This document shows positions 1-64,000 of a DNA stretch of 64,000 nt, piece by piece. Under the pieces are notes generated by a model. It saw only the letters and a list, made by a program, of their open reading frames with translations. It was not told the DNA's origin and did no database searches. The stretch comes from Neckera pumila (Eukaryota; Streptophyta; Bryopsida; Hypnales; Neckeraceae). The DNA lies in NCBI GenBank assembly GCA_963969595.1, contig OZ018417.1, positions 10,108,501 through 10,172,500 on the forward strand, in the 5' to 3' direction. Numbering within the stretch: the first letter of the stretch is position 1; the number at the start of each line of letters is the position of its first letter. The translations under genes and the position numbers were made by a program.

Positions 1-178
1 TATCATGCAATAACTTTTTAATCTTGTAATCAAAAGTTATGAAAATTGTTGGGCCTTAAAGCTATTCCTTAGAAAAATGTTGTGTGAAAATTTCAAAGAA
101 AAAAAATAAAATCTCTGCTTGCAGTGAGCTGCCCAAAAAAGCTATATTCTCAAAAAAGCATGTTTAGTGCTTTAGGGG
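1..178. mobile_element. truncated copy of the TTAA/CCCCTAAAG foldback family (right arm only)
   Basis: This stretch matches the right arm of the foldback element at 7,166-7,906 almost base for base over its length (same order: Lys-codon-rich A tract, GTGAGCTGCCC, then GTGCTTTAGGGG). It ends in GGGG followed by TTAA at 179-182. The left part lies outside the window, so its full size is unknown. Non-coding. Seen directly; the piggyBac-like assignment is inferred from the TTAA flank. Confidence 0.65.
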
Positions 179-182
179 TTAA

Positions 183-1226
183 TCAAATCCTTCAATTCCC
201 ACAAATTCCTGGTTTCTAACCTATTTACAGATGGATTTTAGGATGGTTTTAGGGCTAAAATTCTATTGTAGACCAAATGCTATATAGGTATATAACATAC
301 CTATTTTGGTTTTATACTTTTGGGGGGACTTTTTGCATATAATTCTAACTCAAATTACAAAAAATGAAAAAAACAAAAATACTACAAGTCTCTAGTGACA
401 AATTGGGAGCTCACAAAAATCAAGCTTCATTTTTAGAGCCTTTTTGCAAGAAAAGAAGACATGCAATTAGTGTTGAAAAGAGCCAAGTTGAATCATGATG
501 ACAGGATGATCTTTGAAGATGCTTTAGCAAAGGTGGAGAAGGTCAAGATTGCATTAGTGCAATTTAAAAGTTCCATTGATAGGTGGACTATATGCATAGA
601 TTTGATGGATTTAGGACTGTCAAATCTATGTGAGGATGGTACTTTCTCCGGGGAAGAGCTTCAAGTTATTGATTTACAACAATAGTTGTAAGTAGAAGAA
701 AGAAATGTCAGCAAAATCTAATTGAAGCTATAAGAAATTGAGCTAGAATAAGAGAGGTGTACAAAGAGCACGGCCATTTGTGAAAAAGCACTATGTTGTT
801 TAGCCAAAAGTCTATTCCATATGAAGTCATTTTTTATTTCAGTTGGATAGTAATTGGCAAGATTCAAGATTGGTCTTTTAGATTTCTTTAGTCCCACACC
901 AATTCAAAGACCAAAGAACTTTGAGAAAAAGTACATTAGTTTACGTTGAGAATAGCCTATTGTATGGCGTACTTGCCCAAAATTTCTATTTAGCCAAAAA
1001 AATGCATGTTGTTCCTTTAGAGGTTAACATATATTTAAATGAAAATTATACAATTACGGAGTACAATGATAATTTAATGTTGTTTTGGAACTATTACAAT
1101 AACCCTTTAGTATGTTTCTATCAATTAATTGTGATCATACTTAATACAATTGAAATTATTGAATCAACACTAAATTAGTAGGGACTTTTTGTGATACAGT
1201 GATTATAGTTTAATGGGGTTGGAAGG
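183..1226. other. AT-rich intergenic DNA, no supported gene
   Basis: Only short open frames occur. The longest (461-685, plus, 74 codons) has no recognisable domain and no surrounding gene structure, so I do not call it. I see no RNA gene or clear element boundary here. Confidence 0.5.
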
Positions 1227-1246
1227 ATTTAGGGTTTAGGGTTTAG
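1227..1246. repeat. interstitial plant-type telomeric repeat (three TTTAGGG units)
   Basis: Nearly three perfect head-to-tail TTTAGGG units sit in AT-rich DNA. TTTAGGG is the Arabidopsis-type telomere repeat of most plants and streptophyte algae. The tract is too short to be a telomere and is best read as an interstitial trace (repair scar or promoter telo-box-like motif). Confidence 0.7.
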
Positions 1247-1530
1247 AAAATATTTGTTGATTTTGTCCAAAATCAACTTGTCAAAATTGATTACAATCTA
1301 TTGATCTAGGGTGCAAAATTTCTTTTCATTCTATTTTGGCATTGATATGATGACACTTTCACTTTCAATGTACCACTGTGTTGTTAGTTATTAAGTCACT
1401 TTACATTTATGACTACATTAGAATACAACCAGTGCAATTGGAAAGCCCACTAGATTCCAATTAGGTAGGTGACCACAATGAATATATCTTCTACCTTATA
1501 TACGTTTCCAAAAGATTGATGAGAGAACGA

Positions 1531-1574
1531 ACCTCTCTTAGTGCATAATGCCCGGACTATGCACTAAGAGAGGT
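1531..1574. repeat. 17-bp perfect hairpin
   Basis: A 17-bp arm at 1531-1547 is the exact reverse complement of 1558-1574, with a 10-nt GC-rich loop between. No T-run follows that would suggest a terminator. It could be a MITE remnant or an RNA hairpin; no function can be assigned. Confidence 0.6.
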
Positions 1575-3296
1575 TTATGCATTTGTAGACTGGTGCAAAA
1601 ATGGCCAATAACTAACATGGCATCTAACTACACTATTTTCCAAAAAAAATCCTTGAAATTGAGCCCACCTTGCTAAGTACTAACTCCCATAGTGCATGTG
1701 ATGCACTAATAAAGTATGCATTGTTAGTAATGGTATGTTCACAATTGGCTTTAGGGAAAAGTAGGTATTAAAGATAAAAATGTATTAGACTTGGCCAAAT
1801 GCTAAACCTAAGGCGTCCTCGGATTTCAAACCCTACACAGTGAAATAACATTTAATTTCAGCGTTCTATAGTTCCGGCCTATTCACACTTGTTGTTATTA
1901 TTGGTGTGACAATAGATGGGAGTGGTTAGTTGATACCGGTTAGTCACACCTGATGAGAGGTCTTAGGGTTTTAGGACTTACGGTGGGCCTTGTGTATTGG
2001 CATCAATGTTGTCAAATGTGAATTGGAATGCTAATGTGCATTGTTGATACTAATTTACAAATGACGCACGATTTGGAATATATGTAAATAAATTTAGATT
2101 GAAATCTTTTGTGTGTTCTATTAATTTTTACAGGATAAATTTAATACTTAGCAAATCTCTAGCATCTACAATCTATTTTTGTTGAGGTAGTGTCTAGCAA
2201 ATTTATAACCTTTAGTATTTTAGTTTTAGAGAATATAAAAATAATAAATTGGCAAATCTATAACCTATTCTATTCTTGTAAAGACACTAATATTGAGCCT
2301 TTACTAATTAGGTAAATTTATGTAGCTTAAACTAGAGCTAACAGTACACTTGACCTCTCAAATGACATTGTTTCTGAGGAGAAATGGGCTTCTAAATGAA
2401 GTTGTATGTATTTACAACTTTACATGTAGAACTTGTTAAATGAGATGTATATACAACACGTCAAATTCTCAAGATACATTGGGAATGTCCAATTACAAAA
2501 TGTGTCTATAGAAAGGGTTGAAATCATTGATTACTACTAAAATTAGAATTTTCCAGGTAAAAAATATATATAGATTCTTAGAAATTCAATCAACTAGAGT
2601 ACGTGTGTCATTAGAGCTTGTGTAGGAACATTGCTTACTACTAAAGTGAAAATTTACTATTTGACTAAGAAATAACTCTAAGTTCTTGGAAATTTAAACG
2701 ATTGTATCTTTGTTTGTGTAGTAAGGAATCATTTTGCTTGTGATGTATATTATAGGGCTGCTACTTGTTTCAAAATGTTTCCAATTTCAAATATTTCTAT
2801 AAGGTTTCAAAATTGTCTACACAATGTACCAAGTTTGTTGTTAGTCAAGGCTAGGCTCTAATGCTGGCTCTCTACTAAAGGTGGGTATTTTTAACTAAGT
2901 GACTTAGAGCATCCTCAACCCAACTTGTAATATGTATCCATTAAAGTACACTTTCATCAATTCTTCAGTTTCAAGGGACCCAATTACAATCTCTTATTAT
3001 ATGTACCCAAAAAATAATTGATGCACCAATCATAAGTTAGCTTATTTAGAATGTTTGACAAGATCCCATCTCAAATGTAATCATGTATAAGAATCCACCT
3101 AAATTTAACTTTAGAGGATGCTTTGATGGATTAGATACATTGAAGGAATTTGAAGAGTTGAATTGTCCAACCGACAGAAGGAACTACTTTTCATCTATTT
3201 TTCTGAGTGTCAAATGGCTTATTGGTCTATGCTAATTAAGGACGCCCTTACTAGAAGAAGTGCTCATAAACAAACTCTTAAAGTGGAGATGCCTAT
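1575..3296. other. gene-free AT-rich stretch
   Basis: No open frame with protein-like character, no recognisable repeat boundary and no RNA gene seen on either strand. Confidence 0.45.
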
Positions 3297-3402
3297 CACC
3301 AAGCTCCATCTCAATTCCGCCCTCATGTACTGGCAGACTACATTTTGTGTTTCAGAGTGTACATAGGTGGTACATGAGGGCAGAATTGAGACCCGGTTGG
3401 TG
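3297..3402. repeat. imperfect inverted repeat (about 33-bp arms)
   Basis: The arm at 3297-3330 (containing CCGCCCTCATGTAC) pairs with 3370-3402 (GTACATGAGGGC and onward) with a few mismatches and a loop of about 40 nt. It overlaps a spurious short frame. Likely the core of a small foldback element. Confidence 0.55.
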
Positions 3403-3557
3403 AAAGATATGTGCACCTTATATCTTCTCCATCACCTGCAATCATATATGATGCTCATTACGAGCTTAGCATTGGCGACAAAATATTGAAGAACCAAAGC
3501 CTTGTGATAGGCCTTAAGTCCCTGACACATTGAATTATTTTGTCGACTATGTAGATT

Positions 3558-3765
3558 CACTAGAAGAAAACTGCGTTGGATCCCACAAAACCATGTGGGA
3601 TTGGTTTTGTTGAGTTCCTAGTTTTCAATGCAAAATTCTGCGTTGGAAAATGCATTCCAACACATTCCAATGCATTTCAATGCAGAATTTTGCATTGGAA
3701 ACTAGGAACTCAACAAAACCAATTCCACATGGTTTTGTGGGATCCAATGCAGTTTTTTTCTAGTG
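3558..3765. mobile_element. 208-bp CACTA-type MITE with 3-bp TSD
   Basis: The element starts CACTAGAAGAAAACTGC and ends with the inverted GCAGTTTTTTTCTAGTG. The two halves are inverted copies along most of their length, so it folds into a long hairpin. It is flanked by ATT on both sides (3555-3557 and 3766-3768), the 3-bp duplication typical of CACTA/En-Spm transposons. It has no coding capacity, so it is a non-autonomous foldback MITE. Confidence 0.85.
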
Positions 3766-3768
3766 ATT

Positions 3769-4730
3769 ATGAGGAAACTCAAGAAAATAGAAGAGTGCAA
3801 TTCATTGTGTTGTTATTGATTGCTTGTAAGGGAGGCAACCAATTTATAACCACTTAAGCATTTCCACATATCTAGAAGGCGAGTTCCTAGACTGGGTAAA
3901 TTTTTAATGTGTAGAAATAGATTGCAGAAGGTTAACATAATTTTCTGGATTTTTTTTTTTATCAAAACATAATTACCATAAATTTTTTAGCGGAAGATTT
4001 TGTTCCTCCTATTCTAGTCATATAGACTCTTTCTATTTCCAACAAAGGGCTGGTTGCAAAATCCACCAAGGGTTTGGTTGAAATATTGAAAGTCTTATAG
4101 CCAATTCTAAACACCACAATGACTCCAGGAACTGCACCACAATTAATCATTGTTTATCTCCTCCTGCATAGAAAAAAAAATTGTCTGCATTGCCAGAATG
4201 GGGTGGCCACCAAAAATGGGTTGCCTCCCATAATTAATTGCAAAGTCATGAAAGGAAAATGGGAAGGCTCTTTGTTATGTTGATTTCTTTTGGAGAGAAT
4301 ATATATACTTAAGTTCAAGTCAACGTTGGTCTGTCAATTTCGATGTTTGAATTTGGTATATAAGTTAATTCAATTAGTGTCAAACACAGTAATTGTTTTA
4401 TATTACTTTAGCTTAAATAATAAAAAAATTGAGAATAAATTTTTTCCTAGTAGAAAAGTGCAATATAAAACAATTTGTGAATTAATAAGTCTAGTTGAGA
4501 TGGTGTTGCAGCTGTGGTTCAATTTAAATGTTCCAACTATATTACAACTCCATTTAAATTGAACATTTTAAGGAAGTTTCACAAAAAGAATTTGAATTAA
4601 TGAAAATTAAATACTTCAACAAATAAATGAATGCTAAATTTGAGGTAAATGTCACAGGTTTGCATTCCTATTGGTGCTTGACAATCCTTCAAGATAAAAT
4701 AAAACCCAAGGAAATATCTAAATCACAAGT
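3769..4730. other. gene-free AT-rich stretch
   Basis: Short open frames on both strands show no domain, splice context or codon pattern that supports a gene. No repeat boundary recognised. Confidence 0.4.
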
Positions 4731-4880
4731 CATATTTTACAACACATTTCATACTTAAGTATGTATTTTACAACACATGTTATACTTAAGTATGTATTTT
4801 ACAACATAGTCATACTTAAGTATGTATTTTACAACACATGCCATCCTTGTCATATTTAAGTATGTATTTTTACAACACAT
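4731..4880. repeat. short tandem repeat, about 32-bp unit
   Basis: About five copies of a unit containing the palindrome ATACTTAAGTAT followed by GTATTTTACAACACAT. The last unit is longer through an inserted CCTTGTC-like segment. Non-coding minisatellite. Confidence 0.8.
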
Positions 4881-5562
4881 CTACAAATCAATGTGCTTAG
4901 GAGATTGAAAGTGTTTGTAGAACTCTTCCATGACAAGGATGGAAAGGGTAGTACTACTGGGCGCATAGAGTGAAGACATACCTGTAAAGTCCTCTTGATG
5001 CGATGAAGATGTCCGTTGTCTTGTTGTTGCAGATGAAGAGGATCATTTCCGACAACATCATTTGTTTCTGAGGTTGGACCTCAAGTTACAGTACCTTACA
5101 CAAAGCCTTTACTTACTCCTCTATCTATTGTATCACAAGTACCTTACAATAAGACTCTATACTGGCTTTACTTTAATCTCCCTCGAGCTTTGTACAATGG
5201 GCCTTGCCCCTTGGATAGTGTATAAACTTCATGCAAAGTTTATCCTCACAATTTATAATTTCTGCATTGTTTGTATTGGTTCATAGCTTTGATTGATATT
5301 GCAAGGTATTACAGGATTAATTTAGTTGCGGATACATCTGCAATGTCAATGCATTATATCTTATGATTGGGAAACATGTTGTCGTATGGTATTAATTTAT
5401 TTTTCAAATGCAAAATGAAAGAAATTTATGGTGAAAAAGCGAAATCTTGTCATACTACAATCATAAGCTTGGAGAAAGGACAAACTTGGCCTTTGCATTG
5501 TATTACTATGACTTCATCTACTATCATACGACAACAAAGGGAATCTTGACAGGGTCATTTAA

Positions 5563-5775
5563 CCCCTAAAGTTTCTTAACTATGTTTTCACAAAAAGCAC
5601 TCCGAAACTGTCATTTCTATTGCGAAGAGATTAAATGATTAAGAAAATATTTTTTTGAATCCAACCATAGGATCTTTTCTAAGACTACTATTGGAGTGTG
5701 TGGTAATATTCTCAGAAACAATGAATAATCAAATTGCAAGATGCTAGCATTTGAAGTAAAGAAAAGAGAACTTTT
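5563..5775 (+). mobile_element. left end of a CCCCTAAAG/TTAA element, truncated
   Basis: It begins CCCCTAAAG directly after TTAA (5559-5562). The following roughly 200 bases match the left part of the complete element at 12,341-13,260, including the shared string AACCATAGGATCTT and the GTGTGTGG and ATTGCAAGAT segments in the same order and spacing. The right end is missing. Non-coding. Confidence 0.65.
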
Positions 5776-6653
5776 ATACTCTTCCAAATAAGGTCTATAG
5801 ACTTTGCATCCTCTTGGCTTGCAATATTTGTACCATCAAGACTTGTAGTTTTTAATACTACATTAGAATGTTGAATTGAATAAGACAAAACAAAACAAAA
5901 AGTATTTTCATTCTTTTCAATATTATTATATAGAGAGAAGTGCACGATGAAGAAAAAACTAAATTGCTAATAACACTAATATGGAAATTAAAAACGTCCA
6001 TCCCAATGATGACAATATTATAGGAAGCAATCTAAATCATGTTCACTTTATTTTTTGAAAGTTGAAAAAACTAAATTCAAAAAATATACATCATGTCTTA
6101 TTTCTTTGTGAGATGCCATAATTGTTGAAGGATAGATTAGATGTGGATTAGAGATGGAGTAATTAGAATGACTAGCCTTTGAATGACAAATGGGAAATGA
6201 AATTAACTTGGATTATTGCTCATTGCCAAACTTTAAGGTCTTAAAGAAGGTAAAATCTATTGAGGCATTATTGACCATAGTCAAGAAATGGTTAGTAGTC
6301 AAACAATCAAATAGTTAATGGTCAAAGTAAACAGGATCCTAAAGTGATAATGTGGGAACATGTATTTTAAGATGAAATTACTACTAAATCTAAATAAAAT
6401 CCCATTGAGGGAAGGAATGTTTCACTCTATGATATGCTATTGAGTCCTTGTGTATTCAAGTAAAGTATGCAAATCTTGGTTCTATGTGTGTAACTTTTAA
6501 TAGGTCATGGGCTTATTCATTTGAATGTGTTCCATAAAATTAGATTTCAAAGGAGTTGTTAAGGAGATCAAAAGCTTAGAGACGGGATTTGCAAGTTTGT
6601 AGTGTGTTGTATGCTTATTGAGGATTTGGAACATCTTTTTGAGGAGGTGCATG

Positions 6654-6886
6654 CCACTATAAGAGAATGGAGTGTTAGAAGTGAGTTTTTAAGCATAGTC
6701 CTAGACATAAGGTTTTAAGTAATGACCTTTAGGGCAATTTTTCGCAAATTTTACTTGAAATACATATGTATACATATATTTCTAGTAAAATTTTGCAGAA
6801 AATTGCCTTAAAGGTCAGTACTTAAAACCTTATGTCTAGGACTATGCTTAGAAACTCACTTCTAACACCCCAATCTCTTGTAGTGG
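6654..6886. mobile_element. CACTA-like MITE, CCACTATAAGAGA family
   Basis: Ends are CCACTATAAGAGA and TCTCTTGTAGTGG. The arms carry inverted copies of an internal segment (ATAGTCCTAGACATAAGG and its complement), so the whole element can fold on itself. A relative with the same arms lies at 57,637-57,840. No clean target duplication is visible at this copy. Non-coding. Confidence 0.7.
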
Positions 6887-7165
6887 CATAATTGCACTTG
6901 GCCACTTGGGATATTCACTTGGAGATTGTAAAAGCTTTATACATCCATGTTGGTGGGCATTGAGGCAATTTGCAAGTTGGTGGTGATACCCTCTTGTTTG
7001 TAATTTTTCAAAGATTCTTGTATTGGTCTTGTAGCATTTATAGAGTATAGACTAACTTCCAAATTAACTTTCAAATTCATCTTACGGCCCTTCAAAAATG
7101 AAGTCAACAACAAATAAACATCCAAAATCTTCCAAAATGTCTACTATTTTAATTTTACAGTTTAA

Positions 7166-7906
7166 CCCCTGAAGGACCAAACACCGTTTTTTGGCAACAT
7201 AGCGATTTTGGGTAGCTCACTACGAAAGGAGTTTTTTATTTATTTCTTTGAAAATTTCACAAAACATGTGCCTGAGAAGTAGCTTTAAGGTCCAACAACT
7301 TTTATAACTTTTGACTACACGGTTAAAAAATTATTGCGTGATATGTAGTTTTTCAAGTTTGGCGGGCAGCCCAGGCAGCTCAAAAAACTCCTTCAAAAAT
7401 CACTTTTTTGAAAAATGAAAAAGTTGGAAGTGGTTCTAAAGAACATTTAAGAGTTGGAAAGTTAGAATCACTCCATTTTATTTAATGAGGTGAGAGTTAT
7501 GAGGGATTCCAGTTTGTGGGTAGGTATGGAGTCTCTGGATTCTAAACCTACTCACAAACTCAAATTCCTAATAACTCTCACCTCATTAAACAAAATGGAA
7601 TGATTCAAACTTTTCCACTCTTAAATGTTTCTTTAGAACCACTTCCAACTTTTTCATTTTTCAAAAAAGTGATTTTTGAAGGAGTTGTTTTAGCTACCCA
7701 GGCTGCCCGCCGAATAACAAAAACCACATGTCATGCAATAATTTTTTAACCGTGTAGTCAAAAGTTATGAAAACTATTGGACCTTAAAGCTACTCCTCGG
7801 GCACATGTTTTGTGAAATTTTCAAAGAAAAAAAATAAAAACTCCGTTTATAGTGAGCTGCCCAAAATCGCTATGTTGCCAAAAAACTGTGTTTGGTCCTT
7901 TAGGGG
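7166..7906. mobile_element. 741-bp foldback transposon with TTAA flanks
   Basis: The element is bounded exactly by TTAA at 7162-7165 and 7907-7910. It begins CCCCTGAAGGACC and ends GGTCCTTTAGGGG. Nearly the entire left half (about 360 bp) is repeated as its reverse complement in the right half. The mismatches are few and the short centre lies near 7,525-7,545. It has no coding capacity. TTAA duplication with CCCC-type termini is the hallmark of piggyBac-superfamily targeting, so I infer a piggyBac-like non-autonomous foldback. A PIF/Harbinger-type origin with different boundaries is the main alternative. Confidence 0.75.
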
Positions 7907-8886
7907 TTAAAAAAAGTCTTTCAAAAAATTCAACAAAAAATAAACTACTATAAACAGTACTTTGGTAAAAAGATTTGATATGACTTCAAATTTTAGTTGA
8001 TACCAAAATATGGTACCTTGAGCATCTAGAGGCTAATATAGTAGGACTTTGATAAATTAATATCACACGCATCAACTCAAAAATTACAATACTACTTGAC
8101 TATATGTAGATATGGACCCAACACATTCTATTTATATGAGCTGATTTGTCAGTGAGTTTGTCGAATGCCCCAAGGTGCCTTGTTGCACCCTTGCTACATC
8201 GCACTATTCAACAAGTTTAGAGAATGGCCTTCAATTGTAACTCCCCTTAATATTTCAACCTTCACTAATTCAAAATAGAAAGAGTTGGGTTGGACTTTGA
8301 TAAATTAGCTTTCCCCACACTAGGAAAAACTAGCTTATGATAATGAGAATGATTGGTTCATCCTATTGGCATTGTTGAAATTTTTAAAATTCTTTTCCAC
8401 AAAAAAACAAATGTGAGAAATAGAGAGAGCAATTGAAATTTTGTTTTCTTGACAAAGTATGAATTTGTTATGAATTTTTGAAGTGCATTGCCCAATTGGC
8501 CCAAAAGAACCTCTAAACTACCCCAAAACCAACAAAAAGTGTATGCATAACTCACCTAAAGCAATCACAATATTTTCTATCATGGTCACAATATGAAAGC
8601 CTAAAAAAGTTATGTCCTATGATGAATTTACCATTGACCTTGACAACAGTTGGTGGCAAGGCACTTACTATCGCATGAAATGTAGTAGTACCATGGCTAC
8701 CCCATGCTCTACACCAACCACCCGTTGAAATCGGATCTGCTTCCACTGAGGCCATAGTCAACATTGACCAAATGTTGGAGTGACAGGAAGAACAAAAAAG
8801 CTTGTACCATGAAGGGGTGCTAGTGTGAAGCCTTTGTGCTAGACAAGCACTAAAAGGGCTGGAGTATTGTTCCCGAGGCCATCGGC

Positions 8887-9602
8887 AAGGGGGTGATTGC
8901 ACAAAACACCTATACTATTTTCTGTCACACGTAGCATTTTGATTTGTTTTTTGGCCATAACTTTTGCGTCCTGGCTTCAAATGATTCCAAATTCATAGGC
9001 AAGGTATTCATGACTGTTATACGCCTTGTCTAATTTTTTCAATATTTTTGAAAATGCTTTACTATCTAAAATTTAAAAAATGGCCCCCAATTCTATGTCA
9101 CGCTTTCCAATTTTGAGTTTTTTTGAACAAAGTAGTACCAAAAGAAAAATAGCTCCAAATTTGGAGCTGAAATTTGGAGTGGATGGTCTTGTAGTAAATT
9201 GTTCAAAAATTTCCAAAAATACTTAATTATATGTTATATAGAAGTCCACAATGTGTACCTCTTTCTACTTGCATTTTGAAACATGTAAAAAATAATTTTT
9301 CTTTTTTTTTTGGTGAATGACCATTTCCATAAAGTTGTTACTCATGGCCATTTTTTCTTTTCTGGATTTTTTGGATTTTCTATTTTCTACTAATAAAAAT
9401 ATCAAAGTATATATTTTCTTGAGATTTGGCACTTTTCTAGTTCTCCTACTTAGAAAATTTCCAATAATTTTCCACTGTATACATTGGCCATATTTTTTTA
9501 AAAGTTAAAACTTGTTTTTTAATTTCAAAATACTCAAGAAAAAAAGGCATGAATATTGTAAAATGTAACAAAAACAACAAGTGTTTTGTGCAATCACCCT
9601 TA
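8887..9602. mobile_element. about 715-bp TIR element (MITE-like)
   Basis: A 19-bp inverted terminal repeat GGGTGATTGCACAAAACAC is seen at 8891-8909 and, inverted, at 9581-9599. The interior is AT-rich and non-coding. No target duplication is clear, so the superfamily is unassigned. Confidence 0.65.
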
Positions 9603-9686
9603 GTAGCAGTGCTCTAAACTCAAGCTAATGTAACCCTAATCTCATTCATTAAGAAAGTCTCTTGTATGTTTGATGCTAAACTTTAA

Positions 9687-10332
9687 CCCTTAAATGCCCG
9701 AGGCACCAAATTTTGGTATTAACAATATTTTGAAGTTCAATAAAACCTAATCAAGTTGCTATATTTAATAGTTTATATTTTAAAATTTTCTTTTTGAAAT
9801 CTAATTTTAGCATCAAAATATAATTGTGAAAATTATTGATTATGATTTTCTATTCAAGATTTTGTGCAAAGGTGTCTAATGCAATACTGACTTTCTGCAG
9901 TGTTGACGGCTCTTAGAAATGAGCCTCAAATACACTAGATCTTGGAGAAAAAATCACATTAGAAATTCATTTTGAAAAATTGTAGAGTAGATTTTAAGAA
10001 GTCATGAATTGATTGGGATTATGCATGTCAGGCCCTTTAACTTTATATTTTTTTGATGACCAACTTTTTAGATTTGACATGTAAAAAAAGGATAAAAAGA
10101 CTTCAAATCACTTTTGCAATTTTAACACTTTCATGATCAAACATTATAATCTTTCAATCCATAAGTGATATTGTTGTGTTTTCTTTTCCTATGTAATCTC
10201 TAACATGTCTAGTTTGAATTTGTACGATCTCAGTTAAAACAAAAATTGATGCAACTTATCAAAATGTTGGATTTTTGTTCAATGTTAGAGCAAATTCCTA
10301 GAAGCTCAAAAAAAACCTTGGACAGTTAGGGG
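9687..10332. mobile_element. 646-bp TTAA-flanked MITE (piggyBac-like, subfamily C)
   Basis: It starts CCCTTAAATGCCCGAGG after TTAA (9683-9686) and ends CCTTGGACAGTTAGGGG before TTAA (10,333-10,336). The termini pair at 13 of 17 positions. A diverged relative lies at 56,418-56,845, matching in particular near the right side (GATCT..GTTTGAATTTGTACG and AATTTCCTAGAAG-like segments). Non-coding. Confidence 0.7.
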
Positions 10333-10587
10333 TTAAATGGGTCATTCCCTAAGTGTATGTGACGGGGTCTTTTGCTTATCACAGGCTGATTTACGTGACA
10401 AATTAGAATCATGTACTTTGATGTAAGGGCCTCCTTACGTTAAGAGCCTCGATGGTAGATTCGTCCCATTTCAAAGCACCCTGATGAAGCAGAATGCACC
10501 GCATGAGGAGTGAGGATGATTCTGTTGCAGAATTGGCAAGCGCAACCATATTTATTGTTTCCATCAAGTTCCCTCACCTCTTAATGC

Positions 10588-11148
10588 TAGGGAACGCACC
10601 GTTGTCGTGATATGGGCCGTCTATTACTTAAAAGTAGACATCTATAGAATTTTAAGTTAATTATAGGTTAATTTACTAAGAGGTTTATTGGGAGTTATTT
10701 CCAAGTTAGCTTTCACTTTATTCTTATTTTATTTAGTTGATAAAAAACTGTATGTATGAAAAGTAGGACAACTATAATTTAGGGGGGAGATTATGATATG
10801 AAGATTATGATATAGGATTTATTATATTATTGATAAGAAGGAGGATATTTATTAAGGTTTTATATGAATAAAATGATGATGTGTCAGAAATAGGGTTTAT
10901 GAGGGTTGAGGGTGATGTCAGTACACTAAAGCAATAGCGATACTCTCTTTAATTATGTAAAGATTGTTGTGTGAATATTTGTTAAATCTTTTACAAACAC
11001 TACCACAGCCAAGAGCCCCGTGCTTTTCTGGACCGACTGCAAACCTCACGACACCGTGTAAGGTGCATTGTGCACAGGAGCTCGCCTTGCCGGGCTCACC
11101 CATTGGCTTGCTCCTGCGCAGAATGTGCCTTGCACGGTGCGTTCTCTA
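10588..11148. mobile_element. 561-bp element with GAACGCACCGT terminal inverted repeats
   Basis: TAGGGAACGCACCGT at the left end is matched by its near-complement (ending GGTGCGTTCTCTA) at 11,133-11,148. No 8-bp duplication is evident. The TAGGG start would suit hAT but this is only a suggestion. The interior is AT-rich on the left and GC-rich on the right, with no convincing gene. Confidence 0.5.
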
Positions 11149-12336
11149 ATACATTTGAGCCCGGTGGGCAGAAAAAGCAACTAGAAGACAAACACAATAC
11201 CACCGATGATCGATAAACGTGGAAAGAGGAGGAGAGTTCTACTGATTTCCTTGTATCTCACACTGTAGAAGGAACATAAAAATGCCTTCTACATTTCTAC
11301 ATTCTTTTGGCATTGTTGACCACACCCACCCACTGATACATTTAAGGAGGCCCTAAGTCCATGGGAATTCTGGGAAAGAGCGGTGTGTGTATTTCGGCCA
11401 CATTGTGTGAAAAGAATCAACTTTCTGGCTGTGGCAAAGTCCCTCCAAATGCAAGTCCAGTGCAACGGCAGCATCCTCCCAGCAAAACAGCAAACCCTCT
11501 CCTCCACGGCTTCTTCTCGCCTTTTCCCCTTTCCGGGGGGGGGCGGGTACCCATGACCGTGTACCAATATACGAACAGGGTGCTTGGCTAAGACCGTGGC
11601 TGAAGGAATAGCTTAGGAAGAGCTGCGGATCTGCCTACTGCTCAGATTCCTTCCCGGTTCCCAGCCTGGTTTGGGGGGCGGCGAAGCTTTTCTGCCGGGT
11701 GCCAGCCAACTACAGATAGAGTTGCAGTAATCAGCTGCCGTGGACGTGCTGGGAAGTAGCCACACGGATTTCTCAAAGTCACACTATTTGGTATCAGTGA
11801 CGTCACGCTAGTGAGGGGGTTCAAAGTGTCGGACTTTTGAGGGAGTGTCGTAGAAAAAACGAGGATATGAGTGCACCAAAGGTAAGGTAGAAAAGCCTAT
11901 CACGACACTAATTTGCAATCTGATTTTCTTGGGGTCAACTCCAAGAGGCGCAGATGTTTTTTTAGAGGGGTGCACTTGTTTCACGAATCAAATCCAAAAG
12001 GAATTACAATTTTCTGATCAAAATTATAATTTCTGTGAATTTTTGAAGTAATGAACCTCAAATTACAAAATCGTACATACAGAGTGGAAACATTAATGCC
12101 CTATCAACAACCAATAATCGCCTTTTTATGTATCTATTAGCACTTAAGAATCCATAAATCAAGGGCTGACAAATTATCCTATGTTGACATTAAAGTCAAA
12201 ATTTTGTCAGAATCTTAAATAATTTAGGATACTTTATGGATAGATTGGATGGAGTAGTGAACGCAATGGAGCCGAAAAATAGGCCATGGAGTTAGAAAGC
12301 AGACAGTGATGGGCTGGTCTACCTTAGTGACTGTTC
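11149..12336. other. GC-richer intergenic DNA, no supported gene
   Basis: Base composition rises here (around 11,350-11,850) and overlapping short frames appear on both strands (for example 11,289-11,567 minus and 11,361-11,591 plus), but none shows a domain or splice structure. A TGACGTCA palindrome occurs at about 11,797. It could be the decayed edge of a gene or element; I assign nothing. Confidence 0.4.
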
Positions 12337-12340
12337 TTAA

Positions 12341-13260
12341 CCCCTAAAGGCCCAAGGCCTTTTTTCTGCCAAAAAACACCCAAAACTGCCATTTTTTAGC
12401 AAAGAGTGAAGAAAAAATTAAAAATGTTTTTTTTGCACATCTAACCATAGGATCTTACACCTAACTAGTATAAGAATGTGTGGAAAAAATTTCAGAATTT
12501 TTGACCGCATAGATTGCAAGATATCTGCATTCTAAGTGAAAAAAACAAGGTTTTGAGCACATTGTGGGATTGGATTTTTTGACTTTGAACATTTTTAGCT
12601 TAAACTTTTTGCACTACAGAGTTTTGAGCTTTAAATGTTTATAGTGGAGAATTGAGTTGGCAATCTACCAAAAAAAAAATTCAAAAAATCTTAATTTTCA
12701 TTATTAAAGAAATTGTTAAGTAGAATTAGGTACGAGATAGAAGGAAAATCTAAAATATTCATATATTTCAGATGGAATTAAAATGCACTAATCCCAATGG
12801 TGAGATTGTTCTAGAAAGTAAATTGAACCATGCCAAAAAAAAAATTTGGAAAATTTGGAAAATTTCATTAAAAAATGAGTCTTACAAGTTATTTTTTTCA
12901 AAAAGATACTCTAACTGCCCAAAAAACAAGAATGTCCATAACTTTCTCATAACATATCCAAATGAAATGAATCAAATCTTTCCAGATAGACAAAAATTTA
13001 ATCTATGGGAAAAAAATTCGAAAAAAAAAAAATTTTTTTTTGCAAAATTTTTTTTGCTGCTCGCTCTCCCCTATTTTGAGTTTATTTGGGCATAAATTTT
13101 TTTCCCGGGCACCGATTGAAAAAAAAATTATACTCCCACAAAGCTTATCAGTTTTTTTGTCTTCTAAGAAAGTTTCAAAAAATTAGGACAAAATTTCAGC
13201 CCGTAGGTACCTGCCCAAAATCCCACTTGTCTGTTGAACGGACACTTGGGCCTTTAGGGG
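12341..13260. mobile_element. 920-bp TTAA-flanked MITE (piggyBac-like, subfamily B)
   Basis: Both ends carry the perfect 16-bp inverted repeat CCCCTAAAGGCCCAAG, flanked by TTAA at 12,337-12,340 and 13,261-13,264. Fragments of the same subfamily lie at 5,563-5,775 (left part) and about 36,830-37,130 (right part). The ORFs inside (12,772-13,095 and 13,086-13,373) are low-complexity Lys/Phe frames and not credible proteins. Confidence 0.8.
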
Positions 13261-13264
13261 TTAA

Positions 13265-16200
13265 AATTCCAAATAGTAGATGCCAACTCGACACTATTTG
13301 GATTTTGAATGTTTTCTTCCTCTTCTTTTTTGAAGCATATAGACAATTTCTATTGATAAAGGAAAAGGTATAGTGAACCAAGGGAGACAATCCAGGGCAA
13401 AAAATTTACATTTTCAGACAACAATCTAAATGTCTAAAAAGAACAATTATAAAAACTAAATGGAGGGCAAGACCACCCAGACCGCTCACAATGTAGAGGC
13501 CATCAGTTGAAGTTCCCAATCGATTATGAATGTTTTCAAGTGCTTTCTAGTGCCGGAGCTATAGAGAAATGGATGAAGTACATCTAGACATATTTGAAAA
13601 ATTGCTTTTGATCTATTTTTCATCAATGCAACTAGCGTGATCACTTGATGCTCATGATTATTGTGCAAGGTTCAAATGAGTTCATGTAGGATGGAAAAAA
13701 AGAAAAACTTGCAAAAATGAAGATTTGGTGTCTAGATTCTAATCAATCATGTCATAATTTTTTTTGCCAAAGCCATTCAAAATCTACACCTGCCTCCCCC
13801 GCATGCATTCTTATATGTTAAAGCAACAATACAAAGTGTTCCAATGATTTCCACGTGATCACATTGTAGTTTTTTGGGTTCAAATAGAACAGCAAATTGC
13901 ACTAAGAGATATTATAAGTAGAATCTAAATTTTTCGTTTTCCAAATAGTATATTATAAATGATTGAAAGCGACACGTTCTAGACACCTATAATTGGCTAA
14001 TAAAAATTGTAGAAATGACATGTTTAGAATCTTGAAGCAAGAGAAAGTAACATGTGCATAGCAACACCCATAAAATAGCCATTTTGATCACATACGCAAG
14101 TTCTTAATAAGACATTGACATTTTTCACATACAAATTCAATTTGTTGTTAGGCAAAAAAATCAAGCTTAATTTTTGGTGCATGGCGATTTAATGAACCAC
14201 TACTTTATTGAAATGGGCATAGATGAATCCTTTATATAATGATCCCAACAATAAATTTGTCAATTCTAGATTGAAATAGTGGAATTTGAAATACTACTAA
14301 ATTGCATTGATTTCAAAATTAAATAAACTCATAATGACATAAAATTGTTGCCTTCACTAAAACGGGAACAACATTGTATTCAAATGAAAGCTATTAATGT
14401 GCCCCTCAATAATATAACAAAATTGCACTGATTAGGAAATTGTGCGGATTAATGAGGTGCACTAACACAAAAGTTTATAGTATTTTAGAAAAACTCTAAG
14501 TCATGTGATCTACACTATTTTCAAAATACCTCAAATAGTATGGTTTTCATCCAACACTTATCTATAAATACTCAATTTTTGTAAAAATTCATCTAAATGC
14601 CCACACTAATTAGACTACATTCATCCAACAATTATTTAATTGTTGTAATGGATTCTCACATTGCTTGGTATAATTTGATTATTCACTCCTTGCAAATGTT
14701 CCCTTGAAAACCTCTTAGTAATCAAACTAAAGCTTGTAGAGAGCAATTTCATATGGAATCTTGAAAAATTTCAATATCCAAAAAATATTAGAATGTTGTG
14801 CATAGAAATTCAAAGTATATTGTTGTTGTTCAATATGAATTTAGGGTCTAAATTCTTCTTTCTATTGGTGCTTTTAATTTCCTTTCTAAAAGTTTGTGAA
14901 TGATTACATATTTTAAATCCTACAGATATAGAAGGAAAAAAAAAACATTTTTATACTTTATGAGCTAACCCCTTTTGCCTTCCACACATTATTGTTGAAA
15001 AATATTATTGTTGAAAATTATTAAAATAATTGAAACTCAAGTTTCTCAAATTGAAGCTATTCCTTGAAGCATGCAATTCACTTGAGGAGATTATTCCATA
15101 TAAAATGCCAATACAAAAAGAATATCCCAACCTTCATTTTTAAGAATGCTATGACTACCAAATTCACTTTAGAAGTTGAGTATTGATAAAATTATGGCAA
15201 CAATCAAATGCTTCTATCATACTACTAAAATCATAATTCCCTCTGTAATATCACAAATGCTACCATTAATAATAGAAGCTCATGCTTGCTATGCTATGCA
15301 TTCATTGTATCACATATTAGTAAAATTTTGATATCTTTGAATAGAATGCATGATAATGATTTCAATAAGTCTTTGAAATAATTAATTTTAATATTTTGTA
15401 AAAATCTTTTCAATCATGCATACATAAAAATAATATTTTCACACAAAATTATATTATAGAAATAGAGTAGTACTTTGCAATCACCTCTGTAATATCACTT
15501 TTACAGCTTTTATGATTTCAATATTCTATTACTACTATCAAATGATTTGAGAAATTTATTCATTTGAAGCGATTTTGGATTTCACAACAATTAAGTTGTT
15601 CATGAAGTTTTTGAAATTTACACGTTTTTCTTTTCAATTCACCAAGTTTTTGGATTGCCATTGTTTGTAATAATTGAGTCAACTTTTGAATGCATTACAT
15701 TAAATGTGTATCTTTTACAGTATTCACCATTGCATATATCTCATTCATCATTCAATAAATTCTATTGTACATTTCAATATATGCTTACTTATAAACAAAA
15801 TTATACAAAGATTTTAGTAATTTTTATTTGAAGATTTATTGAAATTTTTGTTTTGCATTTTATCTAATACATAAAAATTCTAATAAAAAATCTAATGATG
15901 AATGCATAGCATAGGAAGCACTGACCGCTATTATACTACTAAAATCACAATGACCTCTATAATATCACAATTCAATTTTGAATAATATTACAGAATTTCA
16001 ATTGCTTTTGTAATAGCTATAGGATATTTTCTACTATATATTATGTATTCTTTTCGTGAAATATTTCAAAGAAACTTTTCAGACAACAAATCTATAGATA
16101 AAATTCATGTCTTTTTAAAATATGATATTAAAGAATAAGGAAGCACCAACCGCTAGCGTTGCTTTACATATTCAAATGTGAAGATTCTACTTACATTGTT

Positions 16201-17157
16201 CACTTGATTAATTTATTCTTATTGCAATATTTTCATCTTTGCAAAGGTTATTTTGTAGAAATTATGATATAAAGATTTTCTTTAATTACTTTATATTGCA
16301 CTATATAAATTTTTTCAAAGAATATTGTATAAGAATGTCAGTATTTCCATTTAAAGATTATACATACTTTTTTTATCTACATTCTATCAGATGAAAAATT
16401 GATGAAAGTAATATGTTTAGTGCGTAGCAAAGCAAGCGCCAATCGCTAGTTAATAAATAAAAATGGAAGATAATTATATTTTTCTATTAGTGGGGATTTG
16501 ATATAAAGTTCTTTGAAGCTTTTTAAATGGTATATTTCAATCTCTATAGATAAAAAAAACATCTTCTTTAAGGGTTGTTCAAATTGGTTTTCAAAGATGA
16601 AGATAGATTGTTTTTTTTAACACTCATGGCACTTCTAAAGAAAAGCTTTTGCACCCTTCTTAATGTCACCTTTTTTTTTTATTGAAACTAATGTCTACCA
16701 AGAACTTTGTAGATTATGTGGAGCAAGTGGCACTTTGCATAGGACACATGTTTCAACTTTCTTAAATAAAATAGCCCTACATGGCTGACTTAGCATGGTG
16801 GGTGATTGGTACAAACTTGTAAGGTTCATTGTTTGTAAAATAGAAATGGAAGTACTTTCAAATTGTCTGGAGCAGAAAATAAAACCTTTTTTTTCCAGAA
16901 ATGTGCCACAATGACCAAAGACTAGTAGAAACAATTCTTTAAATTCTAGTGAATAGTATTTGAATATAGTATTCAAGGCCCATATTGGCACTAGCTTGGT
17001 GCAGATGTGGGCCTTAAGCACCATGCTCTAACACTATTCATTGGTGCCTAAAGACCACCATTCTATTAGAGGAAAGAAATGACTCTATGTGTAAATGCCC
17101 TGGAGAGGTCTCAAATTCTTGAAGTTTCTTTGCTTGATCCCAAGCACATAAGCTAGG
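13265..17157. other. long AT-rich gene-free stretch with degenerate repeats
   Basis: No gene is supported. Between about 15,220 and 16,450 related segments recur at roughly 250-700-bp intervals: ACTACTAAAATCA followed by CCTCTRTAATATCAC (near 15,226, 15,482 and 15,940), and GAAGCACYRACCGCTA-like segments (near 15,917, 16,140 and 16,430). This suggests an old, decayed tandem array. Confidence 0.5.
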
Positions 17158-17290
17158 AATACCATAAACCATGCTAATCCATAAAACGATTTCAATGTAT
17201 CTACTCTTGTCATTTCCGAGGCATAAATGACAAGAGCAGGTACATTGAAACTGTTTTATAAATCGACACGGTTTATCATATAATTCCTAC
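17158..17290. repeat. imperfect hairpin with arms of about 60 nt
   Basis: The segment 17,158-17,218 pairs with 17,230-17,290 with scattered mismatches and an 11-nt loop (TCCGAGGCATA). The best paired part is CTCTTGTCATT with AATGACAAGAG. Size and mismatch pattern would fit a MITE or a plant miRNA/siRNA precursor. Expression cannot be judged from sequence. Confidence 0.6.
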
Positions 17291-18224
17291 TTTACCTAAT
17301 CTTGCTTCTTTAAAGGTATGTTCTCACTTGGTATTCAAGAGTGTTGTTACTGAGGGTCTTAGGAACAAGTTTACACCTACTTCTGGACCATATTCACATT
17401 GCAACCACCACCCCTAACACCAAATGCAAACATACCTCGCATTCTTCCCAAGTCCTTACCTAAAACTATCTACAGTACCTACCTGTGATAGTTGACTTTA
17501 TCATTTCAGTATTGACTTATCTTCAATCTCTTTCCCTTTGCTGATTCAGCTCCGCACGTGAACCTTTACTGCTACTCCCACTCCATTGCACAGTCCGGGG
17601 AGATTTTCAGCACAACCGGCTAAAATCCTACATTTTCTTGGAGCAACCGGTTGTTTGAAGCATTCTCTCGGCTAGGCCTTTGAAAAATAGAGAATATTCT
17701 TTGGTTTTCCTCTTAAATGATCGGTTTTTTTCCGAAGATTTTGAAATCAATTCGGCAATTCTTGATTCCAACCGGCTAACTTGTAACTAAATGCCGGTAC
17801 TCCCCGTACATTGCTCCATTGCTTTTTTTCTTCTCATTTTGGGCACCCATTGCCACCGACTTCCGGTAAGTTAGTCGGACACATCAACGTCTCTACACGA
17901 CCTCTTATAAACATATCGATACAACAAAAGCAGAAGGGTACTGTGGAGCCCGTGGTACTCGCTTGCCGACTCTTATACTCGATTGAAAAGACGTCGTGCT
18001 GCAGTCGGCACCCCAACTTGAAAAGGACTTCGGCCAGCGAAACTGAATTACGTAAAGATTCCCGAAGCTACTCGTCACCCCCCGTTTCTCTCTCCCTATG
18101 ACGTGGCCAACTCCTCACCACCGTTGGATCACTTTGGTGGCGCACCTCTAGCCGCGCGATCAAACCGCTTCATACCCGGTTCCGGCGCCGGGGCTCGCGA
18201 ACGCGCCAGGGGTTAGGCCGACGC

Positions 18225-18232
18225 TATTTAAT
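18225..18232 (+). promoter_or_regulatory. TATA-like box of the HIR gene
   Basis: TATTTAAT lies in a GC-rich stretch about 100 bp upstream of the first probable splice donor (18,332). A G-box CACGTG is at 17,555-17,560. Transcription would start near 18,255. Inferred from position and composition. Confidence 0.45.
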
Positions 18233-18256
18233 CAGCTCTGCGATAGCCTGACACAC

Positions 18257-19268
18257 CTTGCGTTCGTACCTTGCGGGTCACACAAACCTAAGACGAGCAT
18301 TCTGTTTTTTGAGCTTCAATTCTCTTAATTGGTAAGGAAGTATATGTAGTTTGTTGCTCTGTGTGTTGGAAGGATTTGGCTATTGTCGATTTTTGGAGAT
18401 GAATTTCGTTACTTGAGGATCTGTGTGTGATTATTAGCGGTTTGTGTGAATTGTTTTGCGGAATTGGAAGCTCTGTCTGGTGGCGGTTAGTTTCTGTTGT
18501 GGCGTGTGTAGTTTAGGTGGATTGGAATTAAGATCTGGGAGGTGGAGGTTTGATTGCTACGATCTTGTTTCGCTTTTCCGTAATCTTAGGGTTGAACTCT
18601 GTTCTTGTTTCTTGGAGGTTTTGTTCTGTTTTGTAAGGATTCGGCTATTGTCGATTTTTTGGAGATGGATTTCGTTACTTGAGGACCTGTGTGTGATTAT
18701 TAGCGGTTGTGTAAATTGTTGTGCGAAATGGGAAGCTCTGGTGGCGGTTAGTTTCTCTGCTGCGTTTGTATTTTTGGTGAGTGGAATTAAGATCTGCGAG
18801 GTGGAGGTTTTGATTGCTACGATCGTGTTTCGCTTTTCCGTAATCTTAGGGTTTAAGTTAACTGTGATCTTGTTTCTTGGAGGTTTTGAAATCTGGAGTT
18901 TTCTTGAAATTTGAGTTGGCGCTTGGAATTGCGCTGATTGTTGCCCTCTTCTGTGAGTCTTTTCTCCTTTAGATTGAGATTTGGGGGCCGAGTTTTGTTC
19001 TGGAGGTACTGGCCCTTGAAATGTACACCTGAGGATGCTCTTTGCTTATTAGAAAATACGTGAGGTGTCTTCTTCTGAGTAGCACTTTACCTGAGAATTT
19101 TTTTGTGTACGAATGAAGTCTCTCTTTCTTTGCGCTGTTTAGGCAAGAGAAGTTGGAGTCAAGTGGTTGTAGATTCGGAAGTGCGTATCAATTTCACTTT
19201 ATGTGTGGTACATGTTTTGACAATCCTTGCTGTTGTATGAAATGCAGTGGGTTTGAAGTTCAGCGAAG
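18257..19268 (+). other. probable 5' UTR of the HIR gene with a 916-bp leader intron
   Basis: A donor TTG|GTAAGG at 18,331/18,332 and an acceptor TGCAG|TGGG at 19,247/19,248 would join a short leader exon to the exon holding the start codon at 19,269. The intron is T-rich. It contains a 264-bp tandem duplication (units from 18,373 and 18,637, differing at a modest number of sites). The frame at 18,456-18,914 is just this intron. Splice choice is inferred. Confidence 0.55.
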
Positions 19269-21388
19269 ATGGGGAATGTATTGGGGTTGGTGAGAGTGGA
19301 TCAGTCCACTGTGGGTGTGAAGGAGAAGTGGGGAAGATTTGTGACTGTTGTGGGCCCTGGTTGCCACTGCATGCCATGGTGCTGTGGTGTCAATCTTGCT
19401 GGGATTTTGTCTCTTCGGGTGCAGCAGCTTGATGTTCGTTGCGAAACCAAGACGAAGGTAAATTTCGTTGGTTTTGTTGCAGTGAATTTTGCTGGTCGTT
19501 TCTTAGTCACTGAATTCGTTGAAATTGCTCACAGTCATGACTCATGAGCACTTGTTTGCCTTATTACTCCATTCCGGCTTTACACCTCTCAATATTGCAG
19601 CCGTTGTGCTTCTAACGTGGCAATTGAAGTTAGATAGTTAGATGTTATTTCACCTCCTTTTCAAATATCTTTGATGATCATTTTTGTGCAAGAGTGATGA
19701 TTAGGATTTACGCTATTATACGGTTTTGATTAATTTGTTTTTAAAGCATCTTCCTGACGTTGATCTGATTCCTGTAATATTCTAAGATTATAAGTGTGTG
19801 GTCGTTGTTTTCCAGGACAATGTCTTTGTGACTGTGGTTGCTTCCGTCCAATACCGTGCCCACGTCGAGACAGCAGAGGATGCATTTTACAAGCTGACGA
19901 ATCCTCGGGAGCAGATTAAGGCATACGTTTTTGATGGTAAGGAATTTTCTGGTGTGAAAGTGAGCATTCTTTTTTATGGTATTTGTTGCATCGTGGTATT
20001 TGATAATCCTGCTTGTCATATCTCTGTGAAGTGCAAGCATGACATGTTGGAATTCAAAAAGTGTCTGATCAGTTCTTCTGGGATTCTGTGATGACAGTCG
20101 TGAGGGCCAGCGTCCCTTTGATGATTCTGGACGACGTGTTTGAGCAGAAGAATGAGATTGCCAACAGCGTGAAGGAGGAGCTAGAGAAGGTATAGGGGTT
20201 TAAAACATTTGACCGAACTTATTTGAAAAGCGCACGTGTTTCAGCCTTACTATCCCATCTTTACAACCTGCAATATTACATCCATTATGTTACTACTCAT
20301 AGTTAATTGAATATGGTGGGGGTGGACAGCAGTTTCCCCCCCCCCCTTTCCAATAATCATTTTGTGCAAAGAAATCTGGATCAGAAATTTGAGTTTAATG
20401 CACACTGTTCAAGAGTCACGTTCATTTTTAATCAATGCAGTGCACCACGTTGAAGGTATCGTCTCCTTTGCTCCGTCTAAATGATTACATCATGTCCAGC
20501 ATTGGTAACACGTTGTTTCTGAAACACACCTTGCAGGCAATGAGGACATATGGGTATGAGATCGTTCAAACGCTCATCGTGGATATCGAGCCAGATGAGA
20601 CTGTGAAGCGTGCAATGAATGAAATCAATGCGGGTAAGTGGTTACCATCTATACTTATTTTAAGTCCGTGGAAATAAGAATGATGTCAACAATTGTGACC
20701 CGACTGTGCACGCACCCGGTTCTGGATTTATCCTTCAATTCGTTTGGAGTTGAGGTGCCGACTTTGATTTTGTGAAATAGCAGGCTTGGATGTCGCATAT
20801 AATACTGTGAATCTGTCAGAAATAGCTTATCCTTGGGTGATTCAATCACGAATATGAAATTTTATTCAAGGATGACTCCATTAAATTAAAGAATTGATTT
20901 TAAGAGAAGTGAAGTTCTTGGTTATTATTAGACTGGGATGTGAGGATTGTGTCCCTAGCTATTGCTACAGAGTTGATTGTAACAAACCTTCTGCTTGCTT
21001 GTGAACTTCAGCTGCGAGAATGAGGCTAGCAACTCTCGAGAGGGCAGAGGGCGAGAAGATCTTGCAGGTGAAACGGGCCGAGGCGGAAGCTGAATCGAAG
21101 TACCTGTCTGGTGTGGGGATTGCACGTCAGAGGCAAGCAATTGTTGACGGTTTGAGGGAGAGCGTGTTGGCATTTTCTGACAATGTTCCCGGGACATCCC
21201 CGAAGGAAGTGATGGACATGGTCCTGGTGACTCAGTACTTCGACACAATGAGGGACATCGGTTCCCACTCCAAGAATTCGACAGTCTTCATTCCTCATGG
21301 AGTGGGTGGAGCTCGTGATGTGGCTGACCAGATCAGGAATGGATTGTTACAGGGTGATGCTGGCAGCAGCAGGCCCCATGGCCATTGA
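19269..21388 (+). CDS. HIR: hypersensitive-induced response (HIR) protein, SPFH/band-7 family
   Basis: Plant HIR proteins are SPFH (stomatin/prohibitin/flotillin/HflK) scaffolds at the cytoplasmic face of the plasma membrane that oligomerise in microdomains and take part in defence-linked cell death. I read five coding exons: 19,269-19,457; 19,816-19,936; 20,098-20,189; 20,537-20,633; 21,012-21,388. All have GT-AG junctions and phases that add up to 291 residues, close to the usual 284-290. The N terminus [13 protein letters not shown] has Gly2 for N-myristoylation, and the Cys cluster CHCMPWCC suits palmitoylation. Then follow [40 protein letters not shown]-like [38 protein letters not shown] and VTQYFDTM, all family signatures in the right order. 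No frame break is visible: this is the only apparently intact gene in the window. The start is fixed by the myristoylation motif. Confidence 0.93.
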
Positions 21389-21880
21389 GGCCCTTGGTTT
21401 TAGATTTTGATTATCAGCTTGTAGATAGTGTATTTTCAATTGCAATGATGAATGTGTAGAGTTACTATGAGTGTGGTTTGTTGATGATTACATTTGTAGC
21501 ATTTTCTGAGACATTTTACCGATACTTTGGGAGGTAATTTGTAGCGGATGAGGATTGTGCGACGGTGGCATGAGAGATCTCTCTGTGTGTTGAATAATGT
21601 GTCTGTTGCTTTTGAATCCCATGTGTCATTGACTTGGCGCAGTCTGGAGTACTATCTGTTATCCGGATTTGGGATTGCGAAGCATGTAATATTTTATTGC
21701 TATTTGTCTAGTTCTCGATTTCGTATCTTCCGGTTAATCCTGAAATAACGGTCTATGACCATAAAGTTTAACTTCGAAATCTTTGTCTTCGTATATTGCC
21801 ATTTTTTTTATTGTTAGTCCCTAAATGTCCAGAGTTTTCTCCAGAATTCGTGATTTGAGAATAATTGACATAAAGTACTA

Positions 21881-22459
21881 CTCCCTCCATCTCGAAAGAA
21901 ATCCGGGGTTTCCTAGAAATGGCTAGATGAATACATGAGTTGTTCCTATTTTCAAAAGATTGTGGAGATATTGTAGTTTCTACTAAACTCCACTAAGTGA
22001 AAAAGAATGGAAGTCAAAAGTGAAGTGCGCATATTGAAAACAAATGACAAAAGTGACAAATTTTTGCCCTTTTGGGAACTCCTCTGTGGGTATTAATTTT
22101 GATCATTCTTTGAGCAATTCTAGTGCAATGATGTTCATTGATGTCCTCTGTATTCAATTTCGACAATTTCTTGTAATTCAAGTTCAAGAAATTCTCAACA
22201 AGAGATTTCTTAGAAGCACTTTTTGTATAGTTTTGGATTGAATTCAGTTTGCCTTTGATTGATTAGAGGTTGCGTTTTGATTCCTTTGCAAGGATCGAAT
22301 TGCTATATAGTCTTTGGAGTGTGACATCTATAGATTCTTTTGCTTGAAGGTGTTTGAACTAGCTTCAATTGTTGTCTATCAAGTTGTCAGAGCCAATTTT
22401 AAATTTACTTTGAGACAAGTATATTTGGAAACCCTTGGATTTATTTGAGACGGAGGGAG
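21881..22459. mobile_element. 579-bp Stowaway/mariner-type element with TA duplication
   Basis: It begins CTCCCTCCATCTCGAA after TA (21,879-21,880) and ends with the inverted GAGACGGAGGGAG before TA (22,460-22,461). CTCCCTCCGTC-type termini with TA duplication define plant Stowaway MITEs and their mariner-like parents. At 579 bp it is longer than typical Stowaways, and the interior encodes nothing recognisable. It lies about 490 bp downstream of the HIR stop codon. Confidence 0.88.
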
Positions 22460-22461
22460 TA

Positions 22462-23920
22462 TTTGGAAGACTTTGAAATTGATGTACAAATAAAAGTTGT
22501 AGATTTTGAATTGTAGAAACTATCCGTATGGGTAGTTTCACCAATGCTGTGAAAGCCAAAAGAGGCTGAGAGGAGGGCAAAATCCCCTTCAAATTAAAAG
22601 ATTACCAACTTGAATCTAGGAGAAAATAAGAAACAATGTAGTTCCATCTTCTATTCTTGGTGTTACAAAAAAAAGAAGACCATTCCAGGTAGAAGATGTT
22701 CTCGAGGATTTTGAGTGATTCAGGGTCTTTAATAACACTATGAAAGTGATGTCAAATAGCAACACCAGCATGTAGAGTAGAGGTGCATGTTGAGGTAAGC
22801 ACTTTTTCTCTGTTGATTGCCTGATCAGTGTAACATTTGCTACAATGATCTGTCTAGATGAACCAAAGAAGAAAGTTCCTAAGAGCATCCCCACCAAGGA
22901 GCTTCCCTCTGTATCCGGATGATTTTCATTTAGATACAAAAGAAATTCTCCACCAGCATCTCGTATCTCAAAAAATTTAGGGAGGAGGGCCTCTAATTCT
23001 CTAAATGGCAGTCTGGATAGGGAACTCAAGTAAGTAAACCGTATACTTGACTTTACCAATACAATTAATACAATTGATTTCAAACCATCCTAGTAAAGTT
23101 TTTTCAAAGCTCTGAATTGTTGGAGAACCAACATTGGTAGCTAAACAATCAACTTTTTTCTATAACTCCCAGGTGTGTAAACATGGATCTAGGAAAGGTG
23201 GATAATAGTTTGTTTGGGACACAAACTCATCGAGCAATTTAAAAATGCATATAGAATTCTCTGAGCCACTCACCAGTCACAATGGTTATAAATTTGCCAC
23301 ATAAATGTAGCCTGCTTCCTTGGCCTTGGGTTATGCTACATGATTTGAAAAACCTGCTTGATTTGTTGATATAAAAAACTCCTATCCTCGAGTATCCTGA
23401 CACCCATCGGTATCTTTTCTATAGTTGACAATCTGTATTTGCATCCTTGTTTCAAGGTGTATGAATAAAAGGGCACATCCTTAATTATCCCAATTTTCTT
23501 CCACTTCCAATCACTAGGGTCCCATGTTAAGTTCTTATCTTCTTGATGATTTGAACTCTAAGAGCCCACACCTTGTTAAGGTATTCTGGAGGCTCCTTTG
23601 GGTTGCACTCCAAGAAAGAACGAGCCTGAGTATCCCGTAGAACTACCTGGCCCTATTAAGCTCTATTTGAGGTAGAGTTGTCATTCTTGTTTCAGACAGA
23701 AACCCCATGTCATGGTTCCACTGGTATTATGATGCTTGGGCACCTTGTTGTTCTAGATCCGTGGTGTAGTAGAAATAGTTGGTTCCGGATTCAAAAAGCC
23801 ACTCTCCTTGATTCCATCCTTTCACTCTTTCCCGTGGATCCTAGGGGATGTGGATAGTAGCTTAAGTCTTTGGCTCTTCCCTTTTTTTTGTCTCCGCACC
23901 TTTCCGTGGGAGTAAAGTAT
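22462..23920. other. intergenic DNA, no supported gene
   Basis: A 155-codon minus frame (22,616-23,083) is the largest open frame. I recognise no domain in it, and its composition (hydrophobic stretch, no splice context) does not support a gene. No clear repeat boundary. Confidence 0.4.
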
Positions 23921-24182
23921 TAGGGGACATTTGAAGCCTCTAGAAGACTGCGAATTATCTTGCTTTCGTAGACTGCGGGAATGCAAGATAACTGTTGGCT
24001 GATGTGGTCGTGGCTGTGCCACGTCATTTTCGAAAAAATAAAATAAAAAAAATGCTTAGAATGATATTTGGGAAAAAAAATGAAAAAAAAAAATTTGACA
24101 GCATGTACCGGTTGTTTATAGAATCGGGACAGCATTGGGAATGGGCATGAAACGGTCCACTAGAGGCCTCAAATGTCCTCTA
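23921..24182. mobile_element. 262-bp MITE with 19-bp terminal inverted repeats
   Basis: GGACATTTGARGCCTCTAG occurs near the left end and as its reverse complement near the right end, with one mismatch. The interior is A-rich and non-coding. No target duplication is apparent; superfamily unknown. Confidence 0.65.
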
Positions 24183-24788
24183 GTGCTTGGATTTGTCTAG
24201 CTAAGAGCCCAGTCCTCTTACTCTTTATCCCACACATTTTTAGCCTTGGTGATACCTTCACGAGCCTATAAATGCAATCTATGATTTTCCCCCATTCCTA
24301 AAGGTATACTGTCCTCCTCTATTATCAATGGAATGCCAACAATGGCTGTTTGTGGATGTTTACCAATGCGATCACCAATATTTTTCTATAAATCTTGAAA
24401 GAAAAATTTCAAAATGCCTTCTAAATTTGATTACAAGCAAAATATTATCATTTTTTGAGTAAAATTTGTTGGAATGGATTTGAAAGGAAGTTCTTTTGAT
24501 ACGGGAAATTTTAGAAATTTTTGTATTTTTAAAATTGGCATGACCTCATTTTTACAAATCCTGTTTTGAATTAGAGTTAATGCAATTATGGCTTGGGCAA
24601 CCACTAGACATACTTCCACATTTGTAATTTTAGAAAAATATGTACTCTAGTAATACCAAATCCAACCATTAGATAGGACAGAAACTTCAGAAAGTATCTC
24701 CACAAATTAGAGTGACTTTCATCCAAGCAAACTGAGAAAAAAACAAGAGTTTCAATTTGTTCATCGTCTAAAAATTGGACGTCAAAGC
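24183..24788. other. intergenic DNA left of the giant hAT
   Basis: AT-rich, no gene or element recognised. Its last eight bases, GTCAAAGC (24,781-24,788), are the left copy of the giant element's target duplication. Confidence 0.5.
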
Positions 24789-24973
24789 CAGGGTTGTCAC
24801 ACCGGACAAGTTGCCCGCCCACCCGCCCGTCCGGTTTGCCCGTCCAATTGAGGCTTTGCCCTTCTGATGTAGTCAACATGTTGTTGACTTTATGTGAAGT
24901 TAAAAAAATGTCGACGTGGAATTACCTAGTTGCCAAATCAGACTCCGGGCGCGGACTTAAGTCAGATAGGGCA

Positions 24974-27900
24974 TGTGGGAGCACGCAATGTCATTATTTA
25001 GAAATCCGGATTAGTTTAGGATCAATTCCGTAAATATTTTCGAAATTTTAGAGTAGTGGAACCTTGAACCGGAACTTTTAGTAGAAACTAGGTAGCCGGA
25101 AAGTTCCGGCTCACAAGAACTTGTAGAAGGAGTAAGAGACGGACTTTTACCGGAATTCGGGAACCGAAAGGAGATCCGGATTCCGGCAAACCTACGAACT
25201 AGGGGTCCGGCCTACGGAAACTAGGGATCCGTTTGAAAAAAAGGCGGCGCATTAAATGACCGAACCAACGGGTGTCGGTCACTGGCCGGGTACTTAAGCG
25301 GATTATCTTTTCATTCTTCTCCCTCTTTCTTCCGCTCGAGGAGGGGTGTGTTTGCAGGTTTGGAGCGCGTTTTCTCGTAGAGAGTGAAAGAGTGGTGAGT
25401 TAGGCCGGATAGGGAGAGAAGGAAAGGAGGGTGCCGATTGCACCGGATTAGAGTTCAATGGCGGAAACGTCAGCGCAGGGACAGAAGACAGTTCCGTCTG
25501 TCAAACTCTTATACCCGATCATTCCATCTGATCCCGGTGAACGTTTAGAGTTAGAGGAAGATCTGTCCACAATAGGGTGTATAGGGTTTATCCGGAAACC
25601 TTGGACGATGAGGAGTGAGGACTTTCTTCGGGAGTTAGTTTTTGGGGCGCCGAACCAGTTCGAGTCGACGCCAAGAGGACGGTTATTGTCCTGGACGGAA
25701 GGGATGTGAGCGGAAACTTATGGGTTAACGCAGTCCGGATCCGGAAGCGCAACCCAGATGGATAAGTTTCATGAGGGAAAATTCAAGAAGCCACCGCACC
25801 ACAAGGAGGGCTTCTCCATGAGTGACTGTAGCAATGAGCGTCATAGGAGGTTACTGAATTTCCTGATTCCCATAGTATATCCGGAAAAGCCCAGGAGAGT
25901 TACGGTCACAGTCGCGAATACAATTTTTGGAGTACTGGAGGGCCGGGTCGTGAATTGGGCAGGCCTAATTCACCAGAAGGTCAAGAAGATGGCAATGGCG
26001 GTCGAGAAGGCCAAGCAGAGTCCCGTCAGTACGTACTTGTTCCATTTGTATCATTATTATGATTACATGACCCCGCCGGAACAAGTTGCGTATGAGACCG
26101 GAATGCAGATCCTGAAATACGGATTCATAGAGGAGTTGAAGCCGACGGGAGAAGCGACCGAAGAAGAAGAAGAAGAGGAGGAACATCCGGAATCGAAGCC
26201 GCTGGAGAAGAAGAAGCGGCATAAGTTAACCAATCCGGATTCACAAAGAGCGAGTATGGACGTGCCGGAATCAAATCCGGCCCTGACCCAACCGTCGCCG
26301 GAGTATACCGATGTCTCCGACTTCTATGATGCCGGAGCCCGGTGGATGGCATAGTGCCGAAAGATGCACGCCGAGATGGCAAGGGTGATCACGGGCGTCG
26401 CCAGCGAATTGAACGTTGAGACGGATCAGATCTTCAACGAAATTCGGAAGAGACCTGATCCGGCACTACTCCAAGAGAAGGACAAGGAAATCGCACTGCT
26501 GAAGGCGGAACGGGATAACTACAAGAACAAGTTTCACTGGACGGAGGGACAATCGATCTCAGCCCAGAAGAAAGAGACGGATGCCCTGAAGCTCGTCCGA
26601 GATTTGAAGGGGTTGGTAGAACATCCGGAACATTTGATCATCCGGTCCGCGCTCTTCACGAAGAAATTAGATACCGATGGCATCGTCACCGGATCTCGAG
26701 TATTGCAGGTCTTGGTCGATTACGAGGCCAAGATGAAGACCGTTTTGGACGAGATGAAGCAGCTGCTGAGACCCCTGGATGTGGCCAAGGACGAGTTCGG
26801 GCCACTTCCGGATATCTTCATGGAGTCGCCGGTCAAGTACGGAGCCGGAACTTCCGGAACAAAAGATGACCCGGGCTTGAAGTCTCTCTTCAAGCTGCCC
26901 TAGGTACCTTCCTCGGGTCAATTCCAGAAGTGGGGAATAGTGAGTACTTTTAGTCCTTCCTCATAGTCTCCGGTGGGATCCGGAAAGACAGGGCAGAGAT
27001 TGCCAATCCGGAGGGACCTCTTAGAAGGTATGGGAACGATAAATCCGGCAAGGGAGAATCCGGATAAATTCCCCCACATGGCGGAGCCATCACCAGCACG
27101 GGGGACACAGTTGATCGATTTGGGAGATCCGGCTCCCGAGGCGAGACCGGAACTCAGGCCGGAAACCCGGAAGAACACAAAGACGGAAATAGTGGAAGTC
27201 GAATTCTCGCATCCGGAAGAAGAACTGGAAATGGTAGAACCTGGGAAGCAACTCAAACTCCGGAAGTCGGAGAAGCGGAAGCCGGAAGGTAAGAAGCCAG
27301 CGAAGCAAGAGATCGAGGACTCTGAATCCAGTGAGTTTGAATCCGCTACTGATTCTGAGGAGGATACGGATGAAGAGGACACGTCTCCTGCGACCCGGCA
27401 GAATTCGCCTCGAGCTGCCAAGATGACGCCAGCCAAGGGTTCCGGTAAATCAACAACCAAGCAGAGAGCCGGGAGTTCAAAGAAGTCTCGGATGACCAAG
27501 TAGTTCAAAGGGGATTACTTGTGGAGGTGGATTAGAATTTAGTTAGTTAGATCCGAAACCGGAATCCTAGCGTGGGTCCGTGTTCCGGAAGTTTAGGGAT
27601 AAGGACTTTCTGGTTAAATCGGGATTTCCTTAGTGTGTGTGTGAGGTTGCCCTCGTTTTGGGCTGACCTTTGTTGTTTTTAGGGTGTTGACTTTGGTTTT
27701 GATTTGGGTTTTTAAGGGCGGGCAAGTTAGTTGCCCCTCATTCCCTCCTAGTCGATATTCATTTGTATTTCATTCCCTTTTCGAAATCTAAGCCCTCGGG
27801 TATGCAGTTTGGCTTTATCAGTGTATCCGGATTGTGTTGCCTTATGGTCTGGGTGTTGGAAGGAAAGGACGGGTGAGGAGGAATCCAGATTTAGGAGAAT

Positions 27901-28601
27901 ACGGTCTAAGTCGAGAGTGTGCTATTGTAATGTTGTTGGATTGTTGACTTAGGAGCTGCACACTGTGTCTTTAAATTACTACTAGAATAGTCCGGATCTG
28001 AGTAGCGGGGAAGCGAGTCCGGTTGTCAAGCCGTGCGGAGGTAAGCGCCCGCCCAAGGAAGTTCCCACCTGTCCGGAAGATCTGCCAACCTTAGAATTCA
28101 TCCAACCTCTAGAAAGATCACACCCCCTTATACTTGACTCTGAGATCTGTCGTTGTAGTTAGGGAGAGTGAAGTGTTCCTGAGTGACCTGCTTTCCGGAT
28201 TTACCATCCGGTTTAGCTGTGAGGATCCGGATCTTCTTGTATTGCTACAACCCTTTGAGTACTTGGGGAGTTTTGATTTGTGTTTGTTAGAATTGTAGGA
28301 AAACAACGAGTGGTGAGTCCCTACCCCTCTACAAGACCAATAGTGGACCCTCTGATGGTAAAACAGAGGTATAGAAAACCGGATTGAAAACAGAGACGTA
28401 AACCGAATTCCGGATAGTTTATGATCCGGATTGTGAAGGAAGCCGGAAAGAGAGAAAGTAAGTGAGAAGAAAAGAAAGATAGAAAAGCCAGATAGCTAGA
28501 ACATACTACATAGAATCCAGAAATTCCCTGGGACGATATTTCGTGTTATCTTGGCACATTTTTGTGTTAAGGATACTTATGCCTAGATTGCGTGTACGAC
28601 A
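24974..28601 (+). mobile_element. solo-LTR-like element A (3,628 bp) with internal ORF, 5-bp TSD
   Basis: It starts TGTGGGAGCAC and ends GTGTACGACA. The 5-mer GGGCA is repeated on each side (24,969-24,973 and 28,602-28,606). TG...CA ends with a 5-bp duplication are typical of LTR retrotransposon integration. No second LTR or pol domain exists, so a solo LTR is the simplest reading. It is inserted in the left GGGCGCGGAC array of the giant hAT. It is rich in CCGGA motifs and carries a decayed ORF of about 680 codons. The 3' part aligns with elements B and C (GATCTGTCGTTGTAGT with B and CCCTCTGATGGT with C). Confidence 0.72.
25458..27503 (+). pseudogene. LTR-embedded protein of unknown function, copy A
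   Basis: One reading frame runs from ATG 25,458 to TAG 27,501, broken only by nonsense codons at 25,707 (TGA), 26,352, 26,901 and 26,964 (TAG). There is no frameshift. Comparison with copies B and C defines the family. The N-terminal part has a DPGERLELEEDL-like acidic segment, then RRVTVTVANTIFG and STYLFHLYHYYDY. Next come a Glu-rich linker with a basic patch, a middle predicted coiled coil (about residues 300-440), and a Ser/Glu/Lys-rich tail with GKSTTKQRAGSSKKSRMTK-like basic residues. The TGA at 25,707 falls where copy C has Trp. No homology to gag, integrase or any enzyme is recognisable. A divergent Gag-like or DNA-binding accessory role is only a guess. Confidence 0.65.
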
Positions 28602-29045
28602 GGGCACAGATTTCAACATGATGGGGTGCGGATTTAAGTTGGATAGAGCGCGGACTCATGTCAGGGCGCGAACAAAAGACGGCACGGGCGTGGATTTATG
28701 TGAGGGCATGGACTGCAGTCCAATAGGGCGCGGACTCGTGTCAGGGTGCGGACGGAAATTGGGTCTGGACGTGGACTCATGTCAGGGCGCGGACAGAAGA
28801 CAGGAGGGGTGTGGACTCGTGTCAAGCCGCGGACAGAAGACGGCAAGGGCGCGGACAGAAGACAGAAGGGGCGTGGACTCGTGTCAAGGCGCGGACAGAA
28901 GACGGCAGGGGCGTGGACTTATGTCAGGGCGCAGACAGAAGTCGGCAGGGGCATGGACTCATGTGGGGGCGGGGACTGAAGTCCGATTGGGCGCGGACTT
29001 TAACATAGGCGCCAACGGTATTCAGTTGGGGCGGGGACGCTGGTA
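28602..29045. repeat. left subterminal array of GGGCGCGGAC motifs
   Basis: GGGCGCGGAC and close variants (GGGCGTGGAC, GGGCATGGAC) recur roughly every 20-50 bp, often followed by TCATGTCAG or AGAAGACGG. The array continues the pre-insertion DNA at 24,945-24,973, from which it is separated only by element A. Open frames here (28,543-29,151 and others) are repeat translations rich in Arg/Gly. The motif direction is opposite to that of the right-end array at 56,870-57,425. By analogy with other hAT elements these could be transposase-binding subterminal repeats (inference). Confidence 0.75.
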
Positions 29046-29472
29046 CTCATTTTCCTCTTCAGAAATGCTACATTGTTACATCCCTGCCTCTTTGAAGATG
29101 ACAGATGACCTTCATTTTATAGCTAGGCATTTTTGGATTAAAACTTGGTAGTTATATATACATTTATACAATAGACATTTGTTTATTATTTTGTATCTTC
29201 TATCTGCGCCAAATGTTTGAGTTAGGGTTATAATTGCATCATTCAAGAGTTTGGACATACACAGGTCATCAATTTCTACTTCATGCCAAAAGAAATAAAA
29301 ATAGTAATTAGAAACAATAGTGTTTTGAATATGTCCGTAGTTTTATATATAGAACAGTGTTTGACTGAGGCAAAATGTACATGATCCTCTCTGAAGATAA
29401 TAGATTAACAACGTTAACCTTTTCTATCAACATAACTATCATCTGCAAAACTTTCTAGAGTGAAAAAAGAAA

Positions 29473-31057
29473 TTATGGTCTTTGATAACAACACTCAGGC
29501 ATACTCCAGCAGTACGATGCCATCCTCAATTTATCAAGAACATTCGGGATGGACACCCTTTCTTGCGGATCTTCATTTTGAAGGCTTTTCAATTTCAATT
29601 GTAGGTTTGTATATTTCCACAACTGGTCTTTGCGAAAATAAACTGGATCCTAGTCTTGTTTCCAGATTTGAGTTGCTATCCATCTTATGGCATATGCATC
29701 AACAGCTTTAGAGTATACATGTTTTTTTTCTATGACCTCAAGCGAGTTAGCTGAGCCTTGCTCTCCGTACAAATAGAACAAATCCAGAGTAGTAAACCTT
29801 TGAACTGCTTTCTCCTTATCCAGTGCCTCCTGGTTTCGGTAACCGTATCTTGATGGCGAATTTTCCAAAACTTGACTGGAAAGTCCCCAATTACAAATCT
29901 CCAAATATACTGTATCTTTTTTCCATGGATCAGAATGGATCAAAACATTGGATGTAGATATGTCGTTGTGTATGTAATTCGCTTTGTGGCATTTTTCCAC
30001 AATAACAAGCAATGATAGTGCCAAGTTCACTCGATTTTGCGGAATGTGGCAACCCACTACAACTCCTCAATTGTCAATTGGGTATCCGTCATCTTCACAA
30101 TGTCATCCACTTCCATTGATTCGGGAACTTTGGAATCGTATTTGCTTAGGAAATTAATTAAAGACCCCCCATTCCACCAGAGCGAATAGCCTTCCATTGT
30201 TTTTGGATGCATATATGTCAATCTAATGATGCTGGGATGCTTCACCGGACATCTTGTAGCCTCAACCAACATCTCGCAACGTTTTGCCTTTTGATTTGTG
30301 GTCTTCAAGAGCTTTCCCGCAAACTCAAGCTAGGTGGGGATGTTCAAAAGTTTCGTAAGCGGCACCTTCTTTATGTGCCCGTAGGCACCTTCTGCCTCTC
30401 GTCCTGGCGTTGTTACTACTTTTACTGACAGTGATAGCCAATACATTGATCCACTCACACATTCATCCAAAATTTTTTCTTCCTGTGTTTCTTTCCACGG
30501 TTGTTTTGTTTTATGGCGACTTACGCTAAAGTTCCAACACCATGTCTCAATTATGCGTTATTTTGAAACAAATTCTAGATCTACTTCATCCTAATTGCTC
30601 TTGTTTACTTTCTTCTTCATACAATAACGCCAATTGTCCACAACATTGGTAGTCAGCTGAACCACCATGTTATCCAAGAAGTCCGAGTATGACCAGTAAT
30701 CTGAGCAATTGTTGAATTGCTCAGTTGCGGCGACTTCTCGTCAAGCTCTCTCCGTAAATGCTCTACCAGCGCATCTTAACCGTCGACATTCTTGTTTACA
30801 TAGTTTCTCTCCAACGATCTAATGCTCTGCACTTTGTAGAACTCCACCAATATTAGCCTAGCTTCATTTAAGTATTGTAGTGGAGGCCAATTCGGATTCT
30901 GCAGCTTCTTTGCCCTCTTCTTTCCTGATGACGATGAAGGCTATAATGAAGCTGACGCCATTGACGTGTGTGTTGGTGGAAGTCTTTCTTCATCAATCTG
31001 CTCCATGTCCACAAGCAGCGGATGTTTCCTAGACGAACCACTTCCTTCTGCTTGCAT
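29473..31057 (-). pseudogene. protein-kinase-like cargo gene (decayed)
   Basis: Read right to left: an N-terminal non-kinase part (MQAEGSGSSRKHPLLVDMEQ; later NPNWPPLQYLNEARLILVEF) is followed by a kinase-like domain. Recognisable elements in order are a Gly-loop-like GAYGHI, the Lys strand FAGKLLK, HPSIIRLTYMHP, SLWWNGGSLINFL (hinge), the catalytic loop YIHNDISTSNVLIH (Asp and Asn present), NWG in place of DFG/DWG, and a C-lobe end DPQERVSIPNVLDKL. At least five nonsense codons and frame changes (one at about 30,057) make it a pseudogene. The missing DFG Asp would abolish activity as it stands. A TATA box lies upstream at 31,253-31,264, next to a GTCCCCGCCC array. Family within kinases not identified; the domain call rests on motif order. 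Confidence 0.68.
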
Positions 31058-31252
31058 ATTGAAATTGTACTCTTTGAATATGATTGGTGAGTAATCCAAA
31101 GTGATGTTTGTTGAAAAAAAAAAAACAACAACCCGGATATGCTATTAGGGCCAAGCCCCAAACTCCACCAATCTCCCTTATTAGACCATTGAGTGAGCTA
31201 ATGTGGGAGGCATCCGGAGAGGGCTTGGCAAGGGATAAGTGGAGTGGGGAGG

Positions 31253-31264
31253 GGATTATATAGA
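31253..31264 (-). promoter_or_regulatory. TATA box for the kinase-like cargo gene
   Basis: On the minus strand TCTATATAATCC lies about 200 bp upstream of the ATG at 31,057 and directly beside the GTCCCCGCCC array that begins at 31,270. Position and sequence fit a core promoter. Confidence 0.55.
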
Positions 31265-31525
31265 CCTTGCCCTTGAACCCGCATGCGCCCGGCTACGTTC
31301 CCGCGCCTGTCCCCGATGTTCTCACTTGACATCTGCATGTGCGAAGCTTGCGTTCCCGCTTGCCCGAACAGCGCGCCCGCCCTCCAACTATGTCCCCGCC
31401 CTGGTCGGTTATGTCCCCGCCCTGGTCAGTTATGTCCCCGCCCTTTCGGTTTTGAGTCCCCGCTTGTCCGATTTTGAGTCCCTGCCCGTGGGGATTGATG
31501 GCGTCCCTGCCTTATCCTTAAGTCC
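31265..31525. repeat. GTCCCCGCCC motif array
   Basis: GTCCCCGCCC and variants repeat every 20-30 bp, including three near-identical units at 31,389-31,440. It lies upstream of the kinase-like gene's TATA box. ORFs translating it (31,239-31,565; 31,283-31,477) are artefacts. Confidence 0.75.
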
Positions 31526-31559
31526 CTGTCCGGTCAATGAAATCGCCATTTTCCTTTTT

Positions 31560-33060
31560 TCGTAACCTATTTTGTTGAGTTTAGGGACTCTTGTGGGAAA
31601 AAATTTAATTCTTATTGTTCACGCCCTATTTGCAGGGGTAATTCTCGTTGGTTTAGATTAAATTTTAAGTTCTTTTTTTACACCCTATATTTTTGGATAC
31701 GATTCTTTGATTAAGGTCAATTTTTTATTTCTTTTACACACCCTATTTTCTTAGGTATGTCTCTTTGGTTTATGTGTGATTTTTATTTTGTTTTTTACAC
31801 CTTTTTTTTTTATTAACACATTAAGACACGTTGGTTAATATAACAAATTCATTTTGTTTCACATCCAATTTATTTCTTTAAGTAGGTCTTTTTGGTTTAG
31901 GTGACATTTTTTTTTTTTAATATCCTATTTTGTTTAGTTTAGGTACTCTACAGGAAAATTAAAAAAAAAATCTTATTTTTCACGCCCTCTTTTTGTATGT
32001 GATTCTTGTTCATTTAGTTCAATTTTTCATTTCTCTTTTTGCAACCTACTTTTTTTGGTAGGTTCTTCTTATTTAGATGAGGTTTTTATTTCTTTTTCCA
32101 CACCCCATTTTAATGGACAAGATTCTTTGGTTAATATAAATAATCCTTTTTTTCCCATACCCTATTTTCCGGGGTATGTCTATTTAGTTCAAGTGACATT
32201 AATATTTCTTTTTTCACACCCTATTTTTGAGGATAAGTCTCTTTGGTTTAGGTGATATTTTTATTTCTTTTTTTACACCTTATTGTTTGAATTAAGACAT
32301 TAAATGCGTTGGTTAATATAATAAATCCATTAATTTTCACACACTTTTGTTTAAAGTAGGTATCCTAAATTTAAGTGCCATTGATTTGTTTTTTCCTTAT
32401 CCTATTCTGGAAAAAAAAATTATTCTTATTGTTCACACCCTATTTTTTGGAGTAGTTCTTGTTGGTTTAGGTGAAATTTTTATTTCTTTTTCCACACCTT
32501 AATTTTTTGAATACGGCTCTTCGGTTTACGTGAGATTTTAATTTCTTTTTGTACACCCTATTTTAATGGATGGTTAATATTAAATCTTTTTTAGACATCA
32601 CCCTATTTTTTTTGGTAGGTCTCTTTGGTGTAGGTGAATTTTTTATTTCTTCTTCCACACCCTACTCTTTTGGGTAGGTCTCTTTGGTTTAGGTGAGATT
32701 TTTATTTCCTTTTTTTGGGGGGGGTGTGGATTGAACAAATGGTAGACCCATTGCATTAAAAGAAAAAACCAAGTACGAAAATAGCCAAGTCGAAAGACTG
32801 GTCAAATGAAGAAAAATGAGTAAAACAATTTAGTTCATTTTGCACACCCTCTTTTCCTGTAAAGGGCTCTACTTATTATTCACACCCTATCTCTTGGAGT
32901 ATGTCTCCTTCATTTAGGTGGATTTTTTTTTTCTATCGGCACACCCTATTTTTGGAGGTAGGTCTCTTACTTTCTTTGGTGTAGTTGAAAATTTTATTTC
33001 CTTTTCCAGACCCTATTTTTTATATTAGACCCCAACTTACCTTTTCTTATTTTTCCTGAC
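31560..33060. repeat. minisatellite, roughly 70-90-bp degenerate unit
   Basis: About twenty diverged copies of a T-rich unit: CACACCCTATTTT, then a short spacer, GTCTCTTTGGTTTAGGTGA and TTTTTATTTCTTTTT. It fills the space between the divergent kinase-like and RING cargo genes, bracketed by two GTCC-type arrays. Non-coding. Confidence 0.8.
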
Positions 33061-33077
33061 ACTTTTTTCTTCACCTT

Positions 33078-33340
33078 ACGTCCCCGCCACTACGGAGACC
33101 CGTCCACGCCCAGTCAAAAATCCGTCCACGCATTGGTATTCCGTCCGCACCCAGATGCGACGACATCCGCGCGCCGTGTTATTGCATCCGCGCCTAGATT
33201 TGACGACGTCCACACCGGACGTGACAACATCCACGCCCTGTCCTTGCGTCCGCACCCGTACGCGATTCTGTCCATGCCCTGGTCATTCCGTCCATGCCCT
33301 ATCGCGACTAAGTCCCCGTCCATCGCTTGCGCCCCCCAGC
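33078..33340. repeat. GTCCGCGCCC/GTCCACGCCC motif array upstream of the RING gene
   Basis: GTCCACGCCC, GTCCGCACCC, GTCCCCGCC and similar variants repeat every 20-25 bp up to the TATA box at 33,346. Overlapping ORFs on both strands are artefacts of the array. Confidence 0.75.
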
Positions 33341-33345
33341 GACTG

Positions 33346-33351
33346 TATAAG
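33346..33351 (+). promoter_or_regulatory. TATA box of the coiled-coil/RING cargo gene
   Basis: TATAAG sits immediately after the motif array and 63-130 bp before the candidate ATGs at 33,414 and 33,477. This matches the arrangement at the transposase and kinase-like genes. Confidence 0.5.
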
Positions 33352-33413
33352 TTCCTGCCCCTTCATTCACTTCTTGCCTCACAATTTCCTGAGTCCTCCA
33401 ATTCTTCATTGAG

Positions 33414-35849
33414 ATGGTTGCTTGGGCGGCTTTGTGGGGTCTTCTTTTATTACACACCTATACTTTTTCAAATTCCATGAGCGATGGAGACACCACCGAG
33501 GATGACAAAAGTAGAACAAGACAAAACAAGAATACGCTCAGGATAGAAACATTGCAAGCGGCTGCACATACTTCGAAATCCAACGAAACTTGCATTTAAA
33601 GGATAAGAGGAGGTATTGGAACCGTGGACTGCCAAAAATTGCGCTCAATACATAGAGTGGTGCCACATTGACAAGGCCTTCCTAGAAGAACAACACAATT
33701 TTCACCGACAATTTCACAAGGTGAACTTGAAGTATTGCATCAACAAAGAATTCAAAAATCGTTGCATTGAGGTGTATCAAGTTCTATACAACTAGCCCAT
33801 TGTGAAAAGAAACAAAGTCATCTTTTCATTGCACGGGGGGTCCAAGCGGAAATAAAGCTTCACAAGTGAGTGGATTGGTCAACTTTGAATGAAGTTGGTT
33901 CCAACGTCATTATTCCGACGTCGGCCAATGGATTTATTCCAAGGGGGGTAAAAAAGTATCCAGAGGGTTGTTTGGGCAGCCTGAAGACGCATGTTACAAG
34001 CGTTGACAACTATGATACCGATGATTCTCAGACAGATAGCAACTCGGATGGAACTCGTACTCCACCACGTCCACCTGGTCCTAGGGCAACGCAGCGTACT
34101 AAAAGAAGGAGGGCTATGCAATTAACAATGGATGCCGCACTTGCGAATGCAGCGATGGACGAAGCTGACACGGATGTGGTCAACGCTTTGAAGAATGAAT
34201 TGGCGGAAAAAGATGTCCTCATTCAAGGGTTGAATGTCAATTTTGCTCAATGCAAGGCCAAACTGAAGGATAAGAGCGACTTACTATTGCAGTGGGAACG
34301 TGACATAGAAAAACTTTGACAAGCTCTCGAAGTCGCTACAATGAGAAATGAGGGTCGCGATCCAAGAGGGCATGCTCAAGGTATGCCTTCACAAGTAGAT
34401 GGCTCAAAAATACCTTTGGCTCAAGAAAATACAACGAGTGGAGTGCTACAAGGCGTGAGGGGTCCTACCACAGGCCTCAGTGAACCTGTTCTTGCACCGC
34501 TACCAGAGGTACACGCTGGTGCATCCATGTCAGCAATACAAGATTCATTATCGTTTGACGGATTAGATGCCTTCGCAAACGTACTAGTCTTAGGATTGGT
34601 GGGCGCTCAAACGGTCCAAAATAGTGAAGAACTCTCTGATTTATGTACCAAAAATGTCGAGTTGCGAGGTCGATTGAATGTATTGGTAGCACAATATTAT
34701 CAGTGGAAGTTGGCATGCATCTTCACCGTCGATAAGAATCAACAAATGGCCACAGAGTTCAAAAAAATGGCCAACAATTACTTTGAGCACAATCAGGAAA
34801 GAGTCTTCAGCTTAACATCATGGGCCCACATAGACGACTTTTTTGATCGGGAAGACTGGGTAATGAAACCCATTGGTGGCAACATGGAGACCATTGACTG
34901 ATCCAAACACAACTGGAATTTCAAGAATGCTGTTTCTTCACATCTCACAGACAAGTCGAAGTTGTTGTGGCCAAAGCCTTCTAGCTTTGTTTTAGATGGG
35001 ACCACGTGCATCATCTGCTTAAATCCATTTGGCCTCGAAAGTGGAATGCACTTGGGCACATGCGTGCACCTCTACCATCCATTTTGTTTGATCAGTTTGA
35101 TGTTAATGCGTAGGCAATGCGTTGTATGCAAGGCCCCCTTCCATAAGCGCTTGTATGAGTTGTTCGACCTGGTTCCATACATGCCATCGGATTGGGAATT
35201 CAATATAATAAATTCCCCCGGTAACTCTGATATATGGAGACAGGACCATATTTGGAGTTGGCGTTTCAAGCATCACTCTGGAGAGTAATCAATGCTCGCT
35301 AGAGAATGGAGTTGGTTGACCGATCTTGCTTAGGTTGTAGAAGTGTGCAAGAACTTGATTCCTATTAAAGACAAGTTCAATCTTGGACAGCTGAGTTTCT
35401 TCTACCAATGTTTCAACAGACATTGGGACGAAGCCACCAAATAATTCCGGTTCGGACTTCATCCAAATTCATAGCGATGGGGACGTGATGGAGTGCGTAT
35501 CACTAATGATGACGGGGTTCTAGTCGTGGATGAGTCCGGATATGAAGTATCGAGAACTCATGAGATGCTTCAGTTGTCAAAATTGGAATGGAGAGAGATT
35601 TTTAAGAACGATGCAATGGATTATTTGCTCGACATGCATATTCTTAGGACGAAACGTGCTCTTGAACAAATGCGTGGCTTGTAGTTTCTGAAGGCCATAC
35701 TCGAGGAAGATGGACCAGCGAAACGAACCCGGTCTAGAGCTCGACAACTTCATCTTGGCTCGGACAAAGACTGCATTGTAGAAGCCGGGACAAACGACGA
35801 CGAAGTAGGTCCTAGTGGTACAGCAGAGAGCCCCATGAATATTGATTAA
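33414..35849 (+). pseudogene. cargo gene X1: coiled-coil protein with RING-H2 finger (decayed)
   Basis: The N-terminal region contains AKNCAQYIEWCHID and VDWSTLNEVGSN, both matched in the minus-strand copy at 49,583-50,657 (KELCDKYIDWCHID, VDWSTIKIAST). It continues with a Pro/Arg-rich basic stretch, a predicted coiled coil (ALKNELAEKDVLIQGLNVN), and then a RING-H2 finger at 35,007-35,133. The finger has perfect C3H2C3 spacing (C-x2-C-x14-C-x-H-x2-H-x2-C-x10-C-x2-C). The C-terminal tail has KRTRSRARQ, a likely nuclear signal. From 33,870 to the final TAA at 35,847 a single frame holds apart from nonsense codons (34,317; 34,899; 35,286 and four more); two frame changes lie before 33,870. RING fingers usually recruit ubiquitin E2 enzymes, so a ubiquitin or SUMO ligase role is plausible but unproven. 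Confidence 0.68.
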
Positions 35850-36825
35850 GTGCACTTCATGGTGTTGTAGAGAACATCAAGGCAGATCGCATAGAAGTAC
35901 ATAGCTATAGGCTTTAGACAGACTTATAGAGTCCTTTTCTTCTACCTTAATTCACTACATATATTGATGTGTGGATAATAGTACAGTGACGAAATCATAC
36001 ATTTTTCCAATTTTGTATTGTATGATGCGTATGAAATATATGTACATTTCTCTTTTCATTATGTGCAAGAGGGATTTTTGAAATAATTCATTGCATAGCT
36101 ATTGAATTCCTAACGAACCGACATGTTTTCTAGGGCTATATAAAAATTTTGTGCATGTATGTATGACTAGAGATTTCCGTACTTTAAGGCTTAAATTTTA
36201 ATTGAAGGTGTGCGCGAAGAATATTTTTCATATGCACTAAATTCCAGGACATTTGGAAATGTCAGTCAAAAGTTATGGCCTTATACGTTATTTTCTGGTG
36301 TAATTGGGCAGATGGAGAGAGATATTTAAAAATCACTTTTTGAAAAAAACACACTTGGAAATCGATTTTATATAGTTGCATATACATGGGGAAAGCTTTG
36401 AATCATTCAATTTTGATGAATGAGTCAAAAGTTATGAAGTTTTTTAGTTTGTGGGCAGTTATGGATTTCCTACTGCCTAGTGGCTATTGTAAAATAAATT
36501 TTGCAGGCCTTTGGCTCCTTCTTCTTACTCAATTTTTAATATTCTTTAAAAAGAAATTAAATCCTACAATGGCAATTGTTGATTACAACATTGCAACCAT
36601 TAGGATTGGCATTTTTCAATTTTATAATAAAATTATTTACCATTTAGAATTTTGAACCTTTCTCTACTACTATGTACTTAGTATTTTTTATCATTCAGTT
36701 GGACAATTTCAAATGTGGTGAATATTTTCAAGAATGTAGCATTGTAGCCAACGAGGGAACAAAATAGAATTTAAATAAGCACCACCATTGTGGACATGTT
36801 TTCATTGAAAAATAGCAAGTCGAAG
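35850..36825. other. AT-rich spacer, no supported gene
   Basis: No domain-bearing frame. Short shared strings such as TCAAAAGTTATGAAG (about 36,425) recall the foldback family, suggesting decayed fragments. Confidence 0.4.
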
Positions 36826-37130
36826 TAGGTCTAAGATAGTAAGATTGAATGAAACAAGAAAATGTGTTAGCAAAAATTGAATACTTAGAATTGAGACACC
36901 ATAATCCCAATGGTAAGATTGTCCTTCCAAAGTCCACCCTAAACCCTTTCTTTATAAATTTTTTTTTAATAATTTTAAGATTTCATTCAAAAATGAATTT
37001 TGTGAGTTGTTTTTTAAAGAAGATGCAGACATTACCAAAAAAACAAGAGTTTCCATACCGTTCACATTACTAGTCGAAATAAAATGAATCAAAGCTTCAA
37101 ACATAGACAAAAACACAATCTTTCGTAATC
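36826..37130 (+). mobile_element. fragment of the subfamily-B TTAA element
   Basis: Aligns with about 12,760-13,020 of the complete 920-bp element: TAATCCCAATGGTRAGATTGT, then AAAATGARTYTTRYRAGTT, AAAACAAGARTKTCCATA and AATGAATCAAA in the same order. Termini are missing. Confidence 0.55.
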
Positions 37131-37557
37131 AAAAAAATAATTCATTAAGGAATTTCCTTCAGTTCTTTTTGTTTTACCGGGTGAATTGCCTTCCAAAATT
37201 GTAATGGCCTGATTTTTGCTCCTAACCCTCGATGGTAAGAAAACATATATTTTTTTTCCATTTTCTATACTCCAAAAATAAATAGTTAAACTTCTTTCCT
37301 ACTAATTCATTCATTTCTAAAATAAAATGGATAAATTTATATGAAGAAATAAACCCGACTTGTAACAAACCCATAAATAAAAGACAATATTTTCTTTTGG
37401 ACCATTACTTCAATTGCAATGTGTACATGACATCTAAAATTGTATAATTGCATATCTAATATTAGGATCTTGCCATCTTGAAATATAGCAGTATAAGAAG
37501 TATAAGAAATGTCAAAACTTGTGAGCGCGGGCATTGCAAAATCTATTCTGAGTGGTT

Positions 37558-37975
37558 CATAATTCTAATTCAACAATTACATTAGCAAGTGCTTGTGAAA
37601 AAACAACACATGTATTGTTGGCCAAGAGAGTATAGTTTTTCCCTTCAATTCCTTTGGAAAGTGGAGTAGGTGAACTTCTCCATTTGGGTATTTAATCATA
37701 CAAACTAGAAAGCATAAATGAGAAGCAAAGTGCAAAAAAATAAATGCAATCTACATTGACTAGAGAGGAAGAATCCCATGCCAAAGTCCAAGGTGTTGTT
37801 TGCCTAAGTCCCCACCCTTGAGTCCTCGCTCGTTTGTAAGTCCACGCCCAAGAGTCTGCGCCCAGGAGTCCACGCCCGCGCGCGCTAGATTGCGCTAGAG
37901 AATTACGTCCGCGCCCCAGGGTTCACGCCCACCATTAAGTCTGCGCCATGCGTCCGCGCCCAAACACTTTCAGAA
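37558..37975. repeat. dispersed 320-bp repeat, copy 1, plus GTCCGCGCCC array
   Basis: From ATTCTAATTCAACAATTAC onward the sequence matches 43,918-44,234 at high identity through the CAACACATGTATTGTTGGCC and ATCCCATGCCAAAGTC segments. It then enters the same GTCCACGCCC/GTCCGCGCCC array (37,800-37,975). The two copies are direct repeats 6.36 kb apart. Confidence 0.75.
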
Positions 37976-38469
37976 AACATACCCTAGATGTCCGGCTCGA
38001 ACCCAATTCCAAACCCTCAATCCTGAAACCTAACACCCTAAAACCCTGAAAATCATAAATCCTAACATCCTTGATTACTGAAATTATTGAAGTAACTACC
38101 TCTATATGTCTTTTTCTATACTTGAACAATTCAATGTTAAGAGGCTTTTGAGGAAATAGCCCTTTCCTATTCCGCTTCCAAAAAATATATATCCATATCG
38201 TTCAATGGTGTTTTTATGATATGTTATCGATGTTTGCTTATTTAGAGAATTAAATTTTGAAGCCTTATTACAACACTATGCTATTTCTTACGACCACACT
38301 TCTTGTTACTTTCGACAGTTAAACTTCCAAGACCTTTGTGGGACCTCCCCTTGTGCCACGCTGAAAGAAAAAAAATTTGTAAGGGTAGAAAACTAGAAAT
38401 GCTTCTCCACCCAATCCTTCTTGCTAATTCTTACAACTACATTTCCAAGGCCTCACGGTGACACCACAT

Positions 38470-39625
38470 TGGGAGTGGCTACCCTTAAAGATAAAAAAAA
38501 ATGGGGAGGAAGTGGAATCGGGAGGGAGTGATTGAGATTTTCATCATTGGGAGTGGCTACCCTTAAAGATAAAAAAAATGGGGAGGGAGTGGAATCGGGA
38601 GGGAGTGATTAAGATTTTCATCATTGGGAGTGGCTACCCTTAAAGATAAAAAAAATGGGGAGGGAGTGGAATCGGGAGGGAGTGATTAAGATTTTCACCA
38701 TTCGGAGTGGCTACCTTTAACGATAAAAAAAAAGGGAAGGGAGTGATTAAGATTTTCATCATTGGGAGTGGCTACCCTTAAAGATAAAAAAAATGGGGAG
38801 GGAGTGGAACCGGGAGGGAGTGATTAAGATTTTCATCATTGGGAGTGGCTACCCTTAAAGATAAAAAAAATGGGGAGGGAGTGGAACCGGGAGGGAGTGA
38901 TTAAGATTTTCATCATTGGGAGTGGCTACCCTTAAAGATAAAAAAAATGGGGAGGGAGTGGAATCGGGAGGGAGTGATTAAGATTTTCACCATTCGGAGT
39001 GGCTACCTTTAACGATAAAAAAAAAAAGGGAAGGGAGTGATTAAGATTTTCACCATTTGGAGTGGCTACCCTTAATGATAAAAAAAATGGGGAGGGAGTG
39101 ATTAAGACTTTCATCATTGGAAGTGGCTACCTTTAAAGATAAAAAAATGGGGAGGGAGTGGAACCGGGAGGGAGTGATTAAGATTTTCATCATTAGGAGT
39201 GGCTACCTTTAAAAACAAAAAAAATGGAGAGGAAGTGGAATTGGGAGGGAGTGATTAAGATTTTCATCATTGGGAGTGGCTACCCTTCAAAACAAAAAAA
39301 ATGGAGAGGGAGTGATTAAGATTTTCATCATTGGGAGTGGCTACCCTTAAAGATAAAAAAAATGGGGAGGGAGTGGAACCGGAGGGAGTGATTAAGATTT
39401 TCACCATTTGGAGTGGCTACCCTTAATGATAAAAAAAATGGAGAGGGAGTGATTAAGATTTTCATCATTGGGAGTGGCTACCCTTAAAGATAAAAAAAAA
39501 TGGAGAGGGAGTAGAACCGGGAGGATTAAGATTTTTTATCATTGGGAGTGGCTACCCTTAAAGATAAAAAAAATGGGGAGGGAGTGATTAAGAATTTTCA
39601 TCATTGGGAGTGGCTACCCTTATTT
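38470..39625. repeat. minisatellite, 78-bp unit with 61-bp short variant
   Basis: About 16 tandem units of GGGAGTGGCTACCCTTAAAG, an A-run, GGGGAGGGAGTGGAAYCGGG and TGATTAAGATTTTCATCATT. Some units lack 17 bp around GGAATCGGGAGGGAGT. The flanks (38,380-38,470 and 39,650-39,800) are themselves related, both carrying a GCTTSTCCACC...TTCTTGCTAATT segment. Non-coding. Confidence 0.9.
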
Positions 39626-39969
39626 CCTTAAAAATAAAAAAAAATGATAGAATTGCTTGTCCACCAAACCTCTCTTGCAATTTCCGACAATGAAATTTCC
39701 AATGCCTTGTGGGGACACGCCCTTGTGCCACGCTGAAAGAGATAAATAAATTAATAAAGAGAGAAGTGCTTTACCACCAAACCCTTCTTGCTAATTCCGA
39801 CAATTACAAAATTATTCACGATAACCGAACTCCAACAATGAAATGGATAAAAGTTCATTAAGGAATAAAATCCTTTGCTCCAAAACAATGTTAATAGAGC
39901 CATTGTTTTAGTTTTCTCTTTCCGAAGTCAACAATTAAATGAATAACTACTTGAAAAGAAATGGGGTGA

Positions 39970-42900
39970 TGTGAAAGCCTAGAAAGAAGGATAAACCTTA
40001 TTAGTAGGAAAATAGAGGGAAGAATTAGTAAAGGTACAATTTTTTTGGTTTATCCAAAGTTAAATTGAGGATCTTACCGTAACTAACCTCCCTTGCTAAT
40101 AGGATAATAGTAGATAGATAATTAGATTAATATCAATAGTTAAAGTTTCCGGATTGTAGCGGAAACTGGAACTGGATCCGCATCTGTGAACTCAGTCAGG
40201 AATCTCAAATCATATTGGGGCCAAGTATAACCTTATCCAGAAAGATAACGGGAGCTTACCAGAATCGTAAACAGAAATCTAGGGCTCCAACGGCTCTACC
40301 GGAGATTAGGGATGACCGTTTTAATGGATAGATTCCTCTGTAATGATTGCGGAAAACGGCTACCCTAAACGGCTGCGACTGCTTTGGAGAAAGAACTTCA
40401 GAAGTCAAATCTCTTTCTCACGGTTCAAGCTTGGGGGTTGTTAGTTTTCTTTGAGCTCTGGGGAGAAGTTGAGGTCTAGAAGAGGGAATGATAGAGTGAG
40501 AACCGGTGTTCCGCATCCGATCGAGAGGAAAAGGACAAATTGTTAGGACCGCAGCACCTTCTTTCTGCAGGACTGAGAGCATACTTGAACTCTAGATTGT
40601 GAGAAAGAGAGAGAGCAGCTATGGTGAAGGCAGAAGGGAGTGGGTCTGTTTCCCTAAAGATCAAGTCGATCAATCCAGTGATTCTCAAAGATGAAAGAAA
40701 GAGGAAACAGCTAGAGGAGAATTTGGGCCAACTTGCATGCGCAGGATTTCTTTACTGACCCTGGAGTCTGAAGAACAAGGCGATGATCTTAGAGCTTTTG
40801 AGTGAGCAGTCGAATGAATGGGCAAAGACGCACCGCGCGCTACCCGAGAAGTGGACGTTGGAGACATGGAAGAAAGTCTGTGACTTTCCGTGTCCGGGAG
40901 AAGGAATGGCTTCACGGAAGGCCGGGTATGCGGATAGTAAGTTTCTGAACCCACCGCACTCCAAGGATGGCTATGCAGTCACAGATTGCAAGATAGGGAG
41001 AGAAAAGAGATTGCTGGAGTTTTTAGTTCCAATCTTGCATCCGGGATGTCCAAACCGGGTCACAGTCACTTGGGCCCATACCATATTTGGAGCATTGAGT
41101 GGAGAGAGGAAAGTCTTCTGGGGTGGTATAATAAAGGATCTTGTAGGGAAGATGGTGACTTCCTTAAGCAACACAAAGGCAACCCCCATTGGGCCCTTCC
41201 TCTTCCATCTTTATGACCACCTAGGGACACTTAGGAATAAGGAGAGAACTGAATATAAGGCAGCAACCATCTTAGTGAAGTTAAACATTGCTCCACCTCA
41301 AGAGCCTGAGAAAGAAGAGAGATTGAAAAGAGAAGATGAGGAATCTGGAGGGGGGTCTTCAAAGAGAAGGAAGGAGTCACCCGGAAAGAGAACCAAATCT
41401 GAGAGGATTCCAGCCTCACAGAAGAAGAAAGGACCCAGGAAAGAATCTTAGGAATCGGAAGTACAGGGAGAGGAGTCTTTGGGTAGGATTATTACGGATC
41501 TTGAGAAGATCCGAAAAAGGTTAAACACTGAGAGAGGAGTAGTTAGGAACATTTGTGGGCTACTTGGAGGGATTGAGGTGTCTGAGCTAGCTGAGAGGGT
41601 GGAAGGGTTAGTCCGGGATAGTGATTCTCGGAAGTTAGAGACCCAAGTGAAGGAACTCATTAAGAGGAATCAGGATCTCCATCGGCAACTAGAGAAGAGT
41701 ATGGAGAAGAGTAAAGAAGTGAGGGACCTGTCTAAAGAGGCAAAGGACACACTAAAAAAAGTAGGGAGTTATGTCTCCCATTCCGGGGATGTGTTGAACA
41801 AGGCCAAGTTGTATGACGAGGAAATTCATACGGCCAGTTCCGACGCAGCAACCAAGTCAGTGATGGTGTTGGCAGAGTACCTAGAGGCAGTGGAGAAGCT
41901 CCTGTATGAGATCCACAAAGCTCTCCAGCAGGTAGGGTACTTTCCGGGGGCCGAGAAGAGGACAATACCTATACTACTAGTTCCACTCATGTCCCCATCT
42001 GCACCTCTGAAGTCTGATAAGCAAGAATTGGAGAAGAAGACTCCAGCAAAGGCCTCTTCTAAGGTGAAGTTGGAGGCAAGAGAAGAATCGGCGCACAGAT
42101 TCGGATCCAAGGATTAGACCTGGAAATCAGGATCTGAGACGCCCCAGAGCAAGAGTACAAGGCGGTCTCCTCATACACCTGGTACAGTAAAGAAGAAGAC
42201 AACAACCAAGAGGGCTAGGGAGGTGTCTCCAGAGAGTCAGCATTCGGAGGAGGTTGAGTCATCCAGCAATTCAGAGAAGGAGCAGAGTCAATCCAAATCC
42301 GGATCCGAAACTGAACCCAATCCAGGATTTGATGCAAAGTTAGATCCGGTGACCATCTCACCTGCGAGTTTTAAGGAGAAGGCTTCAACACCATTGAAGA
42401 GCAAGGGGGTAGCCAAGGGGAAGCCACCAGTTGGAAGAAAACAACCGCCAAGGAAAGGTGTCGTCAAGCAAGAGGAACCTTTATAAAAGCGGATTAGGAA
42501 GTAGTTAGGTAGTTTCTTAAGGTAGCCCTAGCATGGTTAGATGGAAACCCAAGTTTTTGGTAAGTAGAAAGCAGTTAGCAAGTTGCTTTTTAGCTAGATG
42601 CACTTGGACTGTGTCTTTTCGGATTTTTAGGATCTGAGATCCACATTTTGCGGATTGGCTGGGTTGGTAGGAAGTCAACTTAGAAGGATAAGGAATGACG
42701 CATGTCATTCTTTGGTCCTTTATTTTGGATTGCTGGGGACCACTAGGATTTCCCTTGGGGGTTAGTATTTAGGGATTGGAAGTTAGTTTCAACTCAGGGC
42801 ATTTTTACACTCTTGTTTTCCTATTTCAATTTCTGCAAAGAAAGCTTGGATTTCAACTCTACGAGTATTGGTCTGAAAAGTCTTGGTCTTGTGTTGAGGG

Positions 42901-43853
42901 GTTAGGCGGTGTTTTGACCATTGCTAGTTCAGGTAGCTTGTTGGTGAAAACTTGAGAGGAGGAGGAGTCCCCGGATTCTGTTTGAATCCGATTTCGAGAA
43001 TTGAAGTGAGCTAGTTGAAAGACTGTGAGTACTAGGATTGAAATATAGCTACTGTAGTTACTTGGACGCTTCTGTGTGGGATAGCCGCTCTTAGGTTGGG
43101 TGCATTTTGCAAGAGGCAGGCGTATGCTAATTGACGTGTTGATGAGGTCCTACTACAACCGGAAGTAAGTGATGTGCAAGTAGTTAGGATCGCCTAGTTA
43201 TCTGGTCGCCGGAGTTTGCCTTAAGGAGCCAAATGTGGATAGGTCTGTCGTTGTAGTAAGAAAGGATAGTGGGGGTTTTCTAAGTGACCTACTGGTTTGG
43301 ATTGGTTTCCGGATCAGTTGTGAGGAAGAATCCGCATCCGGGATTAGTGTGTGTTTGTGTTTTGTTTTCCCTAAGTGAAACTTCAGTCACTTTAAATCCA
43401 TTGAAGGGTTGGATATATGTTCCCTTCCTAAAACCAAAGAGCGGGCTCCTCTGTAGTAGAGGTTAAACTATCTGATCGGTTACTTTGCTTACTGAATCCA
43501 AATCTGAGAAAGGTACAGGATCATGACACTCCTTCCAGATCCGTGTTTAGTCAAGTAGGATACTATATTGCATTTACTATTGGGACAAATACCTACCTAT
43601 CCTAAGTAGTCTGAGGTAGAGTTATTGGTGTGAGTTGAAGGAGAAAAGAGCTAGGGAATAAAGACAAGCGATTGCAGTTCCTAGTTTTTAGTTCTGGATT
43701 TCTTTCGCCTTGGGTTTTGTTTTCCGGATCCTGTTCTGGTAATTTTGAGGAAACTACAATTAAAATCCTTTGGAAATAATACACGGTTCATCTTGGGTGT
43801 TTTGTCATTAAAAATGCCTAAAGGTAGGATTTGTGCTTCCTTGTGCTACGACA
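39970..43853 (+). mobile_element. solo-LTR-like element B with internal ORF (5' end uncertain)
   Basis: The right end GTGCTACGACA matches the ends of A and C. The left end is set at TGTGAAAGCC by similarity to A (TGTGGGAGCA) but no target duplication supports it, so it may be wrong by some hundreds of bases. ORF-to-3'-end distance (1.37 kb) and 5'-end-to-ORF distance (about 0.65 kb) resemble A and C. The 3' region shares GATCTGTCGTTGTAGT and neighbouring blocks with A. Confidence 0.55.
40621..42486 (+). pseudogene. LTR-embedded protein of unknown function, copy B
   Basis: A single frame from ATG 40,621 to TAA 42,484 (622 codons including stops). It is interrupted only by TGA 40,756, TAG 41,449 and TAG 42,115, making it the best preserved copy. 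Conserved family blocks are HSKDGYAVTDCKIGREKRLL, NRVTVTWAHTIFGALSGE and GPFLFHLYDHLG. They are followed by a Lys/Glu linker, a long coiled coil (about residues 287-390, LETQVKELIKRNQDLHRQLE), NKAKLYDEE (matching VKAKLFDKG in copy C), and a Ser/Lys/Pro-rich basic tail. Function unknown. The absence of frameshifts suggests relatively recent loss of function, or nonsense changes only. Confidence 0.7.
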
Positions 43854-43917
43854 GTAGTATTCCCTAAAAGTCGAATAATATGAAGGCAATGGCTAAAAAT
43901 CGAAAATTCGTGTGTTT

Positions 43918-44234
43918 CATTATTCTAATTCAACAATTACATTAGCAAGTGCTTGTAAAAAAACAACACATGTATTGTTGGCCATGAAAGTATAATTTCC
44001 CCTTGAATTCTTTTGGAAAGTGAAGTAGGTGAATTTTATTCATTTGGGTATTTAATCATATAAATAAAGGAGCAAAAATGAGAGGCAAAGCGCAACAAAT
44101 AAATGCAATCCACATTGAATGGAGAAGAAGAATCCCATGCCAAAGTCAAAGTCACAGTCCCAAGGTGCTATTCGCCTAAGTCCACGCCCTTGAGTCCCCG
44201 CTTGTCCGTAAATCCGCACCTAGGAGTCCACGCC
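43918..44234. repeat. dispersed 320-bp repeat, copy 2, with GTCCACGCCC motifs
   Basis: Direct repeat of 37,558-37,880. Its motif array (44,170-44,234) is cut by element C and resumes at 47,541. Confidence 0.75.
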
Positions 44235-45337
44235 TGTCGCAGCATAGGGCAAGCAAATTCCCAGTTATACTACCAAAAACCACTCTAAAGTATAACAAAG
44301 TGACTCTAAAGATCGAACCCACGAGATTTTGTGAAGTATCTAGCCTTATTTGGTCTCTACGCTCTGTCAGTATCTATATTTTCTGTTCCGGTCCTAACAC
44401 CACAATCGGAAACACAACAACACCAAAAACTATAATCAGACCCTCTTCTCCCTTCCCGATCCAGCTAACTACCTGATCTAGTCTGATCGATTCCTATTCA
44501 CTCCTACTCTCATCCGGTTTAGTTTTACCTCTATTTCACCATCAGAGGGTTTGCCGCTTGCTTTTGAAAGTGGCAGGCCCGCCACTCCTTCCGTGACTTA
44601 TAGTGGCTGAAGACCCACTTTCCTATTCTCCAATCTCCTACACTAATCCGGATCCGGTTTGATCCTTCACAGCAACCCAAAAAACTCTCTGGATCACCGG
44701 TCACACAAAGACCCCCCCGTATGACCCTCTCATACTACAACGACCTTAGCGCCAAGTTTCGTCTGTACAAAGTCAGGCGGTTACAAGTGAACCCGTCCGT
44801 TCTAACATCAACTAAAGTTCTTCCGTTTGCCAACTAGGGCAACAAGATCTCTCAAGAGATCGGACACTCAACCGGATTTCCCACCCAGGAGTTCTAGCGC
44901 AACTAAGGAATCCCTCCCTATCCGCCTAGCCTAACAACGGCTGTTTTGCCCGGAATCCTAAACCTTAGAAGTACTGAGGAACTGAAATTCACTCCCAACT
45001 CTTCCACAACCCGCTCACTTGCACATAAGATCAAAACAAGAACACCAAAGGAGAAATCACACTCGGACCAGCATGCGCCTTCCTAACTCCTCACCACACA
45101 ACTCTGCCACACACGGGAGAGACACACAACAAGAAGCCAAGAGAAGCCACAAACAAAATTTGGGCAAAAAGACTCGCAGCTCCCAAGCAGGGGCTAACTT
45201 ATATACAACTTGATTTACAAAGGCAAAAAGGCCCCTAGAAATCTGCGCAGGACATCTGGGTCCGATTCTAACCGGCTAGACCGGGTCAACATCCGATCCG
45301 GTCCTAACTATCTTACAAAAATTACATTCCTACCTAC

Positions 45338-46995
45338 CTACTCTCCAACTCTTCCATCCAGCGTAGGACTCTTGGGTTGCACGGGCAGTTGGTTGAAAAC
45401 TTCGGTCAGGTTCCTACTCCGCTCCCCAGCAGCAGGATCCGGAAGATCTGATCCTGGCGATGAATCCAGATGAATTGGTTGTCCACGCCCAGTCCTTCCG
45501 TGACTCTTTTTTGACTCGGAAGTCTGATCCCTGGGCTCCCTTGGATTTGATCCTCTGGCTACAAATGAATCCAGTAGCGAGAGGCCCGAAAGTTGGATCT
45601 CCCGGGAGTACATGGACCCGTTCAGCTTCTGGCTGCTGATGTCCATCCAGTTAGCTGCCTCCTTGACCGCCACCATTGACGCTTTCACTCGATCGGTGAA
45701 ATCGGTCAATATCTAAACTATCCGGGAACCGGATACCTTCTTCTCCTCATGTACCCCTTTATCAAATAATTTCGCTTTGACAGCGACGGATCCAGACTCT
45801 CCGAAGGTAGCCTTCACCGACTCGGCAACCTTCCGAGTCAATTCCGCCATTTCCCGGACTGCAGCTTTGTCCTCTTTGAAGGCAACCATCTCAGCCTTCA
45901 GAGTATTGACTTCCTCCTGAAGCCGACAAATCTCCACCTCCTGCTTTCGGTGCTCATCCGGATTAGAGATATACCGTGCCACCTTACCCGGTAGCCTGTT
46001 ATCTCCTGGCGCACCCACCAGCTCTCCAATACTAGCGAGGGCTCTCTTCTTGACTTCCCAATCCGCTTGTATCCTGCATAGAATAATAGTTAGCTGATTG
46101 AACAGGTCATTTGGGTCTTCAGCTTCTGGTATCTATATTTCTGGTCCCTATTCTGGAGTCGACTGGTTGGTAGGAGGGGTTCCTCTCTTGTGAGGAGGTG
46201 TTGTCTTCATCCGCTTCCTTGTCCGGAGGTGCTCCTCCTCGTCTTCCTCTTCTGTTTTGGGTTCGGATCCAATTGCGTCCTCTGGCTCGTCATCCGAACC
46301 CGACTCCCCATACTTCAGGATAGATTCCTGAATGTTCCACATTTTCTCTTCCGTATCTGTGAGGAGTTGGTTGCGATGGTAGAAGTGAAAGAGATAGGGA
46401 CTCAAAGGAGTGGCCCTACTCTTTCCAATCCTCGTCACAAGCTGGAACACCGGATCGCAAAAGATCCGGGCCTGTTTACCTTCCATTCCCCGCTCAGGAA
46501 ACCAAAAATTGTGTTGCCGATGGTCATCGTCACCCTCGTCGGCTTCTCCGGGTGGATGATCGGAACCAAGAACTAGAGAAGACGGAAGTGCCAGTTGCTT
46601 TTGCAATCCGCGACTGCGTATCCGTCTTTGCTGCTCGGCTCTCCATGAAGCTTGTCATGGATAAACTTTGCCCTCTGTCCTGCCATGCCGGAACCCCCTA
46701 TCCTGAAGTTGTAGACTTCCCTCCACCTCTCTTCTTCCCACTTGGTGAGGCGGCCCCGAACAGTGTTGACGAACTGATTCAACATCTTGCACTTGAGCTC
46801 TCTCACCATCCGCTCTTCCCTAAATTCCCAGAGTTTATCCATCAATACCAGACAGCCCATCGTGTTGAGATCCTCCATGAGCTCGGTCCTTGCCGGTTCC
46901 TTGGAAGGGATGACCGGAACTACTTTTCGGAGCTTGATCTCGGAGCAGGAATTGAGCGCTCCCAGTTTGTTCTTATACAGCTGAGGCATGGACAC
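45338..46995 (-). pseudogene. LTR-embedded protein of unknown function, copy C
   Basis: Starts MSMPQLYKNKLG at 46,995 and runs through RGRLTKWEEERWREVYNFRI and SSKDGYAVADCKS. It shifts frame near 46,570, then continues in one frame through TPLSPYLFHFYHRNQLL, an acidic linker and a basic patch. A coiled coil follows (QEEVNTLKAEMVAFKEDKAA), then VKAKLFDKGVHEEKK, ending at 45,338. Nonsense codons are at 46,148, about 46,133 and 45,713 (all TAG). The copy confirms the block order seen in A and B and shows Trp where A has TGA. Function unknown. Confidence 0.65.
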
Positions 46996-47258
46996 GGACT
47001 GCTAACTGGATCCTTCCTGGTCGCTACCTCACTCTCTCCTAGCCGCACGTCCCGTTCCTCACTTCCTCTCGTCCGATCTCAACCGAAAGACAACACAAAA
47101 CCTGCAACCCACAAATCTCGACCTCTCTTGCACTCTGACGTATCCGGCCTGAAGTTCACACACACACAATGACTCTAGCGCAAACGAAGGCGTTAAAGTG
47201 CTCAAGGTCAGCTCCAGAACTCAAGGGAAGTAAAGGAGTAAAAATAGGGACGACCAGC

Positions 47259-47272
47259 CTTTATATAGTCCC
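47259..47272 (-). promoter_or_regulatory. TATA box in element C
   Basis: GACTATATAAAGG on the minus strand lies about 265 bp upstream of the ORF start at 46,995. It fits a core promoter driving the embedded ORF. Confidence 0.6.
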
Positions 47273-47540
47273 AGGACCCCTGACTGGTCATCATGACCTT
47301 TTCCAGTCCGGTCTATAATAATCCGGCTCAACCCTAATCCAATCCAAGATAAGTTCCGAATGTGATTCTGTTCCTGAGTACTGGTACTCTGACCGGATCA
47401 GATCCAATTTTCTCCTTACTAGATTAGCTTCGTCTATCTTCAGTCTTCTTCTGCCTCCTAGTAGGATCTGGATCCTAATTACCCGTTTTCGTTCCCATTT
47501 TTAGGTAAGCAAAGGAAAACCAAAAAATCTGGTTGCGACA

Positions 47541-48228
47541 ACGCCTATGCTGAGGTCCGCGCCCTAGAGTTCGCGCCCCAGAACTAAGCCTGCTTCTTGA
47601 AATCCTTGCGTCCGTGCTTGGACATTCTCAAAGCCAAATGGTTTCTGGGAGTGATTCTAAAATCCTTGAATCTGTGCCTCCCTGCATTTGCACCCGGACA
47701 CTCCCGGATACCAAATGGCTTTGGGAGTGAATTTGAAATCCTTGCGTCCGTGCTCGAACACTCCCCAAAACAAAACGGTTTCCGGGAGTGATTCTGAAAG
47801 TCTTGAGTCTGCGCCTCCCTACATCGGCACTCGGACACTCCCAAAAACCAAATGGCTTCGGGAGTGAATCTGAAATCCTTGCGTCCACGCTCGGACACTC
47901 CCAAAAACCAAATGGCTTCGGGAATGATTTTGAAAGCCTTGCGTCCGCGCTTGGACACTCCCAAAAAGAAAACGGTTTTCAAGAGTGATTCTGAAAGTCT
48001 TAAGTGCGCGCCTCCCTGCGTCCACGCCCGGACACTCCCGAAAACACTTCGGGAGTGAATTTGAAATCCTTGCGTCCCCACTTCTCTGAATCCGTGCCTA
48101 GACACTTCCGGAAACCAAATGGCTTCGGGAGTAAATCTGAAATCCTTGCGTCCGCGCCTCCCTACGTCTGCGCCCGGACACTCCCGAACACAAAATGGCT
48201 TCGGGAGTGAATCTAAAATCCTTGAGTA
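47541..48228. repeat. 60-78-bp tandem array with a GTCCGCGC motif and hairpin in each unit
   Basis: The first 40 bp continue the interrupted GTCCGCGCCC array. From about 47,600, units of CCTTGCGTCCGCGC, then GGACACTCCCGAA, CCAAATGGC, TTCGGGAGTG and AATCTGAAAT repeat about nine times. Some units carry an 18-bp GCCTCCCTGCGTC-type extension. CACTCCCGAA and TTCGGGAGTG pair into a stem in most units. ORFs here are artefacts. Confidence 0.82.
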
Positions 48229-48880
48229 TGGAACAAAATCTATACCTATGGTGGATTGTATAGGGTGGATGATTATGACCTTGAGGTGGGACAAGATGGT
48301 CACAAGGTGTACACATTCGATTTGAAGAGGCTTAAAGATCAACCGTCATTAGACACTGAAAAGTGGAAACGTCTCAAGAGTCTCAAGAAATGAGTATCTC
48401 AAGCATCTTAGACATTGTTTCCACGTGCATGAAGAGAATGCTGATCAATTTGATGACTTGCAAAAGACGTGTGTTTTCATTTGTGACAGAAATAAACTTC
48501 AAACTATGCACATTAAGTCTTTTGGGACAGACTCAATTATGTTTCTGAGGTCAAAGTTGTAAACATTTTTGCTATTTGAGCTTATTCTTACTTAGGCCCA
48601 TAGTCCACATCATGGCCCCTAATCAAACGAACAGGTCTCCCACGTTTGTAGGCATTTATGAGAGCTTTGTTCCCTTTCTTGGGCTTTTGATCCTCCAATT
48701 GCCGCTTGTCACCTTGGTAATCGTTTCCACCTTGGCCAGTGTATTTGATTGTCTTCCCATGGTCATTGTCATCCTGTTAACCACCCGAGATCACCATGCT
48801 ACAAGCCACCTTCTCCCCTCGATCTTCAACCCATGCAATCCCTCCCTGCACTTGACGATGTAAGTTTGTTTGAAGGGTGT
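48229..48880 (-). pseudogene. SRA-YDG domain cargo gene, broken by an internal inversion
   Basis: The SRA (SET and RING associated) domain binds methylated cytosine in SUVH histone methyltransferases and UHRF/VIM proteins. The N-terminal half reads on the minus strand from about 48,880 to 48,591: LHRQVQGGIAWV, SMVISGG (stop where Tyr is expected), IKYTGQGGNDYQGDK, then RPVRLIRGHDVDYGPK. The C-terminal half reads on the plus strand from 48,232: KIYTYGGLYRVDDYD, KVYTFDLKRLKDQP. The halves join exactly at the same domain position if the segment 48,231-48,590 is inverted. YDG is YGG here. No SET or RING motif was found beside it. Confidence 0.72.
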
Positions 48881-49582
48881 CCCTTCCAATTTTTTAAATT
48901 TTAAATCCCAACAATGAAAATTTTAAATCCTTGTAAAGAGGGAACCTTTTGCTTGAATTTTAAGAAAATGTTAATGGTAGAAAGGTATCCTCATGAACCA
49001 CTCATTTGTTAAATACCAACAATACCATTTATGAAGCCTTTTAAGGAAAAAGTTGAAGTCACATGCTCCAAAAGTCCAAATAAAAATAAAATAAAAGGTG
49101 GAAGCGCTCTCCCTTTAGTAGTGATGATGCCGGAAATATAGTGAATATACTTTACAAAATTAAATCTTCTGTAATTAAAAGTAATATTCAAAAACATAAT
49201 AACTTAAAACAATCAAATTTTTGGTTACTTTTCTAAACCTATCTATCTTGTGCTAATGTGCATTGTGCATTTAAATAATTCGTTGCACTAATTAGTGGTT
49301 GTATACAATTGAGAAAAGTGCATTTGTAGACCATCGCAGTCAACATAAAGAACATGAGGTTGTAGGTACAATTATGATCTTAGACTTGCAGAAAGGGGCT
49401 TGTCAATGAAGTTTCAAATTACAACCAAAGAGCATACAATGTTTGTACATGAGTACATGAAGAATCTTTGGATCATGAACAGTCCTAGGTTTTATTGTAT
49501 AAACAAATATACAATGCCCCTATGACCCTAATGTATCTCACTAACGCCTTAACTGCATTGTTCACGGATCAATTCAAAGAGG
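48881..49582. other. AT-rich spacer, no supported gene
   Basis: No domain-bearing frame or repeat boundary recognised between the SRA fragment and the 3' end of gene X2. Confidence 0.4.
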
Positions 49583-50657
49583 TCAAGCTTCATCAATATA
49601 GCGGTGGGCACACTCAAAATCTTCAATCTTCTTTTTGTATCCTTCCTCTTTAATGTTGAATTCTTTTTGTATGATCTCCTTCTCCCGACAAAGTTATGAA
49701 ACTTCGCCCTTTAGGCCTTCAATAATCTTCAATAAAAAAGCCTTGTCTAGGTTGGACATCCCTATTTCCCCGTCCACCAAATGTAATAATCCTTCTATCA
49801 TCATGGGAGGCTCCAACTTAGTTCCATCTCCCAAACATCCTTGCTCAACTTGATTCCACCTATCAAGATCCCCGAGTTGTTCCTGGAAATTTTCAAGTGG
49901 TTCGAATGATGGTCCAGTTACGTTGCTGTCATTTTCTGTTTCTTCCATTCCGATATGAACACCTTCAATGCTTCCTAGTTCTACCAAAGAGTCCCAATAA
50001 GACTGAAGTTGAGTGTCTCTTAGATTAAGCAATATTTCATCCCTCTCCTCCTTTGTGCATCTAGATTTGAGGTCAACATTTGAATCTTTGGACCTTTCTA
50101 TAAACGCATCTGCAAGGTATTCTACATCATATTTTGCCTTAGACAAGCCCCTATGGCTATACTTCTATTCATGTGGGATCTCAATGCTCTTTAGAGCTTT
50201 CACAATTTGTGTTGAAGCAATCTTTATTGTAGACCAATCTACGCGACGAAGTAGTTTCTGCTCTACATACACCATACGCAAAATGGCAAGGCTACATTCG
50301 TTCCTAATTACATACACATTGCGATATAGGTGCCAATGTACTTGGATGCATCTTTCAAGGAACTCTGGGTCCTTGCAATAGTGCAGGTTGGCTACCTGCA
50401 CTTGCAGTGTTTTTTGTGCTTACTGTGTGGAATACTATATCTATGTGACACCAGTCAATGTATTTGTCACACAATTCTTTGGTCCAAAGTTGCGGTTTGA
50501 TTTTCCAACTAGCAAAGACAAGCTTATTTGGATCAAATAGAATATGCAAGCGCTTTTTGGATGCTTTGCAATTGCGAGCCCTCCCCTTATCACAAGGCCT
50601 CATAGTACAAAGAACATCAACCGTTTCATTCACCGTAGCCTCACTAGATTGGAACAT
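49583..50657 (-). pseudogene. cargo gene X2: coiled-coil paralogue of X1 (decayed)
   Basis: Reads on the minus strand from MFQSSEATVNETVDVL. The blocks KELCDKYIDWCHID, LHYCKDPEFLERCIQV and RRVDWSTIKIAST parallel the N-terminal half of X1 (33,607-33,900). Then a charged, predicted helical region follows (KYDVEYLADAFIERSKDSN; LDKAFLLKIIEGLKGEVS). One frame change (about 50,380) and stops at 50,165, 49,694 and 49,583 mark decay. No RING finger is visible, so either it was lost or X2 is a RING-less paralogue. It is divergently arranged to the transposase gene with a GTCCGCGCCC array between. Function unknown. Confidence 0.6.
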
Positions 50658-50829
50658 ATTGCATCAAGATTTCTGCAACTACTAAGAACAAATCTCAACT
50701 ATGGAATAGTGCAATTGTTTTTGATCGGGAAAGAAGGTTGGAAGTAGTGAAATGGACGTGAAGAGTGCTGGCTGCAATACCAAGGTCCAAAGCCCCAACA
50801 TGGAACTCAAGAGCGAATTCCAAGATTTT

Positions 50830-51135
50830 AGGGCAGACCGGTCGGCATGGGGGAACGTGCCCAGATTGGGCGGATACTTATGGGCTTGGCGCGCAGACGA
50901 GGAGACTGGTGCGCACTTTGTTCCCGCCCAGTCACACTATCTAGGTGCGGACGTCCCCGCCTAAATATATGTCTGGCTGCAGACTTCTGCGATAACGTCC
51001 CCGCCCATGCCCTGCGTCCATGCTGGACCCTCTCACGTCCGCGCCCTGACTGCTTGTGTCCGCGCCCAAGCCCAATAGCATTTGCGCCCGTACGACAAAT
51101 CCTCGCCTGTACTCACTAGGTCCCCGCCACTACAA
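50830..51135. repeat. GTCCGCGCCC array between gene X2 and the transposase gene
   Basis: GTCCCCGCC, GTCCGCGCCC and GTCCATGC-type motifs recur every 15-30 bp and stop at the transposase TATA box. The layout copies that at 33,078-33,351. Overlapping ORFs are artefacts. Confidence 0.75.
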
Positions 51136-51143
51136 CAATCTTG

Positions 51144-51151
51144 TATAAAAG
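51144..51151 (+). promoter_or_regulatory. TATA box of the hAT transposase gene
   Basis: TATAAAAG lies just downstream of the motif array and about 250 bp upstream of the probable ATG at 51,397. Confidence 0.6.
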
Positions 51152-51396
51152 CAGAGGGGGCAGCAAGAGGCCCTTTGTCTTCCGCCCATGCCTCTTTCTA
51201 GGTGTTCATTTTGAGTTCCTAGGTTGATTGAAATAGTAGGTGAAGGACTGCCCCAGTTTTCTGCTGGGGTGATGTCAAAATCAGTTCAAGCGGATGACTA
51301 GCGCTAATAGTTGTTACTAGCACTTACTCCTTGAAGACATCGAAGAATCCTGAACCCTTGTTGAAACATCCTATTTTGCACTTACCCGGAGCTATA

Positions 51397-54300
51397 ATGA
51401 ATACCTTATGAAAACAAACGAGGGAGTGGGAACCGTGGTACAATTTCTCAAATGATGGAAATAAAGTGACTTGCCTTTTCTGCAACAACACATTTAGCTA
51501 CAAACGGGAGCGGGCTTTTACGCATTTTCGGTACAAACACAAGTCGGATAAGTCGTTGTGTTTCCAACTGCCTCGGGCTGTGCAGCATCAATTTGCCAAT
51601 TGTACAAATCGTGTTCCTCAACGAATGAATGTTGAAAACATGGAAGACATGCAATCCGATTTGAGCGCTTTAAGCATAGTTGCTCCCATAGCAAATTCAT
51701 GCCAATCCACTCAAAATGAAGTAACAGGGGGAGGATCGACAGATGGTAGTCAGCCACCCAAATTATTTAAGCCTCCGCAGCGATCTATGAGCCGCGCTAC
51801 CTCAAATTCAACAAGATCTGGGCTAGTACGTCAACAACGCATGGAGGATGCTCTAAACATGGCAAAGAGGAAGGAGTTGGATGAAAAGTGGGCAAGTTTT
51901 TTCTATGAAGCAAATGTGCCATTCAATGTGGCGAGGAATCCAGCATTCATCGCGGCGTTGAGGGCAACCTCCATAGCGCGCTTCAAATACTGTCCACCTT
52001 TGTACCATCAGTTTAGGACCCATTTGATTGAACCCAAGAGATTGCAAATTGAGAACGAGATCAAAGCAAAAATGGCCTTTGCTGTGAAGAATGATGGAGT
52101 TACGCTGTGCACCAATGGTTGGAACAATGTCAATAATCGGCCCCTCATGAACGTCATGATGTCTTGTCCCACTGGTGTTGTGTTTTTGGGATCCATAGAC
52201 ACTTCTAGGCAAATGAAGACCATGACGTATATATCAGACCAACTGAAAGCCTTCATTGACAAGGTGGGTTCCAAATTTGTAACCCAAATTTGTACGAACA
52301 ATGCCAAAAACATGCTTGGAGCAGTGAAGGATGTTATCTTCACGTACCCACATATCTTCCAGCAGGGTTGTATAGCACATGCACTAGATTTGTTGTTGGA
52401 GGATTGGGCCAAATTCAACGGTTTCAAGGAATTAATTGCCCAGGCAAAACAGCTGTGCCAGTACATTAGGGGCCATCATGCAACAATGTCCACTTTTCGT
52501 GAGTTGAGTTCGAACAAGTAGCTCTTAGTGTCCGCCAAAACCCACTTTGCCTATAACTTCCTGATGATGCAATGGTTGGTTTGATGGCTGAGAACCAGCC
52601 ATGGGCAAGGCGTGCCTTACAATGCACAATTTGAGGGCACACGGGTTTTCATTGAGAGAGCCACCTTTCAACCTACCCGACGCCTTAGCTGACGAGTTAG
52701 AGATAACTTTCCAAAATAGATGGAAATTCGGATTTACTGATCTTCACTATGCAGGTGCGTTGTTGAATCCATACATCAGGGACCATCCGCAGCTTAAAGA
52801 AGACGGAACTGCGCTGCGTTGTCGTGTTGCAAATGTAGACATTATGTAGATTATGTATATATATATGATTTAGATAGATTTTAATATTTGTTGCATTATA
52901 AAGAAGTTGACATCATTTGAGGTGGCTTCATCTCATTCAATATTCTTCTTTGTGTTTTATTTAGATTATACTATGTCGAACTAGAGGGTTTTTTTCTGAG
53001 TCTCAAGAAATTGGGGTTCTAGTTTTTTTTTACCTCTACTAGATATATGTAGATTTTAGTTCTTTATTCCGTAGATAGAGTGGATAGAGTGAAGTTAGAG
53101 ATAAGTTAAGATGGAGATTGAGTGGAAAAGTAAAAGATAAAGAGATAGAGTGAAGTTAGAGTGAAGTTAAGGTGGGGAAAAAGGTGATTTTTTTTTCATC
53201 TTATCTCTCGTTGTGAGTTTAGGGCGGGATCCGAATGGTTGGAGGTTGTTGTTGTGTTATGTTTTGGAGAGGTTTATTTTTTTTAATGAAGATTGGAGGA
53301 GTTATGTATTATGATGTTGTGATTGGAAGAGGTCTTTTTTTGCTTGAATTGAAGTTGTGAGTGGAGATTTGTGCTAGTTTGAGTGGAGGAAGGTCTGCTG
53401 CCTCCCAATTGAAGGGGCTGAGACTTTGACCAACCATAGAAGACGGACAGATTTTTATTTTGCAATGAAATTTTGAGAAGTTTTAGAGTATTTTATTAGC
53501 TTTTCAAATAGCTATCATTTGTTGTATTTGGAGCATTTATGAGTGAGTTGTGAGTGTTGAAGTGAAGGAGGGTCTGCTGCCCTCACTTTTAGAGGCCGAA
53601 ACTTTGGGCAATCATAGATATTGGAGAGAGTATTTGAATGAATTGAAATTTGGTGAAAGAATAGAAAATTGTATTAGCTTTACAAAGAGCTATCACTCAT
53701 CCTATTTGGAGTTGTGGAGGATTGGTGGCGTTCATTCAAAGTTTAGCTTTGAAATTGAAGTTGGAGTAAAGATTTGAAGTTGGAGTAAAGATTTGAAGTT
53801 GGAGTAAAGATTTGAAGTTGGAGTTGGAGGAGAATTTGTGTGTTGTGGCTTGTGGCTTGTCTTTTATTGTAAACTTTTGTTGTTGCGGGCAGCTTGGGTT
53901 AAACCATGCTTAGCCTCGTTTTGTGTTTGTGGAGACGGTGGGATTTAATCACCCACATGGTCGAATCTGTTTGTTCTCACGGTGAAAGCTAAAGCCTAGT
54001 TAGAGCTGGTCACCAGGAGTTTGAAGTTTAGGAGCCCATCATCCGGACGGCATCTCGTATTATGCCGTCCTGTTTTACCCGTCCGAGGCCCGTGGTTCTT
54101 ATTACCTACCTGACCGAATCCTGACCCGTTTAGAGCCAACACAAGATAGGCCAACGGGGAGGAGTTTGAAGGCCGAAGAACGAAGAGAAGATTGAAGACT
54201 AGAAGACTTGAAGATTATTTGAAGTCAATGACTAACTAGTTCCAGTTACAGCCAGATACTTTGCGTATTCCCAAAGCGCGCTCCTCTCAACACGACATTT

Positions 54301-56039
54301 GTAAGAGTAGTTTGCTTCTCCACCAATGGTGGCATTGGATTGCAGATTGGGCCTTGTCCAAAATAGCAGTGCGTGTTCTATCCCTTACATGCTTGGCATC
54401 ATCTTGTGAAAGGAATTGGAGTATGTATTCTTTTGTATACAACAGGAGTAGAAATTGCTTGACAGTGGATAAGGCCGAAGCTTTGGTATACATCTATACC
54501 AATAGCCGTGTCCTTTGTCAAAAACCAGGGGCCAATCCAATTTGTTGGTATGACGCAAATGTGCTCTTAGAGGATTCCGATCCAGATGCTCCTGGCCCTG
54601 TTCTAGTGAACGAACCTAATCACGCATCTGCTGCAATGCAAGCAGAAAATGTTGAAGACGAAGAGATGGAAGTGCCTAGGGCCCCTGCGCCATTCCGGGC
54701 AAATGTAGATTTGTAGAGAGAAGGGGCCGATTACCTTGAGGAAGCGAGGAACTACTACAAGGATGGACCAGATCTCGATGACAATATTCCTGGAAATCGT
54801 TGGGGGCCCGGTCCTCACCGCAACCCTTCACCTCCTCTCGTTCCAAATGAAGGCGTTGGTGGAGCGCATGCTGCCCAACGAATCTCTTCTTCTGAGGGCA
54901 AAGAAGCCAATGCAGCAAATCCTGGCAATGATGATCCCCCCTCCGACGATGACAACAACAACAATCATCCCCGTCCAGGAAACAATGGAGGGAATAGAGA
55001 TGACTACAATGATGGGAACGGAGGGACTTGGGAAACCGTACAACTCAAAACAATGAAGGGTCTGCCCATAATGGCGACAGTAGTAGGGGACTTGGCAGGG
55101 TGGGAGGCCAAGCCAGTGACAATATATCCGAAACAAGGCACCATGGTACAAGGATCGGAGGTACGAGAATGGCGTGTACAAATGCAACAAATGAACTGAA
55201 CATTGGTGTTGGGAGGCGTTTTGACCCTGAGCATGTGGAAAATGATGACATTCTCCAAACATAATTTAGTGCTACTGCCCCACCCTCTTTTGTGACTCCT
55301 ATCATTGGTCATGGACAAGGTCGAGAGGTGCAACCTTCTGTTCCATGTGCTACTAGAACTCCAAACCCTACCTCCAAACATTTTGGAGAAGGATTAGGCT
55401 CTATAGGGAATGCTGAAGTGATGGTGGAAAACATTTCTAATACTACCAGAGGTGGAAGACCCCCTCAAATCCCTCGTGCTCCCGCCATGGGTCAATATGT
55501 ATTGCATTCTCATGGTTCTTGCGGAGGAAAGAACATTGGCAGAGCATCATCGTCAAACCCCCCTAAAAACCCTATCCGGAGAATTGGAGTGAGACGCCCT
55601 AGCATGCTGATAGAACCATTCACCTGAACGTACACTTTGGACCCCACTTTGACGACCACAACATCTGTGATTTCCGGAGGTCAAAGGGGACCAGCTGTAG
55701 AGGCTGATGGCACAGACCCTGCTACGAAACAACACAAGAGGTTTGTGAACTCGTATTGTAGACGTGGAAAAATAGTTGCCGAGCTTTGAAATGAAAATTC
55801 CAAGGTCAAGGGCGATCAGACCTCAGATGCTACCGCTGATCCATTCTATTTTGATGGTGTAAACGACGAAGATGACAACAACGCTCATCGCGACTGTGAT
55901 GAGGCACCACAAGACGATGATGTGCGTATTCCAAGTGCTCATCGAGTGGGGCCCTCTGTCCAGGAAGTCCGCAGATCAAGTCATTTAAATAATGCAACGC
56001 AACCAGCACCAGATCTTGAAGACAATTTCAGCACTTGAA
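51397..56039 (+). pseudogene. hAT transposase with BED zinc finger and long acidic tail (decayed)
   Basis: Cut-and-paste transposase of the hAT superfamily. In order: a BED-type finger (WEPWYNFSND, CLFCNNTFSYKRERAFTHFRYKH region; C-x2-C...H-x4-H), a DUF659-like RNase H part (TLCTNGWNNVNNRPLMN; TQICTNNAKN), QQGCIAHALDLLLEDW (C-x2-H insertion start), LKEDGTALR, then a gap of about 1.4 kb (52,850-54,250). The hAT C-terminal dimerisation domain follows (IAVRVLSLTCLASSCERNWS, glutamate intact, 54,340-54,500). The frame then continues past a TAG at 54,714 into a long Asp/Asn/Pro/Gly-rich tail, with one frame change near 55,025, to a stop at 56,037. The start is ATG 51,397; the second triplet run has TGA. 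Both catalytic Asp positions read Asn, so the product would be inactive even without the stops. Confidence 0.85.
52850..54250. other. 1.4-kb interruption inside the transposase gene (intron or insertion)
   Basis: About 60-70 residues of the conserved hAT core are missing here. The segment has no protein-like frame. It includes two tandem ~180-bp units (53,385 and 53,562) sharing GGTCTGCTGCC and TTAGCTTTNCAAANAGCTATCA, and three copies of TTGAAGTTGGAGTAAAGAT (53,757-53,822). The lost coding residues argue for insertion with deletion instead of a clean intron. Confidence 0.5.
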
Positions 56040-56417
56040 AGAAAGATGCAAGATGAAGAGAAAGGGTCGAAATGTTCTTTTGATAACCAGCGCAAAAGTC
56101 CACGTATCAAGGAAGTACATGGCTAGACATTTGGTATACATCTATATCTGTAGCCATGGAATCAATGTGTCATGGTTGTATTGTTATTTTATTTTGCAAT
56201 GCATGAAATCTATAAGTATTTTTGGTTATCACAATGATGAGAGCATGCATCTTATTTTTAAATGTATCATGCATGTTGAACGCGACTGCGAACCACATGG
56301 AATATTACATGCTTTGTATTTCACAATTTTTATTTGACATATTGCAAATAACTTATTATTAAATTATAAATTTGAAACTTCTAATTCTTTTATCATGAAG
56401 ACTCATGAATTGGTTAA

Positions 56418-56845
56418 GCCCTAAGTAAATGCCCGAGGCAACTAATTATTGTGTCGATAATACTGTGGAGGTAAGTGAACCCTAACTAAGTTCTTGATTT
56501 TAGTAGTTTATATTTTTGGAAAACTATATTTGCGGCCTATCTTTAACATCAAAAATCCCATTTTGGAAATGATTGGTTAAGATTCTTCTTTTCAAAATTT
56601 TCGGGAAATCTCAGTCATTTCAATCAATCATTTTCAAACCTCAAACACCCTCATGCCGAAACATTAAAATATTTAATATTGCAGTCCGTAGTGATCTTTT
56701 TGGATAATTTTTTGTACATGATCTAATTTGAAATTGTACGCTTATCGTTCTACAAAAATTTGAAACAACTTACCAAAATCTTGAATTTCTATTCCATTTA
56801 GAACAATTTCCTAGAAGTTAGAACCCCAAAAAACGGAGGTAAGCA
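56418..56845. mobile_element. diverged copy of the subfamily-C TTAA element
   Basis: Starts GCCCTAAGTAAATGCCCGAGG after TTAA (56,414-56,417) and follows 9,687-10,330 in order, shortened by internal deletion, to CCTAGAAGTTAGAACC. The right terminus is lost near 56,845. Confidence 0.55.
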
Positions 56846-56869
56846 CTCCAAACAAGACAAGACTTCAAC

Positions 56870-57425
56870 CTGCGGGACACAGCGTCCACGCCCTGTCAAA
56901 ATAGGTTGCCGCTCAACTGCATCCACACCCAGACAGGCTGCGTTCGCAATAGACTGTGTCCATGCCTAGGATATTAAGGTATCCGCCCGCACACATGCGT
57001 CTGCGTCCAGAAAAGAAACACCCGCGCCCAACTGAGTCCGCGCCCACTTTTTACAAGTCCTTGCTCCAACGAAGTCCACGCCCAGACATTATAAGTTACC
57101 GCCCATCTATGTTTGCGCCCGCACGATAACGTCTCTGCCTGGACCCATACGTCCGCGCACAGAGACTCTAAGTTACCGCCCGACTGAGTCCGCGCCCGGA
57201 GAATTACATCCCCGCTCCCTCTCAGGAGTTTGCGCTCGGACATTATAAGTTCCCACCCAGTTATGTCCACACCTAGGAGAAAACGTCTCCGCCCTAACCC
57301 ATATGACCCCGCCTGATGTTGGCAAGTTTCCGCCTATCTCAGTCCGTGCCCAAGCAATAATGTTACCGCCCGTACCATACGTCATTGCCCTTAGTGTCCG
57401 CGCCCAGGTTCCAGCGTGGATTGAC
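56870..57425. repeat. right subterminal GTCCGCGCCC array
   Basis: GTCCGCGCCC, GTCCACGCCC, ATAAGTTACCGCCC and similar motifs recur about every 25 bp. Relative to the left array (28,602-29,045) the motif is inverted, so both arrays point the same way with respect to the element's ends. Confidence 0.8.
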
Positions 57426-57636
57426 ACGTCAAGTAGTGAAGGTAAATCAATTTAACTTTTTTTAATTGGAAAAAACTCGGCGCTCGAAGTGTCCGGACTG
57501 TCCGTCCGTCCGGTCCGATTTGCCTGTCCGTCCGGGACGTCCACTGACCTTGGGACGCCCAATGTGACAACCCTGGTCAAAGTACTTAGGGATTAATACA
57601 GAGTAGAATTTTTTATGTTTGTTTTTCAAAGGGGAT

Positions 57637-57840
57637 CCCCTACAAGAGAAAGGGTTGTTTTAAGTATAGTCCTAGTAGTATCGTCTTCTAAGTGATGACC
57701 TTTAAGTAAGGTTTTTAGTAACCTTTTACTTTCAGACAATCTTTTCAGTAAAAATTTACTAAAAACCTTACTTAAAGGTCATTACTTAAAAGACAATACT
57801 ACTAGGACTATACTTAAAACACCCTTTTCTCTTGTAGTGG
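57637..57840. mobile_element. CACTA-like MITE, second copy of the CCACTATAAGAGA family
   Basis: Ends CCCCTACAAGAGAA and TTCTCTTGTAGTGG, flanked by GAT on both sides (57,634-57,636 and 57,841-57,843). The arms are inverted copies sharing AAGTATAGTCCTAGTAG and TGACCTTTAAGTAAGG with the copy at 6,654-6,886. It inserted only about 60 bp outside the giant hAT. Confidence 0.75.
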
Positions 57841-57843
57841 GAT

Positions 57844-59200
57844 ATCACATGTTTTTGGTGATTGTCTAGCTCTTAAAACAAGTATAATTCCTCAATTCTG
57901 TAGAATAATTTTGAGGATTGCCACTATTAAAATGAAAGAAGACTTATGTAACTTTCCTATGAAAAAAAAAACAAGGAAATTGTACAATTTTTGAAAAAAT
58001 ATCACCGTTGACAAGATTGATGAAAGATGTTCTATTAGGCAGTACTTTATACATATGTTGAAATGAGAATGTTGAAATTGGAATGTTCAAAAGTGCTTCA
58101 AAGACTATAATTTTTTTCCTGCGGGTACATATCATTATAATATTGATGTATAAATTTTTTTCAAATAATTTTGTAGTGTAGGAAGAAAAGATATGAGGAT
58201 GTGAAGTAACAGCCTAGAGTGCCTTTTCCATTCTCAAAAATTCACAAAAAATTGCACACTTGATCATTCTTGATCAATTGCACCAACGGATTTAGCGGAA
58301 AGAAATCATCTAGGGTCTCTTTATTGTTCATAATCTGTTTGTGAGGTTAACATATCAAATTTTGTACAAATGTAGTTGCAAAAGCCATGTGGTGGCCTTA
58401 ATCAAAGGATTTCTAGGTTTTTCTTTGTTTAATCCCTAAAGTGCCTTTGTATTGGGTGAAAATGGATTTTGGATAGGCTCCTAAAGTCTAAATTTTTTTG
58501 TGATTTTTTGAACCATATTTAGAAGATAGAAAATCACATTAGATTTCTAAGAATACAATTTTCTTTTCATTTTTCTTTTTCAAAAGGTATGCCACCTTAA
58601 ATCCAAAGGAGAGTTACTGGGTAAGTAAAAAAAAAAATCAAAAAGTTCAAATAAAAATTTTAGTATAAAATATAAACTTTACATAGATATTTTATAAATA
58701 AAAAGCGATTATAATTTATTTTTTTCACATGGATTTTCTGCATCTATTTTTTACCTTTATTGGGCATATGTTTAAGCCTAAGATCTTGGTTTTGTATTTA
58801 GAAGTGTTTCCCAAATTCATTTTGTATATATGAAGTTGGATGAAAATAATGAAGGATAGAGATATGGACTTTTTGTGGACTTTAGATGGCTTTTGGCTTA
58901 TGACTTAGTTGAAGGGATAGATAAGATTGAAGGGAGGTCAAAGAAGATAGCCAATGAAAATTTAGTGCCTATGTGGCTTAGGCATGGGCTGATGTGGCCC
59001 CTTGAAGGAGGATAAGGAGTTGGGGGTTTCTCTCTTCTCCTTTATAGTCTTGTTTTTGAGTGCCATGTGTTTGAGGAGTGATATCGTACTGTGTATTTTG
59101 AGTTTTACAATGAATTTTGAGAGGATGTTCTCTTTGTTTTTGTAATTCTAAAGCCATATCACTTGCTCTATTGAAATTTTTAAGCAAAAGTTATGCTTGA
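57844..59200. other. intergenic DNA, no supported gene
   Basis: AT-rich. A single TTAA-TCCCTAAAGTGCC terminus (58,429-58,445) hints at another decayed piggyBac-like element end, but no partner end was found. Confidence 0.4.
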
Positions 59201-59725
59201 TGGAGTGATATAGGGTCAATTGCCAACAAGATTTGAGGGCAGTAGTTTCGAGGGGCTCATAGACTTTTGCCTATAGTGTCTTTGCCTCTGTTTTTGAGAG
59301 AGTTGTGTATAAAGTTATTAGCTTTCCATGAAGCTAAAATATTTGGAGTTTGGAGTTTAGTTGAGAGAGTCATGGGTATGAGAGTAAAAGGGTGAAGAGC
59401 TACCATCTGAATCTACAACTTTGAGGGTGTTTCTACTTTGATAAAGCATATAGAACAAGGTTTTTAGTCTTTGAAGTTGAATTTTAGATAGGATACACAT
59501 ATTGTAATTAGCTTTCCAAAAAGCTATGACACAATGCATTTGAAGTTTGTATGTGACCAAAGTGTTCTTTGAAGTGGAGGGATCAAAGTGGAGGCCTTTG
59601 AATGTAATCTTTGACAAGCTATAAAAATCGGACAATATGTTTTTTTCCTTTGAAATTTAAAGACCTTGCACAATATTTTGATAGCATTTTATAAAGCTAA
59701 AGTTCACTCAATTTGGAATTTTAAA
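59201..59725. repeat. diverged ~180-bp repeats with TTAGCTTTCCAAAAAGCTA motif
   Basis: Three units carry a TTAGCTTT...AAGCTA palindrome followed by a TTTGGA-like end (near 59,319, 59,507 and 59,683). The same palindrome marks the two units at 53,490 and 53,676 inside the transposase interruption, indicating a dispersed family. Confidence 0.55.
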
Positions 59726-62448
59726 GCAACCTTAGCGCTTATTCAAAGTTTGATTACATTTCAAGAAGAATTTCAAGGGTTTGAAGTTTATACACAGTCT
59801 AAATGGTTTACTATACGATTTTATAGTATTTATATATGATCTATATAAGTATAAATATGTTCTACCTATAATCATTATACGAGTATAATACAAGGTACTT
59901 ATATAATATTTATACATGACGGATACAAATACAAGAATATTCTACTTACATATATTATAGAAGTATTGATACAGGATTTATAATATCATATACGGAGTTG
60001 TATACATATGTATACAAAATATATATTGTATACCTTTTATTACATAAGGCCTCATACAACAAACGGCATCTTTATGTTATCTTGAAGTGGTATGTCTACC
60101 ACTTCTTTTGTTACTTTTCCTCATATACTAAGCCTGAATTTGGTTGAAGCCAGAAATTCTGTGTTTTCCCAAAGCAAAGACCTCTCTATTCAACACTATA
60201 TAACTTTACTTTTCGATATTTGTTTCCAAAAAGCATTTGTGGCAATCTGGCAGCCATGTGCTTTGGTGAGGATTGTGAGAACAAGAGGTTTCATTTCTGC
60301 TTGTGAATTCGGAGAAGAGAAAGAACGTTCTTTTTACTTGTAAATAGGTAGCTTTGGTTGAGACTATTAAGAGCGGCAATTTTGTATAGAGGATTGACCT
60401 GGAAGGACATACGTGATTGTCTACAAAATCTTAGAATTCTTGGTTTGCTTTAATAAACATTGTGATTTGATATGCTAGTGGTTAGTTCTTCTTGGATGAT
60501 GGTGCTGGTTTTGTCACTTTTCATGCTTTCATGTTTTTGTGGTGCTATATAGGCTCGACTCTCTCTAAAGTGATGCAAGTGGTAGAAGTTGTTTTCAACT
60601 TCAAATTACAATGTAGAAAGTGTGCAATTAGAGGTATACAATTAAATCCATGATAGATTTTTAAAGTATATGTAGAAAATATTGTGGTCATTTTTTTTTT
60701 TTGATTATGAAAATGAAGGGGATTAGAGAAATATGCATTTTGCACATGACACAATTAAAAGTATGTTTCTTCTTTGAACTAGTATTCATTCAAAGTCGCC
60801 CTTGGGAGTTCTTCTGGCAAGGCGAGTGGCACAACCACCACATACTTCAACAAAAGGATACACTCAATGTCATCTTAATTTTTTCAACTAGTCCAAAAGA
60901 TTAGTGCGATTTGTTTAACCCCTCATTGCCTAAATTGCACAAGCGTGTTGGAACTTCCTACAGCATGTGGTGAAAAAAAAGTCTTTGTTCTGTCATTTTT
61001 TGTTGATTCAAACAATTTCACCATTGAAAGTGTTAGTGTATGCAGTTCAGCTTTGAAAAGTTGCCTCCAATCAACATTTGGTTTGGCAAATCTTATGGAT
61101 ACAATATTTGATCACGAAGTCCTATGGACTAACGACTTTGTTTTAAAAAGACTTTGTCTACAGTTTAATAGAATTCTCAACAGTAACTTCAAATTATTAA
61201 ACAAAATTTAGTAGACAGGATGGGATGATCAATATGAAACTCCTAAAGGAGAATTAGAGAAAGATTGTAGACAATGGCGTAGCAATTTGGCTTGCAACGT
61301 CGAAGTAGCTAACGAAAGTAACCGGGTGACCTACGTGAGATTGTCGTGGCAACGGGTTAGAGCCGGTGGAGAGAATATCAGGGGCAAGGGACATTGGGCG
61401 GTTAGAAAGGTTGCAACAATTTTAGTCTCACAAATGCATAATTCAGAGGTTACAAAGATTGGTTACGGTGGCAATGTTGATGAAAGACTGCAACTTGACA
61501 GAACAAGGTGCTACATGCCTTAAAAACAATGGGTGTCATTCATACATTGATAAAAGAATTTGAATCGCACAAATACGGCAGATGCTAGAAGTAAAGAAAA
61601 AGTAATTTGTACAAAGATGACAAGTGATCGAAGTATGTAGAAAAGCAACAATGAATTGCTTGAAGAAGATTTACTACCAGTACGTAAATATAAAAATCTC
61701 AATTCCTCAAAGACTAACGAAGGACACTGCTAATATGAAGAAAAAAATGCATTAAAAGTGGACCTTGAGCATTACAATTTTGGTTCAATGATTGTAATTC
61801 TATGCGTCTACATGCGATTGCAAGAATTGTCACATTTTGCCACCATGACCACAAAAATAATTTCAAAAAAATTTAGTTACAGAGCAAAACTGCCATAAAC
61901 TAGAACCACCATGAAACGACTCCAACATGGTCCTCACAGACGCCCTATTGGCCAAGGAAGTCCAATCGGTGCAGATTCACCAAGCTTGTAGAGTTCAAAG
62001 CCAACCCTTGAGCTACCATCACTTGATTGTGGTCATGCTCTTCACTATTGTCTTGCAAAATCTGTTGTTCAATTAATCTTAATCATTGCAAATTCATCCT
62101 CATAACTTTGATATTTTTTTTTTGCTTTCAATAGTGACCTTCTCTAGCAGGTACTTGCAATGAATTAGACAAAACTAGTAAACGCCCTTGAAGGGCTGTG
62201 CTCATTCTGCCTCAACTGCACTCTCTATGGTGATGAATTTCTGCTTGGCCTTCTCAAGGTCATATTTGATACCCACCAACCACCGTGATAGGATGAGACT
62301 CTACATGTCAATCTTTGATGAGGTTAGTATTTTTCGCCCACTAAAAAAGGAACTTCATGGAATCTGCCTTGATTGCCAAGTATAATTGACGTTTGCCTTT
62401 ATAAATGTCAACCCTAAGTTTGCAAAGCTCTATCACATCTCCTCCAAC
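59726..62448. other. AT-rich gene-free stretch
   Basis: 59,800-60,020 is an extremely AT-rich, loosely repetitive tract (ATATAAGTATAAATA-like). The frame 61,287-61,523 has a protein-like GC content but no recognisable domain, and I do not call it. A TTAACCCCTCATTGCC terminus at 60,915 may be another TTAA-element relic. Confidence 0.4.
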
Positions 62449-62542
62449 CATAGTTGTCACATTAAAGGGACCGTTTGTCCAAATCGTCCAATATGTCCGC
62501 CTATTTGGGACGTCCAATGACCTAATCCGCCTAATGTGACTA
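62449..62542. mobile_element. 94-bp miniature derivative of the giant hAT family
   Basis: It begins CATAGTTGTCACA (11 of 13 matches to the giant element's terminus) and ends TAATGTGAC. Its right half GGGACGTCCAATGACCT matches the giant's right subterminal GGGACGTCCACTGACCT. No clear 8-bp duplication remains. Confidence 0.65.
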
Positions 62543-62860
62543 CTTTAAAACAGTTACATTTTCAGATTGTCTATTTGGTATGTATAGACTTAAAACTTTT
62601 TAGGAAAATAGTGCTTTTTAGAAGATTAGGCATTTAGGGGCCCCTTAGTGGAACAAAAGTTAGAAATAAAGTGCTTTTAAAGTAAAAAGTTGCCTATAAG
62701 TGTAAATAGGGATATTTTATTAGGATGGACGGAAAAATAAAAATAAAAATAAAAACAAAATTCAAAATGGATGAATGGGGTGCGACCCATTTGCATCCAT
62801 TCAAATCTTTGGAAATCAAAAACTATAAATAGAAATTTCAAAATGTGAATCATCAGCATT
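62543..62860. other. intergenic DNA, no supported gene
   Basis: AT-rich, with A-rich tracts near 62,740; nothing recognised. Confidence 0.4.
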
Positions 62861-64000
62861 TGTAAGACCCATAATTCTTAATATATTATTATTATTTTTG
62901 CATTGTGTTCTTTTGGTGATTATATGTTTGTGATTATTATTGTCTGAATTGTATTGCAATTGTTATGTTACCTGTTGCTCGTTGTATCTTCGGAACTCAG
63001 TATTTTTGTGATTAGGATTGTTTTATCTCTGCGAATTGCTGTGGAATAATTTTTTTAAACTATTGATTGTTCAAGTAAAACATTTCAGGAAGGGAGATTG
63101 TAATTTTTAGAATAGAGTGTATGCATTCCAGATTCTTGAGTTTTCTTGAGTTTTCTTTCACCGAGATTGCAGTTGTTGGGTGATCGAAATTTTCTGTGGC
63201 GTGATTGAACGGAACAGTTTTCTTGGTGCTGGCTGGACGATCGATGAGGGGGCCGATTCGGGTCATTCTGTCATGAATTCTTCAGCGTGTGGATCACCAA
63301 TGACGGGCAGTGGCTACGCCTTGTCCAAAGAATTGTGACCTGGATCGAGGATTGCAAAGTGAAGTTCGGAATACGGAAGTGGGAGATCTGGCGCTTGGAG
63401 AGCGAGATCACTCAATTGCGGTGCTGTGATCCTTGATCGGAGCAGGCGCGATGGAGGCCGAGATCAATACACCAGTCCTACTAGGTAACAAGATTGAAAT
63501 TGAGAATTTTTGTTTTATTCTTCACTGATTGATCGATCAATTGCGAACCTCCGACTTGGGAGATTGGAATAGGGTGGAACGATTAAGCATCCAGTCGGGG
63601 AATCGGTATTGTGATCCCCAAATTTACAAATTTTCAAGGCTGCAGTTCAAGTGCTGCGATTGCATTGGTAAGAATCTTTAAACGTTCATGACAAAATCTT
63701 CCTCCAGACATTGGAATTCTGATTAGCGGAACGGGAAGATTGAATCATGTGAGCGTAAATTGCAAAGAAATTGCATCCGATCGGCAACTCTCTCGAAATT
63801 GGAGTCGCAGCAGCTTAGTCGGCTTAGTCTCAAGTTAGGGATTTGGAATCCTGGGCTCAAATCGTACAGGAATTGTAATCAATTTTGAGAATTTGGGAAG
63901 CTTGAGGTTGAACCAGTGGGCAATTTGTTGGTTACTGTAATCTGGATTAGGATTCGTACTAACCGAACAACCAAATTCCTAAATTCGATTCATAAATTGG
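62861..64000 (+). other. GC-richer right edge, possible start of an LTR
   Basis: TGTAAGACCC at 62,861 is a start often seen in plant Ty3-type LTRs. The following 1.1 kb changes from AT-rich to balanced composition, with no convincing frame. The other end lies outside the window, so this is only a suggestion; a gene's 5' region is the alternative. Confidence 0.2.

Follow-up and report, generated by a model that had tools for sequence, protein, structure and literature searches.

Within the window, a stretch of 64,000 nucleotides from Neckera pumila, positions 24789 to 57575 hold a unit with the ends and the transposase gene of a hAT transposon. It encloses four decayed genes, arrays of a short motif and three nested insertions. 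The features are given below in positions of the window.

24781 to 24788 (no strand): left target-site copy, GTCAAAGC, single in empty paralogs
24789 to 57575 (no strand): complete giant hAT element, 32,787 bp, based on its ends, a chance test and empty paralogous sites
24789 to 24801 (+): left terminal inverted repeat (TIR), CAGGGTTGTCACA, exact
24789 to 24976 (+): left terminal region, based on recurrence of its first 105 bp elsewhere
24977 to 28601 (+): nested element 1, 3.6 kb, 5-bp duplication GGGCA, 82% full-length copy elsewhere
28602 to 29060 (-): left subterminal array, motif GGGCGCGGAC, resuming beyond the nested 3.6-kb insertion
29653 to 31100 (-): decayed kinase-like gene with Pkinase match, 5' limit approximate
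31200 to 31560 (+): internal array preceding the kinase-like gene, with an adjoining TATA-like box
33060 to 33370 (+): internal array preceding the RING gene, with an adjoining TATA-like box
33414 to 35850 (+): decayed W-domain and RING finger gene, W from about 33607, RING in 34902 to 35285, limits approximate
37780 to 37980 (+): internal array, from the motif scan
39970 to 43853 (+): nested element 2, of the same kind as element 1, left limit uncertain, no duplication found
44235 to 47540 (-): nested element 3, 3,306 bp, 5-bp duplication ACGCC
47541 to 48240 (+): internal array, its start at 44160 to 44234 split off by nested element 3
49697 to 50663 (-): decayed W-domain gene, weak W-profile matches
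50850 to 51140 (+): array separating the W gene from the transposase gene, with a TATA-like box only on the side facing the transposase
51412 to 56040 (+): decayed hAT transposase gene, 3' limit approximate
56850 to 57575 (-): right subterminal region with motif array, based on similarity to other right ends
57563 to 57575 (-): right TIR, CAGGGTTGTCACA, exact
57576 to 57583 (no strand): right target-site copy, GTCAAAGT

The preliminary description had placed a hAT transposase gene inside the unit, and both expected domains score above their cut-offs: DUF659 in 51412-52518 with 123 bits (cut-off 34.7) and Dimer_Tnp_hAT in 54240-54713 with 32.9 bits (cut-off 21.4). Near 52850-54220, the gene holds about 1.4 kb of unrelated sequence. 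The kinase-like gene reaches 25.4 bits with Pkinase, under the cut-off of 31.7, and the Pkinase scores of a related copy on C7 (see below) likewise lie below the Pfam cut-off. A PDB sequence search with the kinase-like piece of that copy gave no match. The fourth gene and the RING protein have in common an orphan domain, W, which has 28 database relatives; for its fold, a model-based search found no relative in the PDB. Rfam returned nothing at gathering scores, and a transposase alignment scanned against viral contigs and genome contigs found no relatives. The genes of the window copy contain stops, and this copy is decayed.

Of the three nested insertions described earlier as LTR-like, two are accompanied by exact 5-bp duplications. 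Comparing the elements with themselves revealed no direct repeats of LTR type, so the LTR label falls. Nested element 3 has a full-length relative (80%) in the locus C2:3.13 Mb. Without the nested insertions, the unit measures about 22 kb, as had been estimated, the limits of the second nested element being uncertain.

The mirrored subterminal arrays are real. Near-matches to GTCCGCGCCC (at most two mismatches) number 90 inside the element vs 3 in the 31.2 kb of flanks, with a Markov expectation of 9.2 on average and 16 at most (50 simulations). Arrays of one short motif stand at both ends of the window element and before several genes. The copy on C7 belongs to another subfamily and has a different motif at comparable places; GTCCGCGCCC and CCGACCGAAA are two of the array motifs.

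Three further complete giant copies were found in the genome. The copy on C5 (27592265-27650720) is 58,456 bp long with CTCCCTGG on both sides (8/8). A search for copies sharing both termini and at least two cargo genes had been proposed as a check, and this copy has the termini and matches to all four interior genes, the RING match covering only 36 residues. The copy on C7 measures 26,404 bp and has CCTTTCCC on both sides (8/8); its TIRs are weak, with 5 of the first 10 positions alike, and its transposase has the same two domains, DUF659 and hAT dimerisation. A copy on C2 (619986-646547) measures 26,562 bp and has GTCTAAAA on both sides (8/8). The C7 copy is 95-96% identical to a copy at C2:3.13 Mb, with homology starting at the left end. 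In a comparison of two copies, dN/dS was 0.29 for the kinase, 0.50 for the transposase and 0.71 for RING. For W, it was 1.16 (6 synonymous, 26 nonsynonymous), and hence no constraint on W is evident in this two-copy comparison. Facing left and right ends at C11:7090669-7115808 and C11:2384723-2406563 have no target duplication, and the latter pair was rejected for this reason. Also on C11, two pairs of TIRs that face each other over 40 kb and 20.9 kb resembled giants but lack a duplication and were rejected; the 13-mers there mark MITEs.

Next to 100 transposase loci, we scored the partner genes. Among the matches listed, a kinase-like match lies within 30 kb of 64 loci, a RING match within 30 kb of 60, and both at 47, leaving 53 of the 100 loci without one or both partners at this distance. 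Random placement (300 runs, chromosome lengths partly estimated) put both partners within 30 kb at 1.4 loci on average and at 6 at most. Of 113 transposase rows, 100 entered these comparisons, the other 13 being fragments of copies already represented. For the kinase, 147 of 150 rows were used, without three fragments that overlap others; for W, 11 of 16, without four fragments and the 63% match C11:11504291. Family counts are lower bounds, since the three gene searches scored 150 candidates out of 233, 150 out of 200 and 111 out of 276. Relative to the transposase, the kinase lies upstream in opposite orientation in 54 of 64 cases, RING upstream in the same orientation in 55 of 60, and W upstream in opposite orientation in 9 of 11. 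Kinase and RING also stand near the transposase in subfamilies with 26-40% identity. Judged from sequence, the transposase is repeatedly accompanied by the kinase-like, W-domain and W-RING genes, whose orientation is mostly fixed. The earlier label of a cargo-carrying giant is right in that extra genes travel with the transposase; they are not casual cargo, because they recur as a set.

This bears on whether the element is simply a hAT of the usual kind that grew through nested insertions and the casual capture of host genes. The three nested elements and the roughly 1.4 kb of further sequence in the transposase gene of the window copy would fit such an origin, as would the 58 kb reached on C5 and the length of the longest plant consensus hAT, Gulliver, given as 7,144 bp in one survey (PMC6027215). 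However, the C7 copy shows no match to five nested-element sequences over its 26.4 kb, and therefore its giant size is not inflation alone. Kinase and RING, moreover, keep their orientation near the transposase at dozens of loci and across diverged subfamilies. Inflation is thus largely contradicted by the C7 and C2 copies, and we regard it as very unlikely.

An endogenous DNA virus or virus-like element could also have adopted a hAT transposase as integrase, in the way that Teratorn uses piggyBac. The unit size of 26-33 kb would suit this, and large DNA viruses commonly carry kinase and RING genes. Against it, a Pfam scan covered 14 of the 38 ORF stretches with 110 aa or more in the C7 copy; its only matches were kinase-like, RING-type, DUF659 and hAT dimerisation, with no capsid, polymerase or packaging genes in the 14 stretches, and a viral origin is extremely improbable.

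The window element itself has CAGGG-type TIRs, and the perfect 13-bp repeats reported 32.8 kb apart are both exact (13/13). The window contains 387 perfect inverted pairs of 13 bp, and only the 24789/57575 pair has flanks that match at 7/8 or better. Sixty Markov windows yielded 6 such pairs in total; as about 0.1 pairs are thus expected per window, the ends by themselves are suggestive, not conclusive. The reported 8-bp duplication is present beside both TIRs and is identical at 7 of 8 positions. A TIR with two mismatches at 29074-29086 was rejected as an element end, since its outer flank is unlike the left flank. The first 105 bp of the left terminal region recur elsewhere, nine of these places lying about 1.0-1.2 kb from a kinase match, and the right subterminal region matches the right ends of the C5 copy (84.6%) and of the C11 locus at 7.09 Mb (87.2%).

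When joined, the two flanks find 39 further scored matches, and 35 of these extend past the junction. All six fetched paralogs of the host repeat are uninterrupted and carry the 8-bp site once, vs twice in the window; the site is exact in three and diverged in the other three. These empty sites, sought as the earlier description had suggested, are paralogous copies of the repeat hit by the insertion, not alleles. They indicate that 24789-57575 is one hAT insertion event with an 8-bp target duplication.

Genome-wide, the exact 13-mer CAGGGTTGTCACA occurs 71 times vs 7 for the reversed control, and 9 of 15 fetched exact-TIR sites are MITEs with 7-8/8 duplications; where compared, MITE derivatives carry both end types. 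Two independent small hATs contributing one end each and facing by chance would agree with these counts and with the facing end pairs without duplication, but this is refuted by the empty sites, provided that the matching repeat copies represent the true target, and is opposed by the 7/8 duplication and by the C5 copy, with both ends, all four gene matches and an 8/8 duplication. The claim of a 32.8-kb hAT is upheld by the ends, arrays, transposase, empty paralogous sites and further giant copies. With a probability of roughly 0.93, the window element, itself decayed, belongs to a family of giant multigene hAT transposons.

For this family, we propose that the transposase would cut and paste the whole multigene unit, the subterminal arrays being its predicted binding sites. 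The same array precedes the promoters of several genes, so that element-encoded proteins (the transposase and/or the two W-domain proteins) may read termini and promoters together. To the idea that the bound proteins would switch on the genes of the element, we give even odds. They might also remove silencing, as VANC does for VANDAL, an analogy that we rate somewhat below that. The RING protein is a putative ubiquitin ligase, the kinase-like protein a putative modifier of silencing, repair or transposase factors, and the W domain a candidate anti-silencing DNA-binding protein. Only tentatively do we suggest that giant hATs have their own control, in which W proteins, one fused to RING, would read the end and promoter arrays and lift silencing, with the motif exchanged in concert as subfamilies diverge and anti-silencing arisen independently of VANC.

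hAT elements are regarded as small and mostly one-gene. With the superfamily (Ac, Tam3, hobo and plant hATs), the window element shares the DUF659 and dimerisation domains, the CAGGG-type TIR, the 8-bp duplication, subterminal repeats and MITE derivatives; the giant copies of 26-58 kb and the recurring extra gene set set it apart. The plant hAT survey notes that Repbase holds no Physcomitrella hAT (PMC6027215). By title and abstract, in a search covering few subscription journals and preprints, we found no paper describing giant or kinase- or RING-carrying hATs. Complete copies of 26-58 kb with recurring genes widen what the superfamily can move and point to the orphan domain W. Present in many copies and with several types of motif, and accompanied by MITE derivatives, they offer a natural system for direct tests of transposition control and counter-silencing.

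Teratorn carries herpesvirus genes, whereas no virus genes were seen in the C7 ORF stretches scanned (14 of 38). It is likewise a giant composite DNA transposon on a cut-and-paste element but has 180 kb and a piggyBac-like base (PMC10175614). Pack-TYPE elements similarly enclose coding DNA other than a transposase between the ends of a DNA transposon (PMC8903248). They are non-autonomous and gene-capturing, whereas the giant hAT genes recur beside the transposase in fixed orientation.

VANDAL elements are MULE-type, not hAT. Together with VANC, VANDAL of Arabidopsis resembles the giant hAT as a multigene plant DNA transposon with short-motif arrays. Noncoding parts of VANDAL hold arrays whose short motif keeps one orientation, and a related VANC goes with a different motif (PMC5735166; PMC10398659). 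Dense short-motif arrays in noncoding parts, a VANDAL/VANC feature, are present in the window hAT. Binding and loss of methylation have been shown for VANC and, by analogy, may also apply to the giant hATs.

The giant hAT element at window 24789-57575 carries terminal 13-bp repeats that match identically, as the preliminary description had stated, with GTCAAAGC and GTCAAAGT just outside them. By a chance estimate, this end pair on its own is improbable to a moderate degree only. The empty site that the description had proposed looking for was found in paralogous form. A query of 150 bp left flank and 51 bp right flank, with one target copy kept, matched the window and at least 39 other places (566 candidates) at up to 91% identity; the junction is crossed in 35 of the 39 other matches, and query position 161 or beyond is attained in 32. 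All six retrieved empty sites, which are paralogous repeat copies and not alleles, are uninterrupted. Their target 8-mer is exactly GTCAAAGC in three and diverged in three (GTCGGAGC, GTTGGAGC and ATCGGAGC); the nearest paralog reads GGAC-GTCAAAGC-ACTTAGGGATTAAT across the site. The comparison places the insertion within a dispersed repeat, about 14 bp from its end; the 8-mer occurs once in the uninterrupted paralogs and twice in the window. This repeat end (window 24639-24788 and 57576-57597) belongs to the high-copy family of 566 candidates. Just past the element's right end, window 57635-57843 (about 209 bp) is a repeat with a palindromic, MITE-like structure. Upstream of the element, at 19786-21385, are ORFs that by eye resemble exons of a plant hypersensitive-induced reaction (HIR) gene; one exon run against Pfam gave no match.

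MITEs were found at 9 of 15 retrieved exact-TIR sites, with lengths of 294-665 bp and target duplications matching at 7-8 of 8 positions. As the three MITEs read completely each combine one left-type with one right-type end, both window ends evidently belong to one family. A complete copy on contig C5 has its left end at C5:27592265 and its right end at C5:27650720, with CTCCCTGG outside both. It shares both termini and matches to all four interior genes (kinase-like, RING over 36 residues only, the orphan-domain gene W, and transposase), which answers the check for other copies that the description had proposed. A more distant subfamily is represented by C7:1443504-1469907 (26,404 bp, CCTTTCCC flanking each end) and C2:619986-646547 (26,562 bp, GTCTAAAA flanking each end). 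Another copy, at 3.13 Mb on C2, starts from the same left terminus as the C7 copy and shares 95-96% identity with it across 23.5 kb; its right side is truncated by a nested element. On C11, two additional pairs of ends face each other but lack a target duplication.

The gene set recurs across the host genome (339.5 Mb, 18 contigs). The search gave at least 150 scored matches each for the RING ORF (233 candidates) and the kinase ORF (200 candidates), at least 113 rows for the transposase ORF; the W ORF gave 16 rows genome-wide. Among the 150 listed RING matches, 74 lie within 20 kb of a kinase match, versus a random mean of 9.8 and maximum of 17 (200 placements). Around 100 distinct transposase loci, a RING match lies within 30 kb in 60, a kinase match in 64 and both in 47, versus a random mean of 1.4 and maximum of 6 for both (300 placements). 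Relative to the transposase, orientation is mostly conserved: all three genes lie upstream, the kinase on the opposite strand (54/64), RING on the same strand (55/60) and W on the opposite strand (9/11). Of 102 left-end candidates, 40 were scored as matches; in 11 of these, the window among them, a kinase match lies within 10 kb on the inner side. The distance, calculated from match tables to the nearest match edge, is about 1.0-1.2 kb in nine copies and 7.6 kb at C6; in the window it is 4.86 kb, or 1.23 kb after subtraction of a nested 3.63 kb. Of the matches listed, C11 (12.3 Mb, the shortest among the contigs sized) accounts for 54 of the 150 for RING, 52 of the 147 for kinase and 27 of the 100 for transposase, far more than its 3.6% genome share.

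The interior transposase gene of the preliminary description was recovered: from 51412, it encodes DUF659 and, about 1.7 kb downstream, a hAT dimerisation domain. In the C7 copy, Pfam scores exceed the cut-off for RING_2 (29.2 vs 27.3), DUF659 (121.5 vs 34.7) and Dimer_Tnp_hAT (38.5 vs 21.4). Pkinase scores 23.5, under the cut-off of 31.7, hence the label kinase-like. The W protein (383 aa) matched no Pfam family; its residues 10-220 match 28 database proteins. By E-values computed against a small six-frame set, a profile of its conserved part matches the RING-protein N-terminus (9e-28 in the C7 copy, 2e-5 in the window) and, weakly, the window W gene (0.01-0.03). The AlphaFold model of a relative, P0062, has pLDDT mostly 82-96 at residues 20-150 (whole-model mean 59) and gave no match in a PDB search. 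When the C2 copy at 3.13 Mb is compared with the C7 copy, dN/dS is 0.29 for kinase, 0.50 for transposase, 0.71 for RING and 1.16 for W, values from small substitution counts in one pair; constraint on W is not evident from them. The N-terminal part of W is conserved among its database relatives.

Three insertions nested in the window element belong to a recurring type.

Recurrent elements (3.3-3.9 kb) bounded by TGT...ACA
Window 24977-28601, first nested insertion (3.6 kb)
Window 39970-43853, second nested insertion
Window 44235-47540, third nested insertion
L029 4385-5761, further locus with an element of this type
L032 2525-4177, further locus with an element of this type

The nested insertions had been called LTR-like; no LTRs were found in them. 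A 5-bp duplication accompanies two of the three. Several ORFs gave no Pfam hits above cut-off and one faint coiled-coil-like match under it. The first insertion, with GGGCA on each side, has a full-length genomic copy elsewhere (82% identity). Also inside the element, window 38400-39700 is a satellite-like array whose units (GGGAGTGGCTACCCTTAAAGATAAAA) measure 61-77 bp.

Subterminal motif arrays are present at both ends, as described; the left one is split by the first nested insertion and continues from 28602, and the right one spans about 56860-57410. GTCCGCGCCC-like motifs number 59 in one orientation and 31 in the other within the element, versus 3 in the flanks. Arrays also precede three genes (kinase-like, RING and transposase), in every case with a TATA-like box nearby; no such box was found on the W side. 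There are two extra internal arrays, one interrupted by the third nested element. Window 37552-37862 and 43912-44234 form a direct duplication (82% identity), each with a motif-array start. In the C7 copy, raw counts of CCGACCG runs are 12 near the left end, 6 near the right end, 23 upstream of W and 6 each upstream of RING and transposase, with single motifs only near the kinase-like gene and no runs in 13.6 kb of flanks. A third array type lies at C7:2121900-2122450. A different motif occupies comparable places in the other subfamily; this parallel motif exchange suggests that the arrays may have a common, element-encoded reader.
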